Assembly: GCA_037974665.1 (NCBI GenBank)
Contig: CM075769.1
Location: 24,553,139-24,617,138, forward strand
Length of the DNA stretch: 64,000 bases
From: Ehretia macrophylla
Lineage: Eukaryota; Streptophyta; Magnoliopsida; Boraginales; Ehretiaceae
Direction: 5' to 3'
Below the pieces are notes generated by a model. The model saw only the letters and a program-made list of their open reading frames with translations. It was not told the origin of the DNA and made no database searches. Position 1 is the first letter of the stretch; each line of letters opens with the position of its first letter. Made by a program: the position numbers and the translations under genes. Positions 1 through 64,000 of this stretch are shown piece by piece.

Positions 1-134
1 CCTGTGTCATAACCAAATAGTAGCCCCCCAATGCCAGCTGATAATGCAAGCCGCATAATGTAAGGTGTCTTCACACTTGTGCGCCAACATTCTGTGAATT
101 CTGTCTTACCTGCTTTCTGAACACCCCCCTCCAT
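1..134 (-). CDS. Inositol transporter (INT/MFS sugar-transporter family), first exon, partial
   Basis: Reading the minus strand from the ATG at 134 gives 44 codons and two further bases before the window edge, starting MEGGVQKAGKTEFTECWRT and ending in SAGIGGLLFGYDTG. The hydrophilic N-terminus with KTEFTECW, then the first membrane segment ending in GGLLFGYDTG, is the hallmark of plant inositol transporters (INT4/INT2-like), proton-coupled myo-inositol carriers with twelve membrane segments in the plasma or vacuolar membrane. The PYIMRLALSAGIGG stretch begins TM1. The start is chosen because homologues begin at this methionine and the preceding bases (GGAACCAA) are not coding. The remaining exons lie left of the window. 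The identification comes from recognising the family; which INT paralogue it is cannot be decided from 44 residues. Confidence 0.85.
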   Translation of the reverse strand, partial: MEGGVQKAGKTEFTECWRTSVKTPYIMRLALSAGIGGLLFGYDT

Positions 135-3100
135 TTGGTTCCAATAGCAAAGATATATTTGCTAAAAGATATTAATTCTGTTAATTCAGATTAATAATAT
201 CAATAGGACATTTATAATTATCTGATCAAACAATTTTCTCTTAATTGTGAGATAGGCAATTGATGTCATTCAAACACTTAATGTTACCGAGTTCCACAGC
301 TGAGAACTTCTTCAAATTCTAGAGAAGCAGTACTGTTATATAGCGATCATTGTTGACGAAAAAGATCAAATTATAATCAAATGAGGAAATATTCGGGAGG
401 AATTAGAATAGTAATAGCAATAGTTAACACTACAAGAGGAGAAAAGACAGTTAAAGTGGATCTAATTTATTCGAAAATGAGGAGTCACAGGACAGTAAAT
501 TCAGAAGCCTAAGACATGGAGAACGATAGGAGCAGCATGCTAGATACCAGATCATCTCCAGGGAAATCATATCGTTACTTATTTAAAGAGTTGTTTCTTG
601 TTGCCCTGTTACAGATTCACTTCAAATTCCAACAAATCAACACTGGTCTTCAGCATAAATAAGCTGTTGCGACTGATTTATCATTAACCATTTGCAAAAC
701 ACGAAGCAGAAATAATTATTTACAATTACATGTAATGGCATGATCACAACCAATGAATGACGTTTCACTCCTTGGAGTTTATATTGTTTAGACCGGAGCC
801 TGATAAGGAAAAAATAGTCTCTAACTATAAGATGAATTTTGAAACGGAAAGGCACAACAGAATACGATGATATTACAAAATACCATATGAAGTCAAAAAC
901 GAAAGACTTGAGCAATGGTATTATGACATTTGATGCAATCGGAAATGGAGAAAAACAATTGCAGATCAACACAACATCAATACGAAACAAATACACATTG
1001 GACCTTTCTACAAAAATATAAATTATGACTTGATATGTACTAAACAAATTTACGTTTTCAAGATTGGTTTACGGCAAACACAATTGACTACGCATGACCA
1101 CCATGGAGAAGAGGAACAATAGAAAAATACAACAGTAAGTATATGCCACGCGCCTAAAATCCGTCAAGGCCAACTTGGTACGAGCCTAAGAAGATTACGC
1201 CTGCTAAAAACAAGATGCTTGACGTCCAAATCCGCCAAGGCAAACTGAGTACTTTGTCAGTATTATACAGTCTCAGCACGTAACATTGAAGTGAAAGTAT
1301 TGTCACAAAACCATAAAAGCAATTCTTGTCAAGTAATGCAAATCCAATGGCTCCCAGGAAAAACCATACCTCAGAAAGCTTTTCCAATAGTTTCTTCCAA
1401 ACACGATCAGTGAGACCCTTTTATCCCCTTATCCTCTTTATGATAAATCTGCTTACAATAACTTGATAGAACTCTACAACCACGCTAAAACAATGATAAA
1501 TATAGGGTGTTTAGTGGAAAAGCAACACTTAAATTGTGGTGTTAGTTTTGGACTCTTCACATTATTTTTTTGAATATTCCTATGAAAAGTCTGACAAATT
1601 AGAAGCTGTAATAAATACTAACATCAAAAGGGTGTTGGCAAATGATAAGATTAAAATTAGATATACATACGTGGGACCTTATAGATCCGTATCAAACCAA
1701 CATGTTGAGTCAAAGGATAACTACTGTACAAATACTTGGTTGGACTTGGGAGTCTTACGTGGGGTATCATCTTGTAATTTTATAGGGGGTTAGTACCATA
1801 TCAGAACAGAATCTATGAAATATTTTATCCATTCCATTACCATCAATTTGTTTCCTTTTAGAACTCTATTCATGAACGTTGCCATCATTAAACGTTATGA
1901 GACATAAGGGACTACCACTTTGTGTATACCTTTAACAATTTCTTTAGGATGATTTTTAAACGTTAGTCGATACCCTTTAATGAGGATCGTAGGATTAGCT
2001 TTAATGCTTGTTTGCTAGTCTAATTGGGAAAATTCCATTGCTTTAAGCTCATTTTTTCTGTGAGGAAAACAAAACAGGCATTTTCTCATCATTCTAATAT
2101 TAAAGACGTAAGCTAACAAACAAAGAACAGGCCACGAAATTGTAAATGACAGATTCTAAGGCCACGTCTAAGCGCGTCTAGAAATCACGAATTGCATTCC
2201 TTTGTACTGTTATAATGTGAGCATTTAGAAATCACGATTTGTATTTTTTTGTAATGTTATACTGTTGCCAATAGTATTTAAGTTGTTCATGTACTTATGA
2301 GAAAATGATTGAAACAGTTCACCACAATGATTGGATATACTCTAAGTAATTCGCCACTACTAAATTTTCATAAAGTTATGAGGTGATTCAAATATATTTT
2401 TTTAAAGATTCTTGTGAGATACTCAGCTTTTTTTTTTGTTTGTTTTTTATTTAAAGAAGGCTTACAAGCTTATATTCATCCTAATTGTTTTTATTATTAT
2501 TTATTTAAGTAATTTTCATTTTTTAGCTTTAACTTTGACTTAAAAATACTTTTAAAAATAAGTCAAATAAATTAGTTTAACTTTTAAACTCACACAAAGT
2601 GCTTTAAGTGTTTAAAATCTAAGCTAAACAGAACTTGAAACACGTGCTAGTTCTTAAAAAGCTGTGTAGACACATTTTATAGAAATTTTAATTAAGAGGT
2701 TTTATATCATCATTAAGAACAAAGGAAAAGAACTACTATTTTTTTCATCCACAAAACATGTATACCCTCTAGGTACTTCTCTCGAGAGTGCGTATAATGT
2801 TACAGTTTAATTGTTTAAATAGGAATATAGTCAGCTTTCAGATGACCCCATGTGGCAATTATTCAACGACTACCAAATATACGCCTTTGTCTTCTTGATC
2901 ATCAATTGTTCATTCATCACATATCCCAATCACCTCATTGGCTGAAAGTGTGAAAGCAGCTTTAAATGAAGTCCATGGTCCATTGCAATTATCACACTAG
3001 ACGCCCAGCCCCCTTCCGCAACCAGGCAGCAGAATACATTGGAAAAAATAAAGCAATAAGCGCATTACACTTTGGTGATCATATTATTAGATTTCTTCCT

Positions 3101-3258
3101 CGTTTAAAAGTTCAAGTAGTTAAAAAAAAAAATTATTATGTTATTTTTATCTCTCATACTTCCCTCAAGTTACAACGGAGTTGTTTTTTTATTGAGGTTT
3201 GCACATAGAGCATGAATATATATATCCAGATTTTCCTATGACTTTTATCATTATCACA
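135..3258. other. Upstream/intergenic region of the transporter gene, no convincing gene
   Basis: This AT-rich stretch lies upstream of the minus-strand transporter exon, so it should hold that gene's 5' UTR and promoter. I cannot place a TATA box or start site with confidence. A 77-codon hydrophobic open frame on the minus strand (1154-1387) has no recognisable domain and overlaps an imperfect direct duplication around 1157-1250 (two copies of ATCCGYCAAGGC), so I do not call it a gene. No RNA gene was seen. Confidence 0.5.
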
Positions 3259-3838
3259 TTGTTTGGAACAAATGAATTTTATAAAATTTTATAGAATTTA
3301 TTTATAAATTTAATTTTTTATATTTGAAAGCAGCACTTTAAAAAATTAGAAATCAAGGATTTGTAAATCTTGAATTTCCTCAAGTCTTACCCAAATTCTT
3401 GTCCAATAGGTAGAATTTACAAATTCACATTTTTTAAAATTAGTTCATATTTTTTGAAGATAAAATTACCCTCTGAATTTTTCTTTACATTTAAATTTAA
3501 CTTTTGCTTAAATAAAAAAATAAAAAATTATTTCAAAACCTTTCCCTCACCCTTCTTCTTTCAGTAAAATACGAAGAAAATAATTGATCAACAAGTCAGG
3601 ACATCAACAGTCCATACTAGTGCTTGTTGGATAGCCTAAAAAATTCTTATTTATCATTCCTAAATTTTACTAATTCCAATAAAATAAATGAAGGGTATTT
3701 AAGTAAAATATAATTTTTAATTCCAACTCCACATGTGTTGCAAATTAGAGTTTCAAACAAGAGAATTCATTTACAAATACAAATTCTCATGGAGTTCATT
3801 TTATAAATGAATTTTACAGTACAAGTGGTTCTAAACAC
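3259..3838. mobile_element. Possible MITE (about 580 bp, degenerate terminal inverted repeats)
   Basis: The left end reads TTGTTTGGAACA followed by ATG-AATTTTATAAAATT. The reverse complement of the right end reads GTGTTTAGAACCA followed later by AAATTCATTTATAAAATG. The shared GTTTRGAAC ends and matching AT-rich subterminal blocks suggest a short non-autonomous DNA transposon. No clear target-site duplication was found, so the assignment is weak. Confidence 0.35.
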
Positions 3839-3900
3839 TATGTATTATAAAATCTGTTAACTTGAAGGACATTTTGGTTATTTAATTTGTTTCTAACTAA

Positions 3901-4532
3901 GGGTAATTCCAACAGACTCTTTATTTTTTCTCCATAATAGAGAGTGAAATTGGTGACTCTCTATTTTTATAAATTTTTTATTTTAGTTTTACTCCAATAA
4001 CATTCTCTATTCATGACTCTCTATTTTAATTTCACCTTAATAGTAGTCCTTATTTTTTCAATACATAGCAAATTCAAGGCATAAAATTATAATAATTCTT
4101 AAACTTATAATACATATATCGCCTACAAATTATAATTATGAACTTGAAACGTATAACGACTATATACATTTATTCTATACCTCTTTTTGATGCAGCCTCA
4201 TCAATTAAATGAAAAAAAAGCATGGATCTTAAAGACTAGAAAAAAAAGACACATAAAAAGCAATCAAACAAAAATAAACAATGCAGATCAGACTACGAAA
4301 AAAAAAGGACACACAAGAAGAAATCAAACAAAAAAAGACAGAAGAAAAGACAAGAGATCAGCATAGCAAGCTTAATTTTGCTCGCTACTTCCAGCAAACC
4401 AAAGGCTACTAATGGCGAGCTCTCAAAATGTAGTGAGGAAGATGATGAGGCTGTTGGAGCCTTCTTTTTTAGTTTAACTCTCTACTTTGGCTAAAAAGCC
4501 AAAATAGAGAATATTGTTGAAGTTGTTATAGA
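3901..4532. mobile_element. MITE-like element with CTCTATTTT subterminal repeats
   Basis: The left end begins GGGTAATTCCAACAGACTCT and is followed by several copies of CTCTATTTT and rc AAATAGAGA. The right end, reverse-complemented, reads ATAACAACTTCAACAATATT then CTCTATTTTGGC. 'TTCCAACA...CTCTATTTT' ends are typical of a common plant MITE type. It contains the CTCTATTTTGGCT / AGCCAAAATAGAGA inverted pair near 4480-4512. Boundaries are approximate. Confidence 0.45.
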
Positions 4533-5534
4533 AGATGAAAAACTGCCCCTGGCAACCCTCCTCCATCCCAAAAACACCCCATCCCAAATCCAAAGAAGGA
4601 ACAGAGCACGATTATTTCATTGTGGAAAATGGAAGAGTGAACAGGGAAAATGAAATAGAGAGATACTGTGAGGCCCCGAACTACTTCTCGTACATTAACA
4701 TGTTAATCGAGCATTAACTATTATTATGAGTGAATTTCAGTTAATAATGTCACTAGGTTTCTTCATTTCTCATGATTTGAATTAAATAAATCTTAGAGGA
4801 TATATGAAATCTAGCATATCAAACTAAGCATTCGTTTCAATTAAAGAAAAAAGAATACTTTGATAGGTGTATTTAGATAGTTTGAATATTAGAGATTTGG
4901 GAATAAGAAATTTAGAACTTTACTTGTCATATGGGTGAAATAATTTGGGTAGCATTTAAGCATGATTTAGTTGTTTGTTCTATTAACTACTGATCTTTGG
5001 TAGTTAAAAGATAATAACCTTGAGAATATAATAACTAGGTAATAAGGTAATAACACTATATAGTGATCTTAAATAAAAATTAGGCTGTTAGCTGAGTGGT
5101 TTTCTATAAATTACGATAGGCAGTTTGAAGATACTTAGCTTTATAAATTAATTAGCAATACTACTTTTCTTTATTAGAATGATGAAGCAATCTTAAAAAG
5201 GATTAAAGTTCACATATTAGTTAGGGAATTTCACATTTAGGATTATGCTTAGGATGGTTACTGAATGACTTTAACTTAATTAGTTAAGAATGTTAACTCA
5301 TATTAAGCATATTAGAGTTATAAGAAAATACTGTTCTTAATAAAAAGGTTATATATTAACTAAGGCCACTTAATCTAACAAGAATATTCATACTCAGGAA
5401 TATACGCAAGAGTACTGACTGATAATGTCAACTCACATTGAAACTTAAATCAATATTATCCTTTCAAATATTAAGAGTAGTACCATAGTTAGTTGGCTTT
5501 TGGATAGGATTCAGTAGTTTTTGAGTAGGATAGA

Positions 5535-7821
5535 TGTGATGACCGAGAACCTCATCACATTCATTTTAATTGTTGCATGCCTTACTTGAGCATTAAAATG
5601 TGCAATTATTTACTTTTTGGTAAAAATCACTATTCATAAAGAAAATTGACTATTTAATTTTTCTGAAACTGTATTTTTGCCCTGTCATATGGCTTGTAGG
5701 AGGAATGAGAAAAGTGTCATTTTGTGTGTATTACGTTTGGAGCGTGCATTTAGAAAATGTTTTCTGTATCGTATGAATAGTGAATTAGTAGTAACAATTA
5801 GCTATTAAACAAGTTAGTTTATTATGTGCATTTTAAGCTATTATTGACCAAAGACTTACAAATGCTGGACTAGTAAATCAGCCCATACATTGAATATATC
5901 ACATATACACCATATTTAACTCATAAAAAAAAACTTAACAAAAATAGCAAACCCCCCCCCCCATTCCTTTGCTCAAACCCGACGGCACACACACACAAGG
6001 AAGAGAAGAAATCTTCAAACCATCTTGCAAATTTGATCTCTTAGCTTGATCTTGGAGTATTTTGAAGTGGCCTAGAGCTTCTATAACACTTCTATACTAG
6101 CATGGTGAGGGAGTTTTGCATTTTCATGATGTTTAAAGTTTATGTCATCTTTTTAAATTTTGTGATTTATTGGAATTAGCTATTGAAATGCTTAAATATG
6201 ATGTTAAATATGACTTATATGTTGTTTGGACTATGCTTGAGTTACTTGTTGGTAGATTCTATGGTTGAAGTTTGAGATTACATGAAGAAGATAACGAATA
6301 GTGCCAAAATTTAGGGTTTTGATAAAACTAGCTAATTAGAACAAATTGAGGCTTCCTTTAGGTGCTTTAGACATTAATGAAACTAGTTAAAAGCTCACAT
6401 GAGGTTGAATTGCCCGAAAATGAGTTAAAATGCAAAATTGACTAACTTTAAAAGTGGGATTTTTCACATAATGCAATCCGCGTACGTTTGGACTTTAGAT
6501 TGGGTATCCTTGGGGCATGGAAGCACTTTTGGTGCTTTTGTTGCGTTAAATTGGGGTCCGGAGATGGTAGGTGTAGTTAAAACCCGCTCAGGGTCTACCC
6601 GAGCTTTTGCCTCCAAAGCAAGTTTACATGGCCTTGATAGGTGTCTTTTGACTTAATTAGGGATGTAGAATGATAGGATTGTGGTTTTGTAACTTCGAAA
6701 TGCACATAGGAGAAGAATGACTTGGTTAAAGAAAGGGAAAAAGTAGTAGTTGACTACCTTGATGTTTATAAGTGCTTGTAGATGTGTTATTATGTATTTG
6801 TATGCTTGTCTAAAGTATAAATGAGCTATTTGAGGAGGTTGTGGAAGAAAATATGTTATTGTCACCTTTAAGTTCATATCGTGACTTTGTGCATATTGTG
6901 ACTATTTGCGAGGGCGGCCTACTTTGTCATTCCTCTTATGTGATATTTGATATACTTGGCTCTCGTGATCTTGACCCGGGGTTGCGCAACCTTTTCGGAC
7001 ATGGCAGCGTCGAGAAACACGGGCGGCATCGGGCTTGTCGTGTTCCCTCGACTATTATGGTGCCTATTCCCTTTCTCTCGCTAAGTATACTCCACTATCC
7101 CAGAGGCATGGTTCACCTCGTAGGGGCATATGGACCTACCTTAGGAGAAAGGGTCATAGGATCGGGGTACATCCGGAGTACCCATTTTGGAGGAATAAGG
7201 GTTTTACCTGCACTTGCTTGAAGATCTTGGCTCGTGGCTCGTGATGGAAGATAAGTGGAACCGTATCCTTTTTATACGTGGTTAAATACTTGTCCATTTA
7301 GCTTTGTTAGTTGGTATTGAATATGTTGTTATCTTGTTGCATATCATGCAGCACTTTCCGATTTATTGCATCACCTCCCTCACTGAGTAACTTTGGTTAC
7401 TCATTCATCGTTTTAACATGTTTCAGGAAAAGCTGTGGTTGGATGCTATGTACTGGTCTATATGCAGGAAATGCAAGTTGCTGGTTGTATGTGTTTTGTT
7501 TTGAGATTATGAAACCTTGTATATGTTTCTATTGTCTAAAAGGTTGTAATATAAAGTAAGCTTGTATTCTTGTATGAGTTAATAATTGTAGATGGGCTGT
7601 AATAACTTCAATAATTTACTTGATTGCCTAGTTAGTTTGCATGCTTGTGTGAATATGATTGTACCTTGGAGTTGGATTGTGGTTTTTTGAGGATAAGTTA
7701 CTGCTTGCAGGTGAATTGATAGCCCTATAAACAGGGAAAACTCCGTTCGTTTCCCCTCATTTTTCGTGACTTGGGTATTGGGTTTGGGAACTCCGGTCTT
7801 GAGAGGGATCGGGGTGTTACA
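5535..7821 (+). repeat. Family A LTR copy 1 (5' LTR)
   Basis: Starts TGTGATGACCGAGAAC and ends GGGGTGTTACA. It carries a splice-donor-like G|GTGAGG at 6104-6110 and an acceptor-like TTTCAG|G ending at 7426, bracketing hairpins H1, H2 and H3. Confidence 0.9.
6910..7426 (+). promoter_or_regulatory. Conserved LTR structured module H1-H2-H3 plus acceptor-like site (family A, LTR 1)
   Basis: H1 (6910-6935): arms GAGGGCGGC and GTCATTCCTC around loop CTACTTT. H2 (7000-7059): arms CATGGCAGCGTCGAG and CTCGACTATTATG around a GC-rich interior. H3 (7385-7402): perfect arms GAGTAAC and GTTACTC, loop TTTG, directly after CCTCACT. CTCAT at the end of H3 resembles a branch point, and TTTCAG|G ends 24 nt after H3. 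The RNA role is inferred. Confidence 0.6.
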
Positions 7822-7825
7822 GAAG

Positions 7826-7837
7826 TGGTATAAGAGC
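7826..7837 (+). other. Primer-binding site (initiator tRNA-Met type), internal domain 1
   Basis: TGGTATAAGAGC lies four bases after the LTR end. It differs by one base from TGGTATCAGAGC, the usual complement of plant initiator tRNA-Met. Confidence 0.8.
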
Positions 7838-9043
7838 TTAGATAGCTCTTAGCCGGGACAGGTTGCTCGGTCTGTTGGGTAGAGAACCCCGAGTGCACGC
7901 ATGTGAAATGTGTTTTGGATAGGTTTGTGCTAGCTTGAGAAATTATGTTTGCTTGAATAAAATGTGCTCCTATATGCTATACTTGTGTAAACTATAAAGA
8001 ATGTGCAGTATGTGTAGTTATATGAGTATATGTGCGTCTATGTGACTTGTTTGTGAAATAAGCAAAGAATGATTGATATGTACAATAATGTGGTTATGCG
8101 TGCATTTATGTGCTATAAATGTAAAATGTATGATAAGTATACGATATGTACATGTATATATGATCATTTATGCATCTAAGTAAACCTATGAGTAGTTGTT
8201 CACCTTAGTTTTTAGTAGAAAAGTATGTACTTGAATTCTTTGAGCTAAGTAATTATATGTACTAGGATAGTTTGTCAACTGAATTAGATGTTAATGACTT
8301 TTGATATGGTTAATAGTTGTATAATGGTTTGAGATACTAATTGTGCATACGTGATAGTTACCTGGTATGTGAGATTTACATTAAATATGTTATGTATGAG
8401 ATAAGAAAAGTTTATTTCAAGTGATTTCAATTGCATGCATCTATTACCCTTTGAAATGGTAAGTAAACTCTCCCCTATAAAGAGATGGTCAGCAGTGGGT
8501 CTCTGAAGCCACAAATCAGCAGAAGAGGGAATAGTTAATCAAGATATCTATTGGAGATTTCATCATATACATTTGAAATTCACATTGGGTATTTTCTTGC
8601 AATTCTTCTTGGTATTTTCTCGGTGTTCTGTATTTGGATTTATTATTCAGGACCTTGTTTTTGGTATTTTCTGGGTGCTTCTATATGGCGATTCTTGGTG
8701 ACATTCGTATGTGAAGATTGTTATCAGGCCTTACTCAGCTTTACCTCTGGCATTCGCATGCAAATGTTCCTATTGGTATTTTCTCGGCATTCTTACTCAG
8801 AATTCAAGAATGGATTTCCTATTCGATATTACTGCTGGGAGTCTTATATGATATTGGTAGTCCAAGGGGTTCTTGCTCAGATTTTCGGATAGCTTTCCAA
8901 ATAGAAGCCTTTATTTGGCCTCCTTATTAAAGAATTCTCACAAGCTATGCTTCTGGTATCCTTTGGGCTTCCTTATTGCTATTCTTGCATAGATGATGTG
9001 GAGTTTTTGAGATTAAGAAATTGCGAGGACGCAATTTTTTTGT

Positions 9044-9056
9044 AAGGAGGGGAGAG
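9044..9056 (+). other. Polypurine tract, internal domain 1
   Basis: AAGGAGGGGAGAG abuts the start of LTR 2 (TATGACGACC). It is identical to the tract in family B and differs only in its last base from those of families C and D. Confidence 0.85.
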
Positions 9057-11338
9057 TATGACGACCGAGAACCTAATCGCATTCTGTTTAATTGTTGCAT
9101 GCCTTGAGCATTAAAATGTGCAATTATTTACTTTTTGGTAAAAATCACTATTCATAAGAAAAATTGACTGTTTAATTTTTCTGAAACTGCATTTTTTATC
9201 TGTCATATGACTTGTAGGAAGAATGAGAAAAGTGTCATTTTGTGTGTATTACGTTTGGAGCGTGCATTTAGAAAATGTTTTTTGTATCGTATGAATAGTG
9301 AATTAGTAGTAACACTTAGCTATTAAACAAGTTAGTTTATTATGTGCATTTTAAGCTATTATTGACCAAAGTCTTGCAAATGCTTGACTAGTAAATCAGC
9401 CCATACATTGAATATATCACCTATACACCATATTTAACTCATAAGAAAAAACTTAACAAAAATAGCAAAACCAGCCCCCATTCCCTTGCTCAAACTTGAC
9501 GGCACATACATACAAGGAAGAGAAGAAATCTTCAAACCATCTTGCAAATTTGATCTCTTAGCTTGATCTTGGAGTGTTTTGAAGTGGCCTAGAGCTTCTA
9601 CAACACTTCTATACTAACATGGTGAGGGAGTTTTGCATTTTCATGATGTTTAAAGTTTATGTCATCTTTTTAAATTTTGTAATTTGTTGGAATTAGCTAT
9701 TGAAATGCTTAAATATGATGTTAAATATGAATTATATGTTGTTTGGACTATGCTTGAGTTCCTTGTTGGTAGATTCTATGGTTGAAGTTTGAGATTGCAT
9801 GAAGAAGATAATGAATAGTGCCAAAATTTAGGGTTTTGATAAAACTTGCTAATTAGAACGAATTGAGGCTTCCTTTAGGTGCTTTAGACATTAATGAAAC
9901 TAGTTAAAAGCTCACATGAGGTTGAATTGCTCGAAAATGAGTTAAAATGCAAAATTGGCTAACTTTAAAAATGGGTTTTTTCACATAATGCAATCCGGGC
10001 ACGTTTGGACTTTAGATTGGGTATCCTTGGGGTATGGAAGCACTTTTGATGCTTTCGTTGCGTTAAATTGGGGTTCAGAGATGGTAGGTGTAGTTAAAAC
10101 CTGTTCAGGGCCTACCCGAGCTTTTGCCTCCAAAGCGGGTTGACATGGCCTTGATAGGTGTCTTTTGACTTCATTAGGGATGTAGAATGATTGGATTGTG
10201 GTTTTGTAACTTCAAAATGCACATAGGAGAAGAATGACTTGGTTAAAGAAAGGGGAAAAGTAGTAGTTGACTACCTTGATGCTTATAAGTGCTTGTAGAT
10301 GTGTTATTATGTATTTGTATGCTTGTCTAAATTATAAATGAGCTATTTGAGGAGGTTGTGGAAGAAAATATGTTATTGTCACCTTTATGTTCATATCGTG
10401 ACTTTGTGAATATTGTGACTATTTGCGAGGGCGGCCTACTTTGTCATTCCTCTTATGTGATATTTGATATACTTGGCTCTCTTGATCTTGACCCGGGGTT
10501 GCTTAACCTTTTCAGACATGGTAGAGTCGAGAAACATGAGCGGCATCGAGCTTGCCGTGTTCCCTCGACTACCATGGTGCTTATTTCCTTTCTCTCGCTG
10601 AGTATACTCCACTACCCCAGAGGCATGGTTCACCTTGTAGGGGCATATGGACCTACCTTAGGAGAAAGGGTCATAGGATCGGGGTACATCCGAAGTACCC
10701 ATTTTGGAGGAATAAAGGTTTTGCTGGCACTTGCTTGAAGATCTTGGCTCATGGCTCGTGATGGAAGACAAGTGGAACCGTATTCTTTTTTTACGTGGTT
10801 AAATACTTGTCCATTTAGCATTGTTAGTTGGTATTGAATATGTTGTTATCTTGTTGCATATCATGTAGCACTTTCCGGTTTATTGCATCACCTCCCTCAT
10901 TGAGTAACTTTGGTTGCTTATTCATTGTTTTAACATGTTTCAGGAAAAGCTGTGGTTGGATGCTATGTACTGGTCTATGTGCAGGAAATGCAAGTTGCTG
11001 GTTGTATGTGTTTTGTTTTGAGATTATGAAACCTTGTATATGTTTCTATTGTCTAAAAGGTTGTAACATAAAGTAAGCTTGTATTCTTGTATGAGTTAAT
11101 AACTGTAGATGGGCTGTAATAACTTCAATAATTTACTTGATTGCCTAGTTAGTTTGCATGCTTGTGTGAATATGATTGTACCTTGGAGTTGGATTGTGGT
11201 TTTTTGAGGATAAGTTACTGCTTGCAGGTGAATTGATAGCCCTATAAACAGGGGAGACTCCGTCCGTTTTCCCTCGTTTTTCGTGACTTGGGTATTGGGT
11301 TTGGGAACTCCGGTCTCGAGAGGGATCGGGGTGTTACA
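9057..11338 (+). repeat. Family A LTR copy 2 (central LTR)
   Basis: Starts TATGACGACCG, where the terminal TG has become TA, and ends GGGGTGTTACA. The same TG-to-TA change is present in copy 3, consistent with copies 2 and 3 sharing a junction amplified by recombination. Confidence 0.9.
10427..10943 (+). promoter_or_regulatory. Conserved module H1-H2-H3 plus acceptor-like site (family A, LTR 2)
   Basis: H1 is at 10427-10452 with loop CTACTTT. H3 is at 10902-10919 with arms GAGTAAC and GTTGCTT, where G-U pairs replace two Watson-Crick pairs of copy 1. TTTCAG|G ends at 10943, 24 nt after H3. Confidence 0.6.
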
Positions 11339-12575
11339 GAAGTGGTATAAGAGCTTAGATAGCTCTTAGTCGGGACAGGTTCCTCGGTCTGTTGGGTAGA
11401 GAACCCCGAGTGCACGCATGTGAAATGTGTTTTGGATAGGTTTGTGCTAGCTTGAGAAATTATGTTTGCTTGAATAAAATGTGCTCCTATATGTTATACT
11501 TGTGTAAACTATAAAGAATGTGCAGTATGTGTAGTTACATGACTATATGTGCGTCTATGTGACTTGTTTGTGCAATAAGCAAAGAATGATTGATATGTAC
11601 AATAATGTGGTTATGCGTGCATTTATGTGCTATAAATGTAAAATGTATGATAAGTATACGATATGTACATGTATATATGATCATTTATGCATCTAAGTAA
11701 ACCTATGAGTAGTTGTTCACCTTAGTTTTTAGTAGAAAAGTATGTACTTGAATTCTTTGAGCTAAGTAATTATATGTACTAGGATAGTTTGTCAACTGAA
11801 TTAGATGTTAATGACTTTTGATATGTTTAATAGTTGTATAATGGTTTGAGATACTAATTGTGCATACGTGATAGTTACCTGGTATGTGCGAGTTACATTA
11901 AATATGTTATGTATGAGATAAAAAAAGTATATTTCAAGTGATTTCAATTGCATGCATCCATTACCCTTTGAAATAGTATGTAAACTCTTCCCTATAAAGA
12001 GATGGTTAGTAGTGGGTCTCTGAAGCCACGAACCAGCAGAAGAGGGAACAGTTAATCAAGATATCTATTGGAGATTTCATCATATACATTTGAAATTCAC
12101 ATTGGGTATTTTCTTGCAATTCTTCTTGGTATTTTTTCTCGGTGTTCTGTATTTGGATTTATTATTCGGGACTTTGCCTTTGATATTTTTTGGGTGCTTC
12201 TATATGGCGATTCTTGGTGACATTCGTATGTGAAGATTGTTATCAGGCCTTACTCAGCTTTACCTCTGGCATTTGCATGCAAATGTTCCTATTGGTATTT
12301 TCTCGGCATTCTTACTCAGAATTCAAGAATGGATTTCCTATTCGATATTACTGCTGGGAGTCTTATATGATATTGGTAGTCCAAGGGGTTCTTGCTCAGA
12401 TTTTCGGATAGCTTTCCAAATAGAAGCCTTTATTTGGCCTCCTTATTAAAGAATTCTCACAAGCTATGCTTCTGGTATCCTTTGGGCTTCCTTATTGCTA
12501 TTCTTGCGTAGATGATGTGGAGTTTTTGAGATTAAGAAATTGCGAGGACGCACTTTTTTTGTAAGGAGGGGAGAG
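11339..12575 (+). mobile_element. Family A internal domain 2, non-coding
   Basis: A near-copy of internal domain 1. The primer-binding site TGGTATAAGAGC is at 11343-11354 and the polypurine tract AAGGAGGGGAGAG at 12563-12575. The T-rich degenerate repeats are at about 12080-12450. No protein-coding domain was found. Confidence 0.8.
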
Positions 12576-14855
12576 TATGACGACCAAGAACCTCATCACA
12601 TTCATTTTAATTGTTGCATGCCTTGAGCATTAAAATGTGTAATTATTTATTTTTTGGTAAAAATCACTATTCATAAGGAAAATTGACTGTTTAATTTTTC
12701 TGAAACTGCATTTTTTCCCTGTCATATGACTTGCAGGAGGAATGAGAAAAGTGTCATTTTGTGTGTATTACGTTTGGAGCGTCCATTTAGAAAATATTTT
12801 ATGTATTGTATGAATAGTGAATTAGTAGTAACACTTGGCTATTAAACAAGTTAGTTTATTATGTGCATTTTAAGCTATTATAGACCAAAGTCTTGCAAAT
12901 AGTTGACTAGTAAATCAGCCCATACATTGAATATATCACATATACACCATATTTAACTCATAAAAAAAACTTTACAAAATAGCAAAACCACTCCCCCATT
13001 CCCTTACTCAAACCCAACGGCACACACACACAAGGAGGAGAAGAAATCTTCAAACCATCTTGCAAATTTGATCTCTTAACTTGATCTTAGAGTGTTTTGA
13101 AGTGGCCTAGAGCTTCTACAACACTTCTATACTAGCATGGTGAGGGAGTTTTGCATTTTCATGATGTTTAAAGTTTATGTCATCTTTTTAAATTTTGTGA
13201 TTTGTTGGAATTAGCTATTAAAATGTTTAAATATGATGTTAAATATGAATTATATGTTGTTTGGACTATGCTTGAGTTGCTTGTTGGTAGATTCCATCGT
13301 TGGAGTTTGAGATTGGATGAAGAAGACAAGGAATAGAGCCAAATTTAGGGTTTTGATAAACTTGCTAATTAGAACGAATTGAGGCTTCCTTTAGGTGCTT
13401 TAGACATTAATGAAACTAGTTAAAAGCTCACATGAAGTTGAATTGCCCGAAAATGAGTTAAAATGCAAATTTGGCTAACTTTAAAAAAGGGATTTTTCAC
13501 ATAACGCAATCCGGGCACATTTGGACTTTAGATTGTTTATCTTTGGGGTATGGAAGCACTTTTGGTGTTTTTGTTGCGTTAAATTGGGGTATGGAGATGG
13601 TAGGTGTAGTTAAAACCCGCTCGGAACCTACCCAAGCTTTTGCCTCCAAAGCGGCTTTACATGGCCTTGATAGGTGTCTTTTGACTTAATTAGGGATGTA
13701 AAATGATTGGATTGTGGTTTTGTAACTTCGAAATGCACATAGGAGAAGAATGACTTGGTTAAAGAAAGGGGAAAAATAGCAGTTGACTACCTTGATGCTT
13801 ATAAGTGCTTGTAGATGTATTATTATGTATTTGTATGCTTGTCTAAAGTATAAATGAGCTATTTGAGCAGGTTGTAGAAGAAAATATTTTATTGTCACCT
13901 TTATGTTCATATCGTGACTTTGTGCATATTGTGACTATTTGCGAGGGCGGCCTACTTTGTCGTTCATCTTATGTGATATTTGATATACTTGGCTCTTGTG
14001 ATCTTGACTCGGGGTTGCACAACCTTTTCGGATATGGTAGCGTCAAGAAACACGAGCGGCATCAGGCTTGCCGTGTTCCCTCGACTATCATGGTGCCTAT
14101 TCCTTTTCTCTCACTGAGTATACTCCACTACCCTAGTGGTGTGGTTAACCTCGTTGGGGCATATGGACCTACCTCAAGAGAAAGGGTCGTTGGATCGGGG
14201 TACATCCGGAGTACCCCATTTTGGAGGAATAAGGGTTTTACCTGCACTTGCTTGAAGATCTTGGCTCGTGGCTCGTGATGGAAGACAAGTGGAACTGTGT
14301 CCTTTTTATACGTGGTTAAATACTTGTCCATTTAGCTTTGTTAGTTAGTATTGAATATGTTGTTATCTTGTTGCATATCATGTAGTACTTCCCGGTTTAT
14401 TGTATCACCTCCCTCACTGAGTAACTTTGGTTACTCATTCATTGTTTTAACATGTTTCAGGAAAAGCTGTGGTTGGATGCCATGTACTGGTCTATGTGCA
14501 GGAAATGCAAGTTGCTGGTTGTATGTGTTTTGTTTTGAGATTATGAAACCTTGTATATGTTTTTATTGTCTAAAAGGTTGTAATATAAAGTAAGCTTGTA
14601 TTATTGTATGAGTTAATAACTATAGATGGGCTGTAATAACTTCAATGATTTACTTGATTGCCTAGTTAATTTGCATGCTTGTGTGAATGAGATTGTACCT
14701 TAGAGTTAGATTGTGGTTTTTTGAGGATAAGTTACTGCTTGCAAGTGAATTGATAGCCCTATAAACAGGGGAGACTCCGTCCGTTTTTTTTCATTTTTCG
14801 TGACTTGGGTATTGGGTTTGGGAACTCCGGTCTCGAGAGGGATCGGGGTATTACA
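12576..14855 (+). repeat. Family A LTR copy 3 (3' LTR)
   Basis: Starts TATGACGACCAAG and ends GGGGTATTACA, followed directly by the ATAGA target duplication. Confidence 0.9.
13943..14460 (+). promoter_or_regulatory. Conserved module H1-H2-H3 plus acceptor-like site (family A, LTR 3)
   Basis: H1 is at 13943-13968 with loop CTACTTT and inner arms CGGC/GTCG. H3 is at 14419-14436 with arms GAGTAAC and GTTACTC. TTTCAG|G ends at 14460, 24 nt after H3. Confidence 0.6.
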
Positions 14856-16129
14856 ATAGACACTCCAGCATTTTCTTGACAAATTACTTCCTAAAAGCTA
14901 ACTATCTTTTTATTAGCATCATCATTCTAAGCTAAGTCACTAACCAGCCATCATTAACTCGAGTTAAAAGTTTTTCCCTTCTGATGAGCAGCTTGCTAGA
15001 AAATGGCAAAGTCCACCAACCCAACCTAGTTGAATTAAATGATAGCAACTGTTAACGTGCTAAGCTTAACGCTTGTCTTCCAAACTCCATAGTTTCAATC
15101 GTTATTATTGCCACCTTATGCTGAAGTCATCAGCAGCCTACACATCTTAGTCCTTCACCATTCACCTAGGAAAATATCATAAGCAATCAATGTCCAATTA
15201 GCTTAGTCATTCGGCATCACCTTTAGAGACAACCACCTGGTTTGTTCTTAGCATAATCATTACAAGCATAACAATGAATAACTTGTATTGCTGTCACCTT
15301 ATATGTCTACTTAGGAATTATAGAAACTCTTAGCATTTGTCACCTCCTTCATCACATAATAAAAATACCATGCTGCATTGCCTATATCTTTCTAACAAAC
15401 GGATCACGTAGCATTGCATAGGTACATGACACAACCATCTAATTTTATCTTGTCTTTAGCTTAGCACTATCATCACCAAACAAGTATGGCCACCCGCCAA
15501 TTAAACACATTAGTTACTACCTATAGATAGTTAGCACCTCAGCTTGCTCATTGCTGTCACCTTACGAAAGTGCCAAAGAATCATAAGAATTCACTACAGC
15601 TATACAACCATCCAAGCTAAGTCATCATAAGATGTCCAAAATTCTTCTATAGCTAAACATTTCGCCTATCATCAAGTTGCTCAAAAATTCTTCAGCAAAC
15701 TGCCAAAATTTATCATACATTCACTCTATAAATAGAATACTCAATTCGACGTAGTACACAAGCTAAAAATGTCTTGCGGAAACTCTAACCCTAGTAGGCA
15801 GTAAGATGATGAGATTTTGATTAAACAACATCTTTAGTATGTATATGTTTATATGAGTATTATAATATGATTCATTATACCTTGAATTTTAATGTTTTAG
15901 CTTAGGATATATTACATGTTGATATATGAGTTAGATGTTGAACTTTGACTATATTAGTTATTAATTTATGAATTATACACATGGTAGATTATCAATGTGA
16001 GGAGATTTTTATACAAAAGCATTCTTGTACTCTTGTATCTGTTATATAGTAAGCTAGCATATATAGAATTATTATAACGTAATATACCTGGAAATATATT
16101 ACACATGAAAATTATAATGTTATACATCT

Positions 16130-16198
16130 AAATATATATTACTCTTCTAGCAGTCTTATTTTGGACATATAAGACTGCCAGAAGAGTAATATATATTT
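16130..16198. repeat. Long near-perfect hairpin inside solo LTR F
   Basis: Two 30-bp arms (16130-16159 and 16169-16198) containing ACTCTTCTAGCAGTCTTAT and its complement pair with about one internal mismatch around a 9-base loop. The transcript could form a miRNA-precursor-like foldback. It could also be a tiny fold-back insertion, since no other LTR family here has it. Confidence 0.75.
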
Positions 16199-16267
16199 GC
16201 ATCGCATCATGATTTCGAAAGGGCCTACCCAAAAATGTTTTCAAAACTTATCCTATTCTATCCTCAC

Positions 16268-16305
16268 TGAGCTTCCAAAGAGCTCACGTTTGTTTCCCCC
16301 TACAG
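16268..16305 (+). promoter_or_regulatory. H3 hairpin plus acceptor-like site (family F)
   Basis: After CCTCAC come arms TGAGCT and AGCTCA around TCCAAAG (16268-16286). CTCAC resembles a branch point, and CCCCCTACAG|G ends at 16305, 19 nt after H3, with a good pyrimidine tract. H1 was not found in this LTR. Confidence 0.55.
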
Positions 16306-16668
16306 GTGCAGCTTAGCTTGAAATAGAAATTGACTTTATGTGCTAAAGTTGAATGATTACGTGCTCAAAGCTCCTGGTTTGTCGTGTTTCAAACCAAGTT
16401 GTAAAAGTTAAAGTTTGTTTGTATTACTCTGGGGTAGAAGGGTAGTTGTTGCTGAAACCCTGGTTTGTAAAATAGTTAGGTAGCTTTCATGCCTCGGGTG
16501 GTGTAATACCCCTTTGTACCAGAGTTATTGTTTAATAGCTAGTTATTATAAAAAATCTTTATACTTATTTCTTTTTAATATTGTAAAAAGTTATGTACAT
16601 AAGACCGCAATGACAACGAACGTAGATTCTGACCTAATCTTGAGAAGGATTGGGTTGGAGTCGTTACA

Positions 16669-17894
16669 GATACAAAAAAAAAAAAAGAAGAAAGAAAAAA
16701 AGGAAAAAAGGGGAAACATAAAAACACCCCGATTGTATGACCAAAATGTTCTTCAAGTTAATAGATTTTAAAACAAAGTTAAAAGCTATGGGAGAATTTG
16801 GGTAAATTAAAAAGCTCATGGAATGTTTGGAATTTATTAGTAAACTCATGGAGTTTTTTGGCATTCTCCTTTATTTTAAATGAATGGTGATGAGAATTAA
16901 CTCCTAACTAGTTTTGTGTTATTTATTGACTTTCACATAGATGACTCTCGAAGCAGGAAAGAATAAGAAATAGTCAAAAAGTAAAAGAAAGTAGAGTTGA
17001 AGAAAAGAAAAAACACAAAGAGAGAAAGAGAAGCATGATAAGAATGTCCCTTGCAAAAGTCAAGTCAGTCGAGTGCTTTGTTTAATATGGCAGTTCTTCT
17101 TGAACAATTTCCATGCACAAACGAACCTCAACGGTGTGGGTTCTCAAAGTCTTTTCATTTTTGTGCGATTCCAATGGATAATTAACAAGTGATCCTTTGT
17201 ATAAAAAATAGATTTTACTAGAATCTGCATTGAGCAACGAGATTTATTTGCATTAAACTACTAGTATTTTACGGCGAAATACTAGGTATGATTTTTATTA
17301 TCTTTATGTTTTTTTTTTCTTTCGGTGACACCAAAATAGAGATATGGTTGCGCATTGAGATTTGAAACCTTACCAACTATGTTCAAATCTCTTTAAATTA
17401 ATATTCGATAAATTAATAATCATTTTTAAATAATAAAATTATTTGGTTCTAACTTGAGATCAATGTAAAAAATAAATAATTTCGATAAAATTATAAAAAA
17501 AAAAATTTAAAATATTTTTTTTTTATTTTATAAATTAATAATTACCTAAAAAGTACATAGCAAATTGATTATAAGGTTTTTTTTTCAAAATATGAATATT
17601 TATTGAACTTTAAATCTAGTTGAATCTCATCTCTAATTGTGTGGAGTGCACCTAAAAGTCTTAGAGTTGCTTTCTCGTAGTTTTGAAATGTCATTGATAC
17701 TTTAAGTACTTCATTTCTTGGCACTGGTTCCAAATGTTATGTATCATTATCAACTTTTATTTCATCTTGAGTACACTCTGTTATGTTGTCAATAATTTCA
17801 TCTACACTGAAAACCTGTCTATTGGTGTCATTTTTACCAAAGAAATTCAAGAACTGGTTGACATCTATTTTTTTATGGTACCCTCAATTCATTA
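16669..17894. other. Intergenic, no gene seen
   Basis: AT-rich sequence with a purine-rich low-complexity run at about 16674-16712 and further A- and T-rich runs near 17300-17530. No open frame with a recognisable domain and no RNA gene was found. Confidence 0.5.
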
Positions 17895-18835
17895 CACTAC
17901 AAGAAAAATTGATGCGATTGACGAATCTTAGCAAAAAAACTTTTTTCCGTCAGTTATTTAGCGACGGAAAGGCAACGAAAAATATTTGGTCACTAATTAG
18001 CTACAGATTAGCGATGGAACCGCGATGTAAAAATTTATTACTAAATTCTGTCAGTATTCCATCATTAATCTGTTGCTAACTAGCTGCAGATTAGTGACAA
18101 CCAATAGTTTGTGACAAAATAGTGATGGTCATAAAAATTTCAATCGCCCTTTTAGTGACGGACTTTGAGGTTCTATCACTAAATCATCTTCCGTAGCTAA
18201 TCTATCACTAAATAGCGATGGATTTGTGATGACATTTAGTAAAAATTTCAAAAATAAGTATTAAAAATAAGCATTGCATATTGTTCTCTTTTACTAAACC
18301 AAGTTAAAACAATAAACAATAATTTTGAATATAATTATAGGTCCAAAACATGAAATATAAAGGCTTTGACGTAATGATATATCATTCTCTATAATGCAAA
18401 CTATAAATAGTTATACCTCAGTTTATCCGTTATTGTCGATTTTCCTACTAAAAGTGGTTTGGACCTCAAATTATGTTGCAAATACTTGTTTATATTGTCA
18501 ATGGACTTTAAGATGCATTTAATAAGAAATTATGATTTGTAATGCTTATTTTCTAAAATTAATTACTAAATTCCATAGTTAAATAGTGACGGATTAGCCA
18601 CAAAACATGTTTTAGCAACATATTAGCGACGAAATTTCATAATTTCGTCACTAATCCGTCTTATTTAGCGATGGACAATTGTGACCGTCTCTAAATTAGC
18701 GACAAACAACTCTGTCCGTCGCTAAATTAACGATGAACCACTTGGTCTGTCTCTAATCTAGAGACGAATGCAATGGTTAGTCGCTAACTTAGAGACAGAC
18801 CATTAAGTCCATCGCTAATTAGTTTTGGTTAAAAA
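17895..18835. mobile_element. CACTA-type transposon fragment with subterminal repeat array
   Basis: It begins with the canonical CACTA terminus CACTACAAGAAAAATTG (17895). Many degenerate copies of TTAGCGACGGA and its complement TCCGTCGCTAA follow, in both orientations, at about 17940-18240 and 18580-18815. Such arrays are typical transposase-binding subterminal repeats of plant CACTA (En/Spm) elements. A matching right terminus (CTTGTAGTG) was not found and there is no transposase, so this is a truncated or non-autonomous copy. Confidence 0.65.
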
Positions 18836-19193
18836 AATAATGGTAAATAAAAAAAATTATTTTGGTTGAAAAACATAGGAAAATAATAAATATGATTCAT
18901 TTAAACCCAAAGAAAAAAGTTAAATGAGAGAATTAGAGAAGGACCACAAGTTTCCGTGTGCAACTTGAATGTGAATTTAAGGGCATTTACTTGCTTTAAA
19001 TATTATTTGAAAATAATATGTGCATTTAAGAGATTTACTTAATTGGAGTTAAATGTGCATTTAGAGTTCATGTGATTCGAATTTAATTTGTATTTCATTT
19101 AATTTGCCAAACTAGGACAAAGTGGTCATTTTTGAAATTGTTAATGAATGACAAACTTGCAAATATGATTAAAATGCTTGCATAAGTAGTCAT
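18836..19193. other. Intergenic, no gene seen
   Basis: AT-rich sequence between the CACTA-like fragment and the family E LTR. Nothing recognisable. Confidence 0.5.
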
Positions 19194-20960
19194 TGTGAGA
19201 CCCGAGCATGCATTTCAAGTACATTTATTTACTTTAAACATTATTTGGAAGTATTATGTGCTAATTATGTATTTATCTATTTTAATACATCATATTTGTA
19301 TTTAAATTACATATATACATATAAATGTAGTCATATTTTTGCTAGCCAATCATATTTGACTTATTTTTTACTCTTATATTCAATACATACATATATACAT
19401 ACAAACATGATAGAAATTTGCTTAGTATACCATTTTTTACTAACTTTGACTTAGCTTATTTGACCATTTGACCACTTAACAAATTTATACATTATATACA
19501 TAAAATATTTACATAACAAATAATAGAAGAAGCTAGAAAAGCCTTGAAGAAGTCGGCCAAGAGAGAAAAATAGAGAGAAAATAGAAAACCAAGAGTTTTT
19601 CCATCTTTGAATAAGAAATCTTGCATTTTTAGGCCAAATCAAAGTGGAAGTAGCTTGTTCTTGCCATTGCTAGCCTTTTTCAACAGTTTTAGGTGAGGGA
19701 TTTCAAGTCTTGCAAGTTTGTTGCTTACTTTGATTTATGAAATTTCATATATATGTGTTATAAATGCTAGTGGAAGATGAATATATGTTAAAATAATGAT
19801 TTGAGGGCTATATATATGCAATAGAACTTGTTTATGGCATTATAGGTGTTTTATGCTAACTTTGATAGTTGGAAGTTGAGAATTTGAGCTAGCTTTGGTG
19901 TTTATGATTATATATATGTGTTTGTGGTATAATTTCATGGCTTTGGTGAGAATTTGGTGGAGTTTGGGGTTAATTTTGATTAATTTCTAAAAATTCCAGC
20001 AAAGGTGCAAGTTTAGAGTTTGGCTTGTTTAGTTTGTTTCATGCCTAGTTATGCTATTGTAATGGGTTCATAATGCAGTGTAGTTGGTTACTATATTGAT
20101 TGTGCAAGGTTTATGTGTTGTAGAGATTTAAAAAGTGGTTAAATGATGTCTAAATATAGGTGGAGTTAAGAGTCGTGTCGTGCTGGGCGGTATAGGGCTT
20201 GCCGGTAATTGCACGACTACCATGTACTACTCCCTTCTCTCGTGTGGTCGGTGATGGCCATGGTGAGTTGGGTCGTAGATTCATGTACATCCGGAGTATA
20301 CTCGCAGGCGAATAGGGGAAGAGTTTGTGAGAAAGTTATAAGTGTCAGCATCAACAAGTGTTCTAAAGCGGTATCCTTTCAATGTGTTATTTAGTTTGGT
20401 TGTTTTAAAGTTGTTAAGCGAATGTGAATACGTGGTTACTAAGTGATATGTTTTGTCTAATGTATTTCTAAAGGCTTTCAGGTTAAAGCTTTCAAAACTT
20501 CATTTTACCCTGCCTCACTGAGCCTGTTTAGCTCACCTTTTTTAATGTATGTTACAGGTGTTCACGATGTAGACTATGTGCACGAGGAAGCGGTTAATGA
20601 GCCTGAGAATGTGCCAAATGTATGATATATCCTAGTTGATGAAAAAAATGTTGCTAGTTGTTTAGTTTTATTGTTTAGAAGCTTTTGGAGTTTGTGGGTT
20701 GTATACTTGATAATTTAACTTTTCTAAAGTCTAGTTGCTATGTTGTACATATATGGTTGGTCACGTTGGATTGTGATCACAACTACCTAGTCTTATATCT
20801 TAACACATGTTTATACTCAAGAATGCTTTAGCTTTGAAAGAGTTGTCTACTTTTGCCAAGTGAATGAATGTATGTTTAATATAATCCGCTCGTGAATCTC
20901 ATGGGTTGATCATAATTCAAGCGTTATAATATCTGTGTGTCGTCGCGATTGGGATTTTAC
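19194..20960 (+). repeat. Family E LTR remnant, 3' end lost
   Basis: Starts TGTGAGACCCGAGCATG and aligns with the family E 5' LTR beginning at 23456 through its donor-like AG|GTGAGG (19691-19697), GC-rich module and H3. Similarity stops near 'GTCGTCGCGATTGGG', about 30-40 bases before the expected GGCGTGACA end. No primer-binding site follows, so it is a truncated or recombined LTR. The right boundary is approximate. Confidence 0.65.
20168..20557 (+). promoter_or_regulatory. Conserved module H2-H3 plus acceptor-like site (family E remnant)
   Basis: Arms AGTCGTG and GCACGACT enclose a GC-rich interior (about 20168-20217), matching H2 of other families. H3 (20519-20535) has arms TGAGC and GCTCA with loop CTGTTTA after CCTCAC. 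GTTACAG|G ends at 20557, 22 nt after H3. The CTACTTT hairpin H1 is absent in this family. Confidence 0.5.
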
Positions 20961-21340
20961 CCTTTTATGATATTTTGCCTAGACTAAATAGTAACTTGAC
21001 CCCTTGACTTTGCATTGACTTCTATTATATAACAAATAAAAGCAAAACAAAAAAAAGAAGAAAGAGTCGACTAAGAGAGAGAGAAGAGAGGAATAGTGTT
21101 CAACCTAGGGTTTGAAGGATTTTTGAAGAAGAAAAAGAAGAAAGATTGCATTTAGGGCCAAATTAGAGTTGGAACTTGCTCAACCTAGGTCTATTCTTGC
21201 TTATTCTTGCATTTTCAACCATAAAAGGTGAGAAAATTTTAAATCTAAAAGTTTAAAGTTGATGTTTTGGTTATGAACTTGTGTATTTATGCTATATATG
21301 TTGAAAATGCATGTACATCTTACTAGATAGAACCTTGAGG

Positions 21341-21765
21341 TAGCGATTGATATACTGAAATGAGGTTTAGAATGGAATGACATTCCCAACTCTTTTTTAT
21401 TCCCATGCTTGGTATGAAGGAATGAACTTGGAAATCTCATTCCCAAGGTAATTCCATTCCGGCGTATATGGGAATAGCCATTCCAGAGCAAACACATGGA
21501 AATAAACCATTCGCATGTATTTGGGAATAAACTTGACTATCATACCTCCGTATTTCAATAATAATAATAATTATTATTATTATTATTAAAAATATAATAA
21601 TAATAATTATTATAAAATACTAATTATTATTATAAAAATAAAAATAAAAATAAAAAATAAATATAATAATAATAATAATAATAATTAAAAATAATAATAA
21701 CAATGATTATTATTATAAAAATAAAAATAAAAGCAAAAGAAAAAACAAAAAAAAAAATAATAATA

Positions 21766-21815
<50 letters not shown>

Positions 21816-22202
21816 CAATAAAATTAAAATAAGAAATAATAAAAAAAAAATAATATTGTTGTTGTTGTTATTTTCATTATTATTATTGTTATTATTATTT
21901 TTATTTTTTTATTATGATTATTATTATTATTTATTGTTGTTGTTGTTGTTACTATTATCATCATTTTATTTATTATATTTATGTTGTTTATGGTTATATT
22001 TATGTTTATTTTTATTTTTAATACGATAATAATAAAAGGGCAATCATGTCATATTATACAAGACATTCTCATTAATACTCTTCATTCATAGAACATACCA
22101 AACATGTCATTTGCATTCCCAAGTTCATTCCATTCCCAGTTTCATTCTATTCCTTGACCTATTTTATTTATGTCCAAATACATTCTAGTATACTAATCAC
22201 TA
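21341..22202. mobile_element. MITE-like insertion with degenerate inverted ends
   Basis: The left end TAGCGATTGATATACTGAAA and the reverse complement of the right end (TAGTGATTAGTATACTAGAA) match imperfectly. Both are followed by GGAATGGAATGA-type motifs in inverted orientation. No clean target duplication was identified. The interior is dominated by a microsatellite. Confidence 0.45.
21556..22030. repeat. AAT/ATT microsatellite block
   Basis: Long runs of TAA/AAT on the plus strand (about 21558-21850) switch to TTA/TTG/ATT runs (about 21855-22020). The long I/Y/L-only open frames here are artefacts of the repeat. Confidence 0.95.
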
Positions 22203-23081
22203 TCTGAGAGTAACATATATGTATAGATACTTGAATGAACCATGAAATGTGTAGTTGGCAAAAATGTGTTATAGGTTGAGTTTTGTAGCTAAATTTGAGT
22301 TCAATCTTTGTTCATAGCCTAAATAAGAAGTCTATATGCATATATATATGTTCATAGCATGAAGTAAGAGCTTGGAGGCAAGATTGGAGGTTGAATAAAA
22401 AATGGTGTATTGGCTGGAATTTTCCAGCGTTTTTACTGTAGCAGCCCCATTTGGCTGCCTTTTTGTGTAGTTATATGCCTACTTTGCTCCTTAATTGCAA
22501 GATATATGATTGTGTAAATGTATTACATTGTAGGATGTGAAAGGTATTGATAAAAGTGTTGTTAAATGTGGATGAAAATTGTTGATTGAATGTTGATATT
22601 AAGTGTGAATGAATATTGTGTTGTAAGGGTTGCCTTTCTTCATGGATTATTAGCTTGCTTTGCACCTTATTAGCTATATAAATGCTTGGCTTTGCACCTT
22701 ATTAGTTATATAAATGCTTGGGAATATGTGTTGCATTGTAGGTTATGAACAGGGTTGCTGAAAGTTGTGTTTATATATTGTTAAAAAAGTTAAAGTGTTG
22801 AATTGAATTCTATTGTGTTGAATATGTGATTATGCTTAAGTTTGGCTGCCTTCAAGATGGTTTAATTGCTTACATTGCTACATAATTACTAGGTATATGA
22901 TTGTGCATTGGGTGGCATCATGAGTTGGATAAAGTGTTGCTAAATATTATTATAAAGTGTCTATGAATGTTGTTGCAAAGTATTGGTTTATCAATAGTTG
23001 TCAAATGAGGCAAGTGTTTGCCAATCGTTGGGTAACCTACTTTTTTACCTAACAAATGTGTTGTTGACTGTTAATGTGATC

Positions 23082-23109
23082 GAGGAGCAACCTACTTTGT
23101 TGTACTCTC
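23082..23109 (+). promoter_or_regulatory. Degenerate H1 hairpin in an LTR remnant
   Basis: Inner arms CAAC and GTTG enclose the invariant loop CTACTTT. The outer arms (GAGGAG / TACTCTC) pair only partly, as expected for a decayed copy. Confidence 0.45.
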
Positions 23110-23964
23110 AAAGCGATACTCTCAAAGCGAATGTGAATGCGTGATACGTGATTGAATGCGAATATGAAGCGAATGCATGATTAAATGATTGAATGTGTGT
23201 GATACCCGTGCCAGAGACGAGTTGGAATAAATGGATAATTATTAAGAAATAACCCATTAATGTTTAAAATTGTAATGAGTGGTGTGAAATGTGTCAAAAT
23301 GATGCCGGGACATACCAGTAGATGTCAAATTGAATTAAATAAGTTATACTTGGAAGTTACGAGTCAGTTTCGGGCCAACTTTGAAATAAAAACTGCACGA
23401 ATTGTAGAAGACTTAGGTGGCAAATTATATATGATTGAAAATCTATACGAGCCTATGTGAGACCCGAACATTTCATTATATGTGCATTTATTTATTTTTG
23501 ACATTATTTGGTAATATTATGTGTTAATTATGTGTTTATTTATTTTTACTACATCAAATTTGCATTTAAATTGCATTTTTTACACATAAACTTAGTCTTA
23601 TTTTATTAAGTCTACCATCTTTGACTTAGTCTTGCTTATATATATATATACATGCATAAATATATATTAGCATACAAAATAAGATAGAATAATACTTAAT
23701 ATGCCAACTTTGACTATTTGACTTTGTATTTTTAGCTTATTTGACTTCTTGACCATTGCATACATTATATACATTATACATACAAGATATTAGCAAACAA
23801 AACACAAGAACAAGCTAGAAGAAAAGGCATAGGGTAGGCCAAAGAGGGAAAAAGAAGAAAAAATAAAGAAAAATAGTTCTTGATCATTTTTGAAGTGATT
23901 TCTTACACTTCAAAGCCAAATCAAAGTGGATTTAGTTCAAAGATTGTTCTCCATACATTGTTTT

Positions 23965-26900
23965 TGTGACGACTGAAAACCTCTTCATATTCATTTTAAA
24001 TTGTTGAATGTCTTATTTGAGTATTAAATATACATTTATTCAATTTTTAGTAAAAGATACTATTCATAAAGAAAATTTACTGTTTAACTTTTATGAAACT
24101 GTATTTTTCTCCTGTCGCATATCATGTAGGAGGAATGTGAAAATTATTATTTTCTATATTTAATGTTGGGAGTATGCATTTAGAAAATAGTTTTCGTTTT
24201 AAATGAATAGTGTTACGAAAGAATAGTAACTTTTTGTAGGATTTTTATTTGGGTTTCTAGTGAATTAGCTAGACTTTGGACTTTTATTAGATCCTTAAAT
24301 ATGTTTAATTAGACCCTATTTACTAACCTAACTCATTATTTCCTTAGTCTATTACCTATATAATATAATAAGAGCCCGAACTAAAATTTTTATTATCTTA
24401 TTTCCCGGATTTCATATTTTTCTATTACTACTTAACTTATAATTAGCCTATGTTCACAAAAATAATATTCACTGCATATATGACGAGTGATTTGCAAAAA
24501 TATCTTGATATTATATAAATAGTAAAACTATGTATTATTTTGGAGGTTTAAAGAAGTTTTCTTATATTTATTATAATACACCTAAACTCAAATCCATTTT
24601 AACCCACAACCCAAACCCAATATCTAACCCATCAACTCATATAATTATCCTATATATATATATACCAAACAAAAAAAAAAAAAAATACACAAAACACTAA
24701 AATAAGTCAAAAAGGCCACAAATCAGCCAAAAAAGCCATTACGGGAATAGTGATTTTCTTGCCAATTTTGCTCAATTTGATCTTCCAAGCTTTGTCAAGT
24801 CTTCTCCAAGTGGTTCCAAGCTCCTCCAAGCCCTATCCTAGCTTCCTTGCACGTTTTTGGTGAGAGAGTTGCATCATTTTCATGGTTTAAAGTTTATGTC
24901 AAGTTTTTTTTTTTAATTTTCGGATTTTGCTATTATGGAGCTATAACATGCTTGTTTCTTGCTTTATATAGTATGTATACATGTTAGAGAACATCCATAT
25001 GCAATATTATAGCTTGGTGTTGAGTTTTTAGCAAAGTATTATTTGAGGAAGATGATGAATAGTGTAATTTCTAGGGTTCCGAAAATTTGAGCAATTTAAT
25101 TTGATTCAATGCTTCTAGTAGTTGCTAATTAGGTCCTTGAGCGTGTGAAAAATATTCGTTATACTTGCCATGTGAAAAATTTGAGAATTTTGATCAAAAT
25201 AGGCTACTTTAATTGGGGATTTCGGGGTTAACTCGAATCCGGACACATTTTGAGGTTATTGCTAGTCTTTATTAAGTATTGAAGCCTTAGAAGTGCCTTC
25301 GTTTTGCTTGTTTGGATTTCGAAATTGGTACTTGTAGTATAAACGCACAAAGAGGAAATCGGAGATTTAATGGTAAACGAGGTTTAACGGGTGAACTCGA
25401 GGGTCCTTGGGGTGCCATAAGGTGTGATTTGAAGGATAGGATAACTCGTTTGGAAATCTTGAACCTTGCATTTCGGTTTGGAGCTTAATAGCAAAGATTG
25501 ACAAAGGGGTTTCGGGTTGAAAGTGAATTCGGGTGCGTTCGGGCATTAGGGCTAGTGTCTAGTAAGTGAGGAGGTGCTAGAAATGTATTCGCTTCGCTTA
25601 GTTGAGCTCCGATTAGAGTACTTATAGTGTCATGCAAAAAGAGGTAAATTCAGACTTTTGGGATAATTATACTTTAAAGTGAGATTTCAAGGGGTTAACT
25701 GGTGCCATAAAGTGTCATTAGAGATGTAGTATAGTTAGATTTGAGGTTCATTATCTTGTGTGAAGTTTAGATTTTGTTTTGTGAGCATTTAGAAAGAGAT
25801 ATGTTGGACTTCTTGTCAAATAGTTGGTCTTATTGCATAATTAGTTATTTGAATTGCTATAGTTACTACATTTGATTGTTAATCAAGTAAACTATAAAGT
25901 TAGCTCATCTAGTTAGATGATTATTGATTGTTGTAGTAAAGTAATTGAAATTTATAGCTTATAATCTTAACTTAATGATATTTTGATGCTTCTAATGCCT
26001 TCTATGCTAACTAATGAGGTGGTAGAGTGAACTTTCTAGCTTAATTACATGTGAAAAATGAGTTTGTGTACAAGTGAATTGAAGAAGAAAAGAAATAGTA
26101 ACTTGATTAAAGAATGTAAATTTATTGCTTATGGTGTTTTAGTGTTAATAAGAGTGTCATTTTAACATGTCCTGTAATCTAAAGTAGTTAGTGTATGTTT
26201 AATGATCTTAGAAAAAAATAGATAATCTTGTACATGATTTCGCTTTGGATAATGCATATTAGAGTTAATCATGATAATAGAATTGCAATGGATAATGAAA
26301 GTGTTATACTTATATGAATAACTAGGGGTTGCACATTTGAGTGGATTCAAAGAGGTTTGGAGTGTCCTAATAACGTGTTTAGGAGTTCAAAGTAGTCTAG
26401 TGCATGGTTAATGGAATTATGAAAGTTAATGTTGCCTTCAAGCTTGTTAATTAACTTTTGATTAAAGTAAGCACATCATTTAGCCTTAGCATTAAATATG
26501 CATGTTTAGTGTTCTTAGATCATACTAATCGAGCTATAGTTTGATGATTATATAAAATGTGACTATTACACACAAATTAACTATTTTAATGTGAATGAGT
26601 TGTCTTTAAGTTGAATAGTATTGTTGTGTTAGGTAGTGGTTTTGAGTGGTTATTAAAGAGATTGGTGCTTTCGGAGAGTATTGGAGAGATTGGCTAAATT
26701 CTCGCAGGCTTGTTTTTAAAAAGGTGAGGGAGTTACATTCTTTTGTGCATCTTAATTTGTTTTACTGCTCATAAATTGTATAGTTTAATATGATTGCTTA
26801 TAATTACGTGTACTTTGATATAAATAGACTAAATATACACTTGACTTTTATTTATATTGTTATATGGCTTATTTATTGTAATCTACGTGCGAGGGCAACC

Positions 26901-28012
26901 TACTTTGTTGTCCCTCATTTATGTGATTCTTGAATTATATTGTCATTGCTTGAATTATTGTGATCGAATATCGGGTTGCGCAACCTTTTCGGACATGGTA
27001 GTGTCGAGAAACACGGGCGGCGTCGGGCTTGCCGTGCTCCCTCGACTACCATGGTGCCTATTCCCTTTCTCGCTGAGGCATACTCCACTACCCCAGAGGC
27101 GTGGTTCACCTGCTGGGCATGGACCTATCTCGGGAGAAAGGGTCGTAGGATCGGGATACATCCGGAGTATCCCAATTGTTGGTGTTTGGGGTTTGCCGGC
27201 ATGTTCGTGATGCTCGTGGTTCGTGGCTCATGATCGAAGACTTGGAAGTGGAACCGTATCCTTTTTAAAGTGATTAATTGCTTGGCTTATTGTCTTGTTG
27301 GTTTACGTGGCTTATATATATTTTCTTGTGTTGCATATCATGTTGCACGTTGGCATGTTGCATCACCTCCCTCGCTGGGCAACATTGTTGCTCATTCCTC
27401 ATTTAATATGTTTCAGGTGAAGCTGAGGTGAATCCTCAGCTGATAGAAGAAGAGGAAGAAGTGCTAGTTAAGCAATTTCGGTGACTTCTTGTGTGATAAG
27501 GTTGTCTAAAATGAGAAGCTTGCGTGGAGTTGTTGTTGATTGCCTTTTTGTGACCTTGGGGTCTTGAGTATAAATGGTGAATGTAATAATTTGTAATATT
27601 GTATGTTGGATATAAAGTGGAATGACATGTAATAATCTATAGTAAACTTATTCTTTTGCATGATTGTGTGATTAACAAACTTGGAAGTAGAACTTGGCTA
27701 TTGTTATATCTAACTACCTATAGTTAAAATTAGAAATGCTTTGCTTGCTTGTGTGTTATATGTATTGTTGTTCCAAGGCTCGGATGGCCTTGTGATCGCG
27801 GGTGGCCCATAAAAATCTTGGAGGATTGGTTATAAGTGTTGCTGTTTGTGGATCTAGTATCATGGATGTCTTTGTGCAGGTACCAATTTAGTCCTATAAA
27901 CAGGGGAGACTCCGTTCGTTTTCCCCTAAAATTTTGTGCCCGGGGTTTGGAATTGGGTGAGAATAGCATGATAAATAGGAGTCCCGGTCTCGTGAGGGAT
28001 CAGGGCGTTACA
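23965..28012 (+). repeat. Family B 5' LTR
   Basis: Spans 4048 bp from TGTGACGACTG to CAGGGCGTTACA. It contains donor-like G|GTGAG sites at 24859 and 26723 and an acceptor-like TTTCAG|G ending at 27416. The 26300-26370 segment and the 3' end are closely related to solo LTR H. Confidence 0.9.
26891..27416 (+). promoter_or_regulatory. Conserved module H1-H2-H3 plus acceptor-like site (family B 5' LTR)
   Basis: H1 (26891-26916): arms GAGGGCAAC and GTTGTCCCTC, loop CTACTTT, nine pairs with one bulged T. H2 (26994-27053): arms CATGGTAGTGTCGAG and CTCGACTACCATG with a TG bulge. H3 (27377-27393): arms GGGCAAC and GTTGCTC, loop ATT, after CCTCGCT. TTTCAG|G ends at 27416, 23 nt after H3. Compared with family A, both H1 and H3 arms differ by compensatory changes. 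Confidence 0.65.
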
Positions 28013-28601
28013 GAAGTGGTATCGGAGCTTAGCTAGTTAGCTAGGTGCAAGCCGGGGTAGGGTTTTCGGCTTGTGGGGTAGTGCCCTTAGTGTCAATGTG
28101 TTTAGAAAGTATATGTGCATGTCTTATGTGATAAGAGAGTTAATGTGATCAATGTGCTTATGTGATCAACATGTTTTATTTGTTGAGTGAACTAGTTGTA
28201 GTTTATGTGCTTGTGTGATAAGTGGAATGGATATGGTTAACGTGCTTGATGTGTTTATATGTTCAATGTGTTTATGTGATTAATGCGAGCTATGTGATTA
28301 ACGTTCCTTGTTTGAATTATGTGCTTTGTGTACTTGAGTGCTCGATATGCTTTATATGACTAATGTGAATATGTGATTAACTTGTTTTATGCAAAGTTGT
28401 TGTTTAAATGACTTAGTAGTTTATAATTTGTGTATGTGAACTTGTTGCTTATGTGACTTTACTTGTTATATATTGCTAACGTGATCAATGTGTTTTATGT
28501 GTTAAGCATACTTACGTGAAACAATGTGTTTTATGTATGAGGGTAACTTGCTTGTATGTGTAAGAAATTGCGAGGACTCAATTTTTGTAAGGAGGGGAGA
28601 G
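28013..28601 (+). mobile_element. Family B internal domain (589 bp, degenerate TTATGTGAT repeats)
   Basis: The primer-binding site TGGTATCGGAGC is at 28017-28028 and the polypurine tract AAGGAGGGGAGAG at 28589-28601. Most of what lies between is degenerate repeats of the form TTATGTGATTAATGTG (about 28085-28560). There is no open frame of interest. This is close to a minimal replicon: primer site, leader, polypurine tract. Confidence 0.85.
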
Positions 28602-30050
28602 TGTGACGACCGAAAACCTCTTCATATTCATTTTAAATTGTTGAATGTCTTATTTGAGTATTAAATGTACATTTATTCAATTTTTAGTATAAGATACTAT
28701 TCATAAAGAAAATTTACTGTTTAACTTTTCTGAAACTGTATTTTTCTCCTGTCACATATCATGTAGGAGGAATGTGAAAATTATTATTTTCTATATTTAA
28801 TGTTGGGAGTATGCATTTAGAAAATAGTTTTCGTTTTAAATGAATAGTGTTACGAAAGAATAGTAACTTTTTGTAGGATTTTTATTTGGACTTCTAGTGA
28901 ATTAGCTAGACTTTGGACTTTTATTAGACCCTTAAATATGTTTAATTAGACCCTATTTACTAACCTAACTCATTATTTCCTTAGTCTATTACCTATATAA
29001 TATAATAAGAGTCCGAACTAAAATTTTTATTATCTTATTTCCCGGATTTCATATTTTTCTATTATTACTTAACTTATAATTAGCCTATGTTCACAAAAAT
29101 AATATTCATTGCATATATGACGAGTGATTTGCAAAAATATCTTGATATTATATAAATAGTAAAACTATGTATTATTTTGGAGGTTTAAAGAAGTTTTCTT
29201 ATATTTATTATAATACACCTAAACTCAAATCCATTTTAACCCACAACCCAAACCCAACATCTAACCCATCAACCCATATAATTATCCTATATATATATAT
29301 ACCAAACAAAACAAAAAAAAAAACACACAAAACACTAAAATAAGTCAAAAAAGGCCAAAAATCAGCCAAAAAAGCCATTACGGGAATAGTGATTTTCTTG
29401 TCAATTTTGCTCAATTTGATCTTCCAAGCTTTGTCAAGTCTTCTCCAAGTGGTTCCAAGCTTCTCCAAGCCCTATCCTAGCTTCCTTGCACGTTTTTGGT
29501 GAGAGAGTTGCATCATTTTCATGGTTTAAAGTTTATGTCAAGTTTTTTTTTTTTAATTTTCGGATTTTGCTATTATGGAGCTATAACATGCTTGTTTCTT
29601 GCTTTATATAGTATGTATACATGTTAGAGAACATCCATATGCAATATTATAGCTTGGTGTTGAGTTTTTAGCAAAGTGTTATTTGAGGAAGATGATGAAT
29701 AGTGTAATTTCTAGGGTTCCAAAAATTTGAGCAATTTAATTTGATTCAATGCTTCTAGTAGTTGCTAATTAGGTCATTGAGCGTGTGAAAAATATTCGTT
29801 ATACTTGCCATGTGAAAAATTTGAGAATTTTGATCAAAATAGGCTACTTTAATTGGGGATTTCGGGGTTAACTCGAATCCGGGCACATTTTGAGGTTATG
29901 GCTAGTCTTTATTAAGTATTGAAGCCTTAGAAGTGCCTTCGTTTTGCTTGTTTGGATTCCGGAATTGGTACTTGTAGTATAAACGCACAAAGAGGAAATC
30001 GGGGATTTAATGGTAAACGAGGTTTAACGGGTGAACTCGAGGGTCCTTGG

Positions 30051-32572
30051 TGTCACGCCCCAACTCGACCCCTCCTATAATCAGTCAGGATGCAACGGAA
30101 TTTCGACAGTATAACGATAGTATATAGGACTCCAAGGCTCTAAACCAACCTCAGCAGAACATCATACATCTAACAACTCCTCAATAAAATAATAACATAC
30201 ATCATAACCATATTATACAATAATCATCTTTCCTTATACGCCTCCATTCCAACATAATACATAAACCTTAATATACATTACAAAACATATTGAGACAATC
30301 TAGCAACCTAATCAAAGACCAAAGAAAGGCTACTAAGACAGCATCAACTAATTCATTATCTTTTCAACATCTTTTACATAATGAACTACAAAGCATATAA
30401 AAGTCTACTAAGTTAATATACAAGATAGTAAGACAATACAACATCAAGGATAAGACTCCGGAACATAAGACTCATCCACGTAAGGCACATTTTCCACATT
30501 CTCCTCTTCAGGAGGCACGTACCCGTAATCATGCGATAGTACACTTGTATGCATGCAATAATAGAGAGTGAGCTTATATAAAATAAGCCCAGCGAGGATT
30601 CGATAGATCTCGAACAAGGTTTACTAAACTCCTTGGAAATAATCCTTTGAGTCAATAAACACACAATAACATCAATAATCATTATAAATGCAACAATAGT
30701 AATAACTGTAAACATACAATAAGGATACAATACGTTTACTGATGAAGCTCCATACACCAATTCCATGCTCAACAACCCCTCCAAACTCAATGACACAATT
30801 CCTGAGGTACCTTGACCTAGACCCATACCCCATGGCCTCTCCGCCCATGCGAGATAGGGAGTAGCCATGATAACTGTGCCCGCAACCCAGGATGCCTCCC
30901 GAGGTGACACAACATTATCAAAGCTCACAACAATGAGACTTAACATAAATAAACCGAGAGATCAGCAACAAAAGTGCCCGATTCCTGTAATCAATAATAA
31001 ATAAATAAATTGGGAGATCAGCAACAAAAGTGCCCGATTCCCGTAATCAATAATCAATCAATAATCTGGGAGATCAGCAACAAAAGTACCCGATTCCCGT
31101 ACTCAATAATAATCAATATAACATCAATATAACATCAATATTTAATTAAACAACAAACAATTAAGTTAGATGACAAAGTAGGCCATCCAACTTAACATGC
31201 ATGAAACACGTAATCTAACCCTAGTTTAACCATTAACAACTCACAATTCAATCACTCAAATACCACCCAATCATCTAAAGGCTCAATTCAACAATTTAAA
31301 GAAAGACAATCTAAACTTCAAATAATCATATCTTACATTTTACTAATCCAAACAACTCCAAATCAGTTTCAAACACTCACCCGTTCAATCAACTACATTA
31401 ACCCCCTCGGAAACAAACCAAAACACATCCAAATCATGCCCAATAACCCTAAAAACCTAGTGTATCATGGCTGAAATTTTTGAATTTTGGCACGGACATC
31501 ACAATCGAAAATTCGGCATTACAACGACGCTACCATGTAATTATCAAGTATTTAGAAATCGACGGCAATCGATTTCGATCAACGCAACTCAATTAATTCA
31601 ACATTGAACAATTTAATCAAAATTTAATACCCGAAAAATAAAAATTATGCTACATCCGACAGAAACTCGTAGTATTACCACTAAATGATCCCTAGCATGC
31701 AAGAAGCAATAATCTAACATCAGATTACAATTCTAACGGTTCAATCTTCATTTATACGCAAAAACATAAAAATGACATTTTGAGATCTAGAATTTTTCTC
31801 TCACCTTTGATGCAAACCAAGCCTAGAAATAGGTAGAATGGATGCCCAACAAGCAAAATCAAGCTTTGAATGAAGTGATTTGGCATTGAAATGAAGTTTT
31901 TATGTGAAAATTACTTTGAAAAACCTTGAAAATGCTCTTATTCTTCCTCCCCCTTGAACTCACGGTTTTGTGTGTGTTTTGTGGTGTTTTTGGATTGTTT
32001 TAATGTGTGTAACTACTTATGAGCAAGGTGGTCAACATTTAAATGAAAGTCAAAGTTAAAAACTTAGTATTTTTAGTGTTTTCTTGTCTTTAAATGCATT
32101 TTCTTGATCACCAATGCTCAAAACAATTATGCAACACCCAAGTTATCTCAAGTGTGTTATTTTTAGGTGACAAGAAGTTTTACAATCAAACAATTCTACC
32201 CGAGTCAGCTTAAAACTCGATTTTCGCAAAAGTCTATGTAAAAACCCTAATAAATTCTTAAGCCGATTTTAAAACCGTTTTCATCAAACACAGTTCTATT
32301 AAAGTCCATGGACTAGGTCTAGAAGGGTTAAAAAGACCAACTTCAAAATTTTAGCGGACGTGTTTCGAAAACACTATTCACTAAAAATCGACGATAAAAT
32401 TTATGACTCCGTTTTTGATGAAAATTTCATGAATGCACATTTAGCATGTTCTAAGAGTATTGATATCAAAATTATCACATTCTAAGTCATGTAGCACATA
32501 GACAGGTCAATTCATGCAAAACGAGAATAAAACACGCAAAGCGAGATAAGGTCAAAATTTTGGGGTTTCACA
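30051..32572 (-). repeat. Family C 3' LTR (sense orientation), left copy
   Basis: Bounded by TGTCACGCCCC and TTTCACA on the plus strand. A 177-codon frame at 30413-30946 is reproduced exactly in the other LTR. Since that only reflects LTR identity and no domain is visible, it is not called a gene. Confidence 0.9.
30570..31191 (-). promoter_or_regulatory. Conserved module H1-H2-H3 (family C, left LTR)
   Basis: On the sense strand H1 (31165-31191) has ten-base arms GTTGGATGGC and GTCATCTAAC around CTACTTT. H3 (30570-30590) has arms GGGCTTAT and ATAAGCTC after CCTCGCT. A GC-rich H2-like module lies at about 30800-30910. The acceptor-like position reads ATACAAG here, whereas the other LTR has ATACAG|G. 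Confidence 0.6.
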
Positions 32573-32585
32573 TTCTCCCCTCCTT
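32573..32585 (-). other. Polypurine tract of the TR-GAG element
   Basis: On the sense strand AAGGAGGGGAGAA directly precedes the 3' LTR. Confidence 0.85.
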
Positions 32586-32629
32586 AAAACAATTGCGTCC
32601 TCGCAATTCTACATCGATCCCAAGACAAA

Positions 32630-33080
32630 CTCAGGTGCTGACTCAAACATACTGATTGAAAGACCAATTACTAAATTCCGAATACGAACCAAGAACACCA
32701 AGTAGGAACACCAAATAAGATCATCGAATAAAAATCCCCATACAAGAAGCTTAAATAGGAACGCTGAATAAGAACACTGACTAGAATTTCTGAATAAGAA
32801 TCTCAAATAAATTACCGAAAAAGAACGCCAAACATAGATCCTGTAATAGAGCATCAATCAAGAATACCAATTGAGAACTTCGAACAAGATCACCAAGCGA
32901 GAATACCAAATAATAATCCCAATATAAGAACTCCGGATAATACCGTATCAGAATTCCATATAAGAATACCGCATAGAAAATACCATAGAAGATGTCCAAA
33001 GAAGTATGCTGAATAAGAATCTCCATACAGAAATCTCAAGGAAGAATGCCGTATAAAATCACCAAATAAGAATCCCAATA
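32630..33080 (-). repeat. Degenerate T-rich (sense) tandem repeats before the polypurine tract
   Basis: About 20-bp units of the form ATTCTTATTYGG / GGTGATTCTTATT (sense) are repeated with heavy divergence. They give three overlapping spurious frames rich in F, L, Y, W and S. Family A internal domains hold similar repeats in the same place relative to the polypurine tract. Confidence 0.7.
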
Positions 33081-33230
33081 ATCAATGTATAGTCATAAAG
33101 TAGCTTGACCCTTAATCGGAATTCCATATACCTCAGCGTCACATACTACTCAGTCGCCAACTGATATGATGCACATGCTTACTTTAATCGCATAAGGCAA
33201 ACTTTCTACTTACATTTTAGCACGTTGCAC

Positions 33231-34580
33231 TCAAGGAGGTATAATATTTAATTGGTTGAGAATAAGTAAGTTACCTTTCACCACTACTGTCGCCTCTGGC
33301 AATTCCTCCAAGTCCACTACGTAGGCCCGAGCCTGAGCCCGCTGCTGCTGAGGTGTACTGCTTGCAGGTCCACCCTGATAACCCTGGACTGCTGGCTGAC
33401 CCGTAGAACCCTGATACCTGGGGCAATCCTTCGCCCGGTGTTGGTTGCTACCGCAACCTAAACACGTCCCTGCCTTTCTTTGACAGTCGGCCTCCATATG
33501 GCCCTTACGTTTACAATAAACACACTGCAGCATCGGAGCACTGACACTGCCGCCTAAAGAACCAGAAGCTGAATAAGCAGCTGAACCAGCCTGCTGCTGA
33601 GGTCTCACCACACTAGGCCTGTACTGACCCTGAGACTGGGCTGGCCTATACTGAGTCTGAACCTGATATGGCCCCTGCTGAAACTGAGGCCGATAATAAC
33701 TCTGCTGACCCTGTGGCCTATAAGAACCCTGTTGGGCTTGTGGCCTGTAAACAACCTGCTGTACTGGAGGCCTATATATAACCTGCTGGCCCTGTGGCTG
33801 ATACGGCCTCTTACTAGGCTGACTAGAGACAATCTGATCCCCTTTCTTTTTCTCTAACCTAGAAGCTGCATCAAAAGCCTCAGTGAAGATATCATAGCGA
33901 TTCATAGCCATTGCATCCTGAATCTCGGGCCTCAATCCCAACATAAATCTAAGGGTCTTCCTCTCCTCCACAGCTACAAACTCCGGTGCATACCGGGACA
34001 ACCTAGTGAATGTAGCCTCATACTGAGCCACAGAAGAATCCCCCTGTACCAAAGACAGGAACTCAGCCTCTCTCATCTCCCGTGCAAACCTCGGGACATA
34101 CTTATCCCTAAAAGCAGTCAGAAAGGCATCCCAAACATACGGAACACCCCGGGTCTCCCAACTGGCTCTCAGAGTGCGCCACCACTCCTCTGCCTCATCA
34201 TCAAGTAAATAAACAGCAGAAGTCACCTTCCTTTCATCAGTGTACCCGAGAGGATCAAAAATTTTCTCTAACTTACTAATCCACGACTCGGCCTTCCTAT
34301 CATCAGGCTCTCCCTGAAATCTAGGAGGATAGTACCCCAGAAACTCCTTCATAGTCCCTCGACCGTGATTACCACCCTGTACATTCTGTATCTGGGCCTG
34401 CAATGCCTGAGTCTGAGCAGCCTGACCCGCTAACAACTGGGCCTGTCCAGCCATCAAATCTGCAATCCGATCCATTGCTGCCCCTAACCTATCATCACCC
34501 CTATCACGACCCTGTGCCACACTACCAGGAACCTCATCTACTATCTCGGGCCTACCACGAGTCCTCGGTCTACCGGCCAT
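33231..34580 (-). CDS. gag: Ty3/gypsy Gag polyprotein (capsid plus nucleocapsid), intact
   Basis: A 449-codon frame encodes Gag, which forms the virus-like particle and packages element RNA. The start at 34580 (MAGRPRTRGRP) is preferred over an upstream in-frame ATG at 34643 because basic N-termini like this are usual in the family. It has a coiled Q/A-rich N-terminal stretch. The retrotransposon capsid domain follows, with FLGYYPPRFQGEPDD, AEEWWRTLR, FRDKYVPRF and LRFMLGLRPEIQDAM. Next is a Q/Y/R/P-rich linker, then two CCHC zinc knuckles, CVYCKRKGHMEADC (about 353-366) and CLGCGSNQHRAKDC (about 373-386). It stops just as the protease region should begin (ARAYVVDLEELPEA...), so the protease active site and all of Pol are missing. 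The frame has no internal stop despite being nested repeat DNA, which suggests recent selection or a very young copy. Style is closest to the Tekay/Del lineage. Confidence 0.9.
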   Translation of the reverse strand: MAGRPRTRGRPEIVDEVPGSVAQGRDRGDDRLGAAMDRIADLMAGQAQLLAGQAAQTQALQAQIQNVQGGNHGRGTMKEFLGYYPPRFQGEPDDRKAESWISKLEKIFDPLGYTDERKVTSAVYLLDDEAEEWWRTLRASWETRGVPYVWDAFLTAFRDKYVPRFAREMREAEFLSLVQGDSSVAQYEATFTRLSRYAPEFVAVEERKTLRFMLGLRPEIQDAMAMNRYDIFTEAFDAASRLEKKKGDQIVSSQPSKRPYQPQGQQVIYRPPVQQVVYRPQAQQGSYRPQGQQSYYRPQFQQGPYQVQTQYRPAQSQGQYRPSVVRPQQQAGSAAYSASGSLGGSVSAPMLQCVYCKRKGHMEADCQRKAGTCLGCGSNQHRAKDCPRYQGSTGQPAVQGYQGGPASSTPQQQRAQARAYVVDLEELPEATVVVKGNLLILNQLNIIPP

Positions 34581-34649
34581 CGTACTAATCAAAGAGTTAG
34601 CACAATTATAGCACGTAAACAGGTTATAAACAATTATTAACACCTAAAC

Positions 34650-34848
34650 AACAAACTCATATAAAACACATAAACAAATTGATCACATAATCACATAAGC
34701 ACTAAATCACATAATCACCTAATCATTTAATCATATTAACACATATTTCACTTTTCTTTCACTCCATACATACTTGCATGCTTAGACCACTACCCACATT
34801 CCGAGGATACCCTGGTTGACAGCTAATCAAGCTCTGATACCACTTAAA
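34650..34848 (-). other. TR-GAG leader with TTATGTGAT repeats and primer-binding site
   Basis: The primer-binding site reads TGGTATCAGAGC on the sense strand (34831-34842). Between it and gag are repeats of TTATGTGATTATGTGAT type (34670-34745), the same leader repeat found in families B and D. Confidence 0.8.
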
Positions 34849-37370
34849 TGTCACGCCCCAACTCGACCCCTCCTATAATCAGTCAAGACGCAAGGGAATT
34901 TCGGCAGTATAACGATAGTATATAAGACTCCAAGGCTCTAAACCAACCTCAACAGAACATCATACATCTAATAACTCCTCAATAAAATAATAACATACAT
35001 CATAACCATATTATACAATAATCATCTTTCCTTATACGCCTCCATTCCAACATAATACATAAACCTTAATATACATTACAAAACATATTGAGCCAATCTA
35101 GCAACCTAATCAAAGACCAAAGAAAGGCTACTAAGACAGCATCAACTAATTCATTATCTTTTCAACATCTTTTACATAATGAACTACAAAGCATATAAAA
35201 GTCTACTAAGTTAATATACAAGATAGTAAGACAATACAACATCAAGGATAAGACTCCGGAACATAAGACTCATCCACGTAAGGCACATTTTCCACATTCT
35301 CCTCTTCAGGAGGCACGTACCCGTAATCATGCGATAGTACACCTGTATGCATGCAATAATAGAGAGTGAGCTTATATAAAATAAGCCCAGCGAGGATTCG
35401 ATAGATCTCGAACAAGGTTTACTAAACTCCTTGGAAATAATCCTTTGAGTCAGTAAACACACAATAACATCAATAATCATTATAAATGCAACAATAGTAA
35501 TAACTGTAAACATACAATAAGGATACAATACGTTTACTGATGAAGCTCCATACACCAATTCCATGCTCAACAACCCCTCCAAACTCAATGACACAATTCC
35601 TGAGGTACCTTGACCTAGACCCATACCCCATGGCCTCTCCGCCCATGCGAGATAGGGAGTAGCCATGATAACTGTGCCCGCAACCCAGGATGCCTCCCGA
35701 GGTGACACAACATTATCAAAGCTCACAACAATGAGACTCAACATTAATAAACCGAGAGATCAGCAACAAAAGTGCCCGATTCCTGTAATCAATAATAAAT
35801 AAATAAATTGGGAGATCAGCAACAAAAGTGCCCGATTCCCGTAATCAATAATCAATCAATAATCTGGGAGATCAGCAACAAAATTACCCGATTCCCGTAC
35901 TCAATAATAATCAATATAACATCAATATAACATCAATATTTAATTAAACAACAAACAACTAAGTTAGATGACAAAGTAGGCCATCCAACTTAACATGCAT
36001 GAAACACGTAATCTAACCCTAGTCTAACCATTAACAACTCACAATTCAATCACTCAAATACCACCCAATCATCTAAAGGCTCAATTCAACAATTTAAAGA
36101 AAGACAACCTAAACTTCAAATAATCATATCTTACATTTTACTAATCCAAACAACTCCAAATCAGTTTCAAACACTCACCCGTTCAATCAACTACATTAAC
36201 CCCCTCGGAAACAAACCAAAACACATCCAAATCATGCCCAATAACCCTAAAAACCTAGTGTATCATGGCTGAAATTTTTGGATTTTGGCACGGACATCAC
36301 AATCGAAAATTCGGCATTACAACGGCGCTACCACGTAATTATCAAGTATTTAGAAATCGACGGCAATCGATTTCGATCAACGCAACTCAATTAATTCAAC
36401 ATTGAACAATTTAATCAAAATTTAATACCCGAAAAATAAAAATTATGCTACATCTGACAGAAACTCGTAGTATTACCACTAAACGATCCCTAGCATGCAA
36501 GGAGCAATAATCTAACATCAGATTACAATTCTAACTGTTCAATCTTCATTTATACGCAAAAACATAAAAATGACATTTTGAGATCTAGAATTTTTCTCTC
36601 ACCTTTGATGCAAACCAAGCCTAGAAATAGGTAGAATGGATGCCCAACAAGCAAAATCAAGCTTTGAATGAAGTGATTTGGCATTGAAATGAAGTTTTTA
36701 TGTGAAAATTACTTTGAAAAACCTTGAAAATGCTCTTATTCTTCCTCCCCCTTGAACTCACGGTTTTGTGTGTGTTTTGTGATGTTTTTGGCTTGTTTTA
36801 ATGTGTGTAACTACTTATGAGCAAGGTGGTCAACATTTAAATGAAAGTCAAAGTTAAAAACTTAGTATTTTTAGTGTTTTCTTGTCTTTAAATGCATTTT
36901 CTTGATCACCAATGCTCAAAACAATTATGCAACACCCAAGTTATCTCAAGTGGGTTATTTTTAGGTGACAAGAAGTTTTACAATCAAACAATTCTACCCG
37001 AGTCGGCTTAAAACTCGATTTTCGCAAAAGTCGGTGTAAAAACCCTAATAAATTCTTAAGCCGATTTTAAAACCGTTTTCATCAAACACAGTTTTATTAA
37101 AGTCCATGGACTAGGTCTAGAAGGGTTAAAAAGACCAGCTTCAAAATTTTAGCAGACGTGTTTCGAAAATACTATTCACTAAAAATCGATGATAAAATTT
37201 ATGACTCCGTTTTTGATGAAAATTTCATGAATGCACATTTAGAATGTTCTAAGAGTATTGATATCAAAATTATCACATTCTAAGTCATGTAGCACATAGA
37301 CAGGTCAATTCATGCAAAACGAGAATAAAACACGCAAAGCGAGATAAGGTCAAAATTTTGCGGTTTCACA
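34849..37370 (-). repeat. Family C 5' LTR (sense orientation), right copy
   Basis: Bounded by TGTCACGCCCC and TTTCACA on the plus strand, 2522 bp. Sense donor-like AAAG|GTGAGAG (GT at 36602) and acceptor-like TACAG|G (AG at 35343) bracket the structured module. Confidence 0.9.
35343..35989 (-). promoter_or_regulatory. Conserved module H1-H2-H3 plus acceptor-like site (family C, right LTR)
   Basis: H1 is at 35963-35989 and H3 at 35368-35388, with the same arms as the left copy. ATACAG|G lies 25 nt downstream (sense) of H3. Confidence 0.6.
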
Positions 37371-38854
37371 CTTGGGGTGCCATAAGGTGTGGTTTGAAGG
37401 ATAGGATAACTCGTTTGAAAATCTTGAACCTTGCCTTTCCGTTTGGAGCTTAATAGCAAAGATTGACAAAGGGGTTTCGGGTTGAAAGTGAATTTGGGTG
37501 CGTTCGGGCATTAGGGCTAGTGTCTAGTAAGTGAGGAGGTACTAGAAATATATTCGCTTCGCTTAGTTGAGCTCCGATTAGAGTACTTATAGTGTAATGC
37601 AAAAGAGGTAAATTCGGACATTTGGGATAATTGTACTTTAAAGTGAGATTTCAAGGGGTTAACTGGTTCCATAAAGTGTCATTAGAGATGTAGTATAGTT
37701 AGATTTGAGGTTCATTATCTTGTGTGAAGTTTAGATCTTGTTTTGTGAGCATTTAGAAAGAGATATGTTGGACTTCTTGTCAAATAGTTGGTCTTATTGC
37801 ATAATTAGTTATTTGAATTGCTATAGTTGCTACATTTGATTGTTAATCAAGTAAACTATAAAGTTAGCTCATCTAGTTAGATGATTATTGATTGTTGTAG
37901 TAAAGTAATTGAAATTTATAGCTTATAATCTTAACTTAATGATATTTTGATGCTTCTAATGCCTTCTATGCTAACTAATGAGGTGGTAGAGTGAACTTTC
38001 TAGCTTAATTACATGTGAAAAATGAGTTTGTGTACAAGTGAATTGAAGAAGAAAATAAATAGTAACTTGATTAAAGAATGTGAATTTATTGCTTATGGTG
38101 TTTTAGTGTTAATAAGAGTGTCATTTTAACATGTCCTGTAATCTAAAGTAGTTAGTGTATGTTTAATGATCTTAGAAAAAAATAGATAATCTTGTACATG
38201 ATTTCGCTTTGGATAATGCATATTAGAGTTAATCATGATAATAGAATTGCAATGGATAATGAAAGTGTTATACTTATATGAATAACTAGGGGTTGCACAT
38301 TTGAGTGGATTCAAAGAGGTTTGGAGTGTCCTAATAACGTGTTTAGGAGTTCAAAGTAGTCTAGCGCATGGTTAATGGAATTATGAAAGTTAATGTTGCC
38401 TTCAAGCTTGTTAATTAACTTTTGATTAAAGTAAGCACATCATTTAGCCTAAGCATTAAATATGCATGTTTAGTGTTCTTAGATCATACTAATCGAGCTA
38501 TAGTTTGATGATTATATAAAATGTGACTATTGCACACAAATTAACTATTTTAATGTGAATGAGTTGTCTTTAAGTTGAATAGTATTGTTGTGTTAGGTAG
38601 TGGTTTTGAGTAGTTATTAAAGAGATTGGTGCTTTCGGAGAGTATTGGAGAGATTGGCTAAATTCTGGCAGGCTTGTTTTTAAAAAGGTGAGGGAGTTAC
38701 ATTCTTTTGTGCATCTTAATTTGTTTTACTGCTCATAAATTGTATAGTTTAATATGATTGCTTATAATTACGTGTACTTTGATATGAATAGACTAAATAT
38801 ACACTTGACTTTTATTTATATTGTTATATGGCTTATTTATTGTAATCTACGTGC

Positions 38855-39380
38855 GAGGGCAACCTACTTTGTTGTCTCTCATTTATGTGATTCTTGAATT
38901 ATATTGTCATTGCTTGAATTATTGTGATCGAATATCGGGTTGCGCAACCTTTTCGGACATGGTAGTGTCGAGAAACACGGGCGGCGTCGGGCTTGCCGTG
39001 CTCCCTCGACTACCATGGTGCCTATTCCCTTTCTCGCTGAGGCATACTCCACTACCCCAAAGGCGTGGTTCACCTGCTGGGCATGGACCTACGTCGGGAG
39101 AAAGGGTCGTAGGATCGGGATACATCCGGAGTATCCCAATTGTTGGTGTTTGGGGTTTGCCGACATGTTCGTGATGCTCGTGGTTCGTGGCTCATGATCG
39201 AAGACTTGGAAGTGGAACCGTATCCTTTTTAAAGTGATTAATTGCTTGGCTTATTGTCTTGTTGGTTTACGTGGCTTATATATGTTTTCTTGTGTTGCAT
39301 ATCATGTTACACGTTGGCATGTTGCATCACTTCCCTCGCTGGGCAACATTGTTGCTCATTCCTCATTTAATATGTTTCAG
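38855..39380 (+). promoter_or_regulatory. Conserved module H1-H2-H3 plus acceptor-like site (family B 3' LTR)
   Basis: H1 is at 38855-38880 (loop CTACTTT; one C-to-T change in the outer 3' arm gives a G-U pair). H3 is at 39341-39357 (arms GGGCAAC and GTTGCTC). TTTCAG|G ends at 39380, 23 nt after H3. Confidence 0.6.
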
Positions 39381-40715
39381 GTGAAGCTGAGGTGAATTCT
39401 CAGCTGATAGAAGAAGAGGAAGAAATGCTAGTTAAGCAATTTCGGTGACTTCTTATGTGATAAGGTTGTCTAAAATGAGAAGCTTGCGTGGAGTTGTTGT
39501 TGATTGCCTTTTTGTGACCTTGGGGTCTTGAGTATAAATGGTGAATGTAATAATTTGTAATATTGTATGTTGGATATAAAGTGGAATGACATGTAATAAT
39601 CTATAGTAAACTTATTCTTTTGCATGATTGTGTGATTAACAAACTTGGAAGTAGAACTTGGCTATTGTTGTATCTAACTACCTATAGTTAAAATTAGAAA
39701 TGCTTTGCTTGCTTGTGTGTTATATGTATTGTTGTTCCAAGGCTCGGATGGCCTTGTGATCGCGGGTGGCCCATAAAAATCTTGGAGGATTGGTTATAAG
39801 AGTTGCTGTTTGTGGATCTAGTATCATGGGTGTCTTTGTGCAGGTACCAGTTTAGTCCTATAAACAGGGGATACTCCGTTCGTTTTCCCCTAAAATTTTG
39901 TGCCCGGGGTTTGGAATTGGGTGAGAATAGCATGATAAATAGGAGTCCCGGTCTCGTGAGGGATCGGGGCGTTACAGTTTTAGCCATATCTAGTCTTTTC
40001 CAACAATTTTAAGGTGAGGGTTTCATGTTCTTGCATGTGCTTGCCTATTTTGATCCATTGTAATGTTATATAATTGTGTTATAAATGTTTGTAGAGATTC
40101 ATAGGTTGGTTAAATATTGTTGAAAAGTTAGAGTTGTTTTGTAGAGATCATGTTCTTTTAAGGTTTAATTGTTGTTAATGTGTTAAGGTCATGTTTTTAT
40201 GAGCTTAGGTGATGTTAATGTGTTGTAGAGATCATGTTCCTTGATAGTTGAACGTTGGTACTAATGTATTGGATATATGTTTAATGAAGTTTAGTTGAGT
40301 TGTGTTGCTGATTAATGTATGTGTATGAGATGTGATGTGAAGTGTCGGGTTGCAACCTTAGTTCCTCATGGTAGTGTCGTGTCGTGCTGGGCGGCATAGG
40401 GTGTGCCGGTAATTGCATGACTACTATGTACTAGTCCTATCTCTTGTGTGGTCGGTGAATGCCATGGTGAGATTGGTCATAGGATAGTTTCCATCATGAG
40501 TACACACGCGGGCGAGAAAAGTGTTGAGTTCGTGGCGGAGATATAAGGTGTCGGCTTCAATGAATGTCTAAAGCGGTAACTTCTTGAGGTGTTGTTTAGC
40601 ATGAATGTTTCAAGGTTGTTAAGCGTATGGGGATATGTAGTTGCTAATGTGATATGTTGTTTCTAGTGTGTTGCAAAAAGGTTTTCGAGTTAAAGCTTTC
40701 AAACTTTCCTTTATT

Positions 40716-43490
40716 TGTAACGCCTGATCCCTCACGGAATTAGGTCTCTGATCCCAAACCCCAAGTCACGAAGAATGAGGAGAAATAGACAGAGTCTCCC
40801 CTATACATAGGCTAAACCAAAACTTGCACACAGAAGAATCATCCTAAAACACATCCGCAACATATATATAATAAGTTTCATCCTTGGTCCATTTTATGAT
40901 TCTAGCTTTTTCTTCCTTTAGACAGGGTACATACATGGATTGAGACTTAAATAATACTAATCCAATGCCTTTACTATATTATCATACCACTCTAATCAAC
41001 TCTTAATTTAAACTTTAATTATATCTCTTTACATAGCAATTACATTCGAGATGATCACCAAAAAAAAGAAAGAAATACAAGCCAGGATATCCAATTTACT
41101 TCACATAACTTTACATAACTATCCAACCAAAGATACAAAGGGACACCTGATCTTCCTCTTCTACCTCTCGAGCCTATCTCTGCCATGCCTTTAAAATGTT
41201 AGAAATAGGGGTAAGCAAAACACTATTGCTCAGTGAGGGAGGGAACAATTATCCGGGGAGGTTTGCAAATATTTTCGTGCAATGCATATAAGCCATAGAA
41301 CCAATTAACAAGATAAAATAATCACTCGAAATAATAAAATTAAGTAACACATTTATGAAGCCATAATCAGATAATGACAGCATATAATCATTTAAAGACA
41401 AACAAGACAATCACAAAGGTGTTATGTCAATACGAGAGAATCAACCAATATCATGAATTTAATAACACTTAAATAGAGAATACAATCATATGTAACTCTC
41501 CAAGGACTTAGGGCCCAAGCGAGAATTACTCAATAAAAGGATACAATTTGATCACGAACTTGAACCACGAACCACGAACCACGAATCACGAACCATGAAC
41601 AGAAACCCGATATGATAATGACAATGATAATGATAAGCTGACATTCCTTATCACTCTAGTGGGCGTACTTCGGATGTACCCCAAATATCTTACGATCCAA
41701 CTCTCCCAGGGCGGCATCCCTTGCGAGAGAAGACTGGGTTCTATGGTAGCCGAGCTATACTAGCAAGCCCAATGCCGTTGGATGTTTCCCGACACTACCA
41801 TGCCTGAAAGGTTGCAACCTTGACACTCGATTTATGATTAGCACATAACAAAACTAAACAATAATTCAATAGCACACAAGTGAGGAACAACAAAGTAGGT
41901 TGTCCTCGCACGTACATTAGGAAATAACAAGCATATAACTTAAGCAACCATACTTTACAATTCTAATCAAGCTAATACAATTAACAATATAACAATTAAA
42001 AACACATGATAGCACAAAGTGATGCACACAAGTAGAAACTAAGTCAACCATAGATTATGAGTACATTCAAGTTCATTTAGACACTCAACTAGTCCTTTCC
42101 AAATCAATTCCTAACAATTAATTCAACTATCTTTATCTAGACCTTTAAACTTCCTAGCAATTATACAAGCTATCAAACAACGAGGTGACAATACGAGCAC
42201 ACTAGACACTACAAAATCACTAACTAACCACAACCAAGCTCTAAAATGCACAAATACACACACGACCCAAAAACACATAAATGCTCCTTTATGTTCAAAT
42301 AATTCTTTACAAGTTCTAATCACATTCTAGCAAATCTAAGCATTAATCTAGTCATTCTCGCACTTATTTTATGCATTGAAATAAACAATTAACCATTTGC
42401 ACACAAACACACATTTTTGGCCCTTTGCGTTTAAACAACCTACACTAAATTCCAATTATATTTTAACTAGTTTGGTGTCAATTTTAGCTATTATAACACT
42501 TATGGCACATGATTCAAGCATTAGAACAACATATAAGCTTCAACTATACACTTTATATCAATTTTACTATTCATCATCTTCTTCAATAGATTAAGCGACT
42601 ACTCTAACTATCCAAGTGCACATACACTAAGAGACTACATTACAAGTTAGGAGAACACTATTATAAGCAAGATTAAACTTTATTTCAACTATATACAACA
42701 TAACCATATATAAGATAATAAGATTATCAACTTAAAATGCACAAATATGGATGTTCCATCACCTAGATTAAGGTTGTATTACAATAGATTAGCCTTAGAT
42801 TGCCCAAATTTTGCTAGAAAATGTACCAAGAACAAACCTTAACAAAAATCCCCAATCTTTTCTCCTTCCTTGGAGCCATCGGCCTTGGCTCTTTTTTTTC
42901 CTTCTTTTGTTTGCTTTATAATGTATATTATGTGTATATATGTAATATATAGATATATGAAGTATATAGTATGGGTAGGCTTTAAGTTGGGCTAACATAT
43001 ATGGGTTATATCACTTAAAACAAGCCCAAAGCAATGCAAGAACTCTAAAGGCCCAAAAAATACAAGCTAGGATTCACTATTCATACGATACACTAACTAT
43101 TTTATAACTCGTGCTCTCGATATGCTATGCAAGTAAAATTTATAAATGTATGCTTATAAATAAGTGTATAATGAGGGAAAAATACGGAACTCGTAAAATA
43201 AAATACTTTAATTTTCATCTTGAGCTCAAGACTCATTTTAAAATGATGAAAACTAATTTATTAGGTATAGGAAAGTAATTCCACATAATACAAATAATAA
43301 AATAATAGGTCAAACATTTTATATAAATTAAGTAAATATCATTTGCACATTTCAAAAATTAGAGAAAGTAAAGCTACTAAATAAATACAAAATTAAAGTA
43401 AACACATAATCTCATACAAACACTTTAAACAAACATACAATTATACGCAAATAAGTACTATGCACTATATACTAGGTCTGAGGTGTCACA
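40716..43490 (-). mobile_element. Solo LTR, family G
   Basis: On the sense strand it starts TGTGACACCTCAGACC and ends GGATCAGGCGTTACA (2775 bp). It lies inside the family E LTR with flanks TTATT and TTATC, a target duplication with one mismatch. No internal domain or second LTR was found. The end sequence and GGGGAGACTC motif near its 3' end relate it to families A, B and H. Confidence 0.8.
41189..41907 (-). promoter_or_regulatory. Conserved module H1-H2-H3 (family G)
   Basis: On the sense strand H1 (41882-41907) has arms GAGGACAAC and GTTGTTCCTC around CTACTTT. An A-U pair here replaces the G-C pair of family B, a compensatory change. An H2-like pair (CATGGTAGTGTCGGG and CTCGGCTACCATAG) lies near 41740-41805. 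H3 (41212-41232) has arms TGAGCAA and TTGCTTA after CCTCAC. AAAG|G follows 23 nt later, a weak acceptor. Confidence 0.55.
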
Positions 43491-44194
43491 TTATCCCTCT
43501 CTCATTGAGCCTGTTTAGCTCACATCTCTTTAATGCATGATACAAGAGTTCATGATGTGGGCTACGTGCGTGAGGAAGACAATAATGAGCTTGATCATCT
43601 TTATAAGGTGTATTTGTTGTATTTAAATTTGAAACCTATGTTTTATTGGATTTAGTAGTTTTGAAGCTTATGTACCAAATACTTGATAGTCAAATTTATT
43701 TAAGTCCAATTGTTTTGGTTGTACATATATGGTTGGTCACGTTGGATCATGATCATAACTAGCGTATGGTTATATTTCAAGAATGCTAAATTTTTGAAAG
43801 TGTTGTCTACTTTTTGCCAAACGAATATATGAATATTTAGAGTATTCTGAAGAGAATGTTGAGGTGATGTTGTATATGAATGATGCGAACTTTGAGGAAT
43901 GTATGTTGTATATTCTTTGTTGCGTTGGTTGTTCATATTACAAGTGTTATAGTATCCGTGTATCGTCGTGACCGGGCTTGGTTTCCGAAGGACCGAGTTT
44001 AGGCGTGACATTTGTGGTATCAAAGCTTAGCTTGTCTAAGCGTAAGCTAGGATAGGACCTTGGGTCTGTGTGTTATGCCATCCAATGTAAAGTGTCGTGG
44101 CATAGCTATGTGTTTATGTGCATAAGAATGTCTTCAAGTTGAGTGTGATGGGAGATGTGCATGAGAATATGTCAAAATGTGTGTCTTTGTCTTG

Positions 44195-44312
44195 GCAAGT
44201 CAGAAGAGAAACCAGTTGAGTGGCTCAACCGACTCCTCTCGCCCGACTTGTCTAGTAGGCTTGACTGTCCAAGTCGGTCGAGCATCTCGGATGAGTTGCT
44301 CGCCTGACTTGG
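44195..44312. repeat. Two adjacent imperfect fold-back hairpins in the family E leader
   Basis: Hairpin 1 (44195-44251) has arms running from GCAAGTC...CAGTTGAG to CTCAACCG...GACTTG around TGG. Hairpin 2 (44269-44312) has arms CCAAGTCGGTCGAGC and GCTCGCCTGACTTGG. Both begin with CAAGTC, so they may derive from one ancestral fold-back unit inserted between the primer-binding site and gag. Confidence 0.6.
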
Positions 44313-44464
44313 ATAGTTTGCTTTTGCCATGCATTAGTGTGTTATATATGATGTGAGGTGAGTGCTATATGATGTGATGATTATATACTAATTGCTACTA
44401 ACTCTTATATGATATAAATTGTTTACATGTGCTATAACTGTTCATAACCCCTTTATGTCCCAAG

Positions 44465-45750
44465 ATGGCACTGAGAGGTAGACCTCGCCGTGAGCCCCAC
44501 AGAGGGACCAAGCCAATGCCGTCAGTTCCAACAGGGGATCAAGGTTTAGGGCAATTAGCTCAAATTTTGAACAGGGTTGTAGCTGCCTTGGAGAGACAAG
44601 AAATTGAATCGGGAAATCAGTATAATGACCGTCAACACCACAACAACAATCGTGGTGGTATTGGGACTAGTGGAGGTCACGGTGTAATGGGGACCACAGT
44701 GGCTATACTAGGGATAGTGTTGGAAGTAGTGGAGGTCACACCGGTAATAGGGATCTTGGTAGATATGCTAGGGGAGGTGTTGGAGGACACGGTGGTAACA
44801 GAGAGCAAGGTGTCTATGTTACAAGTAGTATAGGTACTTTGGAGGGGTTTCTTCATTATAGGGCACTGAGATTTACTGGGGAACCGGATGATGAGGCAGA
44901 AGAGTACTAGCTAGATCAGGTTCAAAGTATATTCGATGCTTCGGATTATATTGATGAAAAAAAGATAGCGTTTGCTGTGTTCCTGTTTGACAATGATGCC
45001 AAATAGTGGTAGAGGATTACAAAGGCTCTATGGGAGCACCAACACACTCTTCATCTGTAGGAAAGCTTTGTGACAGCCTTCAGGGCGAATTATATTTCTA
45101 CACTTGCATAGGAGAGGAAGGAGCATGAGTTTCTGAACCTGGGGCAAGGTGATCGGTTAGTAGCTCAGTATGAGGCAAGGTTTAATAAGTTGTCTCAGTA
45201 TGCGGTTGAAATGGTATACTCTACAAAGAGGCGGATCAGGAGATTTATACAGGGGTTGAGGCTCGAGATTCAAGATATCTTGGCTCCGCTTGAGTTTTGC
45301 TCAATTCAATAAGGCCTTCGAAACATCTTCGAAAGTGAAGAAGAGGAAGAGATAGTATATGCCTGAGTCAAGTCAACAGTTTAAACGGCCGTTTCAGCCA
45401 TAGAGTCAATTAAGGTCATTTCAGACTCAAGGCTAACAGAGGCCAATCCAGCCACAGAATCAACAGCGGTCATTTCAGTCTTAAGGCTGAGTTAGAGTTA
45501 GATCAGGCTGGTTGTTACTAGAACTCAGTAGAGTAGTCCGAGTGTGTATTCGGCTCAGGGATCTTTAGGTAGAGGTACTTCTGGTTCATCTCAGATGTGT
45601 TTCTACTGCAATCGTAAGAGGCAGATAGAGAATGCTTGCTGGAGGAAGTCTGGTAAATGTATGGGCTACGGAAATGATCAGCATTGGGCTAAGGATTGCC
45701 TAAAGTTCAGAAATGTACATAGTCAGTCCGCAAGTCGAGGCTAGAGTGGC
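44465..45750 (+). pseudogene. gag: gag pseudogene of the family E element
   Basis: It begins MALRGRPRREPHRG, the expected basic Gag start. A capsid-like region with RFTGEPDDEAEEY, VAQYEARFNKLSQYA and IQGLRLEIQDIL follows. A frame change after about 44833 and many stops, mostly TAG where CAG or TGG is expected, break it. The nucleocapsid region (45595-45705) has a first knuckle lacking its histidine (CFYCNRKRQIENAC) and a second knuckle with the second cysteine replaced (CMGYGNDQHWAKDC). It is non-functional. Confidence 0.85.
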
Positions 45751-45777
45751 AATCAGTGTGCCCAGGCTTGGGTATAT

Positions 45778-46113
45778 GTGTTGGACGAGGAGGAGGTGCT
45801 TGAGGCAGTCATCGTAGTAGAAGGTACCTTCCTAATCCTTGATCAGTTGGTTAAAGTGTTGATTGATCCTGGTGCTACTCATTCATTTATTGCTATTCCT
45901 TGTGTGCAACTTGTTAAATTTCTTGTTGAGAAACTTCCATATCAATTAGAAGTTTTCACACCTTTGGGTAGTAAGTTCATTACCGAGTCAGTTTGTAAAG
46001 ACTGTAAGATTCAGACTAAGGATCAGGAGTTTTCAGCTGATCTAGTCTTGTTACCTATTCAAGGCTACGAGGTTATTTTGGGAATAGATTGGTTATCTAA
46101 GTATAAAGCTTAG
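45778..46113 (+). pseudogene. Aspartic protease region of family E pol, remnant
   Basis: The open stretch carries VLIDPGATHSFI, the retropepsin active-site segment in the D-P-G form common in plant gypsy elements, and later ILGIDWLSKYKA, the conserved end of this domain. A stop at 46111-46113 separates it from the reverse transcriptase. As the element is broken on both sides I treat it as part of a dead polyprotein. Confidence 0.8.
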
Positions 46114-46161
46114 GTGAATTATTAGACCAAAGTTGTTAAGTTTCAGAAATCGGGTCATCCA

Positions 46162-46923
46162 GTGGTAAAGGTAGCGGGGAACCGTGACTCTTCGAGGAAT
46201 CTTCTCATTTCTTCAATAAAAGCTATCAAACTTGTGTGGAAGGGTTATGATGGATTTCTTGCTTATCTGATTAACAAACCTTTTGATAAGTTGAAGTTAA
46301 AGGAGGTTCCAATTATTCGGGAGTATCCTAGCATCTTTCCCAAGGAATTACGAGGAATGCCACTAGAAAGGGATGTGGAGTTTGTGATCAATGTGCTACC
46401 GGGGAATCAACCAGTATTTAAAGCATCGTATCGAATGGCTCCTGCCGAGTTCTTGAAGTTAAAGGTTCAATTACAAGAGTTGTTGAACAAGGGGTTTATT
46501 CAGCCGAGTACATCACCGTGGGGAGTACCAGTGTTTTTTGTGAAAAAGAAAGATGGCACTTTGCGGCCTTGTATTGATTATCGGGGTTTGAACCAAGTAG
46601 CCATCAAGAATAAGTATCCATTGCCACTTATTGATGAACTATTTGATCAGTTGCAAGGAGCAAAGACCTATTCCAAGTTTCATTTGAGGCAAGGTTATTA
46701 TCAACTTCGCATTAGTAAGGATGATGTGCCGAAGTCTGCTTGCCAAACACGGTATGGCCATTATGAGTTTGTGGTTATGCCTTTTGGTTTGACTAATGCA
46801 CTTGCAGCTTTCATGGATCTCATGCACCGGGTGTTTCAATCGTACTTGGATCCATTTGTGGTGATCTTCATCGATGATATCTTGGTGTATTCAAAGTCTG
46901 AGGCCAAACATGAGCAACATCTT
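46162..46923 (+). pseudogene. Reverse transcriptase of family E pol, 5' part, interrupted by a solo LTR
   Basis: Recognisable blocks in order: [70 protein letters not shown] and the catalytic [10 protein letters not shown] (about 46869-46898). In the PFGLTNA block the usual A-P-A-x-F is LAAFMD, a proline loss. The frame is clean up to the insertion of solo LTR H right after EHEQHL. The continuation is at 50954. Confidence 0.9.
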
Positions 46924-49900
46924 TGTGACACCCTGACCCGAGCATATAGGTCATTTTATTAATTTGAATATATTTGTATGCATTAATTGACATATTTCTT
47001 GATTTATATGCATTTGATTCGTTTATGCACACTTTCATTATTTTACGTGTACTTGTGTGTTTTAATTATAATTGGAAATAATAAAATCCTACCAAAATTA
47101 GCAATTAAACTAGTTAGAACCTAACTAAATGGAAAACTAGTAGATAAGTATTTAGTTAGGGGCAAGTTAGTTATTAGGTTTATATATCTTTTATAATACA
47201 TACATATTATATACACACTCACACAAAACAGAAACACATAAACACACACACCACACAAACGACACATACATACACATACACACAAACATACGCTGAAAAC
47301 ACACACACACATACACGGCTGAAATTAAGGAGGAAGAAAAAGAAGAAAAGAAGAAGGGAAAAGGAAGAAAAGAGAAGATTAAGCTTGTTCTAGCCAAGAA
47401 TAGGTGAATGTTTGCATCTTTTGAGCTTATCTTTGAGTTATTATTGAAAGCATGTTTGTGTGTATGTTAAATAAAGTTGATTAAAGTCTTGATTTAGCTA
47501 GTTGGGTAGCTTAACATGAAGATATTATGATGATTGTGTATTATTTGCTAGTTAAATATGAAGTTTTGGTTATATTTGTTGTTATTGTAAAGTGGTAAAA
47601 ATTGATGAATGATGCATAGATTGTGTTTGTTTTAATGATTGATAGAGATGTCTTGAGTTCAAAAGTGCAAAGCCAAAGCTATAGAGTCATGAAGTGCAAG
47701 CTAAACTAGGTGTAAGAGTTAATCCAAACAATGGACAAACCACTGTCCCTGTCTTTTGAAGCTCTTTTGACCTAGCAAACGTGCTCGAAACTTAACTAAA
47801 TTTATCACAAAAGCTAGATTAGGCAGTTTAGAACAAATGTTGATTTATAGGGTTAAGCCTAATTATAACGTTTTAGGCCTCCGATTTAGCCATTTCCGAA
47901 ATGTGTCTGGGAAAATCGCTGGTGCAGGACAGTTAAGCACAGTCGTACGAAAATGGTTGTATCTTGAGGAATTTGGATCAGAATTGAGTTCCGTTTGGTT
48001 CTAAGATCATCTACACTCGAACGGATACGATTATATGTAAAAATCAAAAAATTTGGAGGTCAATAGAGTGGGTAATGAATTTGATATAGTTAAGGTTCTA
48101 TTTGAAGATTTGGAAATGGACATGTTTTCATGGGGTTCTACTTGCTAGGTGTTGTATTGCATATCTATCTTGTATATTAAAGTTCATAAGTGAATAAGAG
48201 CATTCCTTGATGGTTTTAGAAGTTTTATGGTTATTTTCATGTTAGACCAAAGATTAGTTAGTAATGTAGATATTGAAGACCAAGTGTTTGATTATTTGCT
48301 TGAATGAAGTGAATGAGGATGGGATTATGCTTAGTATGACTTATGAACTAAGAATTGGATAAGAAATTCAAGTAAGTTATGCATATGTTGTCGGACCCTT
48401 TATGCTACTTTAGAATTCTTGTGTCATTGATGACTAGTTAGGCTTAGAACTTCTTGTTCAATAATTTTTAGAAGTTTTGATCTCTAGTATGTGATATGCA
48501 ATAATTGGATAAGTTAAAGTTAAATACCTAGTTAGTTAGTTAAGATTTTGGTGATTTAGAGGTATTTTGAAGCTATTGTATTTAATAAGCATTGGATTAA
48601 GCCTAATTGCAAGTTTTGGAGTTAGAAAATACCTAAGTATGTAGAATGTAATGTATGGTAATGTGTTTTAGAGCGCATTTTAGTAGTTAAGTTGGGGATT
48701 GTTTAAATTAAGTTGTTAAAAGTCCAACCTAGTTGGTACTATGAAGGTAATGGTAGCCAAGTGAACCAAAGAATGATGGAACCATAAGTAATGCTAGCTA
48801 GAAAGAGTTATGAGCATTAGTGAACTAAATGCATACTAGCTTAATTTTCATGAAGATAAAGTGATGCTTAAGTGTTGGTTGCTAGCTAGATTTTCCTTGT
48901 TTAAATGTTGTAGTGTCTTGTTATTATGTTGTGTATGATATATATGATGATTCATGTGTAGTAGAGCTTTGAAAAAACATGAGTTACGAAATCTGGAAAA
49001 ATTGGACAGATTTGCATGCCTGTGTTGTAGGACCAATTTTTCCTAGCAAATGTTGACGAAATTAGCTGAATTTTGGACATGTTGTAGTAGATTCATAGTA
49101 GAACAAAACTGTATTCCTAAGGCTTGGCCAAATTCTATCTCTAAGTACTTGTTTTGTGTTGGTTTCTGAGAGGAATGTGATTAGGCATGAGCTGGACAGT
49201 TTTCCCTAGCTGCAGTCATCGTGACTTTTTCCCCCTTCCCCTTTGCCTTGTGCTTATAGTTTATAATTTATAGATAAGAGTAATTTTAATGAGAAGTGTT
49301 ATAGTTGTAGCCTTGGTTGTGTTGTTAATTAGTGGAATGAAGAGAACGTATGGTTAGGAGACTTTTAAGGTAGTAAATGTTTGGAAGTTGTTGCTAATTA
49401 TAGATTAAATAATTATTGAACTTGTATTAGATTAATATGTAATTAGCACTAGTTGTTTCTATTGTATCTCTTCCATTGATTACTACTTCATGTGAGATAA
49501 CTTTATATGTGAACTAGAGGCTCTATTGATTGGATAATTTGCTATGTTTAAAGTGTTCAACTTGGATTCAAGGATGTGTAACGAAATGTAAGAATTAGTT
49601 GTTAATATCTAAAGTTAACTTTTGCCAATAGTTACTAGCCTTACTCATTTCATATGTGCCACTGTTCACCAACCAATGTTAGTTATTTGTATGACTACCT
49701 GAACTATGTAATAATGTGGAATCAACAAGTGATTGTATAGCTTCTATTGTTGTGGGTTGAGACTGCATGTTAGTTAAAGTTAGAATTGCTATAATCAATT
49801 GTTAAAAGTGTTACACTTATATGAATAACTAGGGGTTTGCACATTTGAGCGGATTCAAAGAGGTTTGGAGTAAGACTAAGCTATACCCTTATAGGTTTGG

Positions 49901-50953
49901 TAAAGGTGAGGGAGTCTTCACCTCTTTTATGCATCTTAACTTAATTTATTGTTTCTAAATTGAATTATTTAGTAATTGATAAAGTTTATATGTAGTATTT
50001 TACTTGCTATCTTGAGTCTTTTCGTGTTATTTGTGATTAACTGCGAGGGCGGCCTACTTTGTCGTTCCTCTTATATGGTATTTGATATATTTGGCTCTCG
50101 TGATCTTGACTCGGGATTGCACAACCTTTTCAGACATGGTAGCGTCGAGAAACACGGGCGGCGTCGGGCTTGCAGTGCTCCCTCGACTACCATGGTGCCT
50201 ATTCCCTTTCTCTCGCTGAGTATACTCCACAACCTCAAAGGCATGGTTCACCTGCTGGGCATATGGACCTACCTCAGGAGAAAGGGTCGTAGGATTAGGG
50301 TACATCCAGAGTACACCATTTTGGAGAAATAAGGGTTTTGCCGGTACTTTCTTGAAGATCTTGGCTCGTGGCTCGTGATTGAAGACAAATGTTGAACCGT
50401 ATCCTTTTTATACGTGGTTAAATACTTGTCTAATTAGCTTTGTTATTTTGTGTTGTATATGTTATATCCTTGTTGCATTTCATGAAAGCATTCCTCAGTA
50501 TGCTGCATCACCTCCCTCACTGAGTATACTTGTTGTATGCTCACCATCGGGTCTAACACCTTTTAGGATCAGTGCTATCAGAGGTAGAAAAGAAGGCTCG
50601 AGAGTTTCATGATTGACTATGCTGGCTTACGTGGATTGTCATTGAATTCAGTTTTGTAATTGTAAAGTTAAGTTTAGAATGTATTGATAGTTATGAATGG
50701 CTTGTAATGTTTTATTAACTTGTAATCTTTATTTTGTTGTCTAGTTGACTTGCATGCTTGTAAGGATGAAATGGATTGAGGTTGTGGATTATGTTCTTGT
50801 GGTTATATGTTGATGTTTGTAGGTTTCTAGACAGTCCTATATAGGGGAAACTCCGTTCGTTTTTCCCTAAATTTCATGCCCGGGGTTTGGAATTGGGTTG
50901 ATGATAGTATGTTTAATAGAAGTCCCGGTCTTGTGAGGGATTGGGGCGTTACA
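46924..50953 (+). mobile_element. Solo LTR, family H (4.03 kb), inserted in reverse transcriptase
   Basis: Starts TGTGACACCCTGACCCG and ends GGGGCGTTACA, flanked by perfect ATCTT duplications (46919-46923 and 50954-50958). No internal domain. A CA-rich microsatellite lies at about 47205-47320. Donor-like G|GTGA sites are at 47403 and 49905. Segments around 49813-49872 and the 3' end are closely related to family B, while the first half is not. Confidence 0.88.
50045..50566 (+). promoter_or_regulatory. Conserved module H1-H2-H3 plus acceptor-like site (family H)
   Basis: H1 (50045-50070): arms GAGGGCGGC and GTCGTTCCTC, loop CTACTTT. An H2 pair (CATGGTAGCGTCGAG and CTCGACTACCATG) lies at about 50135-50195. 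H3 (50522-50542): arms GAGTATAC and GTATGCTC, loop TTGTT, after CCTCACT. CTTTTAG|G ends at 50566, 24 nt after H3. Confidence 0.6.
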
Positions 50954-51700
50954 ATCTTTGTCTTCTTCTGCAGAAGCTTCAAGAACATCAATTGTATGCC
51001 AAATTCAGTAAGTATAAGTTTTGGCTTCAACAAGTGTCCTTTCTAGGTCATAGCATTTCCCAGCAGGGTATCATGATGGATCCTGCTAAGGTTGAGGTTG
51101 TTTCATCCTAGAAGAGGTCGGAGAATGTAATAGAGGTTCGTAGCTTTCTCAGTTTGACGGGTTACTACCGCAGGTTTATGAAAGAATTTTGAAAGGTTGC
51201 AGGATCTCTATCAAAGCTAACCGAGAAGAGTACTAGTTTCGATTGGAATGGAAGTTGTGAGAACAGTTTCCAGGGAATGAAGAAGAGTTTGACTTCAGCC
51301 CCAGTTCTTGCATTGCCAGAAGGGAATCAAAACTTTGTTATCTACAGCGATGCTTCTAGAGAGGGTTTGGGATGTGTTCTGATGCAGAATGGTCGAGTGA
51401 TTGCTTATGCCTCTCGAAACTTAAAGCAATACGAGGGCAATTATCCAACTCATGATCTAGAGTTGGCGGCTATTGTGTTTGCTTTGAAAAAGTGGTGCCA
51501 TTATCTTTGGGGAAATAGGTTCGAAATCTTTACGGACCATAAGAGTTTAAAATACTTGTTTTTATCAAAAGAAGTTGAACATGAGGCAAAGACGGTGGAT
51601 GGAGCTACTTGATGATTATAATTTCTCAATCAACTATGTGTCAGGAAAGGCGAATGTAGTAGCAGACGCCCTTAACCGGAAGGCTAGTATTGCTTGTACG
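50954..51700 (+). pseudogene. Reverse transcriptase 3' part and RNase H of family E pol
   Basis: Continues the RT thumb region with QEHQLYAKFSKYKFW, VSFLGHSISQQGI and SLTGYYRRFMKEF. RNase H follows: [18 protein letters not shown] (first catalytic Asp), [19 protein letters not shown] (Glu) and [11 protein letters not shown] (second Asp). In-frame stops occur in the link (near 51111 and 51191) and a frame change near 51575, where YVSGKANVVADALNRK then continues. Non-functional. Confidence 0.88.
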
Positions 51701-52273
51701 ACGGTCAAGGAATGGGAGTTACTAGAGGAGGCTAGTATGTGGAAGCCGAAGTTGACTCAAGTGAGTATTTTGTTTGCAAACTTGCAGATTCAACCATTAT
51801 TGTTGTCACGGATCCGAGAAGCTCAGCAGTTAGATCAGCGGCTTCAAAAGATCTCTGAGGGTAAATCTAGTTTCAAGTTACACGAGGATGGTGTGTTGCG
51901 GTTTCGTGGTTGAGTTTGTGTTCCGGATGATTCGAATTTGAGAAGGGAAGTCTTAGAGAAAGCTTATAACTCTGAGTACACAATCCATTGGGGCGGGAAC
52001 AGGATGTACCGAGACTTGAAACAACATTGTTGGTGGAACATCGTGAGAAGAGATATGACAGAGTTTGTATCTCAGTGTTTGACTTGCCAAAGGGTCGAAG
52101 CAGAGCATCAACGACCGGCAGGTTTGCTGCAGCCATTGATAATTCCCTAGTGGAAGTTGGAACATGTGACTATGGACTTTGTCACAGACTTGCCGAGATC
52201 ACCAAAGGGCTGTGATGCAGTATAGGTTGTGGTTGATCAGTTAACCAAGACTACTCACTTTATTGCAATAAAG
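51701..52273 (+). pseudogene. Integrase N-terminal part of family E pol, truncated
   Basis: The HHCC zinc-binding region is seen as IHWGGNRMYRDLKQHCWW...CLTCQRVEAEHQRPAG. The catalytic-core start follows, with LEHVTMDFVTDLPRS (first catalytic Asp) and DQLTKTTHFIAIK. Stops and a frame change occur near 51913 and 52150. The DDE core is cut off at about 52273 by unrelated sequence. Confidence 0.85.
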
Positions 52274-52398
52274 AACTAGAACCGGCCAACCCAGCTGGAC
52301 GATGGGGTCGATCAGTTCTATCGACAGCCACAAACAAAATCCACCGGTCTATGGAACCGGTCGACCCCATCATCCGGCTAGGTTGGCTGGTTCTAGTT
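52274..52398. repeat. 48-bp inverted repeat rich in CCGGCCAACC motifs
   Basis: Left arm 52274-52321 and right arm 52351-52398 match at about 41 of 48 positions around a 29-base spacer; the arms start AACTAGAACCRGCCAACC. Related units recur at 54313-54475. The left arm begins exactly where integrase homology ends, so it may be the end of an inserted element. Confidence 0.8.
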
Positions 52399-53080
52399 TT
52401 TTACAAAATTTTCAAGTACTGTGTGGTTCTTACGGTAGAAAATCATTACGCTTTCATCTTTGCCAAACATCAAATATGTAGTTCACATAAAATGTAATAA
52501 GAAAGAACTAAAATAGTGCTGTAATATTTTGCAAATATCTCATTGAAAGCTAAACCTATAGTAGTCAGTAGACAATAGTTATATGTGGCTTCCAAAATGG
52601 TCAAAATCCAGAAGGCATGAACTCATAAACGCATCATACCTAGTGAGAGAAGATGGTGGGTTACAGTGAGTAGAGGTAAAAATAGGAGAACAACTTCATG
52701 ATTTATGTCAAACATACAAGCAAGAAACATGAAAGAGATGAACAAGTTCAAATTCGTACCTTGAGATGGATAAGTGGATGACTTTGGCACATGAAGAAGT
52801 GGCTTGCAGCGGTTGAAGAATAAGATGAAATGTGTAGGGTAAAAGTTTTCTAGAACGTTATTAATATTTAGGTGGGTTTTGGGAGTTAAACTTAAGCGGG
52901 AGTTTGGTTTGATTTTTCATTGTTGGGATAATAGGGGATGTGGCAAAAAGTGTTTGCTTTGGTAAAATTATTATTGAGAATAATTTGATAAGTTCTTAGA
53001 AATGTTATTTTATTATGTTCAATTTAGATTCAATATTTATAAGAATGTTGAACCAGTTTTTAATAATACCCTAACTAACA
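52399..53080. other. AT-rich sequence, probable decayed copy of the transposon-gene 5' region
   Basis: TTTGCCAAACATCAAAT (near 52463) and ATGGTGGGTTACAGTGAGTAG (near 52652) parallel TTTGCCAAACATCAAAT (54581) and ATGGTTCACACAGTGAGTAG (54687) further right. This suggests a deleted, older copy of the same mobile unit. No open gene is present. Confidence 0.4.
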
Positions 53081-53640
53081 AAAAAAATATAAAACAAAGT
53101 GTACAAATAACGATATATTTTGTATACTTTTATTAATACAAGAGTAAAAAGATAATTAACTTTATATCAATAAAGAAAATAAATTTATTTTTATAATTTA
53201 TAATTCTTAACTTGACACTTCAAAATTACAAACTTAAATTTATTATTTTTTTATTAAATTAAAAATTATTTACTTCTTTTTATTTCATGTGTACTTTTAT
53301 TTTCATTCTAATTTTCTTTTCTTTTTCTACTGATTTTTTTTTTGTTTTATTATAATTTATTTTTTTTATAAAACAAAATGTACAGATAACGATATATTTT
53401 GTACACTTTTACTAATACAAGAATAATATTGATATTTAACATTATATCAATAATGAAAATAAATTTATTTTTATAATTTATAAATCTTAACTTGACACTT
53501 CAAAATTACAAACTTCAATTTATTATTGTTTTGTAAAATTAAAAATTAAAAATAAAATTCATTTCATTTTATTTTACTTTTATTTTCATTGTATTTTTAT
53601 TTTCTTTTTCTATTTCTTATTTTTTTATCATAATTTTTTT
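53081..53640. repeat. Two tandem AT-rich units, period about 279 bp
   Basis: The block GTACAAATAACGATATATTT (53101) recurs as GTACAGATAACGATATATTT (53380), together with the following CTTGACACTTCAAAATTAC segment. Confidence 0.75.
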
Positions 53641-53641
53641 A

Positions 53642-53712
53642 ACCTAAACCCTAAACCCTAAACCTTAAACCCTAAATCCTAACCCCTAAACCCTAAACTT
53701 AAACCCTAAACC
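53642..53712. repeat. Interstitial telomere-like repeat (CCCTAAA type)
   Basis: About ten degenerate heptamers of CCTAAAC/CCCTAAA, including variants CCTTAAA, CCTAAAT and ACCCCTAAA. This is the plant telomere motif at an internal site, or an AACCCTAAA microsatellite. Confidence 0.85.
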
Positions 53713-54312
53713 AATTCTAAAAGAAGATAGGTCTCACCACTCAATATTAATTCACAAAAGTATAAATTAAGAGGATTGAGATGAGTAGAGAATTTGAGAT
53801 TGAAAGATAAACATTAAAATTTTATTTGTTTAACAACCTTAACAAAAGTACACACACCTATATATATATATGTATTTCTTATAGCAATGGACTAGAAAAG
53901 TGGTTAAATGTACTTCTTTAAAGTAATACATATAGTTGTTCCACAAAATTTGTTTGTCACATAGTTGTTTCGTAAATGTTTACATAAATTTTAATACTTT
54001 AATTTTATTTGTTTTATGCTCAAGACAAGCATTTGCTAAAGAGAAGTTATACAAACTATAGGCTAATTTCCAAAATTGTATTATATCTACAAATGCAAGT
54101 GCCTTGCCCCATTTTTTTTTGCTTGAGATATTTCAATCTCTTTTTACAACTTATAAATTGTGGATTTTAAGCAATTGTCCCATGTGTTGCTATAGGCTAG
54201 ATATTCTACTAACAATGAAAAGATAAATAACTTTATAAGGATTTAGTGTAGTTGTTGCTTCTTACTCTTATTTGTACTAATTAAGAATATCAATTTTTTT
54301 TTTTAAAGCAGT
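53713..54312. other. AT-rich spacer, no gene seen
   Basis: Nothing recognisable between the telomere-like tract and the CCGG-rich units. Confidence 0.5.
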
Positions 54313-54475
54313 AGAGTCGGCAAACCCTGCTGGACGATGGGGTCAACCGCTACCACTGATCGATAAAAAAATATTTAACCGGCCAACCCAGCCGGTCGAT
54401 GCCATCGACCGTCCCCAACATAAGGAACTGATCGATAGAACCAGATAACCTAACCGGTTGAGGCCATCGACCGGC
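54313..54475. repeat. Three diverged CCGG-rich units related to the 52274 inverted repeat
   Basis: Units GGCAAACCCTGCTGGACGAT, CCGGCCAACCCAGCCGGTCG and a third around AACCTAACCGGTTGAGG share the GGCCAACCCAGC(C/T)GG core of the 52274 arms. Confidence 0.65.
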
Positions 54476-54686
54476 ATCAGAAAGTCTTGACGGGCAATGA
54501 CTTAAAATTGCTCTTTGGCAGTCTGATTTATTTTCAAACACTCTGTTGGAAAAACCCTCTCTAAAAGTATGAAAATCCCTTTTGCCAAACATCAAATTTT
54601 ACCGATTAAACTTATTTTTAACTGCATAAACACACTTCTTGGACATCAAAACCCTAGTTTTCACTGATTTTTATAAGACTTTCAAC

Positions 54687-55960
54687 ATGGTTCACACAGT
54701 GAGTAGAGGTTCATCATCTAAGAAGAATCAAGAAGTGTCATCTTCAAGAGGGACTTCTACTCAAAGAATACGCGACAAATTCAAAAAGTATAGTGTGATA
54801 GCTGGCAAACCAATTGTGGATTCTTTTTTTGAAGGTGCTGATATTATTGAATGCTTAGAATTTCAAGGCTGGAAAACATTCATACATCTAGAATGTCCTA
54901 TGCACAATGAGTTAGTTAGAGAATTCTATTTCTTGTTTAAAGAAAGTCCTAATCACAGTTTGATTTCAATTGTTAGAGGAAAATAAATTCATTTAACTAA
55001 AGACTATTTAGCAAATCTGTTTGATCTTTCTCCAACTGGGCAGAAGTACTATAATGCTAAAGGATGGCCAGACATACATGTAAATGATAAGGATGCTATG
55101 ATTACGATGGTATGGGTAGGGATTGATAATGGTCTGAACTGTGATACCCCTTATGATCGTGAAATGACTAGTTGAAATAGGCTATTGTTGCACATTGTCA
55201 TTGACTTAGTTATGCCTAGAGATGGTCATGATGGTCGGGTACATATATGTGACGCCTATACTATGTATATGATCAATGCAAGAAAGAAAATTCATCTTCC
55301 CTATTTGATGCTATCTCACATGTGGCACATTAGGACCAGAATCATGTGTCTCGCATATGGAATGGTGCTAACTTAGATATTTGACGACCATGAAGTTCCA
55401 CTGCCTAATGTTGGTAGATTTTTTCCTAGTTGGGGGTTTAATAAGTCGGCTATGAAACGCTTGGGTTTATTTATCTATGAAGGCAGAATATATAAGCTCA
55501 ATGACGTTGAGGAATTATTTGAAGCTGAAGAAATTGCTATAATTGGGGAACCAAGAAAAAATCAAGGAAAAATGTGAAAGGAAAATGAAAAAAACTAGCT
55601 ATCGAGGAAGAACCTGACACAGACAATGAATATAATCAGATGGATGTCGATTCCGTTGATGAAGGAAATGAAGAAGAAAGAGCTATTCAAGCAACCCTAA
55701 GAGAAAGAACAGATGCGGTTGAAAGGGAACGAAGGAAATGTATTGGGTCAAGTAACAGTGTTCCTCAGTTAAACACCCAGTCACCATTTGACATGAATCT
55801 CCTAATCTCTGCCCTTGAAGATTGCTTTGAAGATCGCATTACCGAAATGGAAAGGAGAGTCAAATACATCTTTCCCAAAGAAATAAAGCCTCTTAAACAA
55901 CAAATGTCAAATATCAGTTCATGCGTGGATTCGTATAATCATTGGATTATTGAGAAATGA
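54687..55960 (+). pseudogene. Pseudogene of a plant transposon-associated protein ('putative plant transposon protein' type)
   Basis: From ATG 54687 the frame reads a Ser/Lys-rich start (MVHTVSRGSSSKKNQE). It then has LEFQGWKTFIHLECPMHNEL, VREFYFLF, VRGK, HIRTRIMCLAYGMVLT and FDDHEVPLPNVGRFF, which resemble the domain annotated as 'putative plant transposon protein' near plant retroelements and DNA transposons. In-frame stops follow residue 100 (near 54984) and occur near 55173, 55374 and 55576. A frame change in an A-rich stretch near 55580 leads to an acidic, then coiled tail (55640-55960: DVDSVDEGNEEE...MERRVKYIF). The biochemical role of the family is unknown to me. The CCGG-rich units just upstream may be part of the same mobile unit. 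Confidence 0.6.
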
Positions 55961-57249
55961 TATGATCCACCTCTGATGCCAAGCACATGGGAACATGATA
56001 AAAGAAGTCTTGAGCAAAATAAGGATAGTTCTGATGAAGACACAACTGCCTAGACCTCTTGCCTATACCAATCCTTTTTTTGAATATATTAGCTTGTTGA
56101 TTGCTTAAGCTTTCAAAAACCTTCATGGATCCCAGTTTCTTACTTTGCAAAATATGACCATTTGGTGATGGTTTTTTTTTTTTTGTTATGTCGCATGGTT
56201 AGTCCATAATTGCTTACTTTTTCTATCTTTTATGAGATTACATTATGACTTGTACTCGTGCTAATATTGTTATATGCTCAATTATTCACTAATGCACTAA
56301 CTCAGGAAAAATAATATATTCTTGATTGATACAAATGTCGAAAATACCTTGAGATGATATTTTGGTGACCTCCCAATATCGTGCTACTTATTCTAAGAAT
56401 GTCAATGTGAATCTATTCAAGTGATATGTGGATCTCTTTGTATACTATAAATTGTGCTATATGGAAATGTCTTCAATGCTTAGAGTATGCAATGAGACTT
56501 TGAATGCAATGTGTTTGTAATCCTACTTGTGCATGCTCTAAGGGGAGATTCCATTGTGATGTTAACTTCTATGTAGGCGCTTGTATTTCATAAAGAATAT
56601 GATCTAGTACACTCATTGCAATATAGGCATCATTCTGATGGATGAAATTTACAAAGGTAGAGACTAAAATCTTCCTACGATCTCTCTTAGAAATAGGAAA
56701 CTTGAGACTTACCCGACGCATCTTCTTAAGAATATTACTATGAATTATAATATTTTCAGTCGTCATTATCATATAATCCTGTACCGTCGTAAAATAAGGG
56801 ATTATATAAAAAACTAGGCTGTTCTGCATAGACGCGATCCAGCTTTTATTGCTGATCAACCGAATCAGACTTTTCAAACTCTCAAATTTTGTTTGCTAGA
56901 ACTTAAAGCAGACAGAGGCAACATCGAAACATTCCTTATCAGTGATGAAATGAGAAACGGAAGTGCATGTGCTCATGCACACCAGTTGAAAAAGCCAAGT
57001 CCCTTTTGTTAGCGAAGCACCTCGCCATGAGAATCTAGCTTTGCTAACACTCGTCTAAGTCTTGAAACCTTCACGCTGGGGTTGATGGTGTTGGCTAAAA
57101 AAAGGGCCAGCCTAGTAAACTCGACAAGTGGTAAGGTCAGTACTTTTCCTATCATATGATTATGCGGGTAGTCGCCCTAAAGCCTGCCTTGACATCGATA
57201 AGAACTACTCTTTGTTTACAGCCATCCTTGTGAAATACTTAAGCCAGAA
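55961..57249. other. Intergenic; one unidentified minus-strand frame remnant
   Basis: A 102-codon minus-strand frame (56569-56877) includes VSLKFPISKRDRRKILVST. Further right on the same strand, near 57020-57120, a short in-frame stretch resembles protein sequence (SVKVSRLRRVLAKLDSHGEV) but is broken by stops. It may be a decayed gene that I do not recognise. Nothing else was found. Confidence 0.3.
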
Positions 57250-59717
57250 TGTGAAACCCCACTTTTCCTGCTTATCTCGTTTTACGTGCTTTGCCTCGTT
57301 TTGCGTGCATATGATCTGTTTATGTGCTATAGGACCTAGAAAGTTATAATTTTGATGTCAATACTTCTAATACGTGCTAAATGTGCATTCATGAAATTTT
57401 CATCAAAAACGGAGTCAGAAATTTTATCGTCGATTTTCAATGAATAGTGTTTTCGAAACACGTCCGCTATAATTTTGAAACTGGTCTTTTTAACCCTTCT
57501 AGACCTACTCCACGGACTTTAATAGACCCGTGTTTGATGAAAACGGTTTTAAAATCGGCTTAAGAATTTATTAGGGTTTTTACACCGACTTTTGCGAAAA
57601 TCGAGTTTTAAGCCGACTCGGGTGGAATTCTTTGAATGTAAAACTTCTTGTCACCTAAAAATAATCCACTTGAGATATCTTGGGGGTTGCATATTTATTT
57701 TTAACTTGGTGAGCACTAAAATGCAATTAAAGTCATTAAAAACACAAAAATACATATTAAAACTAACTTTGACTTTGCATTTTTTTAATTGACCAAGCTT
57801 TTTATTATATAATGTCATCAACACACACTCACACAACACAAAACACACTCCAAAAACACACACAAAACCGTGGCTCCTTGGAGGAGAAAGATAAGGCATT
57901 TTCAAAGCATTTTTCTCACAGATTTTGCGTTTCAAAGCCGAATTGAGTGATTCAAAGCTTGAAATTGATTGTTTGGCATCCATTCTACACATTTCTTGCA
58001 TCAAAACACATCAAAGGTGAGAGAAAAATTCTAGATCTCAAAATGTCATTTTTTGTGTTTTTGCGTATAAATGAAGATTGAACCGTTAGAATTGAAATCT
58101 GATGATAGATTATTGCTCCTTGCATGCTAGGGATCATTATATACTAATACTACGAGTTTCTGTCGGATATAGCACAATTTTTATTTTCCGGGTATTTAAT
58201 TTTGATTAAAATGTTCAAAGTTGATTTAATTGAGTTGTGTTGATCGAAATCGATTGCCGTCGATTTCTAAATACTTGATAATTACGTGTTAGCGCTGTTG
58301 TAATGCCGAATTTTCGATTACATTGTTTGTGTGGAAATCCGGAAAATCCAGCCATGACGTCATAGAGTTTTAGGGTTATCGGGCATGTTTTGGAGGTGTT
58401 ATGGTGGATTTCCGAGAGGGCTAATGTAGTAGGTTGAATGGGTGAGTGATAGGAACTGATTTGGCAATGTTTGGATTAGTAGATTGTAAGTTATGAATTT
58501 TAGAAGTTAGGTTGTCATTCTTTAATTTCTTGAACGATGCCTTAGATGGTTGGGTAGTGTTCGAGTGATGAATGGTGAGTTGTTGTTGAGTAATTTAGAG
58601 TTTAATTATGAATATTATGCATGTCCGGTTAGATGGCCTACTTTGTCATCTAATTACGTTGTTTGATGTTTAATTTAATATTGATGTTATATTGATGTTA
58701 TTGATTGATTATTATTGAATGCGGGAATCGGGCACTCTTGTTGCTGATCTCCCAATTGATTGATCGATTTATGCTTGCATGATGATTGATGAATATGGAG
58801 CCTTGGTATGTGTGTGCCACCTCTCGGGCAGCGTCGGGCTGTCGGGTTGAAACCGGCATGACTGCCATAGGCTACCCCCAGCTCGCATGACGGAGATGTC
58901 ATGGAGGGAAGGGGATAGTGAGGTACCTCGGGTGCGTGAGTAATGGGGAGTTATAAGAAGAACGGTTGAGATCGTGATGGCGTTTGGAGCTACACCAAAT
59001 AGAGTATCCTTACTGAATGGTCATATAGTTATGTGATGATAGCTTTATTTATGTTATTATTGTTGTTGTGTGTTTACTTGCTCAAAGGACTAAATCCAAG
59101 GAGCGTAGTGAATACTGTCGAGATCTATCGGATCCTCACTGGGCTTATGTATATAAGCTCACTCTCTATTAATGCATGCTTACAGGTGTTGCAGAGCCGG
59201 ATTACGGGTATGTGCCTCCTGAAGAGGAGAATGTGGAAAATGTGCTTTACGTGGACGAGTCATATGTTCCCGAGTCTTATCCATGATTATATGTTGTTTA
59301 ATGTCATGTATATTAGTTTAATAGACTTTTATATGCTTTGTGGTTCTTATTGTAATAGATGTTGGAAGATGATGATCCAAATGGTGTTAACTTAGTGGCT
59401 TTCTTTTGTCTATGGTTAAGTTGTAAATATGTCTCAACTTATTTTTGAAATGTATGATAAGGTCGAGGTATTGTATGTTATGTTGGAACGGAGGCGCATA
59501 ACTATGAATGAGTTGATGAAAGAATATTTAATGTATGAAATAGTTGCGTTGTATGTTGTTGATTTAATTGTGGAGTTGGTTGGTGATTTGTGGAGTTTGA
59601 TGTATGTTGTTTTTAAGGGTTGGTTTAGAGCCCTGATGTTCATGTTACTGTCGTTATGCTGCCGAAATTCCGTTGCGTCCTGACTGATTGTAAGAGGGGT
59701 CGAGTTGGGGCGTGACA
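57250..59717 (+). repeat. Family D 5' LTR
   Basis: 2468 bp, from TGTGAAACCCCAC to GGGGCGTGACA. Donor-like AAAG|GTGAGAG (GT at 58017) and acceptor-like TTACAG|G (AG at 59185) define an intron-like 1169-nt segment. Confidence 0.9.
58629..59185 (+). promoter_or_regulatory. Conserved module H1-H2-H3 plus acceptor-like site (family D 5' LTR)
   Basis: H1 (58629-58653): nine-base arms TTAGATGGC and GTCATCTAA around CTACTTT. An H2-like GC-rich hairpin region with GGCAG/CTGCC lies at about 58820-58865. H3 (59141-59160): arms GGGCTTAT and ATAAGCTC, loop GTAT, after CCTCACT. TTACAG|G ends at 59185, 25 nt after H3. Confidence 0.65.
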
Positions 59718-62506
59718 GTTTAAGTGGTATCAGAGCGCATGTTAGCTGTTAGCCGGGGTATCCTCGGAATGTGGGTAGTGGTCTAAGCATGCAAGTATGT
59801 ATTAAGTGAAAGAAAAGTGAAACATATGTTAATATGTTTATGTGATTAATTTACTTATGTGTTTAACTTTCTATGTGACCAGTATGCCTTGTGTGTTAAG
59901 TGAACTAATGTGGTCAATATGTTTTATGTGATAACGTGTTATACGTACTCAATGTGTTGTAATTAATGTGCATTATGTGATTAATGTGTGTTATGTGACA
60001 ATTGTGTTTTATGTGATTTTGTGCCTTGTGTGAAGTTAGTTGTTTATGTGCTTTTAATTGTTTATAACTAGATTATGTGAAACAACGTGCTTTAGGTGCT
60101 CAATGTACTTTAAGTGACCAATGTGAGTTACGTGATCAACTTGTCTTATGTGAAGTTTGTTGCTTATGTGACTTTAATTGTTTATAACTTACTTCTGTGA
60201 TATAACCTGTTTATGTGATGTTGGCTTCTTATATGTTGAATTGTGTGTTATGTGATAATGTTGCATTGTATGATAATTGCGCATTACGTTATACTTGTCT
60301 TTCATATGATATGGTTGCATACATGTTTTAACTCGTGAGTGACCTTTTAATGTCTAGGGTGGTTGTAAGAGTTTTCGGAAATAGTGGTAGGCCATGATTT
60401 TGAATTATTATTATTCTAGTAGTTTATCAGTGAGATTTTAATTGTTATGCTTATGGATTTTAGTTTCGGCTTAGTGGATTGATCTTGATGTTCCTTTAGC
60501 GAGAATGAAGTTGTTCGAGGAAATAGCAACGTATCTTGATGATTATAATTACTTTTGTTGCCATATTTAACTTATTATTACTTGGAGATGAATCATAAGT
60601 TGAGGTTTCTGTGAGGTTGTGATTATACACTTTTGGAGTCTCAACTCAGATTATACTTTCTTGAGGTTATTTTAGAATGAATTTATTTGAGGAATTAGTG
60701 ATGTATATTTGTGAATGGAATGAAGTGTGGTATAACGTGTGAATATTTCTACTATTTGGGATTGCTATATTATTAATGGGTATTTTGGAGTTTTGATCTT
60801 TAAACCTTGGAAACAATTGGAGTGATTCTTGACTAAAGTTACTTTATTCGAGGATGTAATTGTTGGGAGATAGAATTATTTGAGGAAATAAGAATGCCTT
60901 TCGGTGGCTGAACATTTACTTACCTACATCAAGCTTTTGAGTTCTAGGTAGTATGACTTTCTAAATTGTTGATTGAGGATTCTCTTGTGTTATAATGGGT
61001 TAGCATGAATCTGTATTGTGTTATCAGATTTTGGAGTCTTCATTAGTTAATCTTGTTGGGTAATCGGTGATTTATCTCGTTTAGTGATTGGTCTGATACG
61101 GAATGTAAAATTTTGGAGTGATTTATCTTGTTTGGTGATTGTTATGACTCCTTAGGTTTTCTAGGTCTCCTTAGTGTCTTGTTTTGGATGAAGATAGATT
61201 GTAGGATTTGACTTGTTGGTGTTTAAGTGTGTAGGTGGGACACCCTTCTTGTACTTCATAATTCTATCAGTGTTATTATTATCTTTTACTCTATTCTCAC
61301 TTATTTGAGAGAGAGTTACATTTTTCTAGCCTATCAATTGTTTCTTGAAAGTTTTGCTTATTGGATTAATGGATCCTATACTCATTTGACATTGTTTCCA
61401 TTCTTAACATTCATATTTGCTTCTTATAGCAATGTCGCTTATTGGAGTTAAGGTTTGAGACTTCTATATTTCATTCTATATCTCTAGCCATTCGTTTCAA
61501 TATTTCATTTCATCCTATTACTATTCATTTGAAAGTAATTTTTCCTTTGGTATACCATTTTACTTATTCGAATTTCACTTGCTTGATGTACTCCCTACCT
61601 AAGTACATCATTGTCATTCTTGTTGATCCTTGTTAATCCTATTGTTTCATTATTAAATCCAGAGTCATTACTTTGCTTGTAATTGCTCACTCAAAGTACT
61701 CGGCACTGTTCTATTGTTATCATTTCTTATTCGTACTTCCTTGGTATTGCGTGCTGAGATACTCTTGCCACTCATGTTTCTATTGAATTAATCATCTCTT
61801 ATTTCTTAATTTCATTTCGCCTCAAGTACAACTTACTTGTTGGTTCCTTGAACAATCATCGAGAATTGAAATATCTACTTGTTCAGGAATTTTTGTTCAA
61901 CATACTCAGCACTGTTTTGACTCATCATCATCCTTTGTTCGTACTTATTTAATTGATAGGTGCTGAGACATTTCTTATCTTAGTTATCATGCTTCCTTAT
62001 TAACTATTAGCCTCTTGATTCTCTAACCTGTTTGACATCTTGTTCACTTGATTGTTGGCTCGAATGTGACTTTCCATATTCTTATTTCCTTGTAAATTTT
62101 ATAAGAGCCATATTCTGACAAATGTCACTTTTGAGATATTCTCTTGATCAGTAATCATTCATGTTATCGTAAATGAGTTTTTAAACCCTCGGGGTGTTCA
62201 TAGAACTCTTTTGTGTAGTAGGAGATGATTGATAAGTAGTGGTGTCATGCTAGGACTTTGGAGTTGTGATTTCTTTCATATGCAATAAGATATTAGGTAG
62301 GAGAGAATTATGAATTGAAGATTGTCTTGGAATTATGATCATCAACTTGCAGTCAACAGAGGTTGTTCTTTTGAGGTCTTTGGTTAAGTGTCATCCTAAG
62401 AGATAAATGAGAACTAAGAGAAGTATTGTTATGCGTAACGATTGAGGATTTAATTGTCTATCAGTTCGAGAATTGCGCGGACGCAATTGTTTTAAGGAGG
62501 GGAGAA
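59718..62506 (+). mobile_element. Family D internal domain, non-coding
   Basis: Primer-binding site TGGTATCAGAGC is at 59725-59736, a perfect match to the usual initiator tRNA-Met complement. Degenerate TTATGTGATTAATGTG repeats fill about 59820-60330, and T-rich degenerate sequence fills about 60360-62460. The polypurine tract AAGGAGGGGAGAA is at 62494-62506. Short open frames (for example 61227-61451) are hydrophobic artefacts of T-richness. Confidence 0.85.
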
Positions 62507-64000
62507 TGTGAAACCCCACTTTTCCTGCTTATCTCGTTTTACGTGCTTTGCCTCGTTTTGCGTGCATATGATCTGTTTATGTGCTATAGGACCTAGAAAG
62601 TTATAATTTTGATGTCAATACTTCTAATACGTGCTAAATGTGCATTCATGAAATTTTCATCAAAAACGGAGTCAGAAATTTTATCGTCGATTTTCAATGA
62701 ATAGTATTTTCGAAACACGTCCGCTATAATTTTGAAACTGGTCTTTTTAACCCTTCTAGACCTAGTCCACGGACTTTAATAGACCTGTGTTTGATGAAAA
62801 CGGTTTTAAAATCGGCTTAAGAATTTATTAGGGTTTTTACACCGACTTTTGCGAAAATCGAGTTTTAAGCCGACTCGGGTGGAATTCTTTGAATGTAAAA
62901 CTTCTTGTCACCTAAAAATAATCCACTTGAGATATCTTGGGGGTTGCATATTTATTTTTAACTTGGTGAGCACTAAAATGCAATTAAAGTCATTAAAAAC
63001 ACAAAAATACATATTAAAACTAACTTTGACTTTGCATTTTTTTAATTGACCAAGCTTTTTATTATATAATGTCATCAACACACACTCACACAACACAAAA
63101 CACACTCCAAAAACACACACAAAACCGTGGCTCCTTGGAGGAGAAAGATAAGGCATTTTCAAAGCATTTTTCTCACAGATTTTGCGTTTCAAAGCCGAAT
63201 TGAGTGATTCAAAGCTTGAAATTGATTGTTTGGCATCCATTCTACACATTTCTTGCATCAAAACACATCAAAGGTGAGAGAAAAATTCTAGATCTCAAAA
63301 TGTCATTTTTTGTGTTTTTGCGTATAAATGAAGATTGAACCGTTAGAATTGAAATTTGATGATAGATTATTGCTCCTTGCATGCTAGGGATCATTATATA
63401 CTAATACTACGAGTTTCTGTCGGATATAGCATAATTTTTATTTTCCGGGTATTTAATTTTGATTAAAATGTTCAAAGTTGATTTAATTGAGTTGTGTTGA
63501 TCGAAATCGATTGCCGTCGATTTCTAAATACTTGATAATTACGTGTTAGCGCTGTTGTAATGCCGAATTTTCGATTACATTGTTTGTGTGGAAATCCGGA
63601 AAATCCAGCCATGACGTCATAGAGTTTTAGGGTTATCGGGCATGTTTTGGAGGTGTTATGGTGGATTTCCGAGAGGGCTAATGTAGTAGGTTGAATGGGT
63701 GAGTGATAGGAACTGATTTGGCAATGTTTGGATTAGTAGATTGTAAGTTATGAATTTTAGAAGTTAGGTTGTCATTCTTTAATTTCTTGAACGATGCCTT
63801 AGATGGTTGGGTAGTGTTCGAGTGATGAATGGTGAGTTGTTGTTGAGTAATTTAGAGTTTAATTATGAATATTATGCATGTCTGGTTAGATGGCCTACTT
63901 TGTCATCTAATTACGTTGTTTGATGTTTAATTTAATATTGATGTTATATTGATGTTATTGATTGATTATTATTGAATGCGGGAATCGGGCACTCTTGTTG
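62507..64000 (+). repeat. Family D 3' LTR, partial
   Basis: Starts TGTGAAACCCCAC directly after the polypurine tract and runs to the window edge. It includes H1 at 63886-63910 with the same arms as the 5' LTR. Confidence 0.9.

Follow-up and report, generated by a model that had tools for sequence, protein, structure and literature searches.

The LTRs of a lineage of Ty3/gypsy retrotransposons in Ehretia macrophylla probably carry a single 3′ splice site that is guarded by a hairpin, H3, would be fed by two donors and would divide mRNA from genomic RNA, a reading to which we assign a probability of about 0.6. The evidence is sequence-based and consists of the hairpin and its covariation, the grammar of the acceptor, the donors, the constraint on a coding-like tail exon and the phase in which this exon fits its donor. 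Features located in the window (the whole 64-kb stretch of DNA shown above) are collected in Table 1.

The elements are Ty3/gypsy and Tekay-like, the latter name being our assignment from LTR, primer-binding-site and chromodomain features. The Gag of the C element is of the Ty3/gypsy type (PF03732, E 5.8e-18; PF19259, E 5.7e-8), an 87-aa piece of L030 gives a sub-threshold match to the chromodomain PF00385 (E 2.4e-4; 21.4 bits, under the curated cut-off of 25.1), and a primer-binding site TGGTATC[AG]GAGC, which we take to match the initiator-Met tRNA, directly follows the LTR in B, C, D and others. A reverse transcriptase (PF00078, E 8.4e-22) at 46126-46959 is not tied to any H3 element. A sequence-only reading had treated the LTRs as eight separate families, A to H. 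This division does not hold: C and D, which share 78-83% identity along most of the LTR, belong to one family, and a second group consists of A, B and H, joined by G through a short match; we therefore regard them as subfamilies of one lineage and not as eight independent families.

Table 1. Hairpins, donor-like sites and coding-like tail exons in the window (a slash marks the presumed splice position)
Feature	Position	Strand	Remark
H3, family A copy 1, 8 bp	7384..7403	+	AG ends 7426
H3, family A copy 2, wobble variants	10901..10920	+	AG ends 10943
H3, family A copy 3	14418..14437	+	AG ends 14460
LTR donor-like GTGAGGGAGT, A copy 1, after CATG	6105..6114	+	1322 nt before AG/
H3, family F	16268..16286	+	AG ends 16305; frame after AG lost
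H3, family E, 5 bp	20519..20535	+	AG ends 20557
LTR donor-like AG/GTGAGGGATT, E	19693..19702	+	865 nt before AG/
Coding-like tail exon, E (VHDVDYVHEEAVNEPENVPNV, stop)	20558..20625	+	
H3, second E-type LTR	43506..43522	+	acceptor altered to ACAAG
H3, family B LTR1	27376..27394	+	AG ends 27416
LTR donor-like AG/GTGAGGGAGT, B LTR1	26724..26733	+	693 nt before AG/
Coding-like tail exon, B LTR1 (EAEVNPQLIEEEEEVLVKQFR, stop)	27417..27484	+	
Pol-end-type donor GTAAGAAATT, B, adjoining polypurine tract	28560..28569	+	only 588 bp between B LTRs
H3, family B LTR2, interrupted by nested C element	39340..39358	+	AG ends 39380
H3, family C, one LTR	30569..30591	-	acceptor ACAAG
H3, family C, other LTR	35367..35389	-	AG ends 35343
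LTR donor-like CAAAG/GTGAGAGAAA, C	36593..36602	-	1260 nt before AG/
Coding-like tail exon, C (VLSHDYGYVPPEEENVENVPYVDESYVPESYP, stop)	35242..35342	-	
H3, family G	41212..41232	-	AG ends 41189
H3, family H	50521..50543	+	AG ends 50566
LTR donor-like AAAG/GTGAGGGAGT, H	49906..49915	+	661 nt before AG/
H3, family D	59140..59161	+	AG ends 59185
LTR donor-like CAAAG/GTGAGAGAAA, D	58017..58026	+	1169 nt before AG/; TATA-like box ~210 nt further up
Coding-like tail exon, D (VAEPDYGYVPPEEENVENVLYVDESYVPESYP, stop)	59186..59286	+	

Structure and covariation of the H3 hairpin

All eight H3 arm pairs that the sequence-only reading had reported were found, on the strands it had given and with the fold it had described, and the outer T-A pair was recognized as a further part of the stem. 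In 8/8 families the last five bases of the 3′ arm are CTCAC, CTCAT or CTTAC; the exception lies outside the eight, in one L030 copy that ends in CTCG and not CTCA (sites in 40 kb of other contigs). When the count starts at the last A of this arm, the end of the first AG is reached at 23 (A), 22 (B), 24 (C), 24 (D), 22 (E), 19 (F), 23 (G) and 23 nt (H). The distances quoted earlier are the same values, larger by one where the counting had stopped at the C before this last A.

The search for H3 covered 264 kb, that is, the 64-kb window with 200 kb of flanks, and most H3 copies come from this single region. Sites were selected with at least five pairs, G-U being allowed and A-C excluded in the outer five. 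The 43 pattern matches gave 36 H3 sites after removal of seven, three of them located elsewhere in A/H-type LTRs and four apparently spurious; the 36 sites hold 24 distinct hairpins. Seven further acceptors were recognized by homology instead of by the stem, four with full stems and three with one or two broken pairs as judged by eye, and four additional H3 sites were found on other contigs (40 kb). At gathering scores, Rfam gave no match in the window.

For the formal count, 23 of the 24 distinct hairpins were used, 79758 being left out. Paired cells make up 98.8% of the 161 in the stem versus 85.0 ± 2.1 in shuffled alignments, the covariation score is 0.488 versus 0.262 (0/500 shuffles reach the observed score), and three of the seven pairs show changes on both sides. 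Pair levels 6 and 7 played no part in the selection; level 6 is paired in 22 and level 7 in 23 of the 24 distinct hairpins, and with the outer 5+5 bases held fixed, 0/20000 loop-side shuffles matched the pairing observed in the eight families. RNAalifold yields the identical stem. By two further measures, based on numbers of pairs or of pair types, H3 does not rise above the shuffles (229 and 225 of 500). Taken together, these data support H3 as a covarying RNA hairpin, inner pairs included, and the covariation on which the earlier claim had been made to depend is thus borne out on a 264-kb regional, not genome-wide, sample, with tools other than R-scape. The wobble pairs (20 G-U in sense, one A-C) were not used to argue for a strand, because the stem selection admitted G-U and barred A-C in the outer five pairs.

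Acceptor, donors and coding-like tail exon

The first AG falls 19-25 nt past H3 in 30/31 distinct tails, compared with a mean of 4.0 and a maximum of 12 in shuffles. Across the 31 tails the pyrimidine fraction is 0.75 before the AG and 0.46 after it, with C at -3 in 21 and G at +1 in 26. The AG/G acceptor reported before is altered in one of the two C copies (30597, minus strand) and in the second E-type copy at 43501, which read ACAAG and not ACAG/G. Predicted introns have GT...AG ends with a consensus donor and a pyrimidine-rich 3′ end, the donor being located for part of the sites.

Upstream of H3, AG/GTGAG occurs within 550-1500 nt at 20/36 sites, where 0.09 per site is expected, and is absent within this range at the other 16; one of the 20 (for -48212) turned out to be a different copy's acceptor, and many of the remaining 19 are relatives. 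This LTR donor GTGAG stands 0.66-1.3 kb before the acceptor. Its context is CATG/GTGAG in family A and, with small variants, ATCAAAG/GTGAGAGAAAAATTCTAGATCTC repeatedly across the C/D group, and no convincing donor was found for families F and G. Pairing of up to 9 bp between the LTR donor and the anchor TCCCTCAC, located 5′ of H3, was seen in A, B and H. A selected long-range helix between the two was rejected, as anchors shuffled among 15 distinct pairs reached the observed total in 1696/5000 cases. A larger conserved, stem-rich block lies 200-400 nt upstream of H3; inspected by eye, it was rejected as a coding exon, with open frames in single copies and A/B indels that shift the frame.

The sequence after the AG is coding-like in several families. 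A short acidic frame, with one entry phase, follows the AG in B, C, D, E and their relatives. Pooled over non-independent pairs and given with no significance test attached, its pN/pS is 0.48 versus 1.42 and 0.96 in the other frames (18 sequences, a few of which aligned poorly), and 0.47 versus 1.01 and 0.90 in a second group (9 sequences). Copy 141527 carries a 1-nt deletion in the tail, and in families A, F and G both H3 and the AG are retained without the acidic tail. No Pfam match was obtained for one D and one B tail, and no match to solved structures for the D tail.

Two sources of this frame were considered, a leader exon within the LTR and the end of pol. A leader exon in the tail phase has no conserved start codon: an ATG in the tail frame and open to the donor occurs in 4/15 aligned copies, from two subfamilies (C copies and the pair 141527 and 148955), and in three of the other 11, of which one is an outlier, the final leader codon is a stop. 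A tail frame that always continues from the leader exon was rejected on these grounds. At the end of pol, CAA/GTAAGAATTT (CAA/GTAAG) stands in phase 1 at 7/8 chromodomain ends, before the polypurine tract; the eighth (67% identical) reads AAG/GTAAG, in a phase that does not fit. The join from pol end to tail is in frame in 5/5 elements in which both sites were found, with predicted introns of 1770-2004 nt, and for two of the seven fitting pol ends the acceptor was not picked up by the search pattern. In one of the five joins a stop precedes the donor and the AG has become AA, and two of the seven fitting copies have frame breaks further up. As GTAAGAAT left unspliced also reads Ser-Lys-Asn, its conservation is not specific to a donor alone. 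The tail frame appears to fit the pol-end donor better than the LTR leader donor, so that one acceptor probably works for two introns, in the 5′ LTR for that of the leader and in the 3′ LTR for a terminal one of Pol that takes in the polypurine tract and U3. The earlier proposal of an intron inside the LTR is therefore upheld in part: the covarying H3, the 3′ splice-site grammar and the upstream donor-like GTGAG sites agree with it, while the frame after the AG is better accounted for by a donor outside the LTR. Six pattern matches to C/D-type spliced junctions were seen in the 264 kb, none of which, on visual inspection, is followed by the tail exon; this absence is expected if only unspliced RNA is copied and adds no support.

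Proposed mechanism and alternative readings

In the mechanism that we favour, the LTR would carry one 3′ splice site behind H3, and two donors could feed it. In the 5′ LTR, the donor AAG/GTGAG would end a short leader exon, with removal of a leader intron of ~0.7-1.3 kb; at the 3′ end, the pol-end donor CAA/GTAAG would allow the removal of ~1.8-2.0 kb containing the polypurine tract and U3, and this terminal splice would extend Pol, at its chromodomain end, by the acidic tail encoded in the 3′ LTR. With the polypurine tract and U3 gone, the spliced RNA could serve as mRNA only, and the unspliced RNA would be the template for reverse transcription. From the sequence features we infer splicing itself, the identity of the branch A, the lowering of splicing by H3 and the change in RNA fate. 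H3 pairs the CTCAY of the shared acceptor and in this way most likely retards splicing there, which would leave unspliced RNA in sufficient amount. More tentatively, and with somewhat less than even confidence, the one H3-gated acceptor present in both LTRs would act as an RNA-fate switch: with H3 open, the leader intron and the polypurine tract with U3 would be lost, giving an mRNA for acidic-tailed Pol, and with H3 closed the RNA would stay whole and reverse-transcribable.

That H3 masks the branch point and throttles splicing, as proposed earlier, is plausible. The branch point usually lies some 18-40 nt before the AG in U2-type introns, and the branch-point-like CTCAY of H3, ~19-25 nt before the AG, may be the branch site, among competing branch-like sites both nearer and farther. 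In Arabidopsis, single-stranded branch sites accompany splicing as a genome-wide average (PMC7784297), and pairing of the branch site should therefore reduce it. Possible, if rather unlikely, is a reading in which the intron and its terminal coding exon are real and H3 is not the branch-point mask, but promotes splicing, brings the AG closer or serves as a protein-binding site, with the branch at a CTAAC/TTAAC-like site near the AG or at an unpaired CTCAC 5′ of H3. By the weights of our own analysis, sites of the CTAAC, TTAAC, CTGAC or TTAAT type 8-14 nt before the AG outscore the CTCAY of H3 in 18/31 tails, and the unpaired anchor scores equal to it where it reads CTCAC, so that H3 perhaps does not hold the branch point. 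Yet several acceptors, among them those of F, the C copies, 104144 and 141527, have no good branch-like site near the AG, 8-11 nt is a short branch-to-AG distance, and in B, C and others the anchor reads CTCGC, without the A. The A at the base of the stem is moreover kept in 23/23 aligned hairpins although the selection permitted G (which one L030 copy has), and the AG distance is held as well.

The remaining readings dispense with the terminal Pol exon. We consider it improbable that the tail frame encodes a small LTR protein, made from leader-spliced or unspliced RNA, instead of a part of Pol. The four copies with an in-frame leader ATG are the reason why this origin is retained, and one C copy has an unspliced frame open for ~25 codons upstream, with an ATG near the AG; against it stand the 11 copies without such an ATG, the stops in the last leader codon and the lack of a common start codon. 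Slightly less probable still is a role of the H3 region as a packaging, dimerisation or strand-transfer structure, with an incidental AG and no splicing there. The block 200-400 nt upstream, likewise conserved and stem-rich, would agree with such a role, as would the retention of H3 in A, F and G without the acidic tail, but it leaves unexplained the held AG distance, the pyrimidine bias and the coding frame that starts from the AG in a fixed phase.

Relation to known elements and significance

Plant LTR elements are generally described as intronless, with few exceptions (PMC12786077). The Ty1/copia element BARE1 of barley has spliced and unspliced RNA pools, with a 104 nt intron at the end of gag (PMC3735527), and the present elements would resemble it in having their coding roles separated by alternative splicing; unlike in BARE1, the introns predicted here have their 3′ ends within the LTR, one of them would take the polypurine tract and U3 with it, and a branch-point-like site is covered by a covarying hairpin. 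They would likewise join Ogre (Ty3/gypsy Tat), CRR, Bagy-2 and EVADE, plant LTR elements in which facultative introns set the proteins made; the introns of these elements lie in internal coding regions as described, and the descriptions consulted do not mention an acceptor in the LTR, a Pol tail encoded there or a hairpin at the branch point (PMC12786077, PMC6317226, PMC3735527). Cer1 of C. elegans is an LTR element whose spliced and unspliced RNAs have different fates, but export of its unspliced RNA needs an element protein, and the consulted parts of its description contain neither an LTR intron nor a hairpin (PMC10309623, PMC12786077). The Arabidopsis branch-site structure is an average over a genome, in contrast to the conserved element in a transposon found here (PMC7784297). 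No LTR intron, LTR-encoded Pol exon or branch-point hairpin of a plant retrotransposon was found in the literature searched, a body of partly accessible sources in which subscription journals are scarcely covered.

LTR retrotransposons and retroviruses have to use one transcript for both translation and replication, and how they share it out is a long-standing question. If the proposed mechanism is true, the last coding exon of the polyprotein sits inside the element's own LTR, where it is easily overlooked when Pol is ended at the first in-frame stop. If one LTR acceptor serves two introns, the removal of the polypurine tract and U3 would be a built-in mark of an mRNA unfit for copying, and the hairpin over the branch-point-like site would offer a testable, structure-based dial for intron retention.

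Hairpin H3 and the elements that carry it

The hairpin H3, whose 3' arm ends in a branch-point-like CTCAY followed by an acceptor-like AG, is located within the LTRs of Ty3/gypsy elements in a genome of 1.58 Gb. These LTRs (A, ~2.3 kb; B, ~4.05 kb; C, 2.52 kb; D, ~2.47 kb) start with TGTGA and end near GGCGT(T/G)ACA, with TGGTATC[AG]GAGC on their 3' side and a purine-rich tract on their 5' side. A Gag domain (PF03732, E 5.8e-18) is found in one element, and the pol end of a relative carries a weak, below cut-off match to a chromodomain (PF00385, E 2.4e-4). The LTR, TGGTATC[AG]GAGC, purine tract and chromodomain features suggest that the elements are Tekay-like.

Positions of elements and sequence features in the window and its flanks
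Feature	Position	Strand	Description
Element B	23965-39977		two 4.05-kb LTRs, merely 588 bp between them; LTR 2 split by C element
C element	30051-37370	minus	inserted in second LTR of B
A-type tandem array	5537-14855		three units, period 3517 bp, LTR-internal-LTR-internal-LTR, 93-95% alike
Direct repeat	53088-53640		~280 bp, 86% alike
Motif CCTATAAACAGGG..ACTCCGTTCG	about 7722-7750, 27890-27920		~100-120 nt 5' of LTR end; variants in A, B, H, G
Conserved block	6960-7300, 26950-27300, 50090-50400		200-400 nt 5' of H3, inside predicted leader intron; G and E by alignment
LTR donor of A, GTGAGGGAG	6105		reverse complement of CTCCCTCAC
CTCCCTCAC of A	7375-7383		just 5' of H3
Pol-less elements	9012, 28560, 32595-32612; flank 83556		segment before polypurine tract, with TTGC.AGGAC, retained

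Each hairpin listed in the sequence-only reading is present, and the AG distances given there agree with our recount when the outer T-A pair is included. A pattern scan of the window and its 200-kb flanks, in which five outer pairs were required, gave 43 matches; seven were discarded (three from another part of A/H-type LTRs, four spurious-looking), leaving 36 sites with 24 distinct hairpins. Since the selection had already demanded the five outer pairs, pair levels 6 and 7 provide the fair test: they are paired in 22 and 23 of the 24 hairpins, respectively, with T-A and A-T equally frequent (11 each) at level 6. When 23 of the 24 hairpins are aligned, one being omitted, 98.8% of 161 cells are paired versus 85.0% in shuffles, the covariation score is 0.488 versus 0.262, and shifting the partner by 1-3 columns lowers pairing to 23-40%; tallies of changed pairs or pair types alone show no excess over shuffles in this alignment. 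The same stem was returned, unprompted, by RNAalifold. Homology searching around the acceptor, not the stem, added seven sites, by eye four with full stems and three with one or two broken pairs, and a 40-kb sample of four other contigs contributed four more, in three of those contigs.

Predicted acceptor and LTR donor

Taking every distinct downstream sequence once (31), the first AG ends 19-25 nt past the hairpin in 30 of them (shuffles: mean 4.0, maximum 12, n=5000). It is preceded by C in 21 and followed by G in 26, and pyrimidines make up 75% of the stretch before it versus 46% of the 20 nt after it. Such a layout would be expected of a 3' splice site whose branch point lies close to the hairpin.

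Upstream, AG/GTGAG (slash, predicted junction) occurs 550-1500 nt from 20 of the 36 sites, against 0.09 expected per site; one of the 20 matches turned out to be another copy's acceptor. The predicted leader introns measure 1169 (D), 1260 (C), 693 (B), 661 (H), 865 (E) and 1322 nt (A), the donor of A being CATG/GTGAGGGAG, and F and G yielded no convincing donor. The donor context is near-identical across C/D copies, and in D a TATA-like box and a CA-rich leader lie ~210 nt upstream of the donor, with similar sequence recognised by eye in several relatives.

The complementarity of GTGAGGGAG and CTCCCTCAC spans 9 bp in A, B and H, with one wobble in B, and its covariation across families is no more than chance. 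The conserved block 5' of H3 is rich in complementary segments (GGGTTGCGCAACC; CATGGTAG.GTCGAG with CTCGACTACCATG; CCCTTTCTC with GGGAGAAAGGG), with modest whole-block folding z-scores (B -2.1, A -1.7).

Coding-like tail and its probable source

Read with the first two bases after the AG finishing a codon, the sequences of B, C, D and E, and less distinctly that of H, would encode a short acidic peptide ending in a stop (for example C/D group, VLSQDYGYVPPEEENVENVPFVDESYVPESYP; B, EAEVNPQLIEEEEEVLVKQFR; E, VHDVDYVHEEAVNEPENVPNV); A, F and G show none in that frame. Pooled pairwise pN/pS values, which carry no significance level, are 0.48 in-frame versus 1.42 and 0.96 in the other frames for the C/D group (18 sequences), and 0.47 versus 1.01 and 0.90 for the B-like group (9 sequences). 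The main length differences among C/D tails are whole codons, with copy 141527 lacking a single base.

The tail could be part of a small LTR-encoded protein, for which an ATG in the tail frame of the leader exon speaks in 4 of 15 aligned copies (the C copies and the 141527/148955 pair); we consider this improbable, as no start codon is conserved in that phase among the 15 and the last leader codon is a stop in three, one of which is an outlier. The leader exon is thus a poor source of the tail frame, and Pol ends fit better. Just 5' of the polypurine tract, CAA/GTAAGAATTT in phase 1 is present in seven of eight chromodomain ends from the window, flanks and other contig samples; the eighth, 67% identical, has AAG/GTAAG in a phase unfit as it stands. 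The acceptor pattern is also matched in five of these seven, with no match in the other two, and all five would join in-frame into the tail across introns of 1770-2004 nt. Of the five, one carries a stop immediately 5' of the donor together with a mutated AG; two of the seven show frame breaks further upstream. The unspliced Pol continuation varies in length between copies, whereas the tail predicted from splicing is conserved. Of the four pol-less elements, B and one in the flank keep GTAAG before the retained segment, and A and C have lost it.

A proposed two-donor model for the LTR acceptor

Introns are described in the plant LTR retrotransposons Ogre, EVADE, BARE1, CRR and Bagy-2 (PMC12786077, PMC6317226, PMC3735527); unlike the introns predicted here, none is described as ending inside the LTR in the available portions of these sources. 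The available text of papers on chromoviruses and LTR structure (PMC3605345, PMC3601003) makes no mention of an LTR-ending intron, and searches of open-licence papers for LTR introns found nothing comparable. For sunflower, PMC7730604 reports alternatively spliced elements in nanopore RNA, with Tekay members absent from the expressed set.

Single-stranded branch sites accompany splicing in Arabidopsis (PMC7784297), so pairing of the branch site should lower splicing. The last A of CTCAY lies at the foot of the stem in 23 of 23 aligned hairpins and is replaced by G in one further copy. H3 may thereby compete with recognition of this branch-point-like site and lower splicing by masking it, a proposal that we give clearly less weight than the intron itself. 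On the analysis's own scoring scale, 18 of 31 listed tails have, 8-14 nt 5' of the AG, a site resembling CTAAC, TTAAC, CTGAC or TTAAT that outscores the H3 CTCAY. Where an unpaired CTCAC is present immediately 5' of H3, its score equals that of the H3 CTCAY.

Judging from sequence, the simplest account would be one acceptor per LTR served by two donors. The leader donor would be joined to the acceptor within the same LTR, and the Pol-end donor to that of the 3' LTR, removing the polypurine tract and U3. RNA spliced in this way would serve as messenger alone, and unspliced RNA would be the form that is copied.
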